Assembly (NCBI GenBank): GCA_030544685.1
Contig: CP086683.1
Location: forward strand, 2,356,001 to 2,420,000
DNA from: Pseudomonas sp. B21_DOA
Lineage (GTDB): Bacteria; Pseudomonadota; Gammaproteobacteria; Pseudomonadales; Pseudomonadaceae
Direction: 5' to 3'
DNA length: 64,000 nt
Part shown: piece by piece, positions 1 through 64,000 of the stretch
How the letters are laid out: every line of letters begins with the position of its first letter
How positions within the stretch are numbered: the stretch's first letter is position 1
Position numbers and translations under genes: made by a program
Notes under the pieces: model-generated
What the model was told of the DNA's origin: nothing
The model's input: the letters and a program-made list of their open reading frames with translations, nothing else
Database searches by the model: none

Positions 1-431
1 TGGCAGCGCTGGACAAACCGCTGCTGATCACCGAATTCAACTTCGGCTCAGCTGACCGGGGCCCGTTCTGGGGCGGCGTGACGCAACTCGCCAAGGAAGA
101 AGATCGCGGCCCGGCCTATGCCAACTTCCTCAAACAGGCGCTGAGCGAACCGTCGATTGTCGGCGTGCACTGGTTCCAGTATCTCGACCAACCGGTGACC
201 GGGCGTTTGCTCGACGGCGAGAACGGCCATTTCGGTCTGGTCGGGGTGACCGATCTGCCTTATCAGGGTTTTGTCGAGGCAGTGCGCAAAAGCAATCTGC
301 AGGCGCTCGAGCAACTGGGCAAGGAGGCGCAGAAAACCCCGGCGGCGGAAGTTGAAGGCGGGCGCAAGGCCGAGGCTGGCAATGCGCCGGGGGCTGCACA
401 GGCGGGTGGGCATTCGGGGAATGGTCACTAG
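1..431 (+). CDS. C-terminal fragment of a glycoside-hydrolase-like protein
   Basis: The reading frame is already open at base 3 and ends at the TAG at 429-431, so only the last ~142 residues are present. The visible part runs through 'LLITEFNFGS', 'VGVHWFQYLDQP' and a 'GENGHFGLVGVTDLPY' stretch. This is the arrangement of the last strands of a TIM-barrel glycosidase of the agarase/beta-galactosidase kind, with a candidate catalytic Glu in 'ITEFN'. The final ~35 residues are Ala/Gly/Glu-rich and look like a disordered tail. The substrate cannot be judged from this piece. The family assignment is by resemblance only. Confidence 0.55.
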   Translation, partial: AALDKPLLITEFNFGSADRGPFWGGVTQLAKEEDRGPAYANFLKQALSEPSIVGVHWFQYLDQPVTGRLLDGENGHFGLVGVTDLPYQGFVEAVRKSNLQALEQLGKEAQKTPAAEVEGGRKAEAGNAPGAAQAGGHSGNGH

Positions 432-450
432 GTTTCAGATCGCGTTATCG

Positions 451-535
451 TTCTTCGCGAGCAGGCTCGCTCCCACAGGGGATCTCCGCTGCTGTTGAGA
501 TCCAGTGTAGGAGCGAGCCTGCTCGCGAAGGATCA
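451..535. repeat. REP inverted pair (REPIN-like)
   Basis: Two inverted copies of a ~24 bp element ('ttcgcgagcaggctcgctcc' and its reverse complement) face each other across ~35 bp between two genes. The same unit recurs many times in this window. The arrangement matches the extragenic REPIN doublets of fluorescent pseudomonads. Confidence 0.85.
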
Positions 536-639
536 CCATAAATTGCCGATCAACCGTCTGGCCCGCGCCTGTTCCCAAATCCCTCAAGGGCTGGAACAAT
601 GCGGGCCACTTTGTAGAGCGTTTTCGCGGGGAGTTGCGG

Positions 640-1785
640 GTGCAGTTTCAGGGACATTACGAGCTTCAATTCGAAGCGGTGCGCGAGGCTTTCGCCGCAC
701 TGTTCGACGATCCCCAGGAACGCGGCGCAGCCTTGTGCATCAAGGTCGGTGGAGAAACCGTTCTCGACCTCTGGTCCGGTACAGCCGACAAGGACGGCGC
801 CGAAGCCTGGCACAGCGACACCATCGCCAACCTGTTCTCATGCACCAAGACCTTTACCGCCGTTACCGCGCTGCAACTGGTGGCCGAAGGCAAGTTGCAA
901 CTCGACGCCCCGGTTGCCCGCTACTGGCCGGAGTTCGCCGCCGCCGGCAAAGAATTCGTCACCCTGCGCCAATTGCTCTGCCATCAGGCCGGCCTGCCGG
1001 CCCTGCGCGAACTGCTCGCCCCTGAAGCCCTGTACGACTGGCAAACCATGGTCGACGCCCTTGCGGCCGAAGCCCCATGGTGGACGCCCGGCACCGGTCA
1101 CGGTTATGCCGCGATCACCTACGGCTGGCTGGTCGGCGAATTGCTGCGCCGCGCCGACGGTCGTGGGCCGGGCGAGTCGATCGTCGCTCGGGTCGCTAAG
1201 CCGTTGGGCCTGGATTTCCATGTGGGCCTGGCCGACGAAGAGTTTCATCGCGTGGCGCACATCGCCCGTGGCAAGGGCAACGCCGGCGACGCTGCGGCTC
1301 AGCGCCTGCTGCAAGTGACCATGCGCGAACCGACGGCCATGACCACCCGCGCTTTCACCAATCCGCCGTCCGTGCTGACCAGCACCAACAAGCCGGAATG
1401 GCGACGCATGCAGCAACCGGCGGCCAACGGCCACGGCAACGCGCGCAGTCTCGCCGGGTTCTATGCCGGCCTGCTCGATGGCTGCCTGCTCGAGAGCGAG
1501 ATGCTCGAAGAGCTGACCCGCGAGCACAGCCTCGGCGACGACAAGACTTTGCTCACCCGCACTCGCTTCGGCCTCGGCTGCATGCTCGATCAACCGGACG
1601 TGCCCAACGCCACCTACGGCCTCGGCCCGCGCGCGTTCGGCCATCCGGGAGCGGGCGGCTCGATCGGTTTTGCTGATCCTGAGCACGATGTGGCTTTCGG
1701 TTTCGTGACAAATACCCTGGGGCCTTACGTTTTGATGGATCCGCGCGCGCAAAAGCTGGCGCGGGTGCTTGCCACTTGTCTGTAA
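640..1785 (+). CDS. serine hydrolase, class C beta-lactamase/EstB family
   Basis: This is a predicted esterase or peptidase of the beta-lactamase (class C/penicillin-binding) fold. The SxxK nucleophile motif is visible as S-C-T-K at residues ~67-70, in 'NLFSCTKTFTA'. A Tyr motif follows in 'YAAITYGW', and a late 'GHPGAGGS' stretch is typical of EstB-type enzymes. No signal peptide is seen, so it is probably cytoplasmic. The GTG at 640 is preferred over the TTG at 634 because a 'ggggag' ribosome-binding site lies 7-8 bases before it. The length (~381 aa) suits the family. The natural substrate is unknown. It stands alone between a REP doublet and an OmpA-like gene. Confidence 0.8.
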   Translation: MQFQGHYELQFEAVREAFAALFDDPQERGAALCIKVGGETVLDLWSGTADKDGAEAWHSDTIANLFSCTKTFTAVTALQLVAEGKLQLDAPVARYWPEFAAAGKEFVTLRQLLCHQAGLPALRELLAPEALYDWQTMVDALAAEAPWWTPGTGHGYAAITYGWLVGELLRRADGRGPGESIVARVAKPLGLDFHVGLADEEFHRVAHIARGKGNAGDAAAQRLLQVTMREPTAMTTRAFTNPPSVLTSTNKPEWRRMQQPAANGHGNARSLAGFYAGLLDGCLLESEMLEELTREHSLGDDKTLLTRTRFGLGCMLDQPDVPNATYGLGPRAFGHPGAGGSIGFADPEHDVAFGFVTNTLGPYVLMDPRAQKLARVLATCL

Positions 1786-1898
1786 AGCTTCAACAAAGGT
1801 TCCAGGGTCGGAACCTCGAAGGGATTTTCGTTTCAAAACGGCTGTTTATCCGGGCGAAAGTGCTCTGATTTTTCATTACTTCATTTTGTGGATTTTCA

Positions 1899-3002
1899 AT
1901 GTCATCTAAAAAGACCCTCGCCTTGGCCCTGTGTGTAGCGATCACCGGTTGCGCACAGAACCCGAAAAACGATGCAGACGGCGGCAGTTGGTGGCCGTTC
2001 GGTTCTTCCGACAAAGTCGCGGCCAAAGATCCGGCACCGGCTCCGGCTCCTTTGAAACCAGCGGCGACTGCGCCAGTGGCCAAGGCTGAGAGCAGCAACC
2101 CGTGGTACTGGCCGTTCGGTTCCAGCGATGAAGCGGTCAAGGCTGATCTGAAGGCCGAGGTCAAACCTGAAGCCAAACCGGTCGAAGTGGCCAAAGCCGA
2201 GGCGCAGTCCAATGGCAAATGGTGGTGGCCGTTCGGCGGCAAGGACCAGCCAACCGCCAAAGCCGTGCCTATGCCGGATCCGAAGGTCACTCAAGCCTGG
2301 CTCGACGACTACGAGCCGCGTCTGCGTGAAGCGGTGAAAGACAGCAATCTGCAACTCGAGCGTCGCGATAACGTACTGGTGGTGACGGCGCCGGTCGAAG
2401 GCTCGTTCAATCCGGACCGCCCGGCGATGCTGCTGCCGGTCACGCTTGGCCCGTTCACTCGCGTAGCGAAAATCCTTGAAGCCGACCCGAAAACCGCAGT
2501 GCTGGTGCTCGGTCACAGCGATACCAGCGGTGCGGCGCCGGCCAACATCAAGCTGAGCCAGGAACGTGCACAATCGGTTGCAGCGATCTTCCGCCTCAGC
2601 GGCTTGCAGCGCGACCGTCTGATGCTGCGCGGCATGGGTTCCGAAGCGCCGCGTGCGGCCAACGACAGCGTTGAAGGTCGCGCCTTGAACCGTCGTGTCG
2701 AACTGCTGGTGACGCCGCAAAACACCATGGTTGCACTGCTGAGCAAATACAACATGCCGGCGCCGAAGCCGGTGACGATGGTTGCTGCGCAAGACGTCAA
2801 GCCAGTGGCCAAACCCGCCACCCCAGCGCCTGCTGCCAAGAAAGCTGCTGCCCCGGCGGCGAAAAAAGCGCCAGCCAAAAAAGCTGCCGCCAAGGCTCCA
2901 GCGAAAAAGGCGCCGGCCAAGACTCCGGCGAAAAAGACTGCGCCAGCCAAAGCCGCCGCGACCGACAAGAAAGTCGCCGCAGCCGACGCCGCCAAGAAGT
3001 GA
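1899..3002 (+). CDS. OmpA-family lipoprotein with WPFG repeats and a histone-H1-like Lys/Ala tail
   Basis: The 367-residue protein has a lipoprotein signal with the lipobox 'ITGC' (Cys18). Three Trp-rich repeats follow at about residues 31-35, 69-74 and 108-112 ('WWPFG', 'WYWPFG', 'WWWPFG'), separated by Ala/Lys/Pro-rich linkers. An OmpA-type peptidoglycan-binding domain spans residues ~145-275, with the conserved Asp in 'GHSDTSG' and Arg in 'NRRVEL'. The last ~60 residues are almost only Lys, Ala, Pro and Thr ('AKKAPAKKAAAK'), like histone H1 or AlgP. It is probably an outer-membrane-anchored, wall-binding protein. The basic tail is odd for an envelope protein. pdxH starts 24 bp downstream, so the two are likely co-transcribed. 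Confidence 0.8.
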   Translation: MSSKKTLALALCVAITGCAQNPKNDADGGSWWPFGSSDKVAAKDPAPAPAPLKPAATAPVAKAESSNPWYWPFGSSDEAVKADLKAEVKPEAKPVEVAKAEAQSNGKWWWPFGGKDQPTAKAVPMPDPKVTQAWLDDYEPRLREAVKDSNLQLERRDNVLVVTAPVEGSFNPDRPAMLLPVTLGPFTRVAKILEADPKTAVLVLGHSDTSGAAPANIKLSQERAQSVAAIFRLSGLQRDRLMLRGMGSEAPRAANDSVEGRALNRRVELLVTPQNTMVALLSKYNMPAPKPVTMVAAQDVKPVAKPATPAPAAKKAAAPAAKKAPAKKAAAKAPAKKAPAKTPAKKTAPAKAAATDKKVAAADAAKK

Positions 3003-3026
3003 TCCGCTAACGAAAAGGAATCCGCC

Positions 3027-3674
3027 ATGACCCAGGCTCTGGCCGATATGCGTCGCGACTACACCCGTGACGGTTTGACCGAGGCGCAAGCCCCGGCCGA
3101 GCCGTTTGCGCTGTTTCACCAGTGGTTCGCCGATGCGGTGAAAACCGAGCAGGCGCCGGTCGAAGCCAACGCCATGACCTTGGCCACGGTCGATGCCGAC
3201 GGTCGTCCGCATTGCCGCATTCTGTTGCTCAAGGGCCTGGACGAGCAGGGCTTCACCTTCTTCACCAACTACGACAGCGCCAAGGGCCAGCATCTGGCGG
3301 CCAATCCGTTTGCCGCCATGACTTTCTTCTGGCCAACACTGGAGCGCCAGGTGCGCATCGAAGGGCGGGTGGTGAAGGTTACGCCGCAGGAGTCCGATGC
3401 TTATTATCAAGTGCGGCCGCTGGGCAGTCGCCTCGGCGCCTGGGCCTCGCCGCAGAGCCGGGTCATCAACGGCCGTGGCGAGCTGGAAGATTTGCTCAAG
3501 GCCACGGAGCAGCGCTTCAGTGACAGCCAGCCGCACTGCCCGGAACATTGGGGTGGTTACCGCTTGTTGCCCGAGCGCATCGAGTTCTGGCAGGGCCGTC
3601 CGAGCCGCCTGCACGATCGCCTGAACTACCGCCTCCAGGGCACCGAGTGGATTCTGGAACGACTGGCACCCTGA
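3027..3674 (+). CDS. pdxH: pyridoxamine 5'-phosphate oxidase
   Basis: FMN-dependent oxidase that converts pyridoxine- or pyridoxamine-5'-phosphate to pyridoxal 5'-phosphate, the last step of vitamin B6 synthesis and salvage. At 215 aa it is of normal PdxH length. The FMN-contacting 'CRILLLKG' lies at residues 63-70, the '[10 protein letters not shown]' segment at 78-87, and the C-terminal PdxH signature '[14 protein letters not shown]' at 185-198. An 'aaaggaa' ribosome-binding site precedes the ATG. The gene follows the OmpA-like gene closely, as at the equivalent pseudomonad locus. It is intact and cytosolic. Confidence 0.96.
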
Positions 3675-3854
3675 GCAGTCTACCGAGCGAGATAAACGCG
3701 GATGGCGCAGGATCGCTGATTTGACGCTACCTTGAGTGGACGCTCGCGGGCATCTGTACCAGGCCTGAATGGAAGCCAATTTTATCCGGATGGTGTCGTG
3801 ACAGGCGCCAGGCCACGGGGTTTAATGAACACATGTTCTTTTGGAGTTGATGCT

Positions 3855-4319
3855 ATGCGTAAGTCTGTTCTGCTGGTTGCTTCCTTTTCGACGATGGCGA
3901 TGTTGCTGACCGGCTGCCAATCGAGCCTCACCGGCGACTCCTACTCCCGTGACGAAGCGCGTCGTGTACAGACGATTCGCATGGGCACCATCGAATCCCT
4001 GCGACCGGTAAAAATCGAAGGCACCAAGACCCCGATCGGCGGCGCAGCAGGCGCAGTGGTCGGCGGCGTCGGCGGTAGCGCCATCGGCGGCGGCAAGGGC
4101 AGCATTGTCGCTGCAGTCATCGGCGCAGTGGCCGGCGGCCTGCTTGGCTCGGCCACCGAAGAAGGCCTGACCCGCACCCAGGGCGTGGAAATCACCGTCC
4201 GCGAAGACGACGGCAGCATGCGCGCCTATGTGCAGCAGGTTCAGGAGAATGAAGTATTCCGCGTTGGCGAGCGGGTACGGATTTCCACCGTTGGCGGAAC
4301 CAGCCGCGTTTCGCACTAA
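3855..4319 (+). CDS. SlyB-like glycine-zipper outer-membrane lipoprotein
   Basis: The 154-residue lipoprotein has the lipobox 'LTGC' (Cys at ~21). It then carries a glycine-zipper transmembrane hairpin, with 'GGAAGAVVGGVGGSAIGGG' around residues 60-80 and a second Gly/Ala-rich segment around 90-105. The C-terminal part is a small beta domain. This is the rickettsial 17 kDa antigen/SlyB pattern. In enterics such proteins stabilise the outer membrane under PhoPQ control; the role here is inferred. ATG 3855 is preferred over an in-frame upstream start at 3732 because it opens directly on the signal peptide. A strong terminator follows. Confidence 0.85.
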   Translation: MRKSVLLVASFSTMAMLLTGCQSSLTGDSYSRDEARRVQTIRMGTIESLRPVKIEGTKTPIGGAAGAVVGGVGGSAIGGGKGSIVAAVIGAVAGGLLGSATEEGLTRTQGVEITVREDDGSMRAYVQQVQENEVFRVGERVRISTVGGTSRVSH

Positions 4320-4337
4320 GCGGGAAGCCGGGTAAAG

Positions 4338-4374
4338 AAAACCCCGATCAGGTGACTGGTCGGGGTTTTTCTTT
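4338..4374 (+). terminator. rho-independent terminator after the slyB-like gene
   Basis: An ~11 bp stem ('aaccccgatca'/'tggtcggggtt', one G-T pair) with a short loop is followed by 'tttttcttt'. It starts 18 bp after the stop codon of the SlyB-like gene and separates it from the convergent bacteriocin island. Confidence 0.85.
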
Positions 4375-4389
4375 GCTTGAATTGCTCAT

Positions 4390-4641
4390 TCAGTATGTGA
4401 CGCAGGTGCCCATGAAGTATTCGAGGCCCTTTGGAAAACTGAAGTTGAGCAGGTTTTCCAATGCGGTTACCTGATCCTGAGTCAACAACAGCGCGCCGGG
4501 TTCCACCTCATCCAGGGGCTTGGATTCAATGAGCTGAGCCACTTTTTCATTTATCTCGCTGCCTGTGATATCCAGCTCGAATTGCAAGGAGTCATCTTGG
4601 ACTTCGTCAGTAAAGAATCCGGTAATCGAAAGAAAGCGCAT
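4390..4641 (-). CDS. small protein, paralogue of the bacteriocin-linked protein at 4958-5194 (DUF7683-like)
   Basis: The 83-residue acidic protein begins 'MRFL'. It has a late 'LTQDQVTALENL' helix followed by an aromatic/Cys end ('LEYFMGTC'). The same skeleton is seen in the 78-residue protein at 4958-5194 ('MRFL', 'LNQKQVQAFEKL', 'YYFQLTC'), so the two are divergent paralogues flanking the E3-type immunity gene. Small proteins of this type next to colicin-like genes are, from memory, grouped as DUF7683. A function as an extra or orphan immunity protein is likely but unproven. Base composition is AT-richer than in the flanking chromosome, which suggests acquisition together with the toxin. 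Confidence 0.6.
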   Translation of the reverse strand: MRFLSITGFFTDEVQDDSLQFELDITGSEINEKVAQLIESKPLDEVEPGALLLTQDQVTALENLLNFSFPKGLEYFMGTCVTY

Positions 4642-4661
4642 GAAGAACTCATCCCGGTTAT

Positions 4662-4907
4662 TTAACTGTAATCGAACGAAATCTGGTAGTCGCAGGTATT
4701 GAGTGTGATTTGATGTTGAAAGTACGGCTGAATGCTAGTTACCCACTTTTCGATGACGTTGAAGCCGCCATTATTGATGTTGCCTTCCAGCGGAATACTC
4801 AGAGCATTCAAAACTGATTCATCGTCCCCCAGATCTTTTGACGATTCCTCGCCCTGAATTTCTAGGGTTGCTGTGTCGTACCACTCCAGCCTCAATACCA
4901 GACCCAT
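4662..4907 (-). CDS. colicin E3/cloacin-type immunity protein
   Basis: The 81-residue acidic protein closely tracks the colicin E3 immunity protein along its whole length. It shares 'MGL.L.L.W.D', 'GEE.SKD.GDD.SV', 'NNG.F.VI..WV', 'QPYF.HQI' and a final 'SFDY'. Its family (cloacin immunity) binds the C-terminal rRNase domain of E3-type bacteriocins and protects the producer's ribosomes. The partner toxin with an E3-type domain lies just upstream on the same strand, with the 4958-5194 gene in between. An ATG with an upstream 'gaggaag' is present. The gene is intact. Confidence 0.9.
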   Translation of the reverse strand: MGLVLRLEWYDTATLEIQGEESSKDLGDDESVLNALSIPLEGNINNGGFNVIEKWVTSIQPYFQHQITLNTCDYQISFDYS

Positions 4908-4957
4908 GTCTTCCTCGCAGATACTTTGATGTTGTTCTTCACATTGCTCGCTTACGG

Positions 4958-5194
4958 CTAATCGGGGCCGTTACATGTCAGTTGAAAGTAATAGCGTGAA
5001 TCTGCGATTGATATCTGCATCAGTTTTTCAAAGGCTTGAACTTGTTTCTGATTCAAATCGTAGCCTTCCCACCCTTGCTGCTTGGTCGTCCAACCCATAA
5101 TCGACTTAATGTGCTCTGCATGCTCTTTGGGTATTTCGGTTACCGATACTTGGTAATCAGTCTGCTTATCAAAAGCTTCTATCAAAAATCTCAA
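4958..5194 (-). CDS. small bacteriocin-linked protein (DUF7683-like), overlaps the toxin stop
   Basis: The 78-residue protein starts with TTG inside the toxin stop codon (TTGA overlap), implying translational coupling to the toxin gene. It carries 'MRFLIEAFDKQT', 'LNQKQVQAFEKL' and an end 'YYFQLTC', and is a paralogue of the gene at 4390-4641. It sits between the toxin and its E3-type immunity gene, where a primary immunity protein would normally be. It may therefore be a helper, a chaperone-like partner, or an immunity protein left from a different toxin domain. No catalytic motif is visible. Confidence 0.6.
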   Translation of the reverse strand: MRFLIEAFDKQTDYQVSVTEIPKEHAEHIKSIMGWTTKQQGWEGYDLNQKQVQAFEKLMQISIADSRYYFQLTCNGPD

Positions 5195-6401
5195 AGCTCA
5201 ACGCTCCGTTTTTTTCCTTTCTTCGAGTTTTTATTCTTTTTTGTAGACGTGGGCTCACCAGTCGCTGGATCGAATTCCCCGATGTGGTTTCCCCGAGGAT
5301 CATATTTTTCAATCGTTCCGTGCATGGAGTCCCATTCAAGAATATGCCCTTTGGCGGTTTTCCATCTTTTGCGTTTTGAACCACCGCCTTGGACTACTGT
5401 TTTACGGCCGACGATTCTGGCATCGGGAAAAGCCGGCAGTATGTCAGGCGGCGGATGATATTCGTGATCCCCAGCGCGAGTACTGATGACGATGTAGACC
5501 GGTTTAATACTAGATCCGGCCGGAAACACCAAAATAAAGTCTTTGTACTCCGGCGGATAAACCGGATTCACCAGTATCCCGTCCGCCGCTTTCGTCGGTG
5601 GATAGACCCAGATATGCGGTGCCTGCGGGGCAGCCTCCAGCGCTGGAATGCCGAGAATGTCCGAGCCATCCACCGCCGGGGTCCAGAGCAGTTCGACGCC
5701 TTCACCCAGATCCGCAACGAACCGGTCGCCGCGTGCAGTGAATTGCACGACATCGACCATTTCCCAATCGCGGTTCTTGCCGGTGTAGAAACCGTAACCC
5801 TTGAGCGTGCCATCGGCCTGTTGCTCGACGCGCAGGCGCACGCGGGTTCGGGCTTGTTTGAGTGTGCTTAGTTGCTCATCGGTGTAGAGCGCGCTGTCGC
5901 CCAGGCTTGACGGCATCAAAAGCGCAACCAGGCCCACCAAAGGCGCAGCGGCTGCGCTTGATGCGAGCGCTGGCAGCGCTTCAAAAACCGAGCCTGCCAA
6001 GGCCAGACTGCCGAACCCGACCGGGATGGCGTTGGCGCTGATTTTCTTGAGTGGAATGCCGCCGCTTGGGTCGGCTTCGCGAGCGCCGAGCAGAATCAGC
6101 TCGCCGTAATCCTTCAGGCTGTCGGTCGGCACCATGCCGGAAGGATTACTGTAATCAATGATCGCATCCGGCAACTTGCAGGACTTGGCGAATACACAGC
6201 CGGCACGCACGGCTTCAGGTTTTTCGCCGCCACTTCACGGCTGTGCTCGAACGCCTCCTGCCGCGCCAGCATCGCGTCGTAAGCGTTTTGCCCGGCTTCG
6301 CGCTCGGCCAGTTCGGCGGCCGTCATATACCGCCAGGTAACGTGATGTCCGTCGCCCTGCGGTGGGTTTTGCACCCGGGGAATGTCCTCGTTCCGCGCCA
6401 C
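5191..6401 (-). CDS. S-type pyocin/colicin E3-like 16S rRNA-cleaving bacteriocin, frame broken at 6220-6224
   Basis: The restored protein (~403 aa) starts at the GTG at 6399-6401 behind an 'aaggga' site. A hydrophilic N-terminus comes first, then a conserved 'CVFAKSC..PDAIIDY' region and an Ala-rich helix. A pyocin-S-type domain occupies about residues 165-330. The C-terminal cytotoxic domain ('KRKRWK', 'EWDSMHGTIEKY', 'GEFDPATG') matches colicin E3, which cuts 16S rRNA in the decoding site. The Asp, His and Glu of 'WDSMHGTIE' correspond to the E3 catalytic residues. The tail is Lys-rich. The reading frame shifts at a five-A run (minus strand) after codon 60; one extra A joins 'EVAAK' to 'KPEAVRAGCVF'. 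Immunity genes follow directly. Confidence 0.85.
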
Positions 6402-6572
6402 TGATCGTCCCTTCGTTCACCATCGACAGCCCCTCGAAAAGGGGCTGCACGACGTTATCGAAGCGGGGAAAGCGTGGCTGTAGGACGGGTCGCTAATGAC
6501 GTGGGGATTGTTCGCTGCGTAACTGTGAGGCGGTAAATTTGCGGCGAGGGTCAAGCTCCCTCGCCACAAGGA

Positions 6573-7757
6573 TTATTGCAGTTGTGAATTCTTGCGACTC
6601 GCCGCCGCCGTCACCGCATAACCAATCACCGCCGCGAGGATCGAGCCGGTGAGGATGCCCATGCGATCCATGCCGGCGTAATCACTCACGCCGGGTTCGA
6701 AGGCCAGCGAGCCGACGAACAGGCTCATGGTGAAGCCGATGCCGCAGAGAATTGCCACGCCGAGGACCTGGCCCCAGTTGGCGCCTTGGGGCAGGGCGGC
6801 GATGCCGATCTTGACCGCCAGCCAGGTCAGGCCGAACACGCCGACGGTCTTGCCCAGCAGCAGGCCGATGGCGATGCCCATCGGTACGTCGTGGGTGAAG
6901 CTTTCGACGGTGACGCCGCTCAGCGACAGGCCGGCGTTGGCGAAGGCGAACAGCGGCAGGATGCCGTAGGCGACCCAGGGGTGCAGCGCGTGTTCGAGGG
7001 TCAGCAGCGGCGACGACTCGGCGTTTTTCGTGCGCAGGGGAATGCAGAAAGCCAGGGTCACGCCGGCCAGTGTCGCGTGGACACCGCTCTTGAGCACGCA
7101 GACCCAGAGGATCAGGCCGATGATCATGTAAGGGCCGAGCTTGACCACGCCGAGCCGGTTCATCGCCACCAGCGCGGCAATGCACGCAGCCGCCAGGCCA
7201 AGGGACAGGGTCGAGAGTTCGCCGGAATAGAAGATTGCGATGATGACGATGGCGCCGAGGTCATCGATGATCGCCAGGGTCATCAGGAACAGTTTCAGCG
7301 ACACCGGCACGCGTTTGCCGAGCAGGGCCAATACGCCGAGGGCGAAGGCAATGTCGGTGGCGGTCGGAATGGCCCAGCCACTCAGGGCGGCGGGGTTGTC
7401 GCGATTGAGGAACCAGTAGATCAGCGCCGGCACCAGCATGCCGCCGATCGCTGCTGCGCCGGGCAGGACGATCTGCGAGGGCTTGGACAACTGGCCGTCG
7501 AGCACTTCGCGTTTCACTTCCAGGCCGATCAGCAGAAAGAACATCGCCATCAGGCCGTCGTTGATCCACAGCAGCAGGGGTTTGGCGATTTTCAACGCGC
7601 CGATCTGCGCCACCACAGGAGTGTCGAGCAGGCCGGTGTACAGCCACGACAGCGGTGAGTTGTTGATGATCAGCGCGAGAATGGCTGCGGCGATCAATAG
7701 CAGACCGCTGGCGGCTTCCAACTGAAAGAAACGCGTGAAAGTGCTACGCAGAGGCAA
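6573..7757 (-). CDS. nhaA: Na+/H+ antiporter NhaA
   Basis: Inner-membrane electrogenic Na+/H+ antiporter, used for sodium export and cytosolic pH control at alkaline pH. The adjacent Asp pair of the ion site is in 'AIIDDLGAI' (~165-166), and the earlier essential Asp is in '[10 protein letters not shown]' (~135). About 12 hydrophobic segments are present. The preferred start is TTG at 7755-7757, 5 bases behind 'ggagag', giving 394 aa. An in-frame TTG at 7778 would add seven residues with no ribosome-binding site. It is intact and appears monocistronic. The AT-rich gap 7779-8007 carries its promoter and that of the divergent gene. Confidence 0.94.
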
Positions 7758-8007
7758 GGTCGCTCTCCATCGAATCAAGAAAAAGGTGAAACACCCTAAC
7801 CCGTACCGTTAGTTGTTAAAACAAAAGTTATATTCTTTTTTGTTATATGTCGTTACAGGCTGTCTCGCTCGGGCAGCACTGAGCCTAGCAGTTGCCTGAC
7901 ACATTGAGACTCAGCTGTATCTTTGCCGCCTGCGGGATTTTTCCTAAGCTTGTGGCAGACCTTTTCAGAAGACCGATCTTCTGGCTGATTCAACGAGAAC
8001 CGAAACC

Positions 8008-9102
8008 ATGAGCGACAACCGACAGTGGGCCCGCGAAGCCATCCGCATCATCGAGGCGGACTTCCAGCGCAGCGCCGACACCCACCTGATCCCCTTGCCG
8101 CTGCCAGGTTTTGCCGGCATCGAATTGTATTTCAAGGACGAGTCCAGCCACCCGACCGGCAGCCTCAAGCATCGCCTGGCCCGTTCGCTGTTCCTTTACG
8201 CGCTGTGCAACGGCTGGCTGAAACCCGGCGCGCCGGTGATCGAGGCATCCAGCGGCTCGACGGCGATCTCCGAAGCGTATTTCGCGCGCATGCTCGGTTT
8301 GCCGTTTATCGCGGTGATGCCGGCGACCACCTCGAAAGAGAAGATTGCCCAGATTGCCTTTTACGGCGGGCAGAGCCATCTGGTGCAGGATCCGACGCAG
8401 ATCTACGCCGAATCCGAGCGCCTGGCCCGCGAGCATGGCGGTCACTTTATCGACCAGTTCACTTACGCCGAACGTGCCACCGACTGGCGAGCGAACAACA
8501 ACATCGCCGAGTCGATCTTCCAGCAGATGCGCTACGAAAAACACCCTGAACCGACGTGGCTGATTTCCAGCCCCGGCACCGGCGGCACCACCGCGACCCT
8601 CGGCCGTTACGTGCGTTATCGCCAGCACTGCACCCGCGTGTTGTGTGCCGATGCCGAACGGTCGGTGTTCTTCGATTTCTACCAGACGGGAGATGCCAGC
8701 CTGCGCCTGGACTGCGGCTCACGCATCGAAGGCATTGGCCGGCCTCGGGTCGAAGCGTCGTTCCTGCCCAAGGTGATCGATGCGATGGTCAAGGTGCCGG
8801 ACGCCTTGTCGCTGGCGGCCATGCATTATCTGGCGCAGCGTTTGGGGCGGCATGTCGGCGGATCGAGCGGGACCAATCTGATCGGTGCGCTGATGGCGGC
8901 GCAGCAGATGAAAGCGGCGGGGCAGTCGGGATCGATCGTGGCGATCCTGTGCGATGGCGGCGAGCGTTATGCCGACACTTATTACGACCAGGAATGGTTG
9001 AAAGCGCAGGGTTACGAACTGGGTGAGTTGATCGCAGCGGTGGCGGCGAGTGCCGAGCGCGGGGAGGTGCTGCCGACCTCGGTGCTGCGCGCCAACATCT
9101 GA
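8008..9102 (+). CDS. PLP-dependent cysteine synthase-family enzyme
   Basis: The 364-residue fold-type II PLP enzyme resembles CysK/CysM. The probable Schiff-base Lys is K54 in 'PTGSLKHR'. The substrate/phosphate loop is 'ASSGSTAIS' at 80-88, and a Gly-rich cofactor loop occurs at '[13 protein letters not shown]'. It is longer than CysK (~320 aa). The family includes stand-alone cysteine synthase-like and desulfhydrase-like members, so the exact reaction is not assignable. The start ATG lies after 'gagaaccgaaacc'. It is monocistronic, divergent from nhaA and followed by a REP doublet. Confidence 0.82.
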
Positions 9103-9118
9103 CACACCCCAATCAAAT

Positions 9119-9210
9119 GTGGGAGCGGGCTTGCTCGCGAAGGCGGTGTGTCAGGCGATAAACGAATCGACTGAAACGACGCTTTCGCGAGCAAGCCCGC
9201 TCCCACAGGG
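9119..9210. repeat. REP inverted pair
   Basis: Inverted copies of 'gtgggagcgggcttgctcgc' face each other across ~40 bp, in the gap between the converging cysteine-synthase-like and FAD oxidoreductase genes. This variant carries 'gggcttgctcgc' instead of 'gagcctgctcgc'. Confidence 0.85.
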
Positions 9211-9234
9211 GTGTGTTGTGTCAGCTAATGCTGA

Positions 9235-10847
9235 TTAGTCAGTGAGACCGAGGATATCCCGCGCCACCGCCTCGGCAATGCGAATCCCGTCGACACCCGC
9301 CGAGAGAATTCCGCCGGCGTAGCCCGCGCCTTCACCGGCCGGGAACAGGCCTTTGACGTTCATGCTCTGCAGCGACTCGTTGCGGGTGATGCGCAGCGGC
9401 GACGAAGTGCGCGTCTCGATTCCCGTCAGCACCGCGTCGTGCAGCGAATAACCGCGAATCTGCTTCTCGAACGCCGGCAAGGCTTCACGGATCGCCTCAA
9501 TGGCAAAGTCCGGCAGCGCCAGCGCCAGATCGCCCAGCGCGACGCCCGGCTTGTACGAAGGCTCGACTTCGCCCAGCTCGGTCGACGGCTTGCCGTTGAT
9601 GAAGTCGCCAACCAGTTGCGCCGGGGCCTTGTAGTCGCTGCCGCCAAGGATGAATGCGTGGGACTCGAGGCGCTCCTGCAACTCGATACCGGCGAGCGGG
9701 CCGCCCGGATAGTCGACTTCCGGGGTGATGCCGACGACGATGCCGGAGTTGGCATTACGCTCGTTACGCGAGTACTGGCTCATGCCATTGGTGACAACGC
9801 GATTCGGTTCCGACGTCGCCGCGACCACAGTGCCGCCCGGGCACATGCAGAAGCTGTACACCGAACGGCCGTTCTTGGCGTGGTGCACCAGTTTGTAATC
9901 GGCAGCGCCAAGTTTCGGGTGGCCGGCGTATTTGCCCAGACGCGCGCGGTCGATCAGCGATTGAGGGTGCTCGATGCGGAAACCCACCGAGAACGGCTTG
10001 GCTTCCATGAACACGCCACGGGTGTGGAGCATGCGGAAGGTGTCGCGGGCGCTGTGGCCGAGGGCCAGGACCACGTGTCTGGAATGCAGGGTTTCGCCGC
10101 TGGCCAGCTGCACGCCGACCAGTTGGCCGTTTTCGATCAGCACGTCGCTGACGCGCTCCTGGAAGCGCACTTCACCGCCCAGTTCGCGGATCTGCTCGCG
10201 CATGTTTTCGACCATACCGGTCAGGCGGAACGTACCGATGTGCGGCTTGCTGACGTAGAGGATTTCTTCCGGCGCGCCGGCCTTGACGAACTCGTGCAGG
10301 ACTTTGCGGCCGAGGAATTTCGGGTCCTTGATCTGGCTGTACAGCTTGCCGTCGGAGAACGTACCCGCGCCACCCTCGCCGAACTGCACGTTGGACTCGG
10401 GGTTGAGCACGCTTTTGCGCCAAAGGCCCCAGGTGTCCTTGGTGCGCTGACGGACTTCGGTGCCGCGCTCGAGAATGATCGGTTTGAAGCCCATTTGCGC
10501 CAGCAGCAGACCGGCGAAGATGCCGCACGGGCCGAAACCGACGACGATCGGCCGCTGGCCGAGATCGCTCGGGGCCTGACCGACGAATTTATAGCTGACA
10601 TCCGGTGCCACATTGACGTTACGGTCGTCGGCGAACTTGCCCAACACCCGGGCCTCGTCGCGTACGTTGAGGTCGATGGTGTAGATGAAGCACAGTTCGG
10701 AGGACTTTTGCGCGCGTCATAGCTGCGCTTGAACAAGGTGAAATCGAGCAGATCATCGCTGGCGATGCCCAGACGCTGCACGATAGCGGCGCGCAGGTCT
10801 TCTTCGGGATGGTCGATTGGCAGCTTGAGTTCAGTGATTCGTAACAT
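9235..10847 (-). CDS. NAD(P)/FAD-dependent oxidoreductase, frame broken at 10706-10709
   Basis: Restored length is 537 aa, starting at the ATG 10845-10847 ('MLRITELKLPIDH'). A short N-terminal domain of ~90 residues precedes a FAD-binding Rossmann motif ('VVGFGPCGIFAG'). The protein continues with 'GEGGAGTFSDGKL' and ends with a Gly-rich flavin-binding 'FPAGEGAGYAGGI'. This is the family of large flavoproteins related to electron-transfer flavoprotein dehydrogenases/YhiN-like oxidoreductases. The substrate is unknown. A four-A run on the coding strand interrupts the frame after 'SYDARK'. One extra A gives 'SYDARKKSSELCFIYTIDLN' and joins the two parts. Confidence 0.8.
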
Positions 10848-10943
10848 GGCGGGGATCCGGATTCGCGGGGCGCACAACTGCGCCAAGGCGTTTGAAGGCG
10901 GCGATTATAAGCCGCCGCGAGCGGATCCGTGGGAGAAAAACGA

Positions 10944-11597
10944 TCAGTCGTTGCGTGCGCCGCCGAAATAGCCGCAGCCGCGCTGCACCTGACCGTCGAT
11001 GCGCAACTCGGCGCTCATGTGCTGCACGCTGCCGGTGCTGCTGTCGACGCAGCGCTGTGGCGCGACCCACAATTCAATGCGCTGGTTGTTGGCTTCGCTG
11101 CTGAGATTGAAGCGGCCGTCGCCCAGTTGTTCTTCCACATACGGCACGGCCAGCGGCGGCTGGCCGTCGCGCTCGATGACCATGCCTTTGCCGCTGACCT
11201 TGACGTTCCACTCCGGGGCATGGCCGGCGGCGCGCAGGATCAGCAGTTTGAAATTCGGGTCATCGCAGGCCGTGCCCGAGCGTTCTACACGATACAACTG
11301 GCCGAGGTCGAGACGATCGCCGGAGACCTTGCCGCGCACATCGGCAAACAGCTTGCCCTGCTCGTCGGCAAGGGTGGCGGCCTCTTGCAGGACGCTGGTG
11401 CCGCCGATGTCGTTGACCACCAGTTGCCGCTGATCCTGGCACGGCTGGAACACCAGTTTGCCGTCGGCGGCGGTCAGTTGCCCCTGCATGCGCGTTTGCC
11501 CGGCATGGGACACACTTTGCCGCTGACCGTCGAACAACTGGCAGGCGGCAAACAACGGCAGCAGGGCAACGAGGACGATCGAACGGGCAACACGCAT
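10944..11597 (-). CDS. conserved lipoprotein, COG3650-like
   Basis: The 217-residue secreted protein has the lipobox 'FAAC' near residue 18, so it is a predicted lipoprotein. The mature part is a beta-rich domain with several Cys residues ('FQPCQ', 'TACDDPNF', 'QRCVD', 'RGCGYFGG'). The C-terminal part ('RIELWVAPQRCVD.STG') resembles the COG3650 group of periplasmic/membrane proteins. ATG 11595-11597 is chosen because 'ggagag' lies just before it; an in-frame start six codons upstream would lengthen the signal peptide needlessly. The function is unknown. Confidence 0.65.
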   Translation of the reverse strand: MRVARSIVLVALLPLFAACQLFDGQRQSVSHAGQTRMQGQLTAADGKLVFQPCQDQRQLVVNDIGGTSVLQEAATLADEQGKLFADVRGKVSGDRLDLGQLYRVERSGTACDDPNFKLLILRAAGHAPEWNVKVSGKGMVIERDGQPPLAVPYVEEQLGDGRFNLSSEANNQRIELWVAPQRCVDSSTGSVQHMSAELRIDGQVQRGCGYFGGARND

Positions 11598-11657
11598 CTT
11601 TGGCTCTCCAGACAAGTGCTGCCACGTTACGCAGCCTGACCGTTCATCACAAGGGCC

Positions 11658-12257
11658 TTAACCCACGTGAAATGTCTGACCGGTTTGCAGGCCTTCGACA
11701 CTTTTCGCGTAGGCCAATGCCACTTCCGCTGCAGGAACCGACTTGAAGCCACGGAAGTAGGGCGCGTATTTGCCCAGGGCTTCGGTCAGCACGGTCGGGC
11801 TCACCGAGTTCACCCGCAGGCCACGCGGCAGCTCGATGGCGGCGGCGCGGACGAAGCTGTCGAGCGCGCCGTTGACCAGCGCTGCCGAGGCGCCGCTGCG
11901 AATCGGGTCGTGGCTGAGCACGCCGGTGGTAAAGGTGAACGAGGCGCCGTCATTGGCGAACTCGCGGCCGATCAGCAGCAGATTGACCTGGCCCATCAGC
12001 TTGTCTTTCAGGCCGAGGGCGAAGCTGTCCCCAGTCATCTCGTCCAGCGCTGCAAACGTCACGTTGCCCGCCGCGCAGATCAACGCATCGAACTTACCGG
12101 TCTGTTCGAACAGCTTGCGGATCGACGTGCTGTCGCTGATATCCACTTGCAAGTCACCGCTGTTGCGGCCGATACGAATGACCTCGTGGCGTTGCGACAA
12201 CTCTTTGTCCACCGCCGAACCGATGGTGCCGCCTGCGCCTATCAACAGAATTTTCAT
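11658..12257 (-). CDS. short-chain dehydrogenase-like protein lacking YxxxK
   Basis: The 199-residue Rossmann protein has the SDR nucleotide-binding motif 'LIGAGGTIGSA' at residues 5-15, 'CAAGNV' (NNAG-like) around 62-67, and 'RVNSVSPTVL' late. In the segment that normally holds the catalytic Tyr-x-x-x-Lys, the sequence reads 'GASAALVNGALDSF', so both Tyr and Lys are missing. Compact SDR-like proteins of this type exist in many proteobacteria and may act by another mechanism or bind NAD(P) without classical catalysis. It is divergent from a LysR gene (105 bp gap), which suggests that LysR controls it. Confidence 0.75.
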   Translation of the reverse strand: MKILLIGAGGTIGSAVDKELSQRHEVIRIGRNSGDLQVDISDSTSIRKLFEQTGKFDALICAAGNVTFAALDEMTGDSFALGLKDKLMGQVNLLLIGREFANDGASFTFTTGVLSHDPIRSGASAALVNGALDSFVRAAAIELPRGLRVNSVSPTVLTEALGKYAPYFRGFKSVPAAEVALAYAKSVEGLQTGQTFHVG

Positions 12258-12362
12258 CGAGCTGTACCTTATGTGTGTGAATGAGGTTTTAGTCTAGAGT
12301 GGTTTTTTCTGCGGATAAGCGCACTAATAGGCAACCTTTGGTTTTCAAATGGAAACAATCCA

Positions 12363-13275
12363 TGAGCGAAATGGATGACCTTGCTGCGTTTGCCGTGCTG
12401 ATCGAGGCCGGCAGTTTTACCTTGGCCGCGCAACAGTTGGGATGCAGCAAGGGCCAGTTGTCCAAGCGCATCAGCCAGCTCGAAGCCCAATTCAGTGTGG
12501 TCTTGCTACAGCGCACCACCCGGCGCTTGAGCCTGACGGCGGCGGGGGCGGCGCTGCTGCCGCAGGCGCAGGCGCTGGTGGCTCAAGTCGAACGCGCGCG
12601 GCAGGCTTTGGCACGTTTGAAGGACGACATGGCCGGCCCCGTACGCATGACGGTTCCGGTTTCGCTCGGCGAGACCTTCTTCGATGGCTTGTTGCTGGAG
12701 TTTTCCGGGCAATACCCGGAGGTGCAGATCGAGTTGGAGCTGAACAACAGCTATCGCGATCTGGCCCGCGATGGCTTTGATCTGGCGATTCGTGCCGAAG
12801 TGGCCAATGACGATCGGCTGGTGGCCAAGCCGCTGTTGGCGTGGCACGAAATGACCTGCGCCAGCCCGGCCTACCTCGAGCGCTTCGGCGTGCCGGCGAC
12901 GCCGCATGCCTTGGCCGAGCATCGTTGTCTGCTCAACAGCCATTACAGCGGCCGCGAAGAATGGCTGTATCACCAGCAGCACGAGTTGTTGCGGGTGCGG
13001 GTTTCGGGTCCGTTTGCCAGCAATCACTACAGCCTGTTGAAGAAAGCAGCGCTGTCCGGTGCCGGCATCGCCCGTTTGCCGTCGTATCTGCTGCAAACCG
13101 AATTGGCTGACGGCCGCTTGCGCTGGCTGCTGCGCGATTACCAGACACGACGGATGCCGATGTATCTGGTGCACCCGTATCAGGGGGATTGCCGAAACGC
13201 ACGCAGGTGTTGGCGGATTATTTGATGGGCTGGTTCAAGCGCAGTGGCGAGGCGCTGGATCGACTCCAGCGCTGA
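12363..13275 (+). CDS. LysR-family transcriptional regulator, frame broken at 13183-13187
   Basis: The N-terminal winged helix-turn-helix (residues ~1-60, 'DDLAAFAVLIEAGSFTLAAQQLG') is followed by a LysR substrate-binding domain, giving ~304 aa once restored. The frame is lost at a five-G run, where 'VHPYQG' turns into 'DCRNARRC' and ends early at 13225. One extra G gives 'YQGGLPKRTQVLADYLMGWF' and a stop at 13273-13275, the expected LysR end. It is divergent from the SDR-like gene at 11658-12257, the usual place for a LysR target. The inducer is unknown. Confidence 0.85.
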
Positions 13276-13283
13276 TGTGATTT

Positions 13284-13380
13284 CCTGTGGGAGCGAGCCT
13301 GCTCGCGAATGCGTCAGTATCAGTCGATACCGATGTTGAATGACACACCGCTTTCGCGAGCAGGCTCGCTCCCACAGGGG
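13284..13380. repeat. REP inverted pair
   Basis: Two inverted 'tgtgggagcgagcctgctcg' units lie ~45 bp apart, between the convergent LysR and DoxX genes. Confidence 0.85.
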
Positions 13381-13384
13381 GATC

Positions 13385-13861
13385 TTATTTTGCGAAACGG
13401 CGGGCAAACAGGTGATCGATCGACAATTTGCCCGGCCCGGTCGCCATCAGGTACAGCAACACCGCCGCCCAGGTGCCGTGGGTCGGGTAGGCATCCGGGT
13501 AGACGAACAGTTGGATAGTCAGGGTCATGCCGAGCAGTGCCAGCGCCGAAAACCGCGTCGCCAGGCCGAGCAGGATCAGCAGCGGAAACACATGCTCGGC
13601 AAACGCCGCCAGATGCGCGGCAATTTCCGGCGACAGCAGCGGCAGGTGGTACTCGCTTTGAAACAGCGGAATCGTCGAGTCCGCCAATCGCGGCCAGCCC
13701 AGTTCAAAAGTGCCGTCAATCAAATCGACGGCCAGTCCTTCGACCTTGGTTTGCCCGGATTTCCAGAACACGGCAGCAATGGAAGAACGCGCGACCAAAG
13801 CAATCAGGCTGTGCGGGATTTTTTCGAACAACGCGATGACGCGCAGGATAAAAGCGTTCAT
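13385..13861 (-). CDS. DoxX-family membrane protein of the bufferin-type operon
   Basis: The 158-residue inner-membrane protein has about four hydrophobic segments. It carries the DoxX pattern: 'RSSIAAVFWKSGQTK' near the start and 'AEHVFPLLILLGLATRFSALAL' centrally. Its ATG overlaps the stop of the DUF2063 gene (ATGA), so it is the last gene of a four-gene operon (DUF2282, DUF692, DUF2063, DoxX). In bufferin-type clusters such a DoxX protein is the usual fourth member (BufD). Its molecular role, perhaps electron transfer or disulfide handling, is not established. Confidence 0.85.
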   Translation of the reverse strand: MNAFILRVIALFEKIPHSLIALVARSSIAAVFWKSGQTKVEGLAVDLIDGTFELGWPRLADSTIPLFQSEYHLPLLSPEIAAHLAAFAEHVFPLLILLGLATRFSALALLGMTLTIQLFVYPDAYPTHGTWAAVLLYLMATGPGKLSIDHLFARRFAK

Positions 13862-14616
13862 GGCAACTCCTTGTAATTGAGCTGGGTGATCGCGTTATGC
13901 GCAATCAGTAAGGCGAGGGTTTGGGCGAGATCGAACGGCGGGCTGTTCCCTGCCGCCGCGAGCAGTGGCGAGCCCTGTAGCAGATGATGAAGGAACACGC
14001 TCGCACCCGGCTCAAGCGCAAACACCTCAACGTCGAGACCATTGCGCAGCACCAGAGCGTGCTGGCCTTGATTGAGGCCAATGCCCGCCAGACTTTGCTC
14101 CTGCTGGTGCGCGGCCCAGATCGCGACAACGGCGTAGGCTGAGTCGAGCAGGTGCAGCGAGGGATGCAGTTCGAAACACAGCTCACTCAGCGACTGCGGA
14201 TCGGCCAGCGCGGTGCTGACTTGCTCCGGCCGGATTGGCTGCGCATCGGCGGCGTGGTAGGCGAGGGTGCGCAAGTGCTCGAGTCGCGCAACATCGGCCA
14301 CATAGGGCACACCGGCGATGGGTTCGAATTGCCCGATGAAATCGGCGAAGTCTTCGCCGTAGCGGCTCATCAACGGACTTTGCGGCGGCTGACCGCGTAC
14401 GAAAATCGCCGCCATGGCGCGGAAGAATTCCTCACCGACCAACTGCTGCACCACCGGGTAGCTATCGGCCAGCGCATTGATCAGCGAACTCTGCACGTTG
14501 TTGCGGTACACCGCGAAACGTCGCGACGGATCAGCGCCATTGCGGCTGCACAGGCCCTTGGGATACGGCAGTTGCACATTGAGCAGGGCGGCGGCGAAGT
14601 CCGCTTGCGTACTCAT
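13858..14616 (-). CDS. DUF2063 partner protein (BufC-like)
   Basis: The 252-residue protein of the DUF2063/HvfC group has a helical N-terminal half ('[25 protein letters not shown]') and a C-terminal half with the 'NGLDVEV' beta segment. Such proteins pair with DUF692 multinuclear iron oxidases to modify precursor peptides, probably by recruiting the substrate. It overlaps the DUF692 gene by 4 bp (ATGA) and the DoxX gene by 4 bp, so translation is coupled. No metal-binding motif of its own is evident. It was once annotated as a 'putative DNA-binding domain' family, which is misleading here. Confidence 0.85.
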
Positions 14617-15509
14617 GCCGCACGCTCCGCGCGGCGCAACAGCTTTTCGGCTTGCTGTGCTTCGGCGAGCAATACGTCAAAGGCCGGCACGTGATTATCA
14701 CGTTCAATCAGCGTCGCCATCGGGCCAGTCCGTTGCAGCACCCGGCGGTACAGATTCCAGACGGCCTGATCAATCGGCGCGCCGTGATCGTCGATCAGCA
14801 AACGATCGCCGAGGTTGTCACAATCTTCAGCGAAGCCGGCCAGATGAATCTCGCCGACCGCGTGCAATGGCAGTGCGTCGAGGTAGGCGAGCGGATCACG
14901 CTGATGATTGATGCACGACACGTAGACGTTGTTGACGTCGAGCAACAAGCCACAGCCGCTGCGGCGGATCACTTCGGCGATGAACACGGGCTCGTCGATC
15001 GTCGAATGCTCAAACGCCAGATAGGTCGCCGGGTTTTCCAGCAGCATCGGACGTTTGAGCGTGTTCTGCACTTGGTCGATGTGCGTGCAGACGCGATTGA
15101 GCGTCGGCGTGTCATAGGCCAGTGGCAGCAGATCATTGAGGAACACCGGGCCGTGGCTCGACCACGCCAGATGTTCGGAAAAGGCTTGCGGTTGATAGCG
15201 CTCGATCAGCTCGGCGAGGCGTTTGAGGTGCTGGCTGTCCAGCGAACCCTCGCCACCGATCGACAGTCCCACGCCGTGCAATGACAGCGGGTACTGCTCG
15301 CGAATCAGACCGAGAAAGTGATGAAACGGGCCGCCGGCCACCATGTAGTTTTCGGCGTGGACCTCGAAGAACCCGAGGTCCGGTACGGAGCCGAGCACTT
15401 CGAGGAAGTGCCCGTTCTTGAGCCCCAGCCCGGCACGGGCAGGGAGCTCGGAACGAGCTGCCTGAGTGCGCGGCAGGGACGGTTCGTGTTGATTGAACAT
15501 GGGCGTCAC
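14613..15509 (-). CDS. DUF692 multinuclear non-heme iron oxidative enzyme (BufB-like)
   Basis: The 298-residue TIM-barrel protein belongs to the MNIO/DUF692 family, which includes methanobactin MbnB. The family's metal-ligand segments are visible in order: 'EVHAENYM', '[10 protein letters not shown]', '[10 protein letters not shown]', 'LENPATYL', '[10 protein letters not shown]', 'IHLAGF', 'DDHGAPI' and 'IERDNHVP'. Members turn Cys residues of ribosomal peptides into oxazolone/thiooxazole-type heterocycles that bind copper. The precursor gene (DUF2282) lies just upstream and the partner protein DUF2063 just downstream. The assignment to bufferin synthesis is from family and gene order. Confidence 0.9.
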
Positions 15510-15525
15510 TCAGGCAGGCCGTGGA

Positions 15526-15831
15526 TCAGGACTTGGCTTTGAAGGCTTCGAGCTGACCGAAACCGGTCGGCGAGGTTTTGCTTTCGGTGGTGGCGCAGGT
15601 GCCTTTCGGAACGAGTTTCCAGGCGTTGGCCTGATAGTCCATTTTCGCCGTGCCGGCGCAGGTAGTCCCGGCACCTGCGGCGCAATCGTTCTTGCCCTTC
15701 ATGGCCACGCCGAAGCATTTTTCCATGTTGGCATCGGCGGCCTGGGCGGTGGAGACAGTGGCGATGCTCAGAGCGGAACCGAGGGCCAGAACCAGGGCGG
15801 TAGCGGACAGGGTACGGGTAGTCGCAGTCAT
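15526..15831 (-). CDS. DUF2282 Cys-rich precursor peptide (BufA-like)
   Basis: The 101-residue protein has a clear Sec signal peptide ending near 'TAQA' (~residue 31). The mature part contains exactly four Cys (39, 50, 58, 79) in 'MEKC', 'KNDC', 'AGTTC' and 'PKGTC' contexts. This is the BufA1/DUF2282 pattern, and it heads a precursor-enzyme-partner-DoxX operon. Family knowledge: bufferins are exported, heterocycle-bearing peptides that protect the periplasm from excess copper. The gene starts with ATG 15829-15831 behind 'ctggagaa', and the DUF692 gene begins 17 bp after its stop. A copper-responsive promoter was not identified. Confidence 0.88.
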
Positions 15832-15960
15832 GATGTTTCTCCAGTTTTTATCAGGGTTTCTGCAAGCGGTTTGCGCTTGCTTGTCCCTCTAGAGAACGGG
15901 TGGGGGATGCGTTACAGGCGGGGCGAGAAATTTATAAAAAATTTCGGATTCAGCGGTATT

Positions 15961-16053
15961 CCTGTGGGAGCGAGCCTGCTCGCGAAGGCGGTGTGACATT
16001 CAACATTATTGGTGCGTGATACATCGCTTTCGCGAGCAGGCTCGCTCCCACAG
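15961..16053. repeat. REP inverted pair
   Basis: Inverted 'cctgtgggagcgagcctgct' units lie ~40 bp apart in the gap upstream of the DUF2282 gene and downstream of livF. Confidence 0.85.
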
Positions 16054-16077
16054 AGGATCGGTGTTTATCGTTTGGGC

Positions 16078-16110
16078 ATAAAAAACGGCCCGAAGGCCGT
16101 TTTGTTGTTC
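16078..16110 (-). terminator. rho-independent terminator of the liv operon
   Basis: An 'aacggcc'/'ggccgtt' stem with a four-base loop has T-runs on both sides. It starts ~12 bp past the livF stop codon on the minus strand. Confidence 0.85.
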
Positions 16111-16121
16111 AGCGATAACAC

Positions 16122-16823
16122 TCAACCGCCGAGATACGCCTCGCGTACTTTCGGGTCGGTCAGCAGCGCTTCACCGGTGCCTTGCATGACCACGCGGCCG
16201 TTCTCCAGAACGTAGGCGCGGTCGGCGATTTTCAGTGCCTGGTTGGCGTTCTGCTCGACCAGGAACACCGTCACACCGTCCTTGCGCAGCTGTTCGATGA
16301 TGTCGAAGATTTGCTGGATGATGATCGGCGCCAGACCCAGCGATGGCTCGTCGAGCAGCAGCAGCTTGGGCTTGCTCATCAGCGCGCGGCCGATGGCGAG
16401 CATTTGCTGTTCGCCGCCGGACATGGTGCCGCCGCGCTGGTTGAAGCGCTCTTTCAGGCGTGGGAAAAGTCCGAGAACCTTATCCATCTGTTCCTGATAG
16501 TCGCCCTTGTCGGTGAAGAAACCGCCCATCGACAGGTTCTCTTCCACGGTCAGACGGGCAAACACACGACGACCTTCCGGGACCACGGCAATGCTCTTGC
16601 GCATGATCTGCGACGAGTCTTGGCCGACCAGTTCCTCACCCATGTAGCGAATGCTGCCGCTGTGCGCCTGCGGCGAACCGCACAGCGTCATCAGCAGCGT
16701 GGATTTGCCGGCACCGTTGGCGCCGATCAGCGTGACGATCTCGCCCTGACGGACTTCGACGTTGACGCTGTGCAGCGCCTGGATCTTGCCGTAGAAGGTG
16801 GAAACGTTTTCGAACTGCAGCAT
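16122..16823 (-). CDS. livF: branched-chain amino-acid ABC transporter ATP-binding protein LivF/BraG
   Basis: The 233-residue cytoplasmic ATPase has Walker A 'GANGAGKST', ABC signature 'MSGGEQQMLAIGR' and Walker B 'LLLLDEPSLGL'. It pairs with LivG to drive the LivHM permease, which imports leucine, isoleucine and valine (in Pseudomonas Bra systems also alanine). It is the last gene of the livHMGF block, and its ATG directly follows the intended livG stop codon. The gene is intact, and a terminator lies just beyond it. Confidence 0.95.
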   Translation of the reverse strand: MLQFENVSTFYGKIQALHSVNVEVRQGEIVTLIGANGAGKSTLLMTLCGSPQAHSGSIRYMGEELVGQDSSQIMRKSIAVVPEGRRVFARLTVEENLSMGGFFTDKGDYQEQMDKVLGLFPRLKERFNQRGGTMSGGEQQMLAIGRALMSKPKLLLLDEPSLGLAPIIIQQIFDIIEQLRKDGVTVFLVEQNANQALKIADRAYVLENGRVVMQGTGEALLTDPKVREAYLGG

Positions 16824-17590
16824 TTACGCTTCCCCAGGTAGGCTTTGATCACTTCAGGATTGTCGCGGATCTGTTCCGGTGTGCCGTCGGCCAGCGGTGT
16901 GCCCTGGTTGATCACGACGATGTGGTCGGAAATGCTCATGACCAGTTTCATGTCGTGCTCGATCAGCAGCACGGTGACGTTGTGCTCTTCGCGCAACACA
17001 CCGATCAGCGCCTTGAGGTCTTCGGTTTCCTTCGGGTTCAGGCCGGCGGCCGGTTCGTCGAGCATGAGGATCCGCGGGCGGGTCATCATGCAGCGGGCGA
17101 TTTCCAGACGCCGTTGCTGGCCGTAGGCGAGGGTGCCGGCGGTGCGGTTGGCGAACTCTTTGAGGTTGACCTTTTCCAGCCAGTACTCGGCAAATTCCAT
17201 CGCCTCGCGCTCGCTTTTGCGGAACGCCGGGGTCTTGAACAGGCCGGACAGGAAGTTGGTGTTCAAGTGACGGTGCTGGGCGATCAAGAGGTTCTCGACC
17301 GCGGTCATGTCCTTGAACAAACGCACGTTCTGGAAAGTCCGCACCACGCCTTTGAGGGCGATCTTGTGGCCCGGCAGGCCCTGGATCGGCTCGCCGTCGA
17401 GGAGGATGCTGCCGCCGGTAGGCTGATAGAAACCGGTCAGGCAGTTGAACACGGTGGTCTTGCCGGCGCCGTTCGGGCCGATCAGTGCAACCACCTGCTT
17501 TTCCTTGACGGTCAGCGCCACGCCGTTGACCGCGAGCAAGCCGCCGAAGCGCATGCTCAGATTGTCGACTTTAAGGATCTCGCGGCTCAT
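16824..17590 (-). CDS. livG: branched-chain amino-acid ABC transporter ATP-binding protein LivG/BraF, frame broken at 16832-16835
   Basis: ATPase with Walker A 'GPNGAGKTT', signature '[13 protein letters not shown]' and Walker B '[11 protein letters not shown]'. It is ~255 aa when restored. A four-G run (coding strand) near the end shifts the frame after 'AYLG'. In the sequence as given, the protein therefore reads past its stop into livF and gains a foreign tail. One extra G restores the family ending 'AYLGEA' followed by TAA, which abuts the livF ATG. It overlaps the livM stop by 4 bp. Confidence 0.92.
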
Positions 17591-18843
17591 TTGCGCAACT
17601 CCATGTGTGGGCGTTGCATCGGCAGCAGACCTTGTGGACGCCAGATCATCATCAGCACCATCAGCGCACCGAACATCAACATGCGGTATTCGCTGAACTC
17701 ACGCATCATTTCCGGCAACAGGATCATCACGATTGCCGCCAGAATCACACCCAGTTGCGAGCCCATGCCACCCAACACGACGATGGCGAGGATGATCGCC
17801 GACTCGATGAAGGTGAACGACTCGGGCGTCACCAGACCCTGACGCGCGGCGAAGAAGCTGCCGGCGAAACCGGCGAACGCAGCGCCGAGGGTGAACGCGG
17901 AGAGCTTGATCACAGTCGGGTTCAGGCCCAACGCACGGCAAGCGATTTCGTCTTCACGCAGCGCTTCCCACGCACGGCCGATCGGCATGCGCAGCAGACG
18001 GTTGATCACGAACAGCGCGGCCAATGCGAGCAACAACGCAACCAGGTAAAGGAAGATCACCTTGTTGATCGAGTTGTATTGCAGGCCGAAATACTCGTGG
18101 AAGGTCTGCAAGCCTTCAGCCGCTTTACGCTCGAAAGTCAGGCCGAAGAACGTCGGTTTTTCGATGTTGCTGATGCCGTTCGGGCCACCGGTGATATCGG
18201 TCAGGTTACGCAGGAACAGCCGGATGATTTCGCCGAAACCCAAGGTCACGATCGCCAGATAGTCGCCACGCAGACGCAATACCGGGAAGCCCAGCAGGAA
18301 GCCGAACGTCGCCGCCATCAGGCCGGCAATCGGCAGGCAGATCCAGAAGCTCAGGCCGTAGTAATGCGACAGCAGCGCGTAGCTGTAGGCACCGACGGCG
18401 TAGAAGCCGACGTAACCGAGGTCAAGCAGACCGGCCAGACCGACGACGATGTTCAGGCCCAGGCCGAGCATTACGTAGATCAGGATCAGCGTCGCGATAT
18501 CCACCGCACCACGGGAGCCGAAGAACGGCCAGACCAGGGCGATCAGAATCAGCGCAATGATGAAATAGCGCTGGGTGGTCGGCAGGGTCAGGAAGTTGCT
18601 GGCCTTGGCCGGGATCAGCGGCATGCCCGGCGAGGAGCGCCAGGCTTTGCTGATCTGCTGGTTGAACAGCACGCGCAGGAACATCAGCACCGAGCAGATC
18701 GCGATGGTCGCGAGGATGGCCGGGCTGGTGTTGTGCACTTCCAGATTGATGCCGACGATGGTCAGTTTCAGACCGAGTACCGGGTAGGCCACCGCCCACA
18801 CCAGCAAGGCACTGAAGAGTGCCTGTTTAAGATTCCTAGTCAT
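17587..18843 (-). CDS. livM: branched-chain amino-acid ABC transporter permease LivM/BraE
   Basis: The 418-residue inner-membrane permease has about ten hydrophobic segments. A cytoplasmic coupling motif, '[21 protein letters not shown]', lies near residue 310; it contacts the ATPases. The ~100-residue N-terminal extension is usual in pseudomonad BraE. Four-base overlaps at both ends (with livH and livG) show a tightly coupled operon. The gene is intact. Confidence 0.95.
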
Positions 18844-19763
18844 ACTTTCTCAACCTCCGGACGGCCCAGAATGCCGGTCGGACGGAACAACAGCACCAGA
18901 ACCAGCAGGCCGAACGCAACGACGTCCTTGTACTGGTCGCCGAAGATATCGGCACCGAACGCTTCCGCTACACCCAGCACCAGGCCGCCGAGCATGGCTC
19001 CCGGGATGCTGCCGATGCCACCCAGTACCGCGGCGGTGAAGGCCTTGAGGCCGACGAGGAAACCGGCGTTCGGGTTGATCACGCCGTATTGCATGCTCAG
19101 CAACACGGCAGCGACCGCCGCCAGCGCAGCACCAATGACGAACGTCAGGGCGATGATGTTGTTGGTGTTGATGCCGAGCAGGTTGGCCATCTTGATGTCC
19201 TCGGCACAGGCGCGGCAGGCGCGACCCAGGCGGGAACGAGAGATGAACAGGGTCAGGCCGAGCATGGCGATCACGGTCACCACGAACACCACGATCTGCA
19301 TGTAGGAAATCAGCACTTCTTGTGCGCCACCTGGGCCGAAGGCGAAGTTGCCCGGGATCAGGTTGGGGATCGCTTTGTCCTTGGAGTCTTGCGCCAGCAG
19401 AACGGTGTTCTGCAGGAAGATCGACATACCGATGGCAGAAATCAGCGGGATCAGACGGTTGCTGCCGCGCAGGGGGCGGTAGGCAATACGTTCGATGCTG
19501 TAACCGTAGGAACTGGTGACGACGATGCTGGCGATGAACGCCGCGGTCATCAACAGCGGGACACTGTCGAGTCCCATCATGGTCAGCCCGGCGATGGCAA
19601 TGAACGCCACGTAGGAACCGATCATGTATACCTCGCCGTGGGCGAAGTTGATCATTCCAATGATGCCGTAGACCATCGTGTAGCCGATGGCGATCAGGGC
19701 ATACATGCTGCCAACGTTGAGGCCGTTAACCAGCTGTTGGAAGAAGTGATAGAGGTCAGGCAT
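18840..19763 (-). CDS. livH: branched-chain amino-acid ABC transporter permease LivH/BraD
   Basis: The 307-residue inner-membrane permease partners LivM. Its coupling motif lies around '[21 protein letters not shown]'. ATG 19761-19763 ('[15 protein letters not shown]') is chosen because 'taggagcg' sits just upstream; an in-frame start at 19808 would add 15 atypical residues. The gap to livJ upstream holds a strong hairpin, so livHMGF is probably expressed at a lower level than livJ. Confidence 0.94.
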
Positions 19764-19939
19764 TACAGCGCTCCTAAAAACCTGTACGCATTTCACTGGT
19801 GGAGTCATTTTCCCGCCCGGCCCCGTGGATCTCTATCCACTTCGAATCCGGGTTTTGCCAGCGAACCGCTGATGACGGTTTTGAGATTTTCAGGGGGCCG
19901 ACTGGCGGATCACGCCAGCGCGGCCCTTACATTCGCAAA

Positions 19940-19970
19940 ACAAAGCCCACGGCACGCCGTGGGCTTTATT
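19940..19970 (-). terminator. hairpin between livJ and livH (terminator/attenuator-like)
   Basis: A perfect 'aaagcccacggc'/'gccgtgggcttt' stem lies ~25 bp after the livJ stop and ~180 bp before livH. Partial termination or RNA processing here would give excess binding protein over permease, as is common for binding-protein-dependent importers. Confidence 0.75.
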
Positions 19971-19991
19971 GGCAGTCAGTCGGGCAAGGCC

Positions 19992-21119
19992 TTACTGAGG
20001 CGAAACTTCGGTTTTAGGTTTGCCGTTGTGCCACTCGTACACGACAAATTTGAAGTCCTTCAGGTCGCCCTTGTCGTCGAAGCTCAGGTCGCCGGTCGGG
20101 GTCTTGAACGAACCGGCGTGGATGGCTTCAGCCACTTTGGTCGCATCTTCGGACTTGGCCGCCTTGATGCCTTCGGCAATCACGGTCACTGCCGAGTAGG
20201 ACGGGAACACGAACGGACCGCTCGGATCTTCCTTCTTGGCTTTGAACGCGTCAGCCAGGGCCACGTTGGCCGGATCCTGGTCGAAGGATTTCGGCAGGGT
20301 CACCAGCAGGCCTTCGGACGCGTCCTTGGCGATCTGGGTGATCGAGTCGTTACCCACGCCTTCCGGACCCATGAACTTGGCTTTCAGGCCTTTTTCCTGA
20401 GCCTGACGCAGGATCAGACCCAGCTCCGGGTGGTAGCCGCCGTAGTAGACGAAATCGACACCGGCTTGCTTGAGCTTGGCGATGATCGCCGAGAAGTCTT
20501 TGTCGCCAGCGTTGACACCTTCGAAGACAGCAACCTTGGTGCCTTTCTTCTCGAGAGTCGATTTCACGGCGGTGGCGATGCCTTCACCGTACTGCTGTTT
20601 GTCGTGCAGCACGCCAACCACTTTCGGTTTCACGTAATCGGCGATGTAGTTGCCGGCGGCAGGGCCCTGGGCGCTGTCGAGACCGATGGTGCGGAAGATC
20701 ATTTTGTAGCCACGGGCGGTGATGTCCGGGCTGGTGGCAGCCGGGGTGATCATGATCACGCCTTCGTCTTCGTAGATGTCCGAAGCTGGTTGGGTGGAGC
20801 TGGAGCACAGGTGACCGACCACGAACTTGACGCCGTCGTTGACGACTTTGTTCGCTACCGCTACCGCTTGTTTCGGATCGCAGGCATCGTCGTATTCAAC
20901 GGCTTCGAGTTTCTTGCCGTCGACGCCGCCCTTGGCGTTGATCTGCTCGATGGCCATTTTCGCGCCACTGAACTGCATGTCGCCGTACTGGGCTACTGGA
21001 CCGGTTTTAGGGCCGGCGATACCGATTTTGATGGTGTCAGCTGCGAACGAATGGCTGGCAACCCCGGCCAGAACCATAGCGGCAAACAGTTTGGAAATCT
21101 GCTTAGTAGCCTTAGTCAT
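19992..21119 (-). CDS. livJ: branched-chain amino-acid ABC transporter substrate-binding protein LivJ/BraC
   Basis: Periplasmic binding protein of 375 aa. A cleavable signal peptide ends near residue 26 ('ASHSFA'), followed by 'DTIKIGIAGPKTGPVAQYG', the start of the type I periplasmic-binding fold. Two short Cys pairs characteristic of LivJ/BraC can be seen ('DACDP', 'GHLCSSST'). It captures leucine, isoleucine, valine and related amino acids for LivHMGF. It is the first gene of the operon and is followed by a strong hairpin. The gene is intact. Confidence 0.95.
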   Translation of the reverse strand: MTKATKQISKLFAAMVLAGVASHSFAADTIKIGIAGPKTGPVAQYGDMQFSGAKMAIEQINAKGGVDGKKLEAVEYDDACDPKQAVAVANKVVNDGVKFVVGHLCSSSTQPASDIYEDEGVIMITPAATSPDITARGYKMIFRTIGLDSAQGPAAGNYIADYVKPKVVGVLHDKQQYGEGIATAVKSTLEKKGTKVAVFEGVNAGDKDFSAIIAKLKQAGVDFVYYGGYHPELGLILRQAQEKGLKAKFMGPEGVGNDSITQIAKDASEGLLVTLPKSFDQDPANVALADAFKAKKEDPSGPFVFPSYSAVTVIAEGIKAAKSEDATKVAEAIHAGSFKTPTGDLSFDDKGDLKDFKFVVYEWHNGKPKTEVSPQ

Positions 21120-21470
21120 AGTGCTCCACTCTTACTGTTGTATTTTTTAGAGTTCTGGCGCCGTAGCAGCAGAACCGGGTCAGATATCTTCGCGATACCC
21201 TCCGGAAAATGCCCCGGCAACTGTACCGGTACAGTGTAGAGCGCCGCTTGATCAACTGGGAAGCGGGCGCCACGGGGCAAAACTTGGAGGTGTCGCATTT
21301 TTGAATGAAAGAGACAGAATTGCGGCGAGGCAATCGGGGGCATATATCCCAAAAGGCAGCATTCCCTGGCGTTCCTGCTCTTTTCGTTCGGTGCAGCGAT
21401 TTGCAACCGGGTTTTTCTGCCGGACCACCGACGTTATCATTCGCGTCGATTTCTTTTCCGGACAGCTCCC
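21120..21470. promoter_or_regulatory. livJ/DUF2288 divergent intergenic region with a 16 bp perfect palindrome
   Basis: This 351 bp non-coding gap separates livJ (minus strand) from the DUF2288 gene (plus strand). It contains the perfect palindrome 'actgtaccggtacagt' at 21221-21236, about 100 bp upstream of the livJ ATG. That position and symmetry suit a dimeric repressor or activator, but the protein is not known. No other gene or repeat is recognised here. Confidence 0.5.
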
Positions 21471-21776
21471 ATGAATCAAGAACCTAGCACCCTCTATGCC
21501 AAGCTGCTTGGTGAAACGGCATCTATTACCTGGAAAGAGCTTGAGCCGTTCTTCGCCAAGGGTGCCCTATTGTGGGTCGACCCAGCGCTCGATTTGATTG
21601 CCGCCGCCGAGGCCGTGGCATTGGACGAAGGCGAGAAAGTCGCGGCCTGGCTGGCCGACGACAAGGTCGCCAAGCTGTCTGAAACGCGGGCGCTGGATAT
21701 TTTCGAGCGTGATCCACAGCTGTGGGCCGTGGTGGTTTCGCCGTGGATTCTGATCCAGGAAAGGGCGGCCGTTTGA
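21471..21776 (+). CDS. DUF2288 family protein
   Basis: The 101-residue acidic cytosolic protein begins 'MNQEPSTLYAKLLGETASITWKEL'. Its Trp-rich, helical character ('LLWVDPALDLI', 'VAAWLADDKVAKL', 'WAVVVSPWILIQ') matches the DUF2288 family of gammaproteobacteria. No catalytic motif is visible and the function is unknown. It stands alone between the liv promoter and a REP doublet. Confidence 0.75.
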   Translation: MNQEPSTLYAKLLGETASITWKELEPFFAKGALLWVDPALDLIAAAEAVALDEGEKVAAWLADDKVAKLSETRALDIFERDPQLWAVVVSPWILIQERAAV

Positions 21777-21971
21777 TTGCCTGCACCCTTTTGGTGCCTC
21801 GATTGCCGAGCCGCAAGTGTGTAGCGGAGTAGCGTGATGGCACCTTGCCGTGGAGAAATGCCACGCCTCACGGTGACGTAAACGTAACGGGAACAGTTTA
21901 TGGAGCGGCCTGAGGGTCGCTTAATTGTTTCTGGATGTTGGAAAGGCTGAAATCTTTAGTGAACTTGAAGA

Positions 21972-22068
21972 CCCCATCGCTGGCAAGCCAGCTCCCACAG
22001 TGTCCGGGTGTACACAAATATTGTGAGCACCACAAAATCTGTGGGAGCTGGCTTGCCAGCGATTGGGG
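21972..22068. repeat. REP inverted pair, 'gctggcttgccagc' variant
   Basis: Inverted 'atcgctggcaagccagctcc' and its complement lie ~45 bp apart downstream of the tubulin-like gene. This is the second REP sequence type in the window, also seen at 29716, 61007 (one arm) and 63714 (one arm). The rest of the 21777-22083 gap shows nothing else clear. Confidence 0.85.
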
Positions 22069-22083
22069 CGACTCGGTAGCGGA

Positions 22084-24282
22084 TCAGACCGAGTAAGTCT
22101 TCCCGGTATGGTTATTCAGCGAAATCACCTTGGTCTTGCCGATCCGGTGGCGGTAGATCTCGCGCAGGTATTTGATCGACTTCTTCACGCAATCGCGCGA
22201 CAGGCGAATGTCATTGATCGAGACAAACTTGTCCTTGTCGTTGATCAGCTCGCGATATTTCTTCTCGTACATCGGTTTGATCGCGTACCAGTTGGTATCG
22301 AGGATCTTCGCCGGGTTTTCGAATTCGTTGAGCAGGTCGTCGATCCGCTCCTCGTCGAAGTCTTCCTGAATGATGAAGTCGAGAATCGAGTTATCCAGCG
22401 TCTCGTCGAAACGGTACGGGTTCTTCGCGAAGCAGCGCTTGATGAATGCCACGATCAGCGTGAGGAAATCGTCCGACAGGCACGGGCTTTTGGCGATCAG
22501 GGTGGTCAGCGACAGGTTGGCCGAAGCGCCGATCACCAGCGCATAACGCTTGAGCGTGGTGTTGGGGAACAGGCTGTTGAGGTGGGTCTTCAACCGGTTC
22601 AAGTCCATGTAGGACAGTTTGTAGTCTTTCGGCAGCGAGACGATCGACACCACCGACGAGCAATTCTTGAAGAAGTGCAGGTCGTGCAGCGCGGCGGCGT
22701 CGTAACCGGAATTCTTGTACTGCTCAAGCGAAGCGCGATAACGCTTGGATTCGATCGGCAGCAGGCTGATGCCTTCGATGGCCTGTGTGACCTTGTTGAA
22801 GTGCGGCAGGTCGATCGAACGGAAGAACAGGTCGTCGATGTTCAGGCGTTGCGGCTCTTTATCGAAGACCTTGAACTTGTCGCTGCTTGGCGGTGGGGTT
22901 TCCGGCACCACCGATTCGGCGTAGGCAATCGCCACCGGGCCGGCCAGACTCATGAACAGGTCGTTGGCATCCAGGCGAATGGTTTCGCCGATGTCGATGC
23001 CGGCGCGGCGGAAGTAGTTCTGGTCGTAGTCAGTGGTGACTGCCTGCGCCGTCAGAATGTTGAAGATCTGTTGGGAGATGTACTGGTTGGCGTGCTTCTC
23101 CATGGCATTGACATCAATGTTCTGGATGTTGCCGTCATCGCTTTCTTCGGCGTAACGCATGATGTCGTTGGAGATCAGCATCATCGCGTTCCACGGGCGG
23201 ATACGCCCCATCACGCTGGCTTCGCTGCTGTCTTCGTTAGCGAAGTTGTAGGAGAAATCCCATTCCTCCGACAGATATTTGCACAGCAAGCGCCCGGCGT
23301 TGATGTGCAGCGCCTCGGACATTTCGCTGCGGTGGTCGGAAATGTTCGGCAGCACGCAGATGCCGCTGGTGAAGATCGGCTCGAACACAAACGAATGTCC
23401 GCTCTTGCCGTCGTGCTCGTCCATCGGTTTGGTGTCGAACGTCTTGTTCATGTACGAGTGCTGCTGAGCGAGGCCGAACTCCGAGGCCATGCCCGAACCG
23501 GTACCGCCGCCGGCGCTGAAGATCGAGAAATACAGGCGTGACTGGTTGGCCTTGATCCCGCAGCTGTCGATCAGGTACGAGTGGATCATTTTCCAGTCGG
23601 GGCTGGAGAAGCGCTGGGTGTCCTTGTTGAGGATGATCTTCGCCAGGTACTGGCCGAGGATCGGCGCGTTACCGGCGCCACCGGCATGGACTTCGGACAA
23701 GTCCATGATCTTCATTTTGCTGTAGTCGCGCAGGAAGCCGCTTTTCTCGCCCTTGCGCGAGAAACGGATGCGCCCGGCAATGTCCTTGTCGAGGTCGCCG
23801 AGCATTACCAGCGGTTCGACCAGAAACACCGGTTTGGTCGATTTGCTGGTGCCGATGCGCAGGTTGTTCTTGATCCACTGCGCCGGGCTGTAGCCCTTGT
23901 CGGCCAGACGCCGGTCGGTCGGGCGATCTTCGTTGTTGAATTCGTTGAGGTAGAACTTGCGCGCGTTGTACACCAGCTCCGCCACGTCGAGGGCGATGTT
24001 GGAGCCGCAGCGACCAAGGCCGATCAGGCACACCGAGGGGAATTCCTGATCGTTGTGCTGCTCGTTGTCGCCTTCCTGATGCGCCGGGCGCGGGAACACC
24101 GAATCGCGCAGGCCGTCGAGGTTATCGAGGATGCGGTCAGTGTTGGTTTCGGTGAAGTACAGGTATTGCTGGGTCGACAGCGGGCGCGAGGGCGGCGTCG
24201 ATCTGGATAATGACGCGCTGTTCGCGGCGGGGCTCAGGGTCAGATCGGCTGTTGCACTGGCGGGATTGTTTTTGGAGGTCAT
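22084..24282 (-). CDS. stand-alone tubulin/FtsZ-superfamily protein
   Basis: A large (732 aa) soluble protein. A Ser/Pro-rich N-terminus of ~75 residues precedes a nucleotide-binding domain. That domain has 'VCLIGLGRCGSNIA' (T1-like Gly loop, ~84-97) and the tubulin signature 'FSAGGGTGSGM' (~255-265). The segment 'IRLDANDLFMSLAG' (~435-448) resembles the FtsZ T7 loop, keeping both acidic residues (D438, D441) with Arg in place of the loop Asn. The ~280-residue C-terminal region is unique. Such Tubulin_2-like proteins are scattered in bacteria and poorly characterised. No partner gene is adjacent. GTPase activity and polymerisation are predicted, not shown. Confidence 0.75.
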   Translation of the reverse strand: MTSKNNPASATADLTLSPAANSASLSRSTPPSRPLSTQQYLYFTETNTDRILDNLDGLRDSVFPRPAHQEGDNEQHNDQEFPSVCLIGLGRCGSNIALDVAELVYNARKFYLNEFNNEDRPTDRRLADKGYSPAQWIKNNLRIGTSKSTKPVFLVEPLVMLGDLDKDIAGRIRFSRKGEKSGFLRDYSKMKIMDLSEVHAGGAGNAPILGQYLAKIILNKDTQRFSSPDWKMIHSYLIDSCGIKANQSRLYFSIFSAGGGTGSGMASEFGLAQQHSYMNKTFDTKPMDEHDGKSGHSFVFEPIFTSGICVLPNISDHRSEMSEALHINAGRLLCKYLSEEWDFSYNFANEDSSEASVMGRIRPWNAMMLISNDIMRYAEESDDGNIQNIDVNAMEKHANQYISQQIFNILTAQAVTTDYDQNYFRRAGIDIGETIRLDANDLFMSLAGPVAIAYAESVVPETPPPSSDKFKVFDKEPQRLNIDDLFFRSIDLPHFNKVTQAIEGISLLPIESKRYRASLEQYKNSGYDAAALHDLHFFKNCSSVVSIVSLPKDYKLSYMDLNRLKTHLNSLFPNTTLKRYALVIGASANLSLTTLIAKSPCLSDDFLTLIVAFIKRCFAKNPYRFDETLDNSILDFIIQEDFDEERIDDLLNEFENPAKILDTNWYAIKPMYEKKYRELINDKDKFVSINDIRLSRDCVKKSIKYLREIYRHRIGKTKVISLNNHTGKTYSV

Positions 24283-24478
24283 GGTGCGCCATTTACCTGG
24301 ACTGGGTTGGCCCGCCGAACAGTGCCGGCGAACCTCACGGAATAAGATCTCGCGTCTTGTGTGCGCGAATATGGCCCGGGCGTCGTAGTGCTGGCTGGTC
24401 TGATCGCCGGGCGGAATCCTTTCCTGATCGTTGATGAATCGGCCATGATTCGGTGATCTTTAATCGAAAAGAGGCGAA

Positions 24479-25317
24479 ATGATGTCAACGCTACCTTCGT
24501 TGGGGTTTGCCGGAATCGGCCTGATGGGCCTGCCCATGTGCCGGCGTCTGCTGGCGGCGGGTTACCCGCTGACAGCGTGGAACCGCAACCCGGACAAATG
24601 CGCATCGCTGGTTGCGGCCGGCGCCCGCCAGGTATCGAGCCCTGCCGAACTGTGCGCGCACGCCGACATCGTCATGCTGTGTCTGGCCGACACTGCCGTG
24701 GTGCGTGAAGTGGTGTTTGGCACTGGCGGTATCGCCGAAGGTGCGAAAAACGGCCAGCTGTTGGTGGATTTCTCCAGTCTTGAACCCACCGCGACTCGCG
24801 AGATGGCCGCAGAGCTGGCCGAGAAAACCGGCATGGGCTGGCTTGACTCCCGGTGTCCGGCGGCGTGGTCGGCGCCGAGGCCGGGAGCCTGGCGATCATG
24901 GTCGGTGGTGCAGCGGCAGATCTTCAGCGCGTGCGCCCGGTGCTGCTCAGCCTCGGTCAGCGCGTCACGCACATGGGCGGCGTCGGCGCCGGGCAAGTGA
25001 CCAAGGCCTGCAACCAGATGATCGTCGCCTGCAACGCGCTGGTGATTGCCGAAGTGGTGGCGTTGGCCGAGCAGGCCGGGGTCGATGCCAGTCTGATCGC
25101 CGAGGCGTTGGCCGGTGGTTTTGCCGATTCCAAGCCGTTGCAGATCCTTGCTCCGCAAATGGCCGAGAGCCGTTTCGAACCGATCAAGTGGCACGTGCGC
25201 ACGCTGCTCAAGGACCTCGACACAGCGGTGAAATTTTCCCGCGAGCAGGGCTCGGCAACGCCAATCAGCGGATTGGCCGCACAGTTGATGCGCCTGCATG
25301 GGGCGCAAGGTTTTTAG
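24479..25317 (+). CDS. 3-hydroxyisobutyrate dehydrogenase-family NAD(P) oxidoreductase (GarR-like), frame broken at 24849-24851
   Basis: The restored ~279-residue beta-hydroxyacid dehydrogenase has the N-terminal Rossmann motif 'GFAGIGLMGLPM' and the family substrate motif 'SGGVVGAEAGSLAIMVGG' around 122-139. The catalytic Lys lies in 'GQVTKACNQM' (~172). It likely reduces tartronate semialdehyde or a related 2-hydroxy-3-oxo acid; the exact substrate is uncertain. The frame is lost at a CCC run: 'GWLDS' turns into 'RCPAAWSA'. One extra C gives 'GWLDSPVSGGVVG'. The start is one of two adjacent ATGs (24479/24482). Confidence 0.85.
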
Positions 25318-27546
25318 CCCAGGATCCAGCGACGCTGGTGCAAATGTATCGCGCGCCAGACTCAACGGATTGACCCCGAGGACGGGTTTGCGCTGGTTGA
25401 TTTCATCGAGCACCGCGCACAGTTCGTCCAGCGGCACCGGGCGGCTGAGCAGATAACCCTGAATGAAGTCGCAGCCCGAACGCTCGAGAAACTCGTATTG
25501 CTCCAGGCTCTCGACGCCCTCGGTGACCACCTGCAGGTGCAGCGTGTGGGCCATGACGATGATCGCCTGGACGATCTCCATGTCGGCCGTGGCGGTGGGG
25601 ATATCAAGGATGAACGAGCGGTCGATCTTCAGGGTGTTCAGCGGCAGGCGCTTGAGGTAGGCCAGCGACGAATAGCCGGTGCCGAAATCATCGATCGACA
25701 ACGACACGCCGAGGGCGCGGATCTGCCGCAACAGCACCAGAGTGTTGGCGATGTTGCCCATCAAGGCGTTTTCGGTGACCTCCAGTTCCAGGCGTTCCGG
25801 CGCGACACCGGCGGTGCGCAGCGCGTGCTCGATTTCCTCGGCCAGTTCCTCGCGAGCCAGATTCAGCGGCGAGCAGTTCCAGGCGATTCTCAATTCTGCA
25901 CAACCATGCCGCGACAGCTCACCGAGGTCCTTGCAGGCGCGGCGCAGCACCCAGTTGTCCAGTTCGGCGATCAAACCGTTGTTCTCGGCGATGCCGATAA
26001 AGCGATCCGGTGTGAGCAAACCGTGGACCGGATGCTGCCAGCGAATCAGGGCTTCAAGCTTGGTCACGCGCCCGGTTTTCAGTTCGAAGATCGGCTGGTA
26101 GTAGAGCATCAGCGCGTTGTCTTCCCGCAGCGCGCTGCGCAGTTCTTCTTCCAGTTGCAGCTCGAAACTGGCGCGGCTCTTGAAGCTGGAATTGAAGAAA
26201 TGCAGGCCGTTGCGCCCGGCGCCCTTGGATTGGTACAGCGCCAGGTCAGCGTGTTTGAGCAGCTCCTCGCAGGTGGTGCCGTCTTCGGGAAACAGGCTGA
26301 TGCCGATGCTGGTGGTCATCACCATGCGCCGGCCGGCCAGTTCGATCGGCTCTTTCATCTTGTGCATGATGCGCTGCGCCATGCCGCGCGCCTCTTCGCG
26401 GTCGCGCAGGCTGATGAGGATGCAGAATTCGTCGCCGCCGAACCGCGCCACCACATCTTCGTGGCTGCGCACCGAGCTCTTGATGTGTTGGGCGATGACT
26501 CTGAGCAGCGCGTCACCGGCGTCATGGCCGAGGCTGTCGTTGATGCGCTTGAAGTGGTCGATGTCGAGAAACATCACCGCGAGCATGCCGCCCTCGCTGG
26601 TTTTCTGGCTGAGTTTTTCGGCGAACATCTGGTTGAAACCACGACGGTTGATCAGGTTGGTCAGCGCGTCGTAATTGGCCGCTTGCTGCAGAGACATGCG
26701 CGCCTGATCGAGTTGGCTGAGCAAGGCGTTGACCCGGCGCAGGTCGTTTTCCTTGTTCTGCAGTTTCTTGTCGGCGAGGGCGGCGCTGATCGCACTGCCG
26801 AGAATCAACAGAATGATCAGCGCTACGGTCAGGCCCAGTTGCAGATGCCCGGTTTCACGGCCGCTCGCTGCCCGGGCGCCTTCGGGAAGAACCAGGTCCA
26901 GCGCAGCCATGCCGGTGAAGTGCATGCTGATGATGCCGGCGCCGAGAATCAGCGCCGCGCTGTACTTGAGTATCTGATGCGCGACGCCGCTGCCTTCACT
27001 CAGATAGCGGGCGACCCAGAGCGCGGCGAAACTGGCGCCGATGGCGATCGCCACCGACAGCGCGAACAGCCCTGGCTGATAGTAGGCGGTGGCGCTCGAC
27101 TTCATCGCCGCCATGCCGACGTAATGCATGCCGGCGATACCCAGGCCGATGACAAACGCGGTTTTCAGGCAATGCAACGCGCTCGGCTGCACCTCGCTCA
27201 GCGTGTGCATGGCCAGCCACGAGGCGAGCAGGGCGATCAGCAAGGAGAAGAGGGTGATGACGAGGTCGTACTGGATGTCGATTGACGTCTGAAAAGCCAG
27301 CATGCTGATGAAATGCATGGCCCAGATGCCGCCAGCCAGGCAGGTCGCGCCGATCCAGCGCCACAGTCGTCGAGACCCCGAATCTTCGGCATGCACCACG
27401 CGTTCGGCCATGTCCAGGGTGGCGAAGCTTGCCGCGCAGGCAACCAGATAGGCCACCATCACCAACAGCGGATTGTGGCTGCAATCGAGCAAAACCTGCC
27501 CGCTCTGCGGCAGCTCGGCAACAAACTGCAAACCAAGCCATTCCAT
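25318..27546 (-). CDS. MHYT-GGDEF-EAL membrane c-di-GMP regulator (MucR-like), 3' end uncertain
   Basis: The N-terminus has seven membrane segments carrying three MHYT-type motifs ('AIWAMHFISM', 'IAGMHYVGM', 'ISMHFTGM'), proposed to sense a diatomic gas via copper. A canonical GGDEF site ('ARFGGDEFC', ~370) and an EAL site ('KLEALIRWQHP', ~497) follow. It may therefore both make and degrade c-di-GMP, like P. aeruginosa MucR, which steers alginate and biofilm. Start ATG 27544-27546 ('MEWLGLQF'). The EAL domain ends near 25380. The literal frame stays open through the antisense of the garR-like gene to 24562, which is not credible as protein, so the true stop is not resolved. Confidence 0.8.
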
Positions 27547-27696
27547 AGCGTGCCCCGTTCCGCATTCATCTGGCCCGAGCGTCAATCAACGCAGGCGAAT
27601 GAAAGGAGTATAGAGGCGGTTTTCAGCCTGCACGGCGTAGTGGCACATTGGTGGTAATGATTTTGCCATTAGCCTCATAGCGATTTGCGCTAAGGC

Positions 27697-28064
27697 TCAG
27701 GCAATGCGCTCCAGCGGCAGGTCGTTCCAGTGTGGCGGCAAGGGTGGCAGGCCGTGGGCGGCGCGGGCCTTGTCGCAGTCGGGGTTGTGCTCGCCGTTCT
27801 CCCACGACGCCTCGAACTCGCGGCAGGTGCTCGAACGCTTGTCATAGATCGTACACGCCACAGCGCTGCCGACCTCACCCGCCAATGACGTGCAACGCGT
27901 CGGTTTGCGGTCGGTGCCGATCATTGCCACTCGGCTTGGAGTGATCTGCGCAACCAGTTCATCGGGCACCGTCCCGCCAGCGGATGAGCACTCACCCCAG
28001 AAAAAGACACACGAAAATGGGAACAGCAGGCACCGCAATTCAGACACGGACTGGCTTCGGACAT
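27697..28064 (-). CDS. YkgJ-family cysteine-cluster protein, frame broken at 28001-28005
   Basis: The restored 122-residue protein starts at ATG 28062-28064 with 'SPCLNCGACCSHF', the CxxCxxCC cluster of YkgJ/UPF0153 proteins. It continues with further Cys ('RCTSL', 'ACTIYDKRSSTCREF', 'PDCDKAR') that probably bind zinc or an Fe-S cluster. A five-A run (plus strand; five T on the coding strand) breaks the frame after 'RVSF'; one extra base gives 'VSFFWGECSSAGG'. The function of the family is unknown. The gap 28065-28362 upstream shows no further gene. Confidence 0.85.
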
Positions 28065-28362
28065 GGGCGGGGGTATCAAAGGGATTGATCGGAAGATCCG
28101 GACGGATCCGGCGGCCATTCTAGGCTTTGCCATGGCGTTGGGAAGGGGGCACGAAACTATTTTTTGTCGCCGGATTTTGCCGCGAAAGCCCCGTATGGCG
28201 GGGATTCCAGAGTTATCAAGGGCTTACGTTTCGTTACAGTGCGATGGGTCGATATCAGGCTGACGAATGATGACAGACAGCCCCCGCGCGGCTGACTAGA
28301 TTGCAGGTTCCGGGCTCGACGCGCTGGCAGTGAAGCCCTCATAACAATAAAGAGACGGACCC

Positions 28363-29712
28363 ATGCAGAACTCGACCCAAGCGGCGAATGCCTGGCGCAT
28401 TCTGTTCCTGCTGTTCCTCGCCAACCTGTTCAATTTCTTCGACCGCACCATCCCGGCGATCATCATCGAACCGATCCGCATGGAATGGCATCTCAGCGAC
28501 TTTCAGCTGGGCATCATCGGCACCGCGTTCACCATCGTCTACGCCGTTGCCGGTCTGCCGCTGGGGCGCATGGCCGACACCGGTTCACGCAGCAAACTGA
28601 TGGGCTGGGGTCTGGCGACCTGGAGTGCGCTGACTGCGGTCAACGGTATGGTCGGCAGTTTCTGGAGCTTTTTGATCGTGCGCATGGGCATCGGCATCGG
28701 CGAAGCCAGTTACGCACCAGCGGCCAACTCGCTTATCGGCGATCTGTTTCCGGCACACCGTCGCGCGCGGGCGATGGGTATTTTCATGCTCGGCCTGCCG
28801 CTGGGGCTGCTGCTGGCATTCTTCACCATCGGCGCGATGGTCAAGGCCTTCGACAGCTGGCGCGCGCCGTTCTTCATCGCTGCCGTGCCGGGGTTGATCC
28901 TGGCGATTTTCATGTTCTTCATCAAAGAGCCAAAACGCGGCGCGGCAGAAACCGTGCAGGTCTCGCAGGAGAAAGTCGACCGGCCTATCCGTCGCGTCCT
29001 CGCCGTGCCGACCTTCCTGTGGCTGGTGATGGCCGGGCTGTGCTTCAACTTCGCCACGTATGCCTGCAACTCGTTTCTGGTGCCGATGCTGCAGCGTTAT
29101 TTCCTCATGCCGTTGCAGGAGGCGGCGGTGGCCACCGGCGTGATCGTCGGCGTCACCGGACTGGTCGGGCTGACCCTCGGCGGCTGGATTGCCGACAAGA
29201 TTCATCAGCGTTTCGCCAGTGGGCGGCTGCTGTTTGCCGCGTTCAGTCTGATCATTTCGACCCTGTGTACGGCGTGGGCGCTGCATGCCGGGCGCATCGA
29301 GATCGGTGTGTTCGTCGCGGTGTTCAGTGTCGGCTGGCTGTTCGCCTACAACTTTTATACCTGCGTGTACACGGCGATTCAGGACGTGGTCGAACCGCGC
29401 CTGCGGGCGACGGCGATGGCGTTGTTCTTCGCTGGTCTGTATCTGCTCGGCGGCGGGTTGGGGCCAGTGGTCGTGGGTGGGCTGTCGGATCACTTCGCGC
29501 ACACGGCGATGCTGTCGGCAGGAGCTGAACAGATGACCGAAGCGTTCAAGGCCGTCGGCCTGCATGACGCGATGTATCTGATCCCGGTGGCGCTGTTTTT
29601 GACCATGGTCTTTCTGTTTCTGGCATCGCGGTGTTTTGTGCGGGATGCGCAGCGGATGAAGGAGGGATTGGTGGCGGTGGTTGAGCCAGAAATTTCTGCG
29701 GCGACTGCATGA
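28363..29712 (+). CDS. MFS transporter, spinster-like family
   Basis: The 449-residue inner-membrane carrier has 12 hydrophobic segments. The MFS loop motif is present between TM2 and TM3 ('GLPLGRMADTGSRSKLMGWG'), and 'RMGIGIGEASYAPAANSLIGD' is typical of Spinster-like MFS proteins. Opening motif: 'FLANLFNFFDRTIPAIIIEPI'. The substrate is unknown; relatives are annotated as hexuronate, sphingolipid or organic-anion carriers. The gene is intact and monocistronic, followed by a REP doublet. Confidence 0.85.
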   Translation: MQNSTQAANAWRILFLLFLANLFNFFDRTIPAIIIEPIRMEWHLSDFQLGIIGTAFTIVYAVAGLPLGRMADTGSRSKLMGWGLATWSALTAVNGMVGSFWSFLIVRMGIGIGEASYAPAANSLIGDLFPAHRRARAMGIFMLGLPLGLLLAFFTIGAMVKAFDSWRAPFFIAAVPGLILAIFMFFIKEPKRGAAETVQVSQEKVDRPIRRVLAVPTFLWLVMAGLCFNFATYACNSFLVPMLQRYFLMPLQEAAVATGVIVGVTGLVGLTLGGWIADKIHQRFASGRLLFAAFSLIISTLCTAWALHAGRIEIGVFVAVFSVGWLFAYNFYTCVYTAIQDVVEPRLRATAMALFFAGLYLLGGGLGPVVVGGLSDHFAHTAMLSAGAEQMTEAFKAVGLHDAMYLIPVALFLTMVFLFLASRCFVRDAQRMKEGLVAVVEPEISAATA

Positions 29713-29715
29713 TTG

Positions 29716-29810
29716 CAATCGCTGGCAAGCCAGCTCCCACAGTGACCGAGTCGTACACATAATCTGTAAAACAACCCGGAACCTGTGGGAGCTGGCTTGC
29801 CAGCGAAGGG
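29716..29810. repeat. REP inverted pair, 'gctggcttgccagc' variant
   Basis: Inverted 'caatcgctggcaagccagct' units lie ~45 bp apart between the convergent MFS and rapA genes. Confidence 0.85.
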
Positions 29811-29844
29811 GCCATCAGCATCGCCGGATAAACATCAGACAAAC

Positions 29845-29880
29845 AAAAAGGCCCGCATCACTGCGGGCCTCTTGGTTTTC
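29845..29880 (-). terminator. rho-independent terminator of rapA
   Basis: A stem 'aggcccgca'/'tgcgggcct' with a short loop is followed on the minus strand by the T-run opposite 'caaaaag'. It lies ~20 bp past the rapA stop codon. Confidence 0.8.
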
Positions 29881-29898
29881 AGCGGTGGAGCGGGGCGA

Positions 29899-32745
29899 TT
29901 AGCCCGCTACCAGCACCCGAATCGCTTCCAGGCGCAGCGCCGCTTTGTCGAGCATCGCCAGACCTTGCTCACGCTGAGTGCGCAACGCCTCCAGTTCGCT
30001 GTCGCGCACCGTCGGGTTGACCGCTTGCAACGCGGTCAGGCGCGCCAGTTCTTCATCAGTGTCGGCGGCCAGACGACGGCGCGCTTCGGCTACACGCTCG
30101 GCATGACGCGGGGCGATCTTTTCTTCGCCGGCGTTGATCCGAGGCGTCAGCTGATCGCGCTGGGCCTGGATGAACTTGTTGGCGCTGGCCCGTGGCACGC
30201 TTTCCAACTGGTCGTTGAGGGTTTCGAAGGACACCCGTGGCGACAGGTCGTTGCCGTTGGCATCGAGCAGGCAGCGCAGCGCCGCCGGCGGCAGGTAGCG
30301 ACCCAGTTGCAGCGAGCGCGGTGCGACCACTTCGCTGACGTAGAGCAATTCGAGCAACACGGTGCCTGGTTTCAACGCCTTGTTCTTGATCAGCGCGACG
30401 GCGGTGTTGCCCATCGAACCGGACAGCACCAGGTCCATGCCGCCCTGCACCATCGGGTGTTCCCAGGTGATGAACTGCATGTCTTCGCGCGACAGCGCCT
30501 GGTTGCGGTCGTAAGTGATGGTCACCCCTTCGTCGTCGCCCAGCGGGAAGCTGGCGTCGAGCATCTTCTCGCTCGGCTTGAGGATCAGGGCGTTTTCCGA
30601 ATGGTCTTCGCTGTCGATGCCAAACGCGTCGAACAGGGTTTCCATGTAGATCGGCAGGGCGAACTGGTCGTCCTGCTCAAGGATCGCCTCGACCAGCGCT
30701 TCACCTTCGCCAGCGCCGCCGGAATTCAATTCCAGCAGACGGTCGCGGCCGGTGTGCAGCTCGGCTTCGAGACGCTCACGCTCGGCGCGTGCTTCGTCGA
30801 TCAGCGCTTGCCACTCGCCGTCATCGGCTTCTTCGAGCAGCGGCAGCAGGCGCGGGCCGAACTGGTGCTGCAAGGCGTTGCCGGTCGGGCAGGTGTTGAG
30901 GAAGGCGTTGAGCGCTTCGTGGTACCACTGGAACAGGCGCTGTTGCGGGCTGGTTTCCAGGTACGGCACGTGCAGTTCGATGATGTGTTTCTGGCCGATC
31001 CGGTCGAGACGACCGATGCGCTGCTCGAGCAGGTCCGGGTGCGACGGCAGATCGAACAGCACCAAGTGGTGAGCGAACTGGAAGTTGCGACCTTCACTGC
31101 CGATTTCCGAACAGATCAGCACCTGCGCGCCGAATTCTTCGTCGGCGAAGTAGGCGGCGGCGCGGTCACGCTCGAGGATGTTCATGCCTTCGTGGAACAC
31201 CGTGGCCGGGATGCCGGAACGCACGCGCAACGCGTCTTCCAGGTCCATCGCGGTTTCGGCGTGGGCGCAGATCACCAGCACTTTGGTGCGCTTGAGCATT
31301 TTCAGTTGATCGATCAGCCACTCGACGCGCGGGTCGAATTTCCACCAGCGCTCTTCTTCGCTGGCGTCCGGCTGGGCCTGGAAGCTGACTTCCGGGTACA
31401 GCTCGGCGTGCTCGCCCAGCGGCAGTTCGAGGTATTCGTCGGGGCACGGCAGCGGATACGGATGCAGTTTGCGCTCCGGGAAACCCTGCACGGCGGCGCG
31501 GGTATTACGGAACAGCACGCGGCCGGTGCCGTGGCGATCGAGCAGTTCACGCACGAGGCGGGCGCTGGCTTCAGTATCGCCATCGTTGACGGCGGTGAGC
31601 AGGGCTTCGCCTTCATTGCCGAGGAAACCGTGAATGGTCTTGTGCGCCTCGGCGGAGAGACGGCCCTTGTCGAGCAGTTCCTGCACCGCTTCGGCGACCG
31701 GGCGATAGTTATCGCTCTCGGCGCGGAACGCGGCCAGGTCGTGGAAACGGTTCGGGTCGAGCAGGCGCAGACGGGCGAAGTGGCTGTCCTGACCGAGTTG
31801 TTCCGGGGTGGCGGTGAGCAGCAGCACGCCGGGGATGACTTCGGCCAGTTGCTCGACCAGCGAGTATTCCGCACTGGCTTTTTCTTCATGCCAGACCAGG
31901 TGGTGCGCTTCGTCGACCACCAGCAGGTCCCAACCGGCAGCGAACAAGGCGTCCTGTGCCTTCTCGTCGTCGACCAGCCACTCCAGCGCGACCAGCGCCA
32001 GTTGCGTGTCTTCGAACGGGTTGGTGGCATCACTTTCGATGAAGCGTTCTTCGTCGAACAGCGCGACCTGCAGGTTGAAGCGGCGGCGCATCTCCACCAG
32101 CCACTGATGCTGGAGGTTTTCCGGAACCAGAATCAGCACGCGGTTGGCGCGGCCCGAAAGCAGTTGGCGATGGATGACCAGACCGGCTTCGATGGTTTTA
32201 CCCAGTCCCACTTCGTCCGCCAGCAATACCCGTGGGGCGATACGGTCGGCGACTTCGCGGGCGATGTGCAACTGGTGTGCGATCGGCTGCGCGCGCACGC
32301 CGCCCAGGCCCCAGAGCGAGGACTGCAACTGGCGGCTGGTGTGTTCAAGGGTGTTGTAGCGCAGGGAGAACCACGACAGCGGGTCGATCTGCCCGGCGAA
32401 CAGGCGGTCGCTGGCCAGACGGAACTGAATGAAGTTAGACAGCTGGGTTTCCGGCAGGGTGACCACTTCGTTCTGCCCGTTGAGGCCGTGATAGACCATC
32501 AGGCCGTCGACGTCGTCGACCTGCTGCACGGTCATCTTCCAGCCTTCGAAATGGGTGATGGAGTCGCCGGGCGAGAACCGCACGCGGGTCAGGGGCGCAT
32601 TCCGTAGCGCGTACTGGCGGGTTTCGCCAGTGGCCGGGTAAAGCACGGTCAGCAAGCGGCCGTCCTGTGCCAGAACGGTGCCTAAACCAAGCTCTGCTTC
32701 GCTGTCACTGATCCAGCGTTGCCCCGGTTGATACTGCTGCGCCAT
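29899..32745 (-). CDS. rapA: RNA polymerase-associated ATPase RapA (HepA)
   Basis: Swi2/Snf2-type ATPase of 948 aa that binds core RNA polymerase and helps recycle it after transcription. An N-terminal Tudor-like RNAP-binding region (~1-110) opens with '[18 protein letters not shown]'. Walker A 'ADEVGLGKT' lies at 176-184, the DEAH box at 278-281 and 'LLTATP' at ~335. The helicase C domain carries '[16 protein letters not shown]' and '[11 protein letters not shown]'. Length and domains match E. coli RapA (968 aa). Start ATG 32743-32745. The gene is intact. Confidence 0.97.
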
Positions 32746-32983
32746 GCTGCCTGACTCCCACCTTGAAAAAGCGGGCTATCTTAACGGAATGCGACCCTGA
32801 GGGCCAAAGGAATAGGAGCAGCGGCAAGCTTTTAGCTTCGAGCTGCAAGCTGAAGCCGAGGCGTCATGTGTCGCTTTTTCAAGCGGCAGGGCACCAGTCA
32901 GTGTCTACCGAGTCACAAGTTTGCGACAGGCGGCTCAAGGCGCCTGCGCCCCAGCCGATAGCCTGCAGACAGGAGACCTTTAT

Positions 32984-33325
32984 ATGTTGCCACCGATGCT
33001 CCCCTTGAGCGCCGTGCCGATCACTTCCCAGCAGGATCCGATCCGCCAGCGGCCGGACATCCCGCCAGTGGTGCCGGTGCAGGAAAGCTCCAACGAAAGC
33101 ACGATCGATCTGCAGAAACGTGATCCGGAAGAGGATCGCCTGCTGGCGCGCGAAGAACAGCGTCGCCAACAGGAGCGTGATCGTCGGCGTCGCGAGGCGG
33201 ATGAGGATCCTGAAGAGCATTTGGCCGTGCCGGGCACTGAGCTGAACGCTGACAACACCGTACCGGTGGTGCCGTTGATAGACGATCAGCCGCGTCAGGG
33301 CTTGTGGGTCGATATCGAGATTTGA
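32984..33325 (+). CDS. conserved Arg/Glu-rich pseudomonad protein of unknown function
   Basis: The 113-residue protein is Pro-rich at the start ('MLPPMLPLSAVPI'). It has a very charged central helix ('REEQRRQQERDRRRREADEDPEEH') that may be coiled-coil, and a short hydrophobic end ('GLWVDIEI'). Start ATG 32984 is chosen because 'aggaga' lies 7-8 bases before it. It has no known domain and no signal peptide. Orthologues in pseudomonads have been mislabelled aspartate-semialdehyde dehydrogenase, which nothing in this sequence supports. It is divergent from rapA. Confidence 0.65.
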   Translation: MLPPMLPLSAVPITSQQDPIRQRPDIPPVVPVQESSNESTIDLQKRDPEEDRLLAREEQRRQQERDRRRREADEDPEEHLAVPGTELNADNTVPVVPLIDDQPRQGLWVDIEI

Positions 33326-33419
33326 CCGATGACTGGTCAGCGTCTGCGCCACGCGGCATGATTGGCGCAATCCTGCCGGTGACGGCAGCTCTGATCTCTT
33401 TTGCGATGTGCCGGACGCC

Positions 33420-33581
33420 ATGAGCCAAGACGACAAACTGATCGACCTCAGCACTGAACGCGCCAAGCGTGTGCATGACCTCAACGAGAAACGCTTGAAC
33501 GAAGTGCGCAACGCCTTCGAGCAGGCGATGCCGTTGGGAAAAACCAAGAAAAAGTCGAAGAACAAGCCGAAAAAGCGTTGA
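33420..33581 (+). CDS. small basic-tailed protein (53 aa)
   Basis: A short frame starts at ATG 33420-33422 and ends at TGA 33579-33581. It encodes 'MSQDDKLIDLSTERAKR', an amphipathic helix ('NEKRLNEVRNAFEQAMPLG') and a Lys-rich end ('KTKKKSKNKPKKR'). Codon usage is like the neighbouring genes, and the acidic-helix-then-basic-tail layout looks deliberate. The ribosome-binding site is weak. A nucleic-acid-binding or ribosome-associated role is a guess from the tail. It follows the charged 113-residue gene by 94 bp. Confidence 0.55.
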   Translation: MSQDDKLIDLSTERAKRVHDLNEKRLNEVRNAFEQAMPLGKTKKKSKNKPKKR

Positions 33582-33724
33582 TCTCCCACTGCATTGGTTG
33601 ATGCAGGTCAGTTATTTCCCTCCTTTATTTCTCAACGTTGCGGATATTGATCCTGGTCAATATGTGCGCCTGTGTGTTTGTTAATTTGAATCCATCGCAG
33701 CAAAGCAGGGCCAGGAGGCCAGTC

Positions 33725-33838
33725 ATGTTTTTCGATAACGTGGTGTTTGCCGGGGTTCTCACGGTGGGGCTCATGGTGCTGTTTTTTGCAGGGTTTGGAT
33801 TTTTTATCTGGAAGGATGCGCATAAGCGGCGCAAGTGA
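33725..33838 (+). CDS. ccoM: CcoM-like single-span cytochrome cbb3 oxidase subunit (37 aa)
   Basis: A 37-residue peptide begins 'MFFDNVVFAGVLTVGLM', has one transmembrane helix and ends 'FFIWKDAHKRRK'. This closely resembles CcoM, the small extra subunit found in Pseudomonas stutzeri cbb3 oxidase and needed for its stability. ATG 33725 is preceded by a perfect 'aggagg' six bases upstream; an in-frame upstream ATG at 33638 has none and would add a meaningless leader. No cco genes are nearby, as expected for this unlinked subunit. The family call is from memory of the short sequence. Confidence 0.7.
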   Translation: MFFDNVVFAGVLTVGLMVLFFAGFGFFIWKDAHKRRK

Positions 33839-33873
33839 GTTCTTCTGGATTTGATGGGCACGCAAGGCATTTT

Positions 33874-33900
33874 GGGGCGACTTCGGTTGCCCCTTTTTTG
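33874..33900 (+). terminator. rho-independent terminator after ccoM
   Basis: A 'ggggcgac'/'gttgcccc' stem with a TTCG-type loop is followed by six T. It starts ~35 bp after the ccoM stop. Confidence 0.88.
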
Positions 33901-34300
33901 GCCGTGGCGGCCTGTGGGCCGACCAGGCTGTTTGGGGTTTGGGTGAATATCCGTTGCTTCGGTAGCGGCTGCTGGCGGTTTCGCCCTTACGGCGAGTCAC
34001 CTTTTTCAAACGCCAAAAAGGTAACCCAAAAGGCTAGCTTCTACGTTCGGCCCTCGCAGGCTCGGGTTCCTTCGCTGCGGGACTGATCCGGGCGCAGCGG
34101 CTACGGTTTGCTTCGCTGCACCTCCCTCCGCTGTGTACGACTGCGTCGTACGGTCGCTGCGCTCCCACGCCCGGTTCAATCCCTCCACTCAGCCTTCCGA
34201 CGTCGCCTGTGAATCAAGATCAAAAGCGGTACTCGAGCTTGCGCTCATTGTTTTGAGTGGTGAAAAGCGTGTGGTCTGCTTTGGATCTGTGTTGGATTCG

Positions 34301-34448
34301 CCCCTCACCCCAGCCCTCTCCCGAGGGAGAGGGGCCGATTTATGTGGTGTTCAAAACCTGCATTCGACTCGGTATCGCAAGTCGGCATATTTCGCCTAAA
34401 CACCTCGGTCAGTCCCCTCTTCCTCCGGGAGAGGGCTAGGGTGAGGGG
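34301..34448. repeat. long inverted repeat ('ccctcaccccagccctctccc' family)
   Basis: The left arm 'cccctcaccccagccctctc' (34301-34320) is matched by the inverted right arm 'gagagggctagggtgagggg' (34429-34448). The inner part is ~110 bp. This arm sequence is a common dispersed intergenic repeat in gammaproteobacteria. No transposase or frame lies within it. Confidence 0.75.
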
Positions 34449-34517
34449 CTCTTGATCTGGCTTTTGCTTTGGCTTTTGATCTCTTGCCCCTTCGGCAGAC
34501 TTCTTACCCCCAATAAC

Positions 34518-34553
34518 AAAAAAGGCGTGATCCTCACGAATCACGCCCTTTCC
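34518..34553 (-). terminator. rho-independent terminator of pit
   Basis: A stem 'ggcgtgat'/'atcacgcc' has A-rich and T-rich flanks on either side. It lies ~20 bp after the pit stop codon on the minus strand. Confidence 0.85.
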
Positions 34554-34569
34554 AATCAACAGCTAACGA

Positions 34570-36045
34570 TCAACTACCCAAAGCCTTGGAAGCTAACCAG
34601 AACAACCCGGCCGACAGCGCCACGGTCGCTGGCAAGGTCAACACCCAGGCCAGCAAAATGGTCTTGACCGTGCCACCCTGCAGGCCGCTTTTGTTGGCAA
34701 CCATGGTCCCGGCCACACCCGAAGACAACACGTGAGTGGTCGACACCGGCAGGCTGAAGATGTTGGCCATGCCGATCAAACTGGCGGTGGTGATCTGCGC
34801 CGACATGCCCTGGGAATAGGTCATGCCCTGCTTGCCGATCTTCTCGCCAATGGTCAGCACTACGCGCTTCCAGCCGACCATGGTGCCCAGGCCCAGTGCC
34901 AGGGCGACCGCCAGAATCACCCAGAACGGGGCGTATTCAGTGGTGGTGGTCAGGTCTTTGCGCAGCTTGTCGAGGTCAGCCTTTTCACGGGCTTCGAGGC
35001 CTGGCAGCTTGCCGACTTTCTTCGCCGTGTCGTCCAGGCAGAGCAGGTAGCGACGCACTTCGATGCGGCTGTCCGACGACAGCGAATGGTAGTCCGCTAC
35101 ACCTTTGAGGGTGTGCAGCAGGGCGGTGATGGTCGGTTCGGTCTGCTGCGGGTTGCAGCGGAATTTCTCCGGCAGGTCGCCTTCCACGCTCTTGCCCAGT
35201 GCCAGGAACTCGCCCAGCGAATCGGCGTTGCGCTGGTAGAACTGGCTCAGGTGCAGGGTCGCGTCGCGGGTGCGTTCGATCTGGTAGGTGGTGCTGTTCA
35301 GGTCGAGCACGAACTGCGCCGGGACGATGCCGATCAGCACCAGCATGATCAGGCCGATGCCTTTCTGACCGTCGTTGGAACCGTGCACGAAGCTCACGGC
35401 CATGGCCGAGATCACCAGGACCAGACGGTTCCAGAACGGTGGGTGCTTTTTGTCGTCGATCTTGCGGCGCTGTTCCGGCGTCTTGTGCATCTTCGACAGC
35501 GGGCGCCACCATTTCAGGCCGATCAGCACCAGTGCGGCGATGAGGAAGCCGGCCATCGGCGAGAACACCAGCGAGGCGCCGATGTCGATCGCTTTCTGCC
35601 AGTTCACGCCATCTCTCAACGGGATGTCGTTGATCAGCGCGTTGGCCAGGCCGACACCGAGGATCGAGCCGATCAGGGTGTGCGAGCTGGAAGCCGGGAT
35701 ACCGAAGTACCAGGTGCCCAAATTCCAGGCGATGGCCGCGGCGAGCAACGAGAACACCATCGCCAGGCCATGGCCGGTGTTCACATTGATCAGCAGCTCA
35801 ACCGGCAGCAAGTGGACGATGGCATACGCCACGCCAACGCCGCCCAGCAGCACGCCGAGGAAATTGAACACACCGGAAAAGAACACCGCCAGGTGTGGCG
35901 GCATGGCTTTGGTGTAGATAACAGTGGCTACCGCGTTAGCGGTGTCATGAAATCCATTGATGAACTCGAAGGCGAGGACAAACGTCAGGGCGAGCAAGAG
36001 GCTCACAAGCACCCAAGCATCCAGTCCGCTGAATAAATCGATCAT
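34570..36045 (-). CDS. pitA: low-affinity inorganic phosphate transporter (Pit family)
   Basis: The 491-residue inner-membrane carrier couples metal-phosphate uptake to protons. The two PiT signatures are visible: 'FEFINGFHDTANAVATVIYT' near the N-terminus (~27-46) and 'MAVSFVHGSNDGQKGIGL' in the middle. A soluble loop of ~130 residues separates the halves, as in E. coli PitA (499 aa). It ends 'WLASKALGS'. The gap 36046-36415 upstream shows no Pho-box that could be recognised by eye and no gene. Confidence 0.93.
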   Translation of the reverse strand: MIDLFSGLDAWVLVSLLLALTFVLAFEFINGFHDTANAVATVIYTKAMPPHLAVFFSGVFNFLGVLLGGVGVAYAIVHLLPVELLINVNTGHGLAMVFSLLAAAIAWNLGTWYFGIPASSSHTLIGSILGVGLANALINDIPLRDGVNWQKAIDIGASLVFSPMAGFLIAALVLIGLKWWRPLSKMHKTPEQRRKIDDKKHPPFWNRLVLVISAMAVSFVHGSNDGQKGIGLIMLVLIGIVPAQFVLDLNSTTYQIERTRDATLHLSQFYQRNADSLGEFLALGKSVEGDLPEKFRCNPQQTEPTITALLHTLKGVADYHSLSSDSRIEVRRYLLCLDDTAKKVGKLPGLEAREKADLDKLRKDLTTTTEYAPFWVILAVALALGLGTMVGWKRVVLTIGEKIGKQGMTYSQGMSAQITTASLIGMANIFSLPVSTTHVLSSGVAGTMVANKSGLQGGTVKTILLAWVLTLPATVALSAGLFWLASKALGS

Positions 36046-36415
36046 GAAGGTTTTCTGACCCGGTCGTAAGGGGCGCGATTATGCCAGAAAAGACAGGAAA
36101 TCGATGCCCTGTCTGCTCATTGGTCACAGGCATCTACGATCTAATTTGTTGCAGGGCGTGAAAACCAAGCGGTGCGCAGGGTTTTTCAACTAATTGATTT
36201 TAATGAATAAATTGGATTTTTAAGGCGAATTTTCCGACGCCGCATAGTCTCAAACGTTTGTCTGAAATATCTCTGAAACCTGTGGGACGCTCGTTCACAA
36301 GCCGCAAAACAGTGATGCAGCCGCTGCCCGCGGATAGCGGGCGCGCGAGGTGTCGTCTTGCCACCGCGCTGTGGCCGAGGTGGACGCCGACTATCGAATG
36401 CTCAACCGCCATGGC

Positions 36416-36615
36416 TCATGGCTCTTCGGCTTTGAGTTCCTTTTCGATCTTTTCGATTTCCTGCTTGAATACCTGATCCTGAACAGTAGGGCGCTTGCGC
36501 CATGCCTTGCGTTCCGGTTCCGGCTGAGCGGCGTAGGTGGTGACTTCCCGCCGTAAACTTCCTTGTAACGTTGTTCCTGGCGCTCTAGTTCCGCGCGCAG
36601 TTCGTCTTTTGTCAC
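36416..36615 (-). CDS. small conserved pseudomonad protein, frame broken at 36547-36549
   Basis: The restored ~66-residue protein starts at GTG 36613-36615 ('[22 protein letters not shown]'). It reads on as '[20 protein letters not shown]', then a charged helix ('[13 protein letters not shown]') to TGA at 36416-36418. A GGG run (coding strand) after 'VYGG' breaks the frame; one extra G restores it. The protein is highly charged and probably helical or coiled. Its function is unknown and it has no partner gene nearby. Confidence 0.7.
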
Positions 36616-37134
36616 GGTGCTACCTGTATGAGTTGAATTGAATATCCGGTGAAACACACTGCAACGAGTCAATTGAGCGAATCCGCCAGTCATCCACAGC
36701 CCGATCAGGCCGGGTGGCATTGGAGAGGCGATCAAGACTTCCGTGTTACAGGCGGCTACGGCACCAGATAAAAACTGACGCAGCATCAGTTTCCTGTTTC
36801 AGCGAGCGCTGGCGTTGCATGTGTGATGGGCGCCGGGCGCTGGCCGGAGCTGAGACGAAGGACCTCGTTTCAGCAAGTCGCAGGCTTTTGATTAAAGCGC
36901 CGCGATCAGGGTGCATTATAGCGGCCGATTCGGGAATGACTATCTTTGCCAAGTTAAAAACGGTTCTGAATGTGTGATGGTTTTGTTGCTGGCAACTTTT
37001 GCCGCTAGTTAAGTGTAAAGACAGCGTTATAGAACAGGCGTTCTGTTTTTGGCGCCATTAACTGGAACAACTAAGTTGCGAGCAGAATCGCTAAAGCGGC
37101 CTCAAGGATGAAGAGGAGGGCAGGGGTCTGGATT
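36616..37134. other. intergenic stretch without recognised gene
   Basis: About 520 bp between the small charged-protein gene and the PcaR box of pcaR. Composition is mixed, with an AT-rich part near 36930-37080 that could hold promoters. No frame has a convincing ribosome-binding site, and no RNA gene or repeat was recognised. Confidence 0.5.
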
Positions 37135-37166
37135 GCGATTATCGGTCGGCGGTTCGATAATCGCCC
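37135..37166. promoter_or_regulatory. PcaR-type box upstream of pcaR
   Basis: The palindrome 'gcgattatcg' (37135-37144) is mirrored by 'cgataatcgc' (37155-37164). Its right half contains 'gttcgataatcgccc' (37152-37166), which differs from the PcaR consensus recalled from P. putida (GTTCGATAATCGCAC) at only one position. It lies ~80 bp before the pcaR start, which fits autoregulation. Confidence 0.75.
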
Positions 37167-37246
37167 AATGTTGGCGCCCCGGTGCTTGTGCATCGCGCGG
37201 CGAGCCGTTTGACTAGGCATCGATGCGTGCCGGACAAGGACAAGAA

Positions 37247-38087
37247 ATGAACGATCAAATGCGCAACTCCTTCACGTCGGTGGCGCCGCCCATCGTCGCC
37301 TCGCCGGCCAAGCGCATTCAGGCGCTGACTGGTGATCCGGATTTCATGACCTCGCTGGCCCGAGGCCTGGCGGTGGTGCAGGCGTTTCAGGAACGCAAAC
37401 GCCACCTGACCATTGCGCAGATCAGTCATCGCACGGAAATCCCCGCGCCGCCGTGCGTCGTTGCCTGCACACCTTGATCAAGCTCGGCTACGCCACCACT
37501 GACGGGCGCACCTATTCGCTGCTGCCAAAAGTGCTGACCCTTGGTCATGCCTATCTGTCCTCGACACCGCTGGCCGTATCCGCCCAACCGTATCTGGACC
37601 GCATGAGCGAGCAGCTGCACGAAGCCTGCAACATGGCGACGCTGGAGGGCGATGACATTCTCTATATCGCGCGTTCGGCGACCACTCAGCGATTGATCTC
37701 GGTCGACCTTTCCGTCGGCGGGCGTCTCCCTGCCTATTGCACGTCGATGGGGCGCATTCTGTTGGCCGCGCTGGACGACACCTCCTGGGCGAATACCTCG
37801 ACCACGCCGAACTGGTGGCCAAGACCAGCCGCACCATTCATACCCCCGACGCGTTGCTCGAATGTTTGCAGCAGGTGCGGCAGCAGGGCTGGTGCATTGT
37901 CGATCAGGAACTGGAACAGGGCCTGCGCTCGATCGCCGTGCCGGTGTACGACGCCTCCGGGCAAGTGGTCGCCGCGCTGAATGTCAGCACCCACGCCGGG
38001 CGGGTCAGTCGCGCCGAGCTGGAGCAGCGCTTCCTGCCCGGCCTGCTCAGCGCCAGTCGCGACCTCAGTGCGCAGCTGTTCGCCTGA
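37247..38087 (+). CDS. pcaR: IclR-family pca regulator PcaR, frame broken at 37441-37444 and 37784-37785
   Basis: The restored ~281-residue protein has an IclR winged helix-turn-helix (~residues 33-95: 'FMTSLARGLAVVQAF', 'LTIAQISHRTEIPRAAVRRCL') and an effector domain ('YCTSMGRILLAA', 'DQELEQGLRSIAVPVYDASG'). It closely follows P. putida PcaR, which binds beta-ketoadipate and activates pca transcription. Two single-base losses break it: a CCCC run after 'TEIP' and a CC pair after 'DDTS'. One extra C at each restores 'TEIPRAAVRRC' and 'DDTSLGEYLDH'. It heads the pca cluster. Confidence 0.92.
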
Positions 38088-38094
38088 GGAAGCT

Positions 38095-38130
38095 GTTCGA
38101 TAAACGCACAGTGTTGCGTTTATCGAATTG
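38095..38130. promoter_or_regulatory. PcaR-type box upstream of pcaK
   Basis: 'GTTCGATAAACGCAC' (38095-38109) is followed by its inverted partner 'tgcgtttatcgaat' (38114-38127), making an almost perfect palindrome just after the pcaR stop. It is ~250 bp before the pcaK ATG. It matches the recalled P. putida PcaR consensus except for one base (AAACG for AATCG). Confidence 0.8.
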
Positions 38131-38380
38131 ACGCTAAAACCCTCGGATCATTAATGTCGCGGCAGCGTCATCCGGCGCTGATGTGAATGAGCTCGCCGGA
38201 CTGTCGACCCCATAATAATGACAAGAGGCAACTCACCATGCGCTCGCTCCCCGACTGTCTGTATCCCACCCGTTGTTGCCGGGTTCACCGCAACGCCTGA
38301 TTACAACCTTCTATTCTTGTGACCGTGCCTTCCTTTGGCCGGCCGCCGTTCGACTGCGTTTTTTGCGTGGAATAAAAATA

Positions 38381-39727
38381 ATGAACCAGCCTCAGTCCGC
38401 TGTGGGTAACTGCCTCGATGTGCAGACCTTCATCAACGCCCAACCGATCTCGCGCTATCAGTGGCGGGTGGTGATCCTGTGTTTCCTGATCGTATTTCTC
38501 GACGGCCTCGACACCGCCGCCATGGGCTTCATCGCCCCGGCGCTGTCGCAAGACTGGGGCATCGACCGCGCCAGCCTCGGCCCGGTAATGAGTGCCGCGC
38601 TGATTGGTATGGTCTTCGGCGCGCTCGGCTCCGGCCCGTTGGCTGACCGCTTCGGGCGCAAGGTTGTCCTCGTCGGTGCGGTGATTCTGTTCGGCGGCTT
38701 CAGCCTGGCCTCGGCGTACAGCACCAACGTCGAACAACTGCTGGTGTTGCGCTTTCTGACCGGTCTCGGTCTCGGCGCGGGCATGCCCAACGCGACGACG
38801 CTGCTTTCGGAATACACACCCGAGCGCAAGAAGTCGCTGCTGGTGACCAGCATGTTCTGCGGCTTCAACCTCGGCATGGCCGGCGGCGGTTTCATCTCCG
38901 CGAAGCTGATCCCGGCGTTCGGCTGGCATGCTCTGCTGATGATCGGCGGGATCCTGCCGCTGATCCTCGCCGTGGTATTGGTGTTCTGGCTGCCGGAATC
39001 GGCGCGCTACCTGGTGGTGCGCAACCGTGGCACCGACAAAGTACGCAAGACCCTCGCGCCGATCGACCCGGTTACCGTTGCCCAGGCTGCGAGCTTCAGC
39101 GTGCCGGAACAGAAGACCGTGAAGGCGCGCAATGTCTTTGCGGTGATCTTCTCCGGCACTTACAGCACCGGCACGCTGCTGTTATGGCTGACCTATTTCA
39201 TGGGCCTGGTGATTGTGTACCTGCTGACCAGTTGGCTGCCGACGCTGATGCGCGACAGCGGCGCGAGCATGGAGCAGGCCGCGTTCATCGGTGCGTTGTT
39301 CCAGTTTGGCGGCGTGTTGAGCGCGGTCGGGGTGGGCTGGGCGATGGACCGCTTCAATCCGCACAAGGTCATCGGCATTTTCTACCTGCTGGCCGGGGTG
39401 TTTGCCTACGCCGTGGGGCAGAGCCTGGGCAACATCACCTTGCTGGCGACGCTGGTACTGGTGGCGGGCATGTGCGTCAACGGCGCGCAATCGGCGATGC
39501 CATCATTGGCCGCGCGGTTCTACCCGACTCAAGGCCGCGCGACCGGGGTGTCGTGGATGCTCGGCATCGGCCGCTTCGGCGCGATCCTCGGCGCGTGGAT
39601 GGGCGCAACCTTGCTTGGCCTGGGCTGGAATTTCGAGCAGGTGCTGACCGCACTGGTGATCCCGGCCGGTTTGGCGACGGCGGCGGTGTTGATCAAAGGC
39701 ATGGTCAGTCATGCGGATGCGACCTGA
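38381..39727 (+). CDS. pcaK: 4-hydroxybenzoate/protocatechuate MFS transporter PcaK
   Basis: The 448-residue aromatic-acid:H+ symporter has 12 hydrophobic segments. The AAHS-type motif is 'FLDGLDTAAMGFIAPAL' in TM1, and the MFS loop motif 'GPLADRFGRKVVL' follows TM2. Relatives import 4-hydroxybenzoate and protocatechuate and act in chemotaxis. ATG 38381 is chosen ('MNQPQSAVGNCLDV'); an in-frame frame opening ~36 codons upstream lacks family similarity. The gene is intact, and it lies between pcaR and pcaI as part of the PcaR regulon. Confidence 0.92.
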   Translation: MNQPQSAVGNCLDVQTFINAQPISRYQWRVVILCFLIVFLDGLDTAAMGFIAPALSQDWGIDRASLGPVMSAALIGMVFGALGSGPLADRFGRKVVLVGAVILFGGFSLASAYSTNVEQLLVLRFLTGLGLGAGMPNATTLLSEYTPERKKSLLVTSMFCGFNLGMAGGGFISAKLIPAFGWHALLMIGGILPLILAVVLVFWLPESARYLVVRNRGTDKVRKTLAPIDPVTVAQAASFSVPEQKTVKARNVFAVIFSGTYSTGTLLLWLTYFMGLVIVYLLTSWLPTLMRDSGASMEQAAFIGALFQFGGVLSAVGVGWAMDRFNPHKVIGIFYLLAGVFAYAVGQSLGNITLLATLVLVAGMCVNGAQSAMPSLAARFYPTQGRATGVSWMLGIGRFGAILGAWMGATLLGLGWNFEQVLTALVIPAGLATAAVLIKGMVSHADAT

Positions 39728-39737
39728 CGCAGACCCT

Positions 39738-39850
39738 CGATCGTTCCCACGCTCCGCGTGGGAATGCCTCAACGGACGCTCTGCGTTCGGCTGTACAGGG
39801 ACGCGGAGCGTCCCGGCTGCATTCCCACGCGGAGCGTGGGAACGATCGTT
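39738..39850. repeat. long inverted repeat ('gttcccacgctccgcgtggg' family)
   Basis: The outer arms 'cgatcgttcccacgctccgc' and 'gcggagcgtgggaacgatcg' bracket ~60 bp, which itself holds a 'gggacgcggagcgtccc' hairpin. It sits between pcaK and the PcaR box of pcaI, so pcaI probably has its own promoter. Confidence 0.8.
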
Positions 39851-39866
39851 AGGGAAGCAACAATCC

Positions 39867-39903
39867 GTTCGATAAACGAACACTCAGTCGATTATCGGAT
39901 TGT
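39867..39903. promoter_or_regulatory. PcaR-type box upstream of pcaI
   Basis: 'GTTCGATAAACGAAC' (39867-39881) is followed by the inverted half 'agtcgattatcggattg' (39886-39902). The dyad lies ~100 bp before the pcaI ATG. It resembles the PcaR boxes at 37135 and 38095 in this window. Confidence 0.75.
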
Positions 39904-40000
39904 TTGGCGAATTTCCCGAGCTTAATCTTCAGTGACTCCGGCGCTGAACCTCGCGCCTTTTTATCACTGGCGATTCCTTACAAGAACAGGAGCCCGCTCC

Positions 40001-40858
40001 ATGGCTGAGATCCTTTCGCTGCACGACGCGGTGAAGCAATTCGTCAACGACGGCGACACCGTCGCCCTCGAAGGCTTCACTCACCTGATACCTACGGCAG
40101 CGGGTCATGAAATCATTCGTCAAGGCAAGAAAGATCTGACGCTGGTGCGGATGACGCCTGACCTGATCTACGACCAACTGATCGGCGCCGGATGTGCGCG
40201 CAAACTGATTTTCTCCTGGGGCGGCAACCCGGGTGTGGGCTCGCTGCACCGTTTGCGTGACGCGGTCGAAAAGCAGTGGCCGCACGCGCTGGAAATTGAA
40301 GAACACAGCCACGCCGACCTTGCCAACGCTTACGTCGCTGGCGCATCCGGCCTGCCGTTCGCGGTGCTGCGTGCCTACGCCGGCTCCGACCTGCCGAAGG
40401 TCAATCCGCTGATCAAAACCGTGACCTGTCCGTTCACCGGCGAAGTGTTAGCGGCAGTGCCATCGGTACGCCCGGACGTCACCGTGATTCACGCGCAGAA
40501 AGCCGACCGCAAAGGCAACGTGTTGCTCTGGGGCATTCTCGGCGTGCAGAAAGAAGCGGCGCTGGCGGCCAAGCGCTGCATCGTCACCGTGGAAGAAATC
40601 GTCGACGACCTCAATGCACCGATGAACGCTTGCGTACTGCCGACCTGGGCCTTGAGCGCGGTCTGCCATGTGCCGGGTGGCGCGCATCCGTCCTACGCTC
40701 ACGGTTACACCGAGCGTGACAATCGTTTCTATCAGGCGTGGGACCCGATCGCTCGCGACCGTGAGACGTTTACCGCGTGGATCAACGAATACATCCATGG
40801 CTGCGCTGATTTCAGCGAATTCCAGGCCAAATTGGCCGCTGCTTCGGAGGCCAAGTAA
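40001..40858 (+). CDS. pcaI: 3-oxoadipate CoA-transferase subunit A
   Basis: Alpha subunit (285 aa) of the class I CoA-transferase that moves CoA from succinyl-CoA to beta-ketoadipate, the penultimate step of the pathway. N-terminal 'LHDAVKQFVNDGDTVALEGFTH' and the Gly-rich 'FSWGGNPGVGSL' fit the family. At 285 aa it belongs to the longer CatI-like subtype rather than the ~230 aa P. putida PcaI. ATG 40001 follows 'caggagcc'. It overlaps pcaJ by one base (TAATG), so subunit synthesis is coupled. Confidence 0.9.
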   Translation: MAEILSLHDAVKQFVNDGDTVALEGFTHLIPTAAGHEIIRQGKKDLTLVRMTPDLIYDQLIGAGCARKLIFSWGGNPGVGSLHRLRDAVEKQWPHALEIEEHSHADLANAYVAGASGLPFAVLRAYAGSDLPKVNPLIKTVTCPFTGEVLAAVPSVRPDVTVIHAQKADRKGNVLLWGILGVQKEAALAAKRCIVTVEEIVDDLNAPMNACVLPTWALSAVCHVPGGAHPSYAHGYTERDNRFYQAWDPIARDRETFTAWINEYIHGCADFSEFQAKLAAASEAK

Positions 40859-41637
40859 TGACTTACACCACCAATGAAATGATGACCGTCGCGGCGGCCC
40901 GGCGCCTGAAGAACGGCTCGGTATGCTTCGTCGGCATCGGCCTGCCCTCGAAAGCCGCCAACCTTGCGCGCCTGACATCATCGCCGGACGTAGTGCTGAT
41001 TTACGAATCCGGCCCGATTGGCGCCAAGCCGAGCGTGCTGCCGCTGTCCATCGGTGACGGCGAGCTGGCCGAGACCGCCGACACGGTGGTGCCGACCGGT
41101 GAGATTTTTCGCTATTGGCTGCAGGGCGGGCGCATCGACGTCGGTTTCCTCGGCGCCGCGCAGGTCGACCGTTTCGGCAACATCAACACCACCGTGGTCG
41201 GCGACTACCACGCGCCGAAAGTGCGTCTGCCGGGTGCCGGTGGCGCGCCGGAGATTGCCGGTTCGGCGAAAAGCGTGCTGATCATCCTTAAACAGTCGGC
41301 GCGGTCGTTTGTCGACAAACTCGATTTCATCACCTCGGTCGGTCATGGCGAGGGTGGCGATTCGCGTAAACGTCTGGGCCTGCCGGGCGCAGGGCCGGTG
41401 GGCATCATCACCGACCTGTGCATCATGGAACCGGAGGAGGGCACCCACGAATTTGTGGTCACCGCGCTGCATCCGGGCGTGACCCGCGAGCAAGTGGTCG
41501 CCGCCACCGGTTGGGCGATCCGTTTTGCCGAATCCGTTGAAACCACCGCTGAGCCGACCGAAGTCGAGCTGACCGCACTGCGTGATCTTGAAGCGCGCAC
41601 CGCTGCCGCCCACGGTCAGGCGCCGGGAGAAGCATGA
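40858..41637 (+). CDS. pcaJ: 3-oxoadipate CoA-transferase subunit B
   Basis: Beta subunit (259 aa). The CoA-carrying Glu is expected in 'LIYESGPIGAKP' (~48-59), and 'FLGAAQVDRFGNINTTVVG' is the usual Gly-rich core. Together with PcaI it forms beta-ketoadipyl-CoA and succinate. Its start overlaps the pcaI stop, and its TGA overlaps the pcaF ATG region, so pcaIJF is one transcript. The gene is intact. Confidence 0.93.
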   Translation: MTYTTNEMMTVAAARRLKNGSVCFVGIGLPSKAANLARLTSSPDVVLIYESGPIGAKPSVLPLSIGDGELAETADTVVPTGEIFRYWLQGGRIDVGFLGAAQVDRFGNINTTVVGDYHAPKVRLPGAGGAPEIAGSAKSVLIILKQSARSFVDKLDFITSVGHGEGGDSRKRLGLPGAGPVGIITDLCIMEPEEGTHEFVVTALHPGVTREQVVAATGWAIRFAESVETTAEPTEVELTALRDLEARTAAAHGQAPGEA

Positions 41638-42838
41638 TGCGTGACGTGTATATCTGCGATGCGATTCGCACCCCTATTGGCCGTTTCGGCGGCGCACTGT
41701 CCGCCGTGCGCGCCGATGACCTCGCCGCCGTGCCGATCAAAGCCTTGATGGAGCGCAATCCATCGGTGGACTGGAACGCGGTCGATGAGGTGTTCCTCGG
41801 CTGCGCCAATCAGGCCGGCGAAGACAACCGCAACGTTGCGCGCATGGCATTGCTGCTCGCCGGCCTGCCGGACAGTGTGCCCGGCGTGACGCTCAATCGC
41901 CTCTGCGCTTCGGGCATGGACGCGATCGGCACCGCATTCCGCGCCATCGCCAGTGGCGAGATGGAGCTGGCGATTGCCGGTGGCGTCGAATCGATGTCCC
42001 GCGCGCCGTTCGTGATGGGCAAGGCCGACGCGGCGTTTTCGCGCAATATGAAACTGGAAGACACCACCATCGGCTGGCGTTTCATCAACCCGCTGATGAA
42101 GGCGCAGTACGGCGTCGATGCCATGCCGCAGACCGCTGATAACGTCGCCGACGACTACAAGGTTTCGCGCGCAGATCAGGACGCCTTTGCCTTGCGCAGT
42201 CAGCAACGTACCGCCGCCGCTCAAGCCGCCGGATACTTCGCTGAAGAAATCGTCGAAGTGCGCATCGCCCACATAAAAGGCGAAACCGTGGTCAGCGAGG
42301 ACGAACATCCGCGCGCCGACACCACCATTGAAGCGCTGGCCAAACTGAAGCCAGTCAATGGCGCGGACAAAACCGTCACCGCCGGCAATGCCTCCGGGGT
42401 CAACGATGGTGCTGCTGCGCTGATTCTGGCTTCGGCCGAAGCTGTGAAAAACACGGCCTGACCGCCCGCGCAAAAGTGCTCGGCATGGCCAGCGCCGGCG
42501 TCGCGCCACGGGTGATGGGCATCGGCCCGGTGCCAGCGGTGCGCAAACTGACCGAGCGCCTTGGCGTCGCGGTCAGCAATTTCGACGTGATCGAACTCAA
42601 CGAAGCGTTTGCCAGCCAGGGCCTCGCGGTATTGCGCGAGTTGGGCCTGGACGACGATGCGCCGCAGGTCAACCCGAATGGCGGCGCGATTGCCCTCGGT
42701 CACCCATTGGGCATGAGCGGTGCGCGGCTGGTGCTGACTGCTCTGCATCATCTGGAAAAGACTGGCGGTAAGAAAGGTCTGGCGACCATGTGCGTCGGTG
42801 TTGGCCAGGGTCTGGCTCTGGCCATCGAACGTGTCTGA
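41634..42838 (+). CDS. pcaF: beta-ketoadipyl-CoA thiolase, frame broken at 42447-42451
   Basis: The restored 401-residue thiolase splits beta-ketoadipyl-CoA to succinyl-CoA and acetyl-CoA. The active-site Cys lies in 'LNRLCASGM' (C91). The catalytic His and second Cys lie in '[14 protein letters not shown]' and 'MCVGVGQG' near the end. A five-A run breaks the frame after 'EAVK' and creates a false stop at 42461. One extra A gives '[17 protein letters not shown]', joining both parts. The start is ATG 41634 or 41637. Confidence 0.93.
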
Positions 42839-42874
42839 CGCGCTGCGGCACTTACAAGAACTGAGGAAAGCGAA

Positions 42875-43578
42875 ATGACTGACAAGCCTGGTTACCGTCG
42901 CCCACAGACAGGCACTCAGCCTGACTACCTGCACCCGACGTATCAATCCACCAACCTGCGCTCGCCGTCCAAGCCTTTGGTGTACCTGCCCCATTCACTT
43001 TCGGAAATCACCGGGCCGACCATCGGTGCCGAACACGTTGCCGAGAAGGACAATGACCTCACCGCACAGCACGACGGCGAGCCGTTGGGCGAGCGCATCA
43101 TCATTCACGGCCGCGTGCTCGACGAAGACGGCCTGCCGGTGCCGGGGATTCTGGTGGAGATCTGGCAGGCCAACGCCGCCGGCCGCTACAACCATGCCCG
43201 CGACCTGCACGACGCGCCGCTGGACCCGAACTTCACCGGCACCGGCCGCACCGTCACCGATGCCGATGGCTGGTACCAGTTCCAGACCATCAAGCCCGGC
43301 GCCTATCCGTGGGGCAACCACCACAACGCCTGGCGCCCGGCGCATATCCATTTTTCCCTGTTCGGGCCGAGCATCCTTACGCGTCTGGTCACGCAAATGT
43401 ACTTCCCCGGTGATCCGCTGCTGGCGTACGACCCGATCTACAACTGCGTGCCGGACACTTCGGCCAAGGAACGCTTGATCGCCAGTTTCGATCTGGAAAA
43501 ACCATTCCGTCCTACGCCCTCGGTTACCGCTGGGACATCGTGCTGCGCGGCCGTGAAGCCACGCCGATGGAGAAATAA
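42875..43578 (+). CDS. pcaH: protocatechuate 3,4-dioxygenase beta subunit, frame broken at 43497-43501
   Basis: Iron(III)-bearing beta subunit (234 aa restored) that cleaves protocatechuate between the hydroxyls to beta-carboxymuconate. The iron ligands (two Tyr, two His) are in 'ANAAGRYNHARD', 'IKPGAYPWGNHH' and 'AWRPAHIHFSLFG'. A five-A run breaks the frame after 'DLEK', and as a result the sequence reads through into pcaG as an apparent 423-residue fusion. One extra A gives 'DLEKTIPSYALGYRWDIVL' and the proper TAA at 43576-43578, one base before the pcaG ATG. Confidence 0.93.
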
Positions 43579-43579
43579 G

Positions 43580-44146
43580 ATGACGCTCTATGCGACCACG
43601 TCCCACACCGTCGGGCCGTATTACCACATCGGCCTGACCTGGCTGAACCGCGAAACCCTGGCCAACGAACTGACCCTCGGCGAGCGCGTGGCGATCACCG
43701 GCCAGGTGGTGGACGGCAATGGCGATGTCGTCAACGACGCCATGCTCGAAGTCTGGCAGGCCAACGCCGCCGGCAAGTACGACCACCCGGAAGATCACCA
43801 GGACAAACCACTCGACCCGAACTTTGAAGGCTTCGGCCGGGTGCCGGTGGACGCCGAAGGGCGCTTCCGTTTCACCACGATCAAACCCGGCACCGTGCCC
43901 GGCCTGAAAGGCTCGACTCAGGCGCCGCATCTGGTGGTGTTGGTGTTCGCCCGAGGGTTGGTGAAGCACTTGCTGACGCGGATTTATTTCGAGGGCGAAC
44001 CGGCGAACGTTGCTGACCCGTTGCTCGATTGTGTGCCGGCGGAGCGTCGCCAGACGTTGCTGGCCAAGGCGGATGCGTCGGGTGTGTACCAGTGGAATGT
44101 AGTTCTGCAGGGCACCGATGCCGAGACGGTGTTCTTCGATTATTGA
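43580..44146 (+). CDS. pcaG: protocatechuate 3,4-dioxygenase alpha subunit
   Basis: Alpha subunit (188 aa) of the PcaHG dioxygenase. It begins 'MTLYATTSHTVGPYYHIGL' and shares the intradiol fold ('DAMLEVWQANAAGKYDHP', 'TIKPGTVPG', 'QAPHLVVLVFARGL') but lacks the Tyr/His iron set, as expected for an alpha subunit. It contributes to the active-site pocket of the alpha-beta protomer. The ATG at 43580 is one base after the restored pcaH stop. The gene is intact. Confidence 0.93.
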   Translation: MTLYATTSHTVGPYYHIGLTWLNRETLANELTLGERVAITGQVVDGNGDVVNDAMLEVWQANAAGKYDHPEDHQDKPLDPNFEGFGRVPVDAEGRFRFTTIKPGTVPGLKGSTQAPHLVVLVFARGLVKHLLTRIYFEGEPANVADPLLDCVPAERRQTLLAKADASGVYQWNVVLQGTDAETVFFDY

Positions 44147-44179
44147 GAGAACACCCCAAATCCCCTGCAGGACAGATTC

Positions 44180-44312
44180 CCTGTGGTGAGGGGATTTATC
44201 CCCGCTGGGCTGCGAAGCAGCCCCAAAACCAGTCGGCGCGGTATTCAGATGAACCGCGTGTATCTGCTTTGCGAGTGCTTCGCACTCGAGCGGGGATAAA
44301 TCCCTCGCCACA
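44180..44312. repeat. long palindromic repeat with inner hairpins
   Basis: The outer arms 'tgaggggatttatccccgct' and 'agcggggataaatccctcg' bracket two inner hairpins ('ggctgcgaagcagcc', 'gagtgcttcgcactc'). It is an intergenic repeat type seen in pseudomonads, here between pcaG and pcaT, and may affect read-through. Confidence 0.75.
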
Positions 44313-44406
44313 AACACTGATCCAGACGTGGGTGATGATCCAATGTGGAACGGGACTGTTGCAAAGTATGTCTAGACTGTGACTGTCCCTATCGAGTGAA
44401 AAAACA

Positions 44407-45701
44407 ATGACAACCACCACCTCCCACTACACCGGCGAAGAGCGCAGCAAGCGCATCTTTGCCATCGTCGGCGCTTCCTCCGGCAATCTAGTCGAGTGGT
44501 TCGACTTCTACGTCTACGCCTTCTGCGCGATCTATTTCGCCCCGGCGTTTTTCCCTCCGATAACCCCACCGTGCAACTGGTCAACACCGCTGGCGTGTTC
44601 GCTGCCGGGTTCCTGATGCGGCCGATTGGTGGCTGGATTTTCGGCCGGGTCGCTGACAAGCACGGGCGCAAGAACTCGATGCTCATCTCGATTCTGATGA
44701 TGTGCTTCGGCTCGCTGCTGATTGCCTGCCTGCCGACCTACAAGGAAATCGGCGTCTGGGCGCCGGTGCTGTTGCTGTTCGCGCGTTTGCTGCAAGGTCT
44801 GTCGGTGGGCGGCGAGTACGGCACCACCGCGACCTACATGAGTGAAGTTGCGCTCAAGGGCCAGCGTGGATTTTTCGCCTCGTTCCAGTACGTGACCCTG
44901 ATCGGCGGACAACTGCTGGCGGTGTCGCTGGTGGTGGTGCTGCAACAGTTCCTCACTGAAGAAGACCTGCGTGCCTACGGCTGGCGGATCCCGTTCGTGG
45001 TCGGTGCGGTGGCGGCGCTGATTTCGCTGTTCCTGCGTCGTTCGCTGAAGGAAACCACCAACGAGGAAACCCGTGCGCACAAAGACGCCGGCAGCATCAC
45101 TGCACTGTTTCGCGATCACAAAGCGGCGTTCATCACCGTCCTCGGTTACACCGCCGGCGGCTCGCTGATTTTCTACACCTTCACCACCTACATGCAGAAA
45201 TACCTGGTGAACACCGCCGGCATGCACGCCAAGACCGCCAGCTACATCATGACCGGCGCGCTGTTCCTGTATATGTGCATGCAGCCGTTATTCGGCATGC
45301 TCGCCGACAAGATCGGCCGACGGAACTCGATGCTCTGGTTCGGCGCCCTCGGCACGCTGTTCACCGTGCCGATTCTGCTCAGCCTGAAAAGCATCACCAG
45401 CCCGTTCCTCGCCTTCGTACTGATCACCCTGGCGCTGGCGATTGTGAGCTTCTACACCTCGATCAGCGGTCTGGTAAAAGCCGAGATGTTCCCGCCGGAA
45501 GTCCGCGCCCTCGGTGTCGGCCTGGCTTACGCGGTGGCCAATGCAATCTTCGGTGGTTCGGCAGAGTTTGTGGCCCTGAGCCTCAAGGCCGGCGGCATGG
45601 AAAACGCCTTCTACTGGTACGTCACGGCGATGATGGCGGTGGCTTTCCTGTTCAGTCTGCGTTTGCCCAAGCAGGCGAAGTATTTGCACCACGATCTGTA
45701 A
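44407..45701 (+). CDS. pcaT: MFS dicarboxylate (beta-ketoadipate/alpha-ketoglutarate) transporter PcaT, frame broken at 44553-44555
   Basis: The restored 431-residue metabolite:H+ symporter has 12 hydrophobic segments. Its opening motif '[18 protein letters not shown]' and loop motif '[15 protein letters not shown]' are typical. PcaT sits between pcaF/HG and pcaB in Pseudomonas and carries pathway dicarboxylates. A CCC run breaks the frame after 'APAFFP'; one extra C gives '[19 protein letters not shown]', which matches the family. ATG 44407 is 45 bp upstream of the break-region shadow start. Confidence 0.88.
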
Positions 45702-45746
45702 ACCCATGTGCGCGGGCTGCGAGGCCCGCGCCGGCAAGGACTGTTT

Positions 45747-47110
45747 ATGACTCAGCGACCAGGCAATCAATTGTTTGATGCCTACTTCACCGCCCACGAT
45801 ATGCGCGAAGTGTTCTGCGATCAGGGCCGCGTCCAGGCGATGCTCGATTTCGAAGCGGCGCTGGCCCGGGCCGAGGCGCGGGTCGGGCTGATTCCTTCAT
45901 CGGCCGTGGCACCGATTGCCGCAGCGTGCGACGCCAGTCTGTATGACTTCGCAGCGCTGGGCGAGGCGATTGCCACGGCCGGTAATTCGGCGATTCCACT
46001 GGTCAAGGCCTTGGGCAAGCAGATCGCTTCGAGCGATGCCGAAGCCGAGCGCTATGTGCATCTGGGCGCGACCAGTCAGGACGTGATGGATTCCGGGCTG
46101 GTCCTGCAATTGCGCCAGGCGCTGGCGCTGATCGAAGACCAACTGGCGCAACTGGCCGACTCGCTCGCTGCTCAGGCACAACGTTTCGCTACCACGCCAC
46201 TGGCCGGGCGCACCTGGCTGCAACATGCCACGCCGGTGACTCTCGGTATGAAAATCGCCGGATGGCTGGGCGCCGTAACGCGCAGCCGTCTGCGTCTACA
46301 GGAGCTGAAACCGCGGCTGCTGGTGCTGCAATTCGGTGGCGCCTCCGGCACGCTCGCGGCGCTGGGTGAACAGGCGTTGCCGATCGCCAAAGCATTGGCC
46401 GAAGAGCTGCAACTGACCCTGCCCGAGCAACCGTGGCATACCCAGCGTGATCGCATCGTCGAATTCGGCGCGGTGCTTGGCCTGATCGCCGGCAGCCTCG
46501 GCAAATTCGGCCGCGACATCAGCCTGTTGATGCAGACCGAAGCAGCGGAGGTTTTGAGCCTGCGGCACCGGGCAAGGGCGGGTCGTCGACCATGCCGCAC
46601 AAACGCAATCCGGTCGGCGCGGCGGTGCTGATCGGCGCGGCCACGCGGGTGCCGGGGCTGGTGTCGACGCTGTTCAGCGCGATGCCGCAGGAACATGAAC
46701 GCAGCCTCGGTTTGTGGCATGCCGAATGGGAAACCCTGCCGGAAATCTGCTGCCTGGTGTCCGGTTCGCTGCAACAGGCGCGCTTGCTGGCCGACGGTCT
46801 GGAAGTCGACGCGGCGCGCATGGCGCGCAACCTCGAATTGACCCAAGGCCTGGTGCTGGCCGAAGCGGTGAGCATCGTCCTCGCCCAACGCGTCGGCCGC
46901 GACACCGCGCATCACCTGCTCGAACAATGCTGCAAACGCGCCGTGGCCGAGCAACGCCATTTGCGTGCGGTGCTGGCTGACGAGCCGCAAGTCACCGCCG
47001 AACTCAGTGGCGCTGAACTCGATGATCTTCTGAACCCCGCGCATTACCTCGGCCAGGCGCAAGCCTGGGTCGAGCGCGCGGTGGCTGAACACAACGCTTT
47101 GACTGTCTGA
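45747..47110 (+). CDS. pcaB: 3-carboxy-cis,cis-muconate cycloisomerase, frame broken at 46552-46555
   Basis: The restored 454-residue member of the fumarase/argininosuccinate-lyase superfamily turns beta-carboxymuconate into gamma-carboxymuconolactone. Conserved segments visible are 'HLGATSQDVMDSG' and 'TWLQHATPVTLG'. The superfamily signature 'GSSTMPHKRNP' is split by the frame break at a TTTT run. One extra T turns 'AAEVLSLRHRARAG' into 'AAEVFEPAAPGKGGSSTMPHKRNP'. ATG 45747 follows 'gcaagga'. Its TGA is 12 bp from pcaD. Confidence 0.93.
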
Positions 47111-47121
47111 AGGAGAGGGCT

Positions 47122-47913
47122 GTGGCTTTCGTTCAACTCGCCGATGGCGAACTGCACTATGAAATTGAGGGCCCGGCGGAGGCGCCGGTGCTGGTGCTGT
47201 CCAACTCGCTAGGCACCGACCTGCACATGTGGGACGCGCAAATGCCGGCGTTCACCGAGCATTTCCGCGTGCTGCGTTTCGACACGCGCGGCCACGGTCG
47301 ATCGCTGGTCACCGAAGGGCCGTACAGCATTGAGCAATTGGGTCATGACGTCCTCGGTCTGCTCGATGCGCTGCATATCGAGCGCGCGCATTTCTGCGGA
47401 CTGTCGATGGGCGGGCTGATCGGTCAGTGGCTGGGGATCAACGCAGGCCATCGTCTGCACAAACTGATCGTGTGCAACACGGCGGCGAAAATCGGCGATC
47501 CGTCGGTATGGAATCCGCGCATCGAAACCGTATTGCGCGATGGCCCGGCGGCGATGGTCGCGCTGCGTGATGCCTCGATTGCGCGCTGGTTTACCCCGGA
47601 CTTTTCCGCAGCGCATCCCGAGGCGGCGAAGAAGATTACCGACATGCTTGCCGCAACCAATCCACAAGGCTATGCGGCCAACTGCGCGGCCGTGCGCGAT
47701 GCCGATTTCCGTGAACAACTGGCTTCGATCAACGTGCCGTTGCTGGTGATTGCCGGCAGCGAAGATGCGGTGACGCCGCCGTCCGGCGGGCACTTCATCC
47801 GCGACCACGTGCGCGGTGCCGAGTACGCCGAGTTCCATGCGGCGCATTTGTCCAACGTGCAGGCCGGCGCCGCTTTCAGCGACCGTGTGCTGGCGTTTTT
47901 GCAGGCTCAGTGA
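47122..47913 (+). CDS. pcaD: 3-oxoadipate enol-lactonase
   Basis: The 263-residue alpha/beta-hydrolase opens the enol-lactone ring to beta-ketoadipate. The nucleophile elbow is 'CGLSMGG' (Ser95), the acid residue is near 'GSEDAVTPP', and the catalytic His is in 'FHAAHLSNVQ'. It starts with GTG 47122 behind 'aaggagagg'. The gene is intact and of the usual length. It is followed at 10 bp by pcaC; the two are fused in some other bacteria (pcaL) but are separate here. Confidence 0.94.
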   Translation: MAFVQLADGELHYEIEGPAEAPVLVLSNSLGTDLHMWDAQMPAFTEHFRVLRFDTRGHGRSLVTEGPYSIEQLGHDVLGLLDALHIERAHFCGLSMGGLIGQWLGINAGHRLHKLIVCNTAAKIGDPSVWNPRIETVLRDGPAAMVALRDASIARWFTPDFSAAHPEAAKKITDMLAATNPQGYAANCAAVRDADFREQLASINVPLLVIAGSEDAVTPPSGGHFIRDHVRGAEYAEFHAAHLSNVQAGAAFSDRVLAFLQAQ

Positions 47914-47923
47914 GGAAGAATTT

Positions 47924-48316
47924 GTGGACGAGAAACAACGTTACGACGAAGGCATGCAAGTCCGCCGTGCGGTGCTGGGCGATGCCCACGTCGATCGCAG
48001 CCTGACCACGCTGACCGAGTTCAACTCGGAATTCCAGGAGATGATCACCCGCCACGCCTGGGGCGACATCTGGACCCGCCCGGGCCTGCCCCGCCATACC
48101 CGCAGCCTGATCACCATCGCCATGCTGATCGGCATGAACCGCGAGGGCGAACTGAAACTGCACCTGCGCGCGGCGGCCAACAACGGCGTCAGCCGCGGCG
48201 AGATCAAGGAAGTGATCATGCAGAGCGCGATCTACTGCGGAATTCCGGCGGCGAATGCGACGTTTCATCTGGCGGAATCGGTGTGGGATGAGCTAGGAGT
48301 CGAATCCCGGGATTGA
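47924..48316 (+). CDS. pcaC: 4-carboxymuconolactone decarboxylase
   Basis: The 130-residue CMD-fold enzyme decarboxylates gamma-carboxymuconolactone to the enol-lactone used by PcaD. The core 'WGDIWTRPGLPRHTRSLITIAML' and 'KLHLRAAANNGVSRGEIKEVIMQSAIYCG' carries the family His and acidic residues. GTG 47924 is the start, behind 'gaggaag' overlapping the end of pcaD; a longer in-frame opening within pcaD is not supported. It is the last gene of the pca operon and is intact. Confidence 0.94.
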   Translation: MDEKQRYDEGMQVRRAVLGDAHVDRSLTTLTEFNSEFQEMITRHAWGDIWTRPGLPRHTRSLITIAMLIGMNREGELKLHLRAAANNGVSRGEIKEVIMQSAIYCGIPAANATFHLAESVWDELGVESRD

Positions 48317-48329
48317 TGGCGCCCGAAAT

Positions 48330-48479
48330 TACGCCTTCGCGAGCAAGCTCGCTCCCACATTGGAGTTGTGTCGATCACAAAAATGTGGGAGCGAGCTTGC
48401 TCGCGAAGACCATTTCATATTCGACAGAGATGTCGACTGAAGCTGCGCTTTCGCGAGCAGGCTCGCTCCCACAGTGGGG
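48330..48479. repeat. REP cluster (three units)
   Basis: Three units, 'cttcgcgagcaagctcgctc', its inverse, and a third 'tttcgcgagcaggctcgctc', lie in the gap between the convergent pcaC and porin genes. The first two form a doublet; the third is of a slightly different sequence type. Confidence 0.85.
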
Positions 48480-48488
48480 CATGTGTGG

Positions 48489-49748
48489 TTAGAGAAGGCT
48501 GATCGGGTAGCTGACGATCAACCGGTTCTCGTCGAACTCGTTGTTGCTGAAGTCGCGGCGCATGGTCGAGTTGCGCCATCTGACGTTCAAATCCTTCAAA
48601 GTGCCGCTCTGCACCGTGTAACCCAGTTCCGACTCGCGACCCCATTCCTTGCCGTCGGTGATCGTTCCGGTGTGCACGTTGTCGCCGCTGATGTAGCGGT
48701 TCATCAGGGTCAGGCCGGGGATGCCCATGGCGGCGAAATTGTAGTCGTGACGCAACTGCCAGGAGCGTTCCTGAGCGTTGTCATAACTGGCGTTGTAGCT
48801 GTCGTTGGCCAAGGTGCCGCCACTGGTACCGTTGACGCGCATCCACGCACTGTCGCCGGTGAGTTTCTGCAGGCCGACATAGAAGGTGTTGCCGCCGTAC
48901 TTGGCCGAGAACATCCCATACCAGGTCTTGTTATCCAGATCGCCGGCACGCGCGCTGCCATCTTCCTTGCCGTAGAAAAAGCCGAGGTTGGCGCCCAGCG
49001 TCCAGTCGCCGAGCGGCTGGCTGTGCAGCACGTTGAGGTACTGCTGGCTGTAGATGTCCTTGAGTTGCGCGTTCCACAAGCCGACCTGCGTGCGCTTGTC
49101 GTTGAACAGGTATTCGCCGCCCTGGAAGTTGAAGCGATCTGAGGTGAACGCGGCTTTGCCGGTCATCGACATGTCGCTCATGCTGCTGTCGTCGCGCGGG
49201 CTGTTGGCGCGGAACTGGCCGCCATAGAGGGTCAGGCCGGCGATTTCCTTCGAGGTGATCTGGCCGCCACGGAAGGTCTGCGGCAGCGAGCGACCGTCGT
49301 CCGAACGCAGAATCGGCAGCACCGGCATCCACTCACCGACCTTGACTTCGGTCTGCGAAAGCCTGGCCTTGAAGGCGACGTTGGTGCGGCCAAAGTTGTC
49401 CGCAGGGCGACCGTCATGGTCCAGCGGCAACAGCTGCGTACCGCCCGTGCCTTTGCCGCCATCAAGCTTGACCGAATACAGCCCGAGCACGTCCATGCCG
49501 AAACCGACGGTGCCTTGGGTGAAACCGGATTTGGCGTCGAGGATGAAACTCTGCGTCCACTCCTCAGCCTTGCCCTGGGTCTTGGTCGGGTTGGTGAAAT
49601 TACGGTTGATGTAGAAGTTGCGCAGGTTGAGGTTGACCTTCGCGCCTTCAACGAAGCCTCCTTCTTCAGCGCTGGCTGGCAGGGCCAGACCGGCGATGGC
49701 CAGGGCGATCACACCGGGCAATGCATAAGGCACAGGGAAAACTGTCAT
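48489..49748 (-). CDS. OprD-family outer-membrane porin, likely pca-linked
   Basis: The 419-residue porin has a Sec signal peptide ending near 'LALPASA' (~27). The OprD opening is 'GGFVEGAKVNLNLRNFYINRNF', many alternating amphipathic strands follow, and the protein ends in 'YPISLL'. OprD/OpdK-type porins admit small carboxylates, including aromatic acids. Lying next to the pca genes (the pcaP place in P. putida order), it probably admits protocatechuate or 4-hydroxybenzoate. Start ATG 49746-49748 is behind 'aagagaga'; a frame opening 24 codons upstream has a basic, non-signal leader. Confidence 0.87.
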   Translation of the reverse strand: MTVFPVPYALPGVIALAIAGLALPASAEEGGFVEGAKVNLNLRNFYINRNFTNPTKTQGKAEEWTQSFILDAKSGFTQGTVGFGMDVLGLYSVKLDGGKGTGGTQLLPLDHDGRPADNFGRTNVAFKARLSQTEVKVGEWMPVLPILRSDDGRSLPQTFRGGQITSKEIAGLTLYGGQFRANSPRDDSSMSDMSMTGKAAFTSDRFNFQGGEYLFNDKRTQVGLWNAQLKDIYSQQYLNVLHSQPLGDWTLGANLGFFYGKEDGSARAGDLDNKTWYGMFSAKYGGNTFYVGLQKLTGDSAWMRVNGTSGGTLANDSYNASYDNAQERSWQLRHDYNFAAMGIPGLTLMNRYISGDNVHTGTITDGKEWGRESELGYTVQSGTLKDLNVRWRNSTMRRDFSNNEFDENRLIVSYPISLL

Positions 49749-50208
49749 GGACTTGGGTCTCTCTTGTTTTTTAGGGCGAACGGCTGCGCTGGCGCGGCGT
49801 TGGCGGCGCAGGTGGGGCAATGCGGATTCGGGGTGGAACGGTGGCGGTCAGCCGGGCGGGGCAGGGCGCTGGAGCATGGGGTCGAACCTTCTTGTTATTG
49901 GTTTCTGAGGCGAATGGTGAAGGGCCTTGAGGTTCGGGTTCAATCGCTGAAGACGGGTTTTGGGCGGTTATCGAACACTCAGTTGTGTATTGGCAGGACG
50001 GCCCCTTCGCGAGCAGTCTCCTTCCGTTCGATCTGTATCGCTACATGAGCGAGCCTGCTCTCTAATGTTGGAGAAAATTTCGTATCTTCGGTTAAGAACA
50101 CCGCGCTGCCTAGCTGTCAACTCTGACAGTAGTGGTTATTGGTTTTTCAGCTTATGTTCCCTCTTAAAGCAGTCGTAGTCACACTGATCGGAAGAAGGGA
50201 ATATTATT
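49749..50208. other. 460 bp intergenic region with a decayed REP
   Basis: Between the porin and the low-GC orphan. A degraded REP-like pair lies at ~49996-50062 ('cttcgcgagcagtctccttc', 'gagcgagcctgctctc'), with several mismatches to the intact units. The composition drops towards AT after ~50085, where the low-GC segment begins. No gene is seen. Confidence 0.5.
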
Positions 50209-50712
50209 ATGAAAGATAAAGAGCAGGTGTCGACCTCAGATGTCAAATCAGGAGAAATCAATGTTATTGAAAGCGTGACAGGATTTGTTGAGTTGGAAAT
50301 TACCAAAGGGGCTGGAATGCCCGAGAAATGCAAGTCTGATTGGTTCAACTTTTACATAACGAGTTCGCGAACTGTTGTCCAGGCTCTTTTCGGAGAGGAT
50401 ACGGGGGAAAGGGTTCCTTCGTTCATGGTTCTTGCCAAGGAAAAGTTGAAGGTCGCTACTTACGAAATCAAGGATCCATTTGAAGACGGATGGAGGGTTT
50501 ATGGCATTTATGGTGTTGGACATCCAGGGAACGTCGGAGGGGACGCGTTCGGCAAGGGCAAACTGAAGGTAGACGAAATTTCAAACTCAGCTTCCGGACA
50601 ATCTATAAAAGGCTCTTTCGAGTTTATATACACCGATATCGAAAACGTTGTGGTTAAGGTTGTAGCAAGGGAGTTCTGGGCAAAAAACAAGGGCATAGAC
50701 TTTGGTGTGTAG
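50209..50712 (+). CDS. low-GC orphan protein of unknown function
   Basis: A 167-residue protein, acidic and without signal peptide or membrane segment, predicted beta-rich ('GFVELEITKG', 'KGSFEFIYTDIENVVVKVVA'). A Gly-rich stretch 'YGIYGVGHPGNVGGDAFGKG' lies near the middle. Codon use (many AT-ending codons) is unlike the neighbours and indicates recent transfer. It is not recognised. It has its own ribosome-binding site ('ggaagggaa') and a terminator right after it. Free-standing low-GC genes of this size in Pseudomonas are often toxin, immunity or lectin-like cargo, but nothing here proves that. Confidence 0.6.
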   Translation: MKDKEQVSTSDVKSGEINVIESVTGFVELEITKGAGMPEKCKSDWFNFYITSSRTVVQALFGEDTGERVPSFMVLAKEKLKVATYEIKDPFEDGWRVYGIYGVGHPGNVGGDAFGKGKLKVDEISNSASGQSIKGSFEFIYTDIENVVVKVVAREFWAKNKGIDFGV

Positions 50713-50741
50713 AGTAAATGAGATCATTATTTTCTTTGAAT

Positions 50742-50774
50742 TAAAAAACCCACCGACTGGTGGGTTTTTTAATT
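50742..50774. terminator. bidirectional terminator between the orphan gene and emhC
   Basis: A perfect 'aaaaaacccacc'/'ggtgggtttttt' stem with a GACT loop lies between the converging orphan gene and emhC, 30 bp after the former's stop. It can work on both strands. Confidence 0.9.
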
Positions 50775-50781
50775 ACTGCAA

Positions 50782-52242
50782 TCAGAACAGCTTCATCTTC
50801 GGTGCTTCTTCTTTCAGCGGTTCGTTCTGCGCGGTTTGCGCATTCCAGCCACCGCCCAAGGCCTTGTACAGGTTGACCGCACTGGTCAGCTGCGCGAGGC
50901 GGTCGGTGATCAACGCTTGTTGCGCGCTGAACAACTGACGCTGGGCATCGAGGAAGGTCAGGTTGCTGTCGACGCCGATGCGGTAGCGACGTTCGGCCAA
51001 GCGGTAGTAATCCTGGTTGGCCTGAACGAAGTCACGCTGCGCTTGCAACTGCTCGGTGTAGGTCTGGCGCGCGGCGAGGCCGTCGGCGACTTCCTGGAAG
51101 GCGGTCTGGATCGACTTCTCGTAGTTCGCCACGCCAATGTCCTTCTGGATCTTGGCGTAGTCGAGGCTGGCGCGCAGGCTGCCGGCGTTGAAGATCGGCA
51201 GGTTGATCTGCGGCTGGAACAGCCACGTCCCCGAACCACCCTTGAACAGGCCGGACAGATCCGGGCTCAGGCTGCCCGCGTTGGCGGTCAGGCTGATGCT
51301 CGGGAAGAACGCTGCACGCGCCGCGCCGATGTTGGCGTTGGCCGCTTTCAGGTTGTACTCGGCTTGCAGAATGTCCGGGCGGCGTTGCAGCAGATCCGAA
51401 GGCAGACCGGCCGGCACGTCGCTGAGCAGGTCATCGGACAGCGGTTTGGCCGCTTGCAGGTTGGCCGGGATACCGGTGCCAAGCAGCAGGGTCAGGCTGT
51501 TTTCGTCCTGCGCGACCTGGCGGGTATAACGCGCCAGTTGTGCCCGGGCGTTTTCCACGGAAGTGCGCGACTGCGCCAGATCCAACGCCGAGGCCACACC
51601 GACTTCGTTGCTGCGGCTGGTCAGCTTGTAGCTTTCTTCGAAGGCACCCAGGGTGTCCTGCGTCAGCTTGAGCAGTTCCTTGTCCGCCTGCCAGGTCAGG
51701 TAGGCATTGGCGACGTTGGCGACCAGACTGATCTGCGTACTGCGGCGTGCTTCTTCAGTAGCGAAGTATTGTTGCAGCGCTTGCTCGCTCAGGCTGCGCA
51801 CCCGACCGAACAGATCGAGTTCGTAGGCGCTGACGCCGACGGTCGCCGAGTAGGAGCTGGTGATCCCCGACTCGCCGGTCTGCGAGGCACGGGCCGGCAG
51901 ACGCTGGCGGCTGCCAGCGGCATTGGCCGACACTGCCGGGAACAGGTCGGCGCGCTGGATGCGGTACTGCGCCGCGTAAGCGTCGATGTTCAGCGCCGCG
52001 ACACGCAGGTCGCGGTTGTTTTCCAGGGCGACCTGGATCAGCTGTTGCAGGGCCGGGTCATGGAAAAACTGCTTCCAGCCCTGTTCGGCAGCGGCTTGCG
52101 CCGGAGCCTGGGCCGGCGAATACGCCGGCCCCTGCGGGTACTGGCCTGCGACCGGAGCCTCAGGCTGCTGATAGTCAGGTATCAGCGAGCAACCGCTCAG
52201 CACGAAGGCAGCGACTGCGATGGAGAGTAGCGACTTGCTCAT
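50782..52242 (-). CDS. emhC: RND efflux outer-membrane channel (TolC/OprM type)
   Basis: The 486-residue outer-membrane lipoprotein of the NodT/OprM family has the lipobox 'LSGC' (Cys18), then '[10 protein letters not shown]' and two repeated helical-barrel halves ('[25 protein letters not shown]', '[26 protein letters not shown]'). It forms the exit duct for the EmhAB pump, orthologous to TtgC and OprM. Its ATG overlaps the emhB stop by 4 bp. The gene is intact and is the last gene of emhABC. Confidence 0.92.
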
Positions 52243-55200
52243 TGGCCAGCCTCTTTAGGAGTTTCAGTAGTCTCATCCGCGTCGGTCTTTTTGCGCTGAC
52301 CGATGGACGACACAGTAACGAAGAACAGTGGGACCCAGAAGATCGCCAGGATCGTGGCCGTGAGCATACCGCCAATCACGCCGGTACCGATCGCATGTTG
52401 ACTGCCTGAACCGGCGCCGGTGGAGATCGCCAGCGGCACAACACCGAGGACGAAGGCCAGCGAGGTCATGATGATCGGGCGCAGACGCATGCGGCAGGCT
52501 TCGATTGCCGCTTCACGCAGGGTGCGTCCCTGTTCATGCAGTTCCTTGGCGAATTCGACAATCAGAATGGCGTTTTTAGCCGCCAGACCGATGGTCGTCA
52601 ACAAGCCCACCTGGAAGTACACGTCGTTGGACAGACCGCGCAGGCTGGTGGCCATCAGTGCACCGATAATCCCCAGCGGTACCACGAGCATGACAGCGAT
52701 CGGAATCGACCAGCTCTCATACAGCGCCGCCAGACACAGGAACACCATCAGCAGCGACAGGGCATACAGCGCCGGCGCTTGCGAGCCGGACAGACGTTCC
52801 TCGTAGGACAGACCGGTCCAGGAGATACCCACACCGGACGGCAGCTTCTTGGCAATCGCTTCGACTTCAGCCATCGCTTCACCGGTGGAGTAGCCCGGCG
52901 CCGGAGCCCCGAGGACCTCGACCGCTTCCACACCGTTATAGCGCGCCAGCTTCGGCGAACCGTAGACCCACTCGCCCTTGGCAAATGCCGAGAACGGAAC
53001 CATGGTGCCTTCGGCGTTACGCACGTACCACTTCTTCAAGTCTTCCGGGCTCATGCGCGAGTCCGGCTGGCCCTGCACGTAGACTTTCTTCACCCGACCA
53101 CGGTCGATGAAGTCGTTGACGTAGCTACTGCCCAGCGCGATCGACAGGGTGTTGTTAATGTCGCTGATGGTGATGCCGAGGGCACTGGCCTTCTCGTCGT
53201 CGATTTCCAGTTGGAACTGCGGCTCATCGTTCAGGCCGTTCGGACGCACCTGGGTCAGCACCTTGCTTTGCGCCGCCATGCCGAGGAACTGGTTGCGCGC
53301 TTCCATCAGTTTTTCGTGGCCGATACCGGCACGGTCCTGCAGGAACACGTCGAAACCGGTGGCGTTACCCAATTCCAGAACCGCTGGCGGGGCGAAGGCA
53401 AACACCATCGCGTCGCGGAAGCTGAAGAAGTGTTGCTGGGCACGCGCAGCGAGGTTGAACACGCTGTTGTCGGCGTTACGTTCGCCCCACGGCTTGAGCA
53501 TGATGAACGCCATACCCGAGCTCTGACCACGGCCGGCGAAGTTGAAGCCGGTCACGGTAAACACCGAAGCCACCGCGTCCGCCTCACCGCCGTCCTTGTT
53601 CGGACGCAGCAGGTACTCACGCATTTCATCCACCACCACCTGCGTACGCTGGGCACTGGAACCGGCCGGGGTCTGCACCTGAGCGAACAGAACGCCCTGG
53701 TCTTCTTCCGGGAGGAACGCGGTCGGGATGCGGGTGAACAGCCAGATCATGCCCACGACGATCAGCAGATACGCCAGCAGGTACGGCGCCTTGCGGGTCA
53801 GCATGTTGCCGACGCCACGCTCATAGCTGCGTACGCCACGGTCGAAGTTGCGGTTGAACCAGCCGAAGAAACCTTTCTTCGGGGTGCCGTGCTCGCCTTT
53901 GGGAATCGGCTTGAGCATGGTTGCGCACAGCGCCGGGGTGAAGATCAGGGCAACCAGTACCGACAGGGCCATCGCCGAAACGATGGTGATCGAGAACTGC
54001 TTGTAGATCACACCGGTGGAGCCGCTGAAGAACGCCATCGGCAGCAGTACCGCGGAGAGCACGAGGGCGATACCGACCAGTGCACCCTGGATCTGGCCCA
54101 TGGATTTCTTCGTCGCTTCTTTCGGTGACAAGCCTTCTTCGCTCATCACCCGCTCGACGTTTTCCACCACGACGATGGCGTCGTCCACCAGCAGACCGAT
54201 GGCCAGCACCATGCCGAACATGGTCAGGGTGTTGATGCTGAAACCGGCGGCGGCGAGGATGCCGAATGTACCGAGCAGTACCACCGGCACGGTCATCGTG
54301 GTGATGACGGTGGCGCGGAAGTTCTGCAGGAACAGGAACATCACCAGGAACACCAGCGCGATCGCTTCGACCAGGGTGTGCACCACGCCTTTGATCGACT
54401 CGGTCACCACCGGGGTGGTGTCATACGGGAACACCACTTCCATGCCTTGCGGGAAGAACGGCTTGAGGCTGTCGATGGTGTTGCGCAGCGCTTTGGCCGT
54501 ATCGAGGGCGTTGGCGCCGTTGGCCAGTTTCACCGCCAGACCGGACGCCGGGCTGCCGTTGAACTGGGCGCTGATCGCGTAGTTCTCACCGCCGAGGCCG
54601 ACTTCAGCCACGTCTTTGAGGCGAACCTGCGAGCCGTCCTTGTTGACCTTGAGGAGGATTTCCTTGAACTGCTCGGCGGTCTGCAGACGGGTCTTGCCGA
54701 TGATCGTCGCGTTCAGTTGCTGGCCCTGCACGGCAGGCAAGCCACCGAGCTGACCGGACGACACCTGGACGTTCTGCGCAGCAATGGCGTTTTTCACGTC
54801 GACCGGGGTCAGGTTGAAGTTGTTCAACTTGGCCGGGTCGAGCCAGATGCGCATCGCGTACTGCGCACCGAAGACCTGGAAGTCACCGACGCCAGCGGTC
54901 CGCGAGATCGGGTCCTGCATGTTCGACACGATGTAGTTGGACAGGTCGTCCTTGGTCATGCTGCCGTCACGCGACACCACGCCGATTACCAGCAGGAAGT
55001 TCTTCACTGCCTTGGTCACGCGGATACCCTGTTGCTGCACTTCCTGCGGCAGCAGCAGGGTGGCCAGGTTCAGCTTGTTCTGGACCTGGACCTGCGCGGT
55101 GTCGGAGTTGGTGCCTTGCTCGAAGGTTGCGGTGATGGTCATGCTGCCGTCGGAGTTACTTTCCGAAGACACATAACGCAGGTTGTCGATACCGTTGAGC

Positions 55201-55403
55201 TGTTGCTCGATGACCTGTACCACGGTGTCCTGCACGGTTTGTGCGGACGCGCCTGGGTAGGTCACCTGGATCGCAATGGCCGGTGGCGCAATGCTCGGGT
55301 ATTGGTTGATCGGCAATTTCAGGATCGAAAGTGCCCCGACCAGCATGATCACCAGGGCGATTACCCAGGCGAAAATCGGACGGTCGATGAAGAATTTTGA
55401 CAT
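52239..55403 (-). CDS. emhB: RND multidrug efflux transporter, inner-membrane pump
   Basis: The 1054-residue HAE1-type RND proton antiporter begins '[23 protein letters not shown]'. The TM4 proton-relay Asp pair is in '[18 protein letters not shown]' (~404-421). Two large periplasmic loops (docking/pore domains) follow TM1 and TM7. It closely resembles TtgB, MexB and EmhB, pumps for aromatic hydrocarbons, solvents and several antibiotics. It is preceded by emhA and overlaps emhC, so it belongs to one operon under the divergent EmhR repressor. Confidence 0.95.
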
Positions 55404-55406
55404 GGG

Positions 55407-56562
55407 TTACTCCCTTTGCCGCCGGCGGCTTTGTCAGCTGCCTGTGCGGGGGCCGGGTTCTTGGTGCCGACGTTAGTCGCCTCGGTCGCTTTGACCTCGA
55501 CGCCCGGTTTGACGTACTGCAGCCCTTCGGTGATCAGACGATCGCCGGCTTTCAGGCCGTCTTCGATCAGCCACTGGCTGCCGACGGTGCGGCTGGCCTT
55601 GAGCTGACGCAGCTCGACCTTGTTGTCGGCGCCGACGACCAGCGCGGTCGGGGTGCCTTTGAGGTCGCGGGTGACGCCTTGTTGCGGCGCGAGGATCGCT
55701 GCGCTGTTGACGCCGGCCTGCAACTGGGCGTGGACGAACATGCCTGGCAGCAGGGTGTGATCCGGGTTCGGGAATACCGCGCGCAGGGTCACCGAGCCGG
55801 TGGTCTGGTCAACCGAGACTTCGGAGAATTCCAGCTTGCCGTCGAGCTTGTACTGGCTGCCGTCTTCCAGGGTCAGCTTGACCGCAGCGGCGTTGTCGCC
55901 AGCCTTCTGCAGACGGCCGCTTTCCAGTTCGCGGCGCAGTTCCAGCAGTTCCACCGACGACTGGGTCACGTCGACGTAGATCGGGTCGAGCTGCTGAATC
56001 ACTGCCATTGCATCGGCCTGGCCATTGCTGACCAGTGCGCCTTCGGTGACCGAAGAGCGGCCGATACGGCCAGAGATCGGCGCGTAGACCTTGGTGTAAC
56101 GCACGTTGATCTGCGCAGTCTGCAGCGACGCTTCCGATTGCAGGCGGTTGGCCAGTGCGGTGTCGTATTCCTGACGGCTCACGGCTTGTTCGTCGACCAG
56201 TTGCTTGTAGCGGTCGGAAATCGACTTGGTCGAACGCAGCTCGGCTTCGGCGCTTTTCAGCGTAGCTTCATAGACCGACGGATCGATCTGATACAGCTGC
56301 TGGCCGGCTTTGACGTCGGCACCTTCCTTGAACAGGCGCTTGAGAATGATGCCGTTGACCTGCGGGCGAACTTCCGCGATGCGGAACGCACTGGTGCGGC
56401 CCGGAAGTTCCGAGGTCAGGGTAAAGGCTTGTGGTTGCAGGGTGACGACGCCGACCTGAGGAGGCGGAGCGGCTGGGGCCGCTTCTTCCTTTTACATCCG
56501 CTGAGCAGCGATGCCAGGGCGACGGCAGTGACCAGAGCGGTAACAGCTGGCTTGAATTGCAT
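55407..56562 (-). CDS. emhA: RND efflux periplasmic adaptor, frame broken at 55412-55414 and 56490-56493
   Basis: The restored 385-residue membrane-fusion lipoprotein starts at ATG 56560-56562 and has the lipobox 'LSGC' (Cys23). Barrel-sandwich, helical hairpin and beta-barrel domains follow ('LFKEGADVKAGQQLYQIDP', 'DRYKQLVDEQAVSRQEYD'). It links EmhB to EmhC. The first break is at an AAAA run right after the lipobox ('GCKR' for 'GCKKEEAAP'). The second is at a GGG run at the very end, which removes the natural TAA at 55407-55409. One extra base at each site restores the gene. Confidence 0.9.
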
Positions 56563-56642
56563 GAAGATCCTCGGGTCAGGCGCGCAAGAAGCGCACAAGA
56601 AGTGTGAAAGAGTAAAAATCGGGCACCGGGTGGATAAGTAGC

Positions 56643-56684
56643 TTGCTAAGTAATATACTTACGTTCATGGTTGTTTGTAAACAC
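56643..56684. promoter_or_regulatory. EmhR/TtgR-type operator in the emhA-emhR gap
   Basis: This AT-rich segment on the reverse strand reads 'TTTACAAACAACCATGAACG' then 'TAAGTATATTACTTAG'. It matches the ttgABC/ttgR operator recalled from P. putida, where TtgR binds and represses both divergent promoters. It lies ~80 bp before emhA and ~145 bp before emhR. The whole 265 bp gap otherwise holds no gene. Confidence 0.78.
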
Positions 56685-56827
56685 CTGCGCCGCGTACCCA
56701 CCCTGATACAAAAGCCGTCGCAAGGTTTGAAATTGTAGGCCGGGGAGTCGATTCACGAGAGATCGCCCCTCTTTATTCAGCGGATATTCAGCCATCCCTG
56801 AAACATCCTGTTTGAGGTTTTACTGCC

Positions 56828-57459
56828 ATGGTCCGTCGTACCAAAGAGGAAGCTCAGGAAACCCGCAGCCAGATTCTGGAAGCGGCCGAGAAAGCCTTTT
56901 ATGAAAGGGGGTTGCCCGCACCACCCTGGCGGACATCGCGACCCTCGCCGGCGTGACGCGTGGCGCCATCTACTGGCATTTCAGCAACAAGGCCGACCTC
57001 GTCCAGGCCATGCTCGACAGCCTGCACGAACCGCTGGATGAACTGGCCAAGGCCAGCGAAAGCGAAGACGAACCGGACCCGCTGGGCTGCATGCGGCAGT
57101 TGCTGATTCATTTGTTTCATCAAGTTGCACTGGACCCGAAAACCCGGCGCATCAACGAAATTCTGTTTCATAAGTGCGAGTTCACCGATGAAATGTGCGA
57201 TCTGCGCCAGCAGCGCCGGACGGCCAGTCTCGATTGCAACGTGCGTATCGGCCTGACCCTGCGTAATGCGGTGAATCGCGGCCAGTTGCCGGAAGACCTC
57301 GACACTGCCCGCGCGGCGATCAGCATTCATGCCTACATCGACGGCCTGCTGTACGGCTGGCTGCTGGCTCCGGACAGCTTCGAACTGCATGCCGAGGCTG
57401 AACGCTGGGTCGACACCGGGCTGGACATGCTGCGCCTGAGCCCAAGCCTGCGCAAATGA
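56828..57459 (+). CDS. emhR: TetR-family repressor of the efflux operon, frame broken at 56907-56911
   Basis: The restored 210-residue regulator has a TetR helix-turn-helix ('[18 protein letters not shown]', '[23 protein letters not shown]') and a ligand-binding C-terminal half like TtgR/EmhR. Drugs or flavonoid-type ligands release it from the operator at 56643-56684 and induce emhABC. The frame is lost at a five-G run in the DNA-binding domain ('ERGLPAPPW' instead of '[13 protein letters not shown]'). One extra G restores it. If the break were real, the pump would be derepressed. Confidence 0.92.
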
Positions 57460-57612
57460 AACAAAATGCGCAATTGCCCGGCAGGATGTCAATCAGCCGC
57501 CATGGCCGATTATTGCGGCGGGGAGTTTAAACGTAGCCAGCCGTGGATTTTGTAGGGAAATTGTGTCGCTGTTGTGAAACGTTGTTCGCTGGCTCTTACC
57601 CTGCGCCAACAA

Positions 57613-57648
57613 CAAAAGCCCCGGACTCTCACAAGTCCGGGGCTTTTT
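57613..57648 (-). terminator. rho-independent terminator of xenB
   Basis: A strong stem 'aaaagccccggact'/'agtccggggctttt' lies ~20 bp after the xenB stop codon. It is T-rich on both strands, so it may also serve emhR. Confidence 0.88.
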
Positions 57649-57669
57649 CATTGCTGCACTACAGCGTGC

Positions 57670-58719
57670 TTACAACGTCGGATAGTCGATATAACCCACC
57701 GGACCCTTGCCGTAGAACGTCTCCGGATGCGGCTCGTTCAACGGCGCATCAGCCTGCAAACGTGCCGGCAGATCCGGGTTGGCAATGAACGGCACGCCGA
57801 AAGCGACCGCGTCTGCCTTGCCACTGGCCAGCCACTCGTTGGCGCTTTCCTTGGTGAACTTCTCGTTGGCAATGTATGGGCCACCGAACGCTTCTTTCAG
57901 TCGCGGACCGAGGCTGTCGGCGCCTTCTTTTTCGCGCGAGCAGATGAACGCGATGCCGCGCTTGCCCAGTTCACGGGCGACGTAGGTGAAGGTCTCGGCG
58001 AGGTTGTCATCGCCCATGTCGTGGGAATCGGCACGCGGTGCCAGGTGCACACCAACGCGGCCGGCACCCCAGACTTCGATCGCGGCGTCGGTCACTTCCA
58101 GCAGCAGGCGTGCACGGTTCTCCAGCGAGCCGCCGTACTGGTCGGTGCGCTGGTTGGTGCTGCTTTGCAGGAACTGGTCGAGCAGGTAACCGTTGGCGCC
58201 GTGGATTTCCACGCCGTCGAAACCGGCGGCTTTGGCATTCTCGGCGCCAGTGCGGTAGGCGTCGACGATGTCGGCGATTTCAGCGGTTTCCAGGGCGCGT
58301 GGGGTTGGATAGTCGGCCAGTGGACGCACCAGGCTGACGTGGCCCTTTGGCTGGATGGCGCTTGGCGCGACCGGTGCTTCACCGTTCAGGTACGAAGGGT
58401 GAGAGATGCGGCCAACGTGCCACAGTTGCAGGAAGATCTTGCCGCCAGCGCCGTGAATCGCCTTGGTCACGTTGGCCCAGCCACGCACTTGATCGTTGGA
58501 CCAGATGCCCGGGGTGTCCGGGTAGCCGACGCCCATCGGCGTTACCGACGTGGCTTCGCTGAGGATCAGGCCGGCCGAGGCGCGTTGTACGTAGTATTCG
58601 GCCATCAGCGCGTTCGGCACACGGCCTTCGTCGGCGCGGCAGCGGGTCAGCGGGGCCATGATGATGCGGTTGTTCAGCTCGATGTCGCCGAGTTTGATCG
58701 GGTCGAAAATAGTCGCCAT
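57670..58719 (-). CDS. xenB: alkene reductase, Old Yellow Enzyme family (XenB-like)
   Basis: FMN-binding TIM-barrel enzyme of 349 aa that reduces activated C=C bonds and nitro compounds with NADPH. Visible are 'NNRIIMAPLTRCRA' (FMN contact), 'LQLWHVGRISHPS', the substrate-binding His/Asn motif in 'EIHGANGYLLDQFL' and the phosphate-binding 'ADAVAFGVPFIANPDL'. The Cys in 'TRCRA' is typical of the thermophilic-like/XenB subgroup, which tunes the flavin. It forms an operon with an MFS exporter and an ArsR regulator, as at the equivalent P. aeruginosa locus. The gene is intact. Confidence 0.93.
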   Translation of the reverse strand: MATIFDPIKLGDIELNNRIIMAPLTRCRADEGRVPNALMAEYYVQRASAGLILSEATSVTPMGVGYPDTPGIWSNDQVRGWANVTKAIHGAGGKIFLQLWHVGRISHPSYLNGEAPVAPSAIQPKGHVSLVRPLADYPTPRALETAEIADIVDAYRTGAENAKAAGFDGVEIHGANGYLLDQFLQSSTNQRTDQYGGSLENRARLLLEVTDAAIEVWGAGRVGVHLAPRADSHDMGDDNLAETFTYVARELGKRGIAFICSREKEGADSLGPRLKEAFGGPYIANEKFTKESANEWLASGKADAVAFGVPFIANPDLPARLQADAPLNEPHPETFYGKGPVGYIDYPTL

Positions 58720-58752
58720 GTCTAGAAGCCTCTCTTTAATGAAGGAAGTTGA

Positions 58753-59919
58753 TCAGTTGGAAGCAGGCGCCAGCTCGGCATTGCCGTTCTGGCGGAAGGT
58801 AATCAGGGTCACCAGCAGGGCCAGTACAGCCAGCGCGGCGGCAGCCAGTGGCACGCTGGTCAGGCCGTAGCCGTGGGCAATGACGCTGCCGCCGACCCAG
58901 GCACCGAGGGCGTTGCCAACGTTGAAGGCGCCGATGTTCAGGGTCGAAACCAGGTTCGGCGCAGCCTTGCCGAAGGTCACCACATTGACCTGCAGCGCCG
59001 GCACAGCGGCGAAACACGCGGTGGCCCAGAGGAACAGGGTGATCTCGGTCGGGATCAGCGCAACGCTGGTCCAGCTCAGTACCGTGGAAACCACGGCCAT
59101 GGCGATAAACACGCCGATCAGCGTGGCGGCCATGCCTTTGTCGGCGAGTTTGCCGCCGATGATGTTGCCGACCGTCAGGCCCAGACCGATGAGCATCAGC
59201 GTCCAGGTCACGCCACGCGGCGACACGCCGGTGACTTCACCGAGCAGCGGCGCAACGTAGGTGAACAGGGTGAAGACCGAGGCGGCGAACAGCGCGGTCA
59301 TGCTCAGCGACAGCCAGATGCCGGCGCCTTTGAGCGCGGCGAGTTCGGCGCGCATGTCGAGTTTTTCTTCGTCACGCTTGGCCGGCAGGAACCGGATCAG
59401 GCCGATCAGCGCGATCACACCGATGACGGTCACCGCCCAGAAGGTCGAACGCCAGCCGGCTTCCTGACCCAGCGCCGTGCCCAGTGGTACGCCCAAAACA
59501 TTGGCCAGGGTCAGACCGGTGAACATCAACGCGACCGCCGAGGCACGTTTGTTTGGCGCGACCAGATTGGCCGCCACCACCGAGCCGATGCCGAAGAATG
59601 CACCGTGGCACAGCGCGGTGACCACTCGGGCAAACATCAGCACGTTGTAGTCGCTGGCGATGGCGCAGAGCAGGTTGCCGACAATAAAGATGCCCATCAA
59701 CGCCACCAGCGCGGCCTTGCGCGGCAGTTTCGCGGTGGCCAGCGCCATGAACGGTGCACCGATGGCCACGCCCAGGGCGTAACCGGTGACCAGCCAGCCA
59801 GCGCCGGGAATCGACACACCGAGGTCCGCCGCCACGTCGGGCAGCAGGCCCATGATGACGAACTCGGTGGTGCCGATGGCGAAGGCGCTCAGGGCGAGAA
59901 TGAGGAGCGAAAGGGGCAT
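58753..59919 (-). CDS. MFS exporter, AraJ/DHA1 type
   Basis: The 388-residue inner-membrane carrier has 12 hydrophobic segments. The opening 'LSAFAIGTTEFVIMGLLPDVAADL' is characteristic of the DHA1 AraJ-like drug/sugar efflux group. It lies between the ArsR gene and xenB (33 bp to xenB), so all three are likely co-expressed. It probably exports the electrophile or its product. The substrate is not known. The gene is intact. Confidence 0.87.
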   Translation of the reverse strand: MPLSLLILALSAFAIGTTEFVIMGLLPDVAADLGVSIPGAGWLVTGYALGVAIGAPFMALATAKLPRKAALVALMGIFIVGNLLCAIASDYNVLMFARVVTALCHGAFFGIGSVVAANLVAPNKRASAVALMFTGLTLANVLGVPLGTALGQEAGWRSTFWAVTVIGVIALIGLIRFLPAKRDEEKLDMRAELAALKGAGIWLSLSMTALFAASVFTLFTYVAPLLGEVTGVSPRGVTWTLMLIGLGLTVGNIIGGKLADKGMAATLIGVFIAMAVVSTVLSWTSVALIPTEITLFLWATACFAAVPALQVNVVTFGKAAPNLVSTLNIGAFNVGNALGAWVGGSVIAHGYGLTSVPLAAAALAVLALLVTLITFRQNGNAELAPASN

Positions 59920-59953
59920 GCAGGTTTCCTTGTCGGCTGGCTGACGTTAAGGG

Positions 59954-60256
59954 TCAGAGCTCTTTACTGAGGGTGCTGAGAAACGCCTGGATGACGTCCT
60001 CGTTACGTTTGAAAAAATGCCACTGCCCGGCCTTCTGGCTGCTGATCAGCCCGGCGCGTTGCAGGGTCGCCAGGTGCGCCGACACGGTCGATTGCGACAG
60101 GCCGCAACGCTGATCGATCTGCCCGGCGCAAATACCGTATTCATGGTTGTGCAACTGCTCGGGGAATTCGCCTTTCGGGTCTTTCAGCCAGTTGAGGATG
60201 TCTCGCCGTACTGGGTGCGCCAGGGCTTTTATTATTTCGTCGAGGTCGAGGTTCAT
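59954..60256 (-). CDS. ArsR-family transcriptional repressor
   Basis: The 100-residue winged helix-turn-helix protein carries 'IIKALAHPVRRDILNWL', then 'IDQRCGLSQSTVSAHLATLQRAGLI' as recognition helix and 'GQWHFFKRNEDVIQAFL'. The metal box 'ELCVCDL' of true arsenic/zinc sensors is absent. It has one Cys in 'YGICAGQID' and one in 'QRCGLSQ', so redox or electrophile sensing by Cys is more likely. It is first in the ArsR-MFS-xenB operon and lies beside an inverted repeat that could be its operator. Confidence 0.88.
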   Translation of the reverse strand: MNLDLDEIIKALAHPVRRDILNWLKDPKGEFPEQLHNHEYGICAGQIDQRCGLSQSTVSAHLATLQRAGLISSQKAGQWHFFKRNEDVIQAFLSTLSKEL

Positions 60257-60280
60257 GGCTTGGGCTCGTGGTGGCAGTGG

Positions 60281-60385
60281 CGATATATCGCGATGGAGCG
60301 AACTTTAAATCGTTGGATCGCGATATACCAATATGAAAATGGTCTGACGAGCCAATAAATCGCTATATCGGGTTATAACGATATG
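60281..60385. promoter_or_regulatory. inverted-repeat operator candidate between the arsR-like gene and acpH
   Basis: 'TATATCGCGAT' (60284-60294) is mirrored by 'ATCGCGATATA' (60317-60327), with 22 bp between. Further 'cgctatatcg' and 'aacgatatgg' elements lie at 60361-60385. The dyads are in the 168 bp gap between divergent genes, directly upstream of the ArsR start, as expected for an autoregulated ArsR operator. Confidence 0.65.
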
Positions 60386-60424
60386 GGCGTGTCGGATGAC
60401 CGGACGCGGTGCTAAGCTGCGCCC

Positions 60425-61003
60425 ATGAACTATCTCGCGCATTTGCATCTCGGCGGCCAGCGCCCCGGTCAGTTACTCGGCAGCCTCTATGGCGACTTCG
60501 TCAAAGGTCGGCTGCAAGGCCAGTTCGACCCGGAAGTGGAGGCGGCGATCGCGCTGCATCGGCGCATCGATGTGTTCACTGATCGGCATCCCTTGGTCGA
60601 CATCGCTTTGGGCCGCTTTACCGAAACGCGGCGGCGTTACGCCGGAATCGTCCTCGATGTGTTTTTCGATCACTGCCTGGCGCGAGACTGGCCGCTGTAT
60701 GCCGACCGACCGCTGGAGCAGTTCACCGCAGACGTCTATCAGGTGCTGTCCCGCGAACGACAGTTGCCGGAACGGCTGGCAAAGATCGCCCCGCACATGG
60801 TCGCCAACGACTGGCTGGGCTCGTATCGCGAATTCGAGGTGCTGGAACAGGTGTTGCGCGGGATCTCGCGGCGCCTGACCAGACCCGAGGAATTGGCCGG
60901 GGCGATGGCGGAGTTGCGACGCTTGTATGAACCGTTGAGTGAAGATTTCAGCCTGTTTTACCCGCAACTGCAGGATTTTGCAGTGCAATCACATACAACC
61001 TGA
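60425..61003 (+). CDS. acpH: acyl-carrier-protein phosphodiesterase-like (AcpH/DUF479)
   Basis: The 192-residue protein starts 'MNYLAHLHLGGQRPGQLLGSLYGDF', the family hallmark. It carries 'ALHRRIDVFTDRHP' and 'GIVLDVFFDHCLARDW', with His/Asp residues typical of an HD-like metal site. AcpH removes the phosphopantetheine arm from holo-ACP. It stands alone, divergent from the ArsR operon. The gene is intact and of usual length. Confidence 0.85.
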   Translation: MNYLAHLHLGGQRPGQLLGSLYGDFVKGRLQGQFDPEVEAAIALHRRIDVFTDRHPLVDIALGRFTETRRRYAGIVLDVFFDHCLARDWPLYADRPLEQFTADVYQVLSRERQLPERLAKIAPHMVANDWLGSYREFEVLEQVLRGISRRLTRPEELAGAMAELRRLYEPLSEDFSLFYPQLQDFAVQSHTT

Positions 61004-61006
61004 ATT

Positions 61007-61100
61007 CCTGTGGGAGCTGGCTTGCCAGCGATAGCTTCGGCACATTCAACTTTGATGTTGATTGATCGACCGCTTTCGCGGGCAAGCCCGCTCCCACAGG
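61007..61100. repeat. REP inverted pair with unlike arms
   Basis: The left arm is the 'tgtgggagctggcttgccag' type, while the right arm is the 'tttcgcgggcaagcccgctc' type. The doublet therefore joins two REP sequence types and is imperfect as a stem. It lies between convergent acpH and olsA. Confidence 0.8.
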
Positions 61101-61128
61101 GGGCCAAGGTGATTTTGGCATTTGTGTT

Positions 61129-61920
61129 TCAGGCAGCGATTGCCGGGCGCATGGGCGATTGTCGGGTTTCCGGAATCGATCCAAACAACACCTTCTGCAC
61201 CGCCTGCTGCGCTTCGAACGCCAGCGCCGCACGTTCGCGGCCCTGGCATTCAATCGGCTTGAGCAGATGCACTTCGACGTCGCCGCAGTCATGGCTGAAC
61301 AGGCGCATCAGGTGCGAGAGCAAATCATCGTCGCCAATGAACGGTGCGAGCGTGTCGATTTCGCCGTCACGCAGATAACGGATCGCCACCGGTTGCAGCA
61401 TCACCTCCGAATCGATCGCCGCCGACAGCAGTCGGCCATGAAAAGTGCGCAGCGAACGGCCATCGGTGGTGGTGCCTTCGGGGAACATCAGCAGTGCATG
61501 TTCGGTTTGCAGATGGCGGGTCATCTGCTTGCGGATCAACTGGCTGTCGCCCGACCCACGGCGGATGAACAGGCTGCCGGCCTTGGCCGCGAGCCAGCCG
61601 GCCACCGGCCAGGTGCGCACCTCGGCCTTGGACAGAAACGACAGCGGCGTGAGCATGCCCAGCAGCGGAATGTCGGTCCACGAGACGTGATTGCTGACCC
61701 ACAGCATCGGCTGTTTTGGCAGCTCGCCATGGACGCTCACGCGAAACGGCAGGGCATTGCTCAGCCGCGCCATGAAGAAGCGCGACCAGCGCTGACGCCG
61801 CTCCATCGAATGAGCCAGACCGAGGCGTTCGAACACGCCGAAGACGCTGGCCATGGTCAGCCCCAGCGTCACCACCAGCAGCACTCGCGCGATTCGCGCG
61901 TACACCCGCAACCGGCTCAT
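61129..61920 (-). CDS. olsA: lyso-ornithine lipid O-acyltransferase (OlsA), PlsC family
   Basis: The 263-residue membrane-bound acyltransferase has the HX4D site in 'SNHVSWTD' (H78, D83) and 'MFPEGTTTDG' at ~145-154. One N-terminal hydrophobic segment is present. It adds the second acyl chain to lyso-ornithine lipid. It overlaps the stop of olsB, so the two make ornithine lipids together, which replace phospholipids under phosphate limitation. ATG 61918-61920. The gene is intact. Confidence 0.9.
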   Translation of the reverse strand: MSRLRVYARIARVLLVVTLGLTMASVFGVFERLGLAHSMERRQRWSRFFMARLSNALPFRVSVHGELPKQPMLWVSNHVSWTDIPLLGMLTPLSFLSKAEVRTWPVAGWLAAKAGSLFIRRGSGDSQLIRKQMTRHLQTEHALLMFPEGTTTDGRSLRTFHGRLLSAAIDSEVMLQPVAIRYLRDGEIDTLAPFIGDDDLLSHLMRLFSHDCGDVEVHLLKPIECQGRERAALAFEAQQAVQKVLFGSIPETRQSPMRPAIAA

Positions 61921-62675
61921 CACACCGCCGCCTTGAAGTGCCTGGCGTAGCGCGGGCAGAGTTCGTCGCGCTTGAGCAGGATGAACACGTCGGCGACCTG
62001 GAAGTCTTCGTCCCAGCACGGCTCGCCGCAGATCTTCGCACCGAGGCGCATGTAGGCCTTGAGCAGCGGCGGCATTTCGGCGATGACGTTGGACGGGATA
62101 TCCAGCGTCGGCAGCGGATTTTTCGGCTCGGCGCGCAGATGTTCGGTGCACAGATAACGTTCGCGCAGACGTTGCATGATCGCGTGGGCCTGAATGCCGC
62201 CGTCCTGCATCGGGATGCTCGCGCAACCCATCAGGTAGCTGTAGCCGCCCTGGTTGAGCACTTCGGCCAATTCGCCCCAGAGCACGGCGATGGTGCCGCC
62301 GTTGCGGTACGCCGGATCGACGCAGGTGCGGCCGATTTCCAGGATCGGGCCTTGCAGATGCGCCAAACCGTGCAGGCTGAATTCCTCTTCACTGTAGAAC
62401 TTGCCGAGGCTGCTGGCGGCGGTGTGATCGAGCAGACGCGTGGTCGCCACCAAGCGCCCGGTGTTCAGATCACGCACGCCGATGTGGCTGCAGTGAACAT
62501 CATAATCATCCATGTCCAGACCCAGTTCGGCGCCTTTCAGTTTGGCGTTGAATTCGCCGCTGAAGACGGCGAAGCGCAGGGCCTGGGCTTGCTGCAAGGC
62601 TTGTGCGCCGATCAGGCGTTCGGCTTGCAGGCGGCGTTCATTGCCGGTGTCGCTGATGCGGGCGATTTGCGTCAT
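61920..62675 (-). CDS. olsB: L-ornithine N-alpha-acyltransferase (OlsB)
   Basis: The 251-residue GNAT-like (hemolysin-related) acyltransferase carries '[14 protein letters not shown]', 'VGVR'-like core strands and '[25 protein letters not shown]', the usual OlsB signature. It transfers 3-hydroxyacyl from ACP to the amino group of ornithine, the first step of ornithine lipid synthesis. It is first gene of the olsBA operon and overlaps olsA. Start ATG 62673-62675. Confidence 0.92.
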
Positions 62676-62828
62676 GTGAATCTCCGTACGGGCCTTTAAC
62701 CCGTCGTGGGTTGCAGCCGATCGACTTTCTTTATGCAGCCGTGTTGTGCAAAGTCAGGCTATGTAGCCCCGGTGTCATCGCCATGAACGTTCGGTGATGC
62801 TTATATGACAGCCCACAAGGAGGCGCCC

Positions 62829-63707
62829 ATGCCCTGGACAGATCTGCTGCATCGCCGTGAACGCTTGCCCGCCGTTGCCGATCTGGCCGAGGGCTTTGCG
62901 ACGCTGTTGCAGACGCTGGGCAACGTCACGCCGTTCGAATTGGCGGTGGCCGGCGGGCGGCGGATGGCCACGCCGGGGCTGGCGTTTCTGGTTGGTTATC
63001 AGGCGGCGCTGCGCATGTTGTGGCCGAGCGCGCCGCTGAGCCTTGGCGCCTTGTGCGCGACCGAACAACGCAGCCTGCGCCCGGCCGAGATGCAAACGCG
63101 GCTGCGCGATTTGCGCTTGAGCGGACGCAAGGATTTCGTCACCGCCGGCGATGCCGCCGACTGGCTGCTGGTGGCGGCACGTAGTGAGGAGCCGGGCGAA
63201 ACACCGCGCCTGAGTCTGGCGGTGGTGTATCCCGGCGAGCCCGGCGTGAAGGTGGAAAAACTACCGGCGTTGCCGCTGATGCCGGACATCAGCCACGGCC
63301 GCCTGCACCTCGACGGCGCCCTGTGCGAGCTGCTCGCTGGCGATGGCTGGGACGCCTACGTCAAACCGTTTCGCAGTCTTGAGGATGTCTACGTGCTCAG
63401 CGCCATGACCGCGTGGCTGTACGGCATCGGCCAGGACAGCAATTGGCCGCAGGCCCTGCAATTGCGTTTGCTGGCGCTGCTGGCCGGGTGCGCCGAGGCC
63501 AGCCGGCAAGCGCCGAGCAATCCGGCCGGACATGTGCTGTTGGATGGGTTGTTTGCGCAGTTTGAATCCCTCAAGACCGAGGTAGATCAGGCGTTGTTGC
63601 AGGGTGATCCTGCGTGTGCGGCGATGTGGCAGCGTGATCAAGGCGTGATGCAGTTGGCTGCAGGGGCCCGGGCCAAGCGCTTGGCCAAGGCTCTTGCGTT
63701 GGCCTGA
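62829..63707 (+). CDS. acyl-CoA dehydrogenase-like protein
   Basis: A 292-residue protein with the middle-domain pattern of acyl-CoA dehydrogenases: 'LSGRKDFVTAGDAADWLLVAAR' then 'RLSLAVVYPGEPGVKVEKLP'. At ~290 aa it lacks the size of a full dehydrogenase (~380) and the canonical catalytic Glu region is not evident, so it may be a divergent or non-catalytic member. ATG 62829 ('MPWTDLLHRRERL') is preferred because 'aaggagg' lies five bases before it; an in-frame ATG at 62805 has none. It is monocistronic, divergent from olsB. Confidence 0.65.
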   Translation: MPWTDLLHRRERLPAVADLAEGFATLLQTLGNVTPFELAVAGGRRMATPGLAFLVGYQAALRMLWPSAPLSLGALCATEQRSLRPAEMQTRLRDLRLSGRKDFVTAGDAADWLLVAARSEEPGETPRLSLAVVYPGEPGVKVEKLPALPLMPDISHGRLHLDGALCELLAGDGWDAYVKPFRSLEDVYVLSAMTAWLYGIGQDSNWPQALQLRLLALLAGCAEASRQAPSNPAGHVLLDGLFAQFESLKTEVDQALLQGDPACAAMWQRDQGVMQLAAGARAKRLAKALALA

Positions 63708-63713
63708 CTGGCC

Positions 63714-63807
63714 TCATCGCGGGCAAGCCCGCTCCCACAGGTTTCAAAGGTGTTCATGAAATGTGCGTTCACTTGGGACCCCTGTGGGAGCTGGCTTGCC
63801 AGCGATG
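63714..63807. repeat. REP inverted pair with unlike arms
   Basis: The left arm is of the 'tcgcgggcaagcccgctccc' type and the right arm of the 'gtgggagctggcttgccagc' type, the same mixed pairing as at 61007-61100 but in the opposite order. Confidence 0.8.
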
Positions 63808-63888
63808 GCAATTTCATGGACGACCAACATCTAAAATTTGTCATGAGCTCCGACTAGGCTCAGCAGGTTCATTCCCAGAGCCTCAACC

Positions 63889-64000
63889 ATGTTCAAAGGC
63901 CTGTCCCTGTTCCTGCTGCTGATCAGCCTCACCGCCCACGCCGAACAATGGCCCGGCGAGCAATGGCCGACCGCCCCGCAGATCGCCGGCCCGGCCGTCG
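63889..64000 (+). CDS. start of a secreted protein, probably serine hydrolase (partial)
   Basis: The frame opens at ATG 63889-63891 and runs off the window. A signal peptide ('MFKGLSLFLLLISLTAHA') ends near residue 18, followed by 'EQWPGEQWPTAPQIAGPAV'. This opening resembles pseudomonad periplasmic beta-lactamase-like hydrolases, but only ~37 residues are available, so the family is a guess. Confidence 0.5.
   Translation, partial: MFKGLSLFLLLISLTAHAEQWPGEQWPTAPQIAGPAV

Follow-up and report, generated by a model that had tools for sequence, protein, structure and literature searches.

Errors in homopolymer length usually remain in assemblies made from long reads only (PMC8812927). The closest described cases come from two studies. 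In the Pseudomonadales long-read assembly Pss508, deletion errors are found in runs of 2-8 bases, most of them in runs of 4-5 (Kastor study; PMC12007338), and in a P. aeruginosa nanopore assembly from a metagenomic data set, 2417 deletions and 538 insertions were counted after Racon (Homopolish study; PMC8011154). The window analyzed here is a stretch of 64,000 nucleotides, bases 2356001-2420000 of the 5,940,484-base single-contig genome of Pseudomonas sp. B21_DOA. As in the Kastor study, the losses are one-base losses in runs of 2-8 bases, with most at 4-5, that break frames across a Pseudomonadales genome, and a small share of them lies outside runs. The two cases differ in that the candidates described there are backed by reads whereas those reported here are backed by relatives only, and in that A/T runs are dominant there whereas the 49 losses assigned here by BLAST against five relatives are divided among T (14), C (14), G (11) and A (10). 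The predominance of losses is likewise common to the Homopolish assembly and to the window, where 26 losses in ~61 kb would correspond, by hand calculation, to roughly 2,500 missing bases genome-wide; that assembly is a nanopore product, whereas the platform used for ours is deduced and the window has no one-base gain. The loss pattern and its rise with run length fit the published accounts of poorly polished long-read assemblies.

The nearest named loci place the host of the window in the genus Pseudomonas. Among the matches listed (80 named loci from one scan), the nearest is P. siliginis SWRI31, with 96.1% identity over 2.8 kb, and beside it stands Pseudomonas sp. CFBP13508, with 95.9% over 2.8 kb. 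Eight relatives were used for the comparison of the window, namely three close ones that cover the window only (G029, G030 and G031, with 95.5%, 95.2% and 93.2% DNA identity, respectively) and five more distant ones with 83-89% identity. The species is represented by one genome in the collection searched, the present assembly, the completeness of which is 95.32% compared with 99-100% in 18 of 18 genomes of the same genus.

A preliminary description of this DNA had reported 16 one-base losses, each in a homopolymer, that break at least 14 genes. One-base losses at all 16 sites are confirmed as a property of the deposited sequence: each site has a net difference of -1 from every close relative that covers it (all three for 15 sites and two for 6220-6224), and each is -1 against at least one of the covering distant relatives, the only other values being -2 at 16832 and +2 at 55412, both in the same distant relative (G017). 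The gene count stands as well, with 14 genes for which intact ORFs exist in relatives, two of them hit twice; in 13 of the 14, the intact relative contains a Pfam domain, and the 14th is a short ORF for which Pfam gave no match. The description of every site as a shortened run applies to 15 of the 16, where at least one close relative shows a plainly longer run, but fails at 13183-13187, where the missing base is placed outside the run in all three alignments with close relatives.

The genes broken on the minus strand are an S-type pyocin gene with Pyocin_S and Cytotoxic domains (6220..6224) and an FAD-dependent oxidoreductase gene (10706..10709), both of which are intact in relatives, a LivG-type ATPase gene of a branched-chain amino acid ABC transporter, with the break close to the 3' end (16832..16835), a small CxxCxxCC-domain gene that is called in one of three relatives (28001..28005), and an HlyD-type membrane-fusion gene adjoining an RND (AcrB-family) efflux gene, which is broken twice (55412..55414 and 56490..56493) and has intact copies in relatives. 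On the plus strand, breaks are found in genes for a LysR-type regulator (13183..13187, the site discussed above), a 3-hydroxyisobutyrate dehydrogenase-like protein (24849..24851), an IclR-type regulator with two breaks (37441..37444 and 37784..37785), a thiolase (42447..42451), protocatechuate 3,4-dioxygenase beta (43497..43501), an MFS transporter adjoining the dioxygenase genes (44553..44555), a lyase-family protein (Lyase_1, ADSL_C) encoded in the same gene run as the dioxygenases (46552..46555), and a TetR-type regulator (56907..56911). The remaining break (36547..36549) lies in the short ORF, of uncertain strand, that spans 66-93 aa in relatives. At site 42447, a one-base difference from the window is present in all 80 named Pseudomonas loci among the matches listed.

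With the five distant relatives only, 30 window-specific out-of-frame indels were counted over the 57.4 kb for which three or more of them give coverage (25 of -1, four of +1 and one of +2), compared with 6, 9, 16, 20 and 8 in these relatives themselves. After the closer relatives were added, the four +1 events and the +2 event were no longer specific to the window. The eight-relative count comprises 28 window-specific out-of-frame events, 26 of which are -1 and two -2 (at 4378 and 28128, outside called coding sequence), and includes no +1 event specific to the window, in agreement with the earlier statement that no site needs a gained base. All 16 sites are among the 26, and the original list was incomplete; of the ten additional -1 events, nine are non-coding and the other (25311) is located at a gene end. 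In the other eight genomes, the corresponding -1/+1 tallies, which pool coding and non-coding DNA, are more balanced (2/6, 5/8, 11/19, 7/7, 5/5, 0/2, 4/1 and 2/1).

Assignment of the losses to runs by BLAST against five relatives (83-92% identity) was too blurred, with 20 of the 49 losses seemingly outside runs, and was mostly cleared by the three closer relatives (93.2-95.5%, window only). The comparison of indels in and out of homopolymers against close Pseudomonas genomes, which had been proposed in the preliminary description, places 23 of the 26 losses within runs of at least 3 bases and three outside them. Such runs make up 12.1% of the bases, and the enrichment is beyond chance (binomial p ~1e-18). 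The share of runs in G029 that are shortened in the window climbs from 0.11% at length 3 (2/1827) to 1.7% at length 4 (6/354), 11% at length 5 (9/81) and 24% at length 6 (6/25), with 0/4 at length 7. Long runs are also scarcer in the assembly, with 3.9 runs of at least 7 bases per 100 kb (464 kb counted) versus 8.6-13.3 in five relatives, two of which have long masked stretches that were each scored as one run; runs of at least 8 bases are absent from the 464 kb of the assembly and present in each of the five relatives (140-360 kb). A preference of losses for longer runs is also what replication slippage would give in a mismatch-repair-defective lineage, in which real one-base losses would have piled up in homopolymers.

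The essential genes speak against such a lineage. The rpoB gene is split between two matches, both of which contain a stop, versus a single 1363-residue frame in all five relatives; rpoC has a late start and a stop, with a frame of 1360 compared with 1410-1420 in five of five; and murF is divided into pieces of 262 and 244 residues versus one frame of 461-462 in each of the five, with no other match in the genome near that level that could represent a second murF copy. In rplB, the first residues are missing (frame of 269 versus 280). Assembly-specific -1 events are also found in murE, ftsI, murC, rplB and rpsS, named via their intact relatives; for those in rplB, rpsS, murE and murC, and for the second one in rpoB, all of which are near a gene end, lethality is less clear. 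A cell with broken rpoB, rpoC and murF is not viable, and hence these breaks must be absent from the organism. The cause preferred in the preliminary description, uncorrected sequencing indels, is thus supported by breaks in indispensable genes. The mismatch-repair defect, which had been ranked there as less likely, is rejected: mutS (886 aa frame) and mutL (653 aa) are open, the broken rpoB, rpoC and murF would be intolerable for a living mutator, 26 losses stand against no one-base gain, and the density of losses near essential clusters is not clearly below that in the window. We accordingly assign this possibility a negligible probability. The open frames of mutS, mutL and ftsZ are themselves as expected by chance at this error density. 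It could be argued that the shortened runs are real and that slippage on them during expression restores full RpoB, RpoC and MurF proteins; read-through of this kind is reportedly known from some AT-rich endosymbionts, and we find it exceedingly improbable in the present case.

The density of losses was compared in three regions, the window, an rpoB-S10 region and a division/cell-wall region. In their coding DNA, the assembly has 25 out-of-frame events in 109.5 kb, all of them -1, versus three in 495.5 kb of the same coding regions pooled from five relatives. Outside coding sequence, the counts are 33 in the assembly and 105 in the five relatives pooled, so that, given the many natural non-coding indels in the relatives too, the clear excess is confined to the coding part, in which indels seldom arise naturally. 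Coding losses have a similar density in the window (13 in 50.3 kb) and in the two essential-cluster regions (12 in 59.2 kb), which also contain non-essential genes. Within strict essential blocks, two losses in 18.0 kb (rpoB-to-S10) and four in 17.4 kb pass the coding filter. At the window rate, by hand calculation, ~4.7 would be expected in the rpoB-to-S10 block and ~9 in both blocks together, where six are observed; the chance of six or fewer is ~0.2, and therefore essential genes are not clearly spared.

The spread over the genome was sampled with a reference-free scan based on codon usage in 15 evenly spaced stretches of 20 kb (300 kb of 5.94 Mb). The scan gave 54 shift calls, with at least one in each of the 15 stretches, compared with 16 calls in 400 kb of two control relatives, where 12 of 20 stretches had calls (rank test p 3e-6), which amounts to a control density of about a quarter of that in the assembly. 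Losses outnumber gains by 43 to 11 in the assembly and by 9 to 7 in the controls; some of the gain calls are probably false. These counts are incomplete and noisy: the scan recovered 41 of 65 simulated losses in coding DNA and 41 of 80 in all, the controls yield 9 and 7 calls per 200 kb (~0.05 per coding kb), and training on long ORFs of the two control genomes slightly biases the comparison in their favor. Further sets of relatives do not exceed the controls: around the window, they have 14 calls in 400 kb (4 in G016, 3 in G005, 2 in G017, 3 in G010 and 2 in G011), and in the two essential regions they have one in 298 kb and one in 100 kb, versus seven in 60 kb and seven in 40 kb in the assembly. 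Within the window itself, the scan made 14 calls, two of them as gains; the sites at 13183, 28001, 36547 and 42447 escaped it. Some antisense ORFs are among the genes called from the conservation of ORFs, and the resulting tallies of broken genes (12/56, 4/15 and 13/44) are not usable as gene counts. Breaks that occur in all sampled parts of the genome, are nearly absent from the coding DNA of relatives and become more frequent with run length bear out the proposal of sequencing indels.

The same data bear on another alternative, the true decay of genes in a strain with a restricted niche. In its favor, the catabolic, regulatory and efflux genes affected in the window may be dispensable, but genes for transcription and cell-wall synthesis are broken alike, the calls extend to every one of the spaced stretches, and 26 of the 28 window-specific out-of-frame events are single-base losses. 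By a crude count, there are nine candidate in-frame stops in 38,581 codons, which, judging from their positions, appear to lie at gene ends or in doubtful overlapping ORFs. Decay as the cause of the frame breaks is, in our estimate, extremely unlikely.

The frame breaks are therefore best read as consensus sequencing errors, and, judging from the sequence comparisons, their cause almost certainly lies in the sequence and not in the organism. The genome was most likely assembled to one contig from long single-molecule reads without accurate polishing, a history that we infer, as regards the platform, mainly from the single contig. The consensus would then often be one base short in runs of about four or longer, and the shortened runs would produce false frameshifts in genes everywhere, whether needed for life or not. 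What the data themselves show is that single bases are missing, that this depends on run length, and that breaks occur all over the sampled genome and in essential genes. Pyrosequencing and ion-semiconductor platforms likewise misjudge homopolymer lengths and could have been the source of the errors instead of long reads; a single contig of 5.94 Mb would be hard to obtain from such reads alone, which favors long reads and makes this source improbable.

Consensus errors of this kind have consequences for the use of the genome. Claims of gene loss in the species that are based on the present assembly are unsafe, and the false frameshifts may enter pangenome, pseudogene and essential-gene statistics.

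Several other features of the window deserve mention. A gene run on the minus strand (13385-15831) encodes DUF2282, an MbnB/TglH/ChrH-type RiPP enzyme, DUF2063 and DoxX, and resembles a bufferin-type RiPP cluster. A 732-residue ORF (22084-24282, minus strand) is matched neither by Pfam (1e-5) nor by NCBIfam (1e-3), yet is clearly coding, with 70 of 75 differences from G029 in third codon positions. The GGDEF/EAL-type ORF at 24562-27585 (minus strand) is 1007 aa long versus 736 aa in G005; the scan places a shift at 25363, close to the extra -1 event at 25311, and the gene may be a further broken one, at its 3' end. A REP-like palindrome with perfect arms of 30 bases (39738-39848) occurs again at numerous loci, both in this genome and in its relatives. 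An imperfect intergenic palindrome is located at 44166-44314; in G029 and G030, related copies of it form near-tandem arrays with a spacing of ~220-230 bases.
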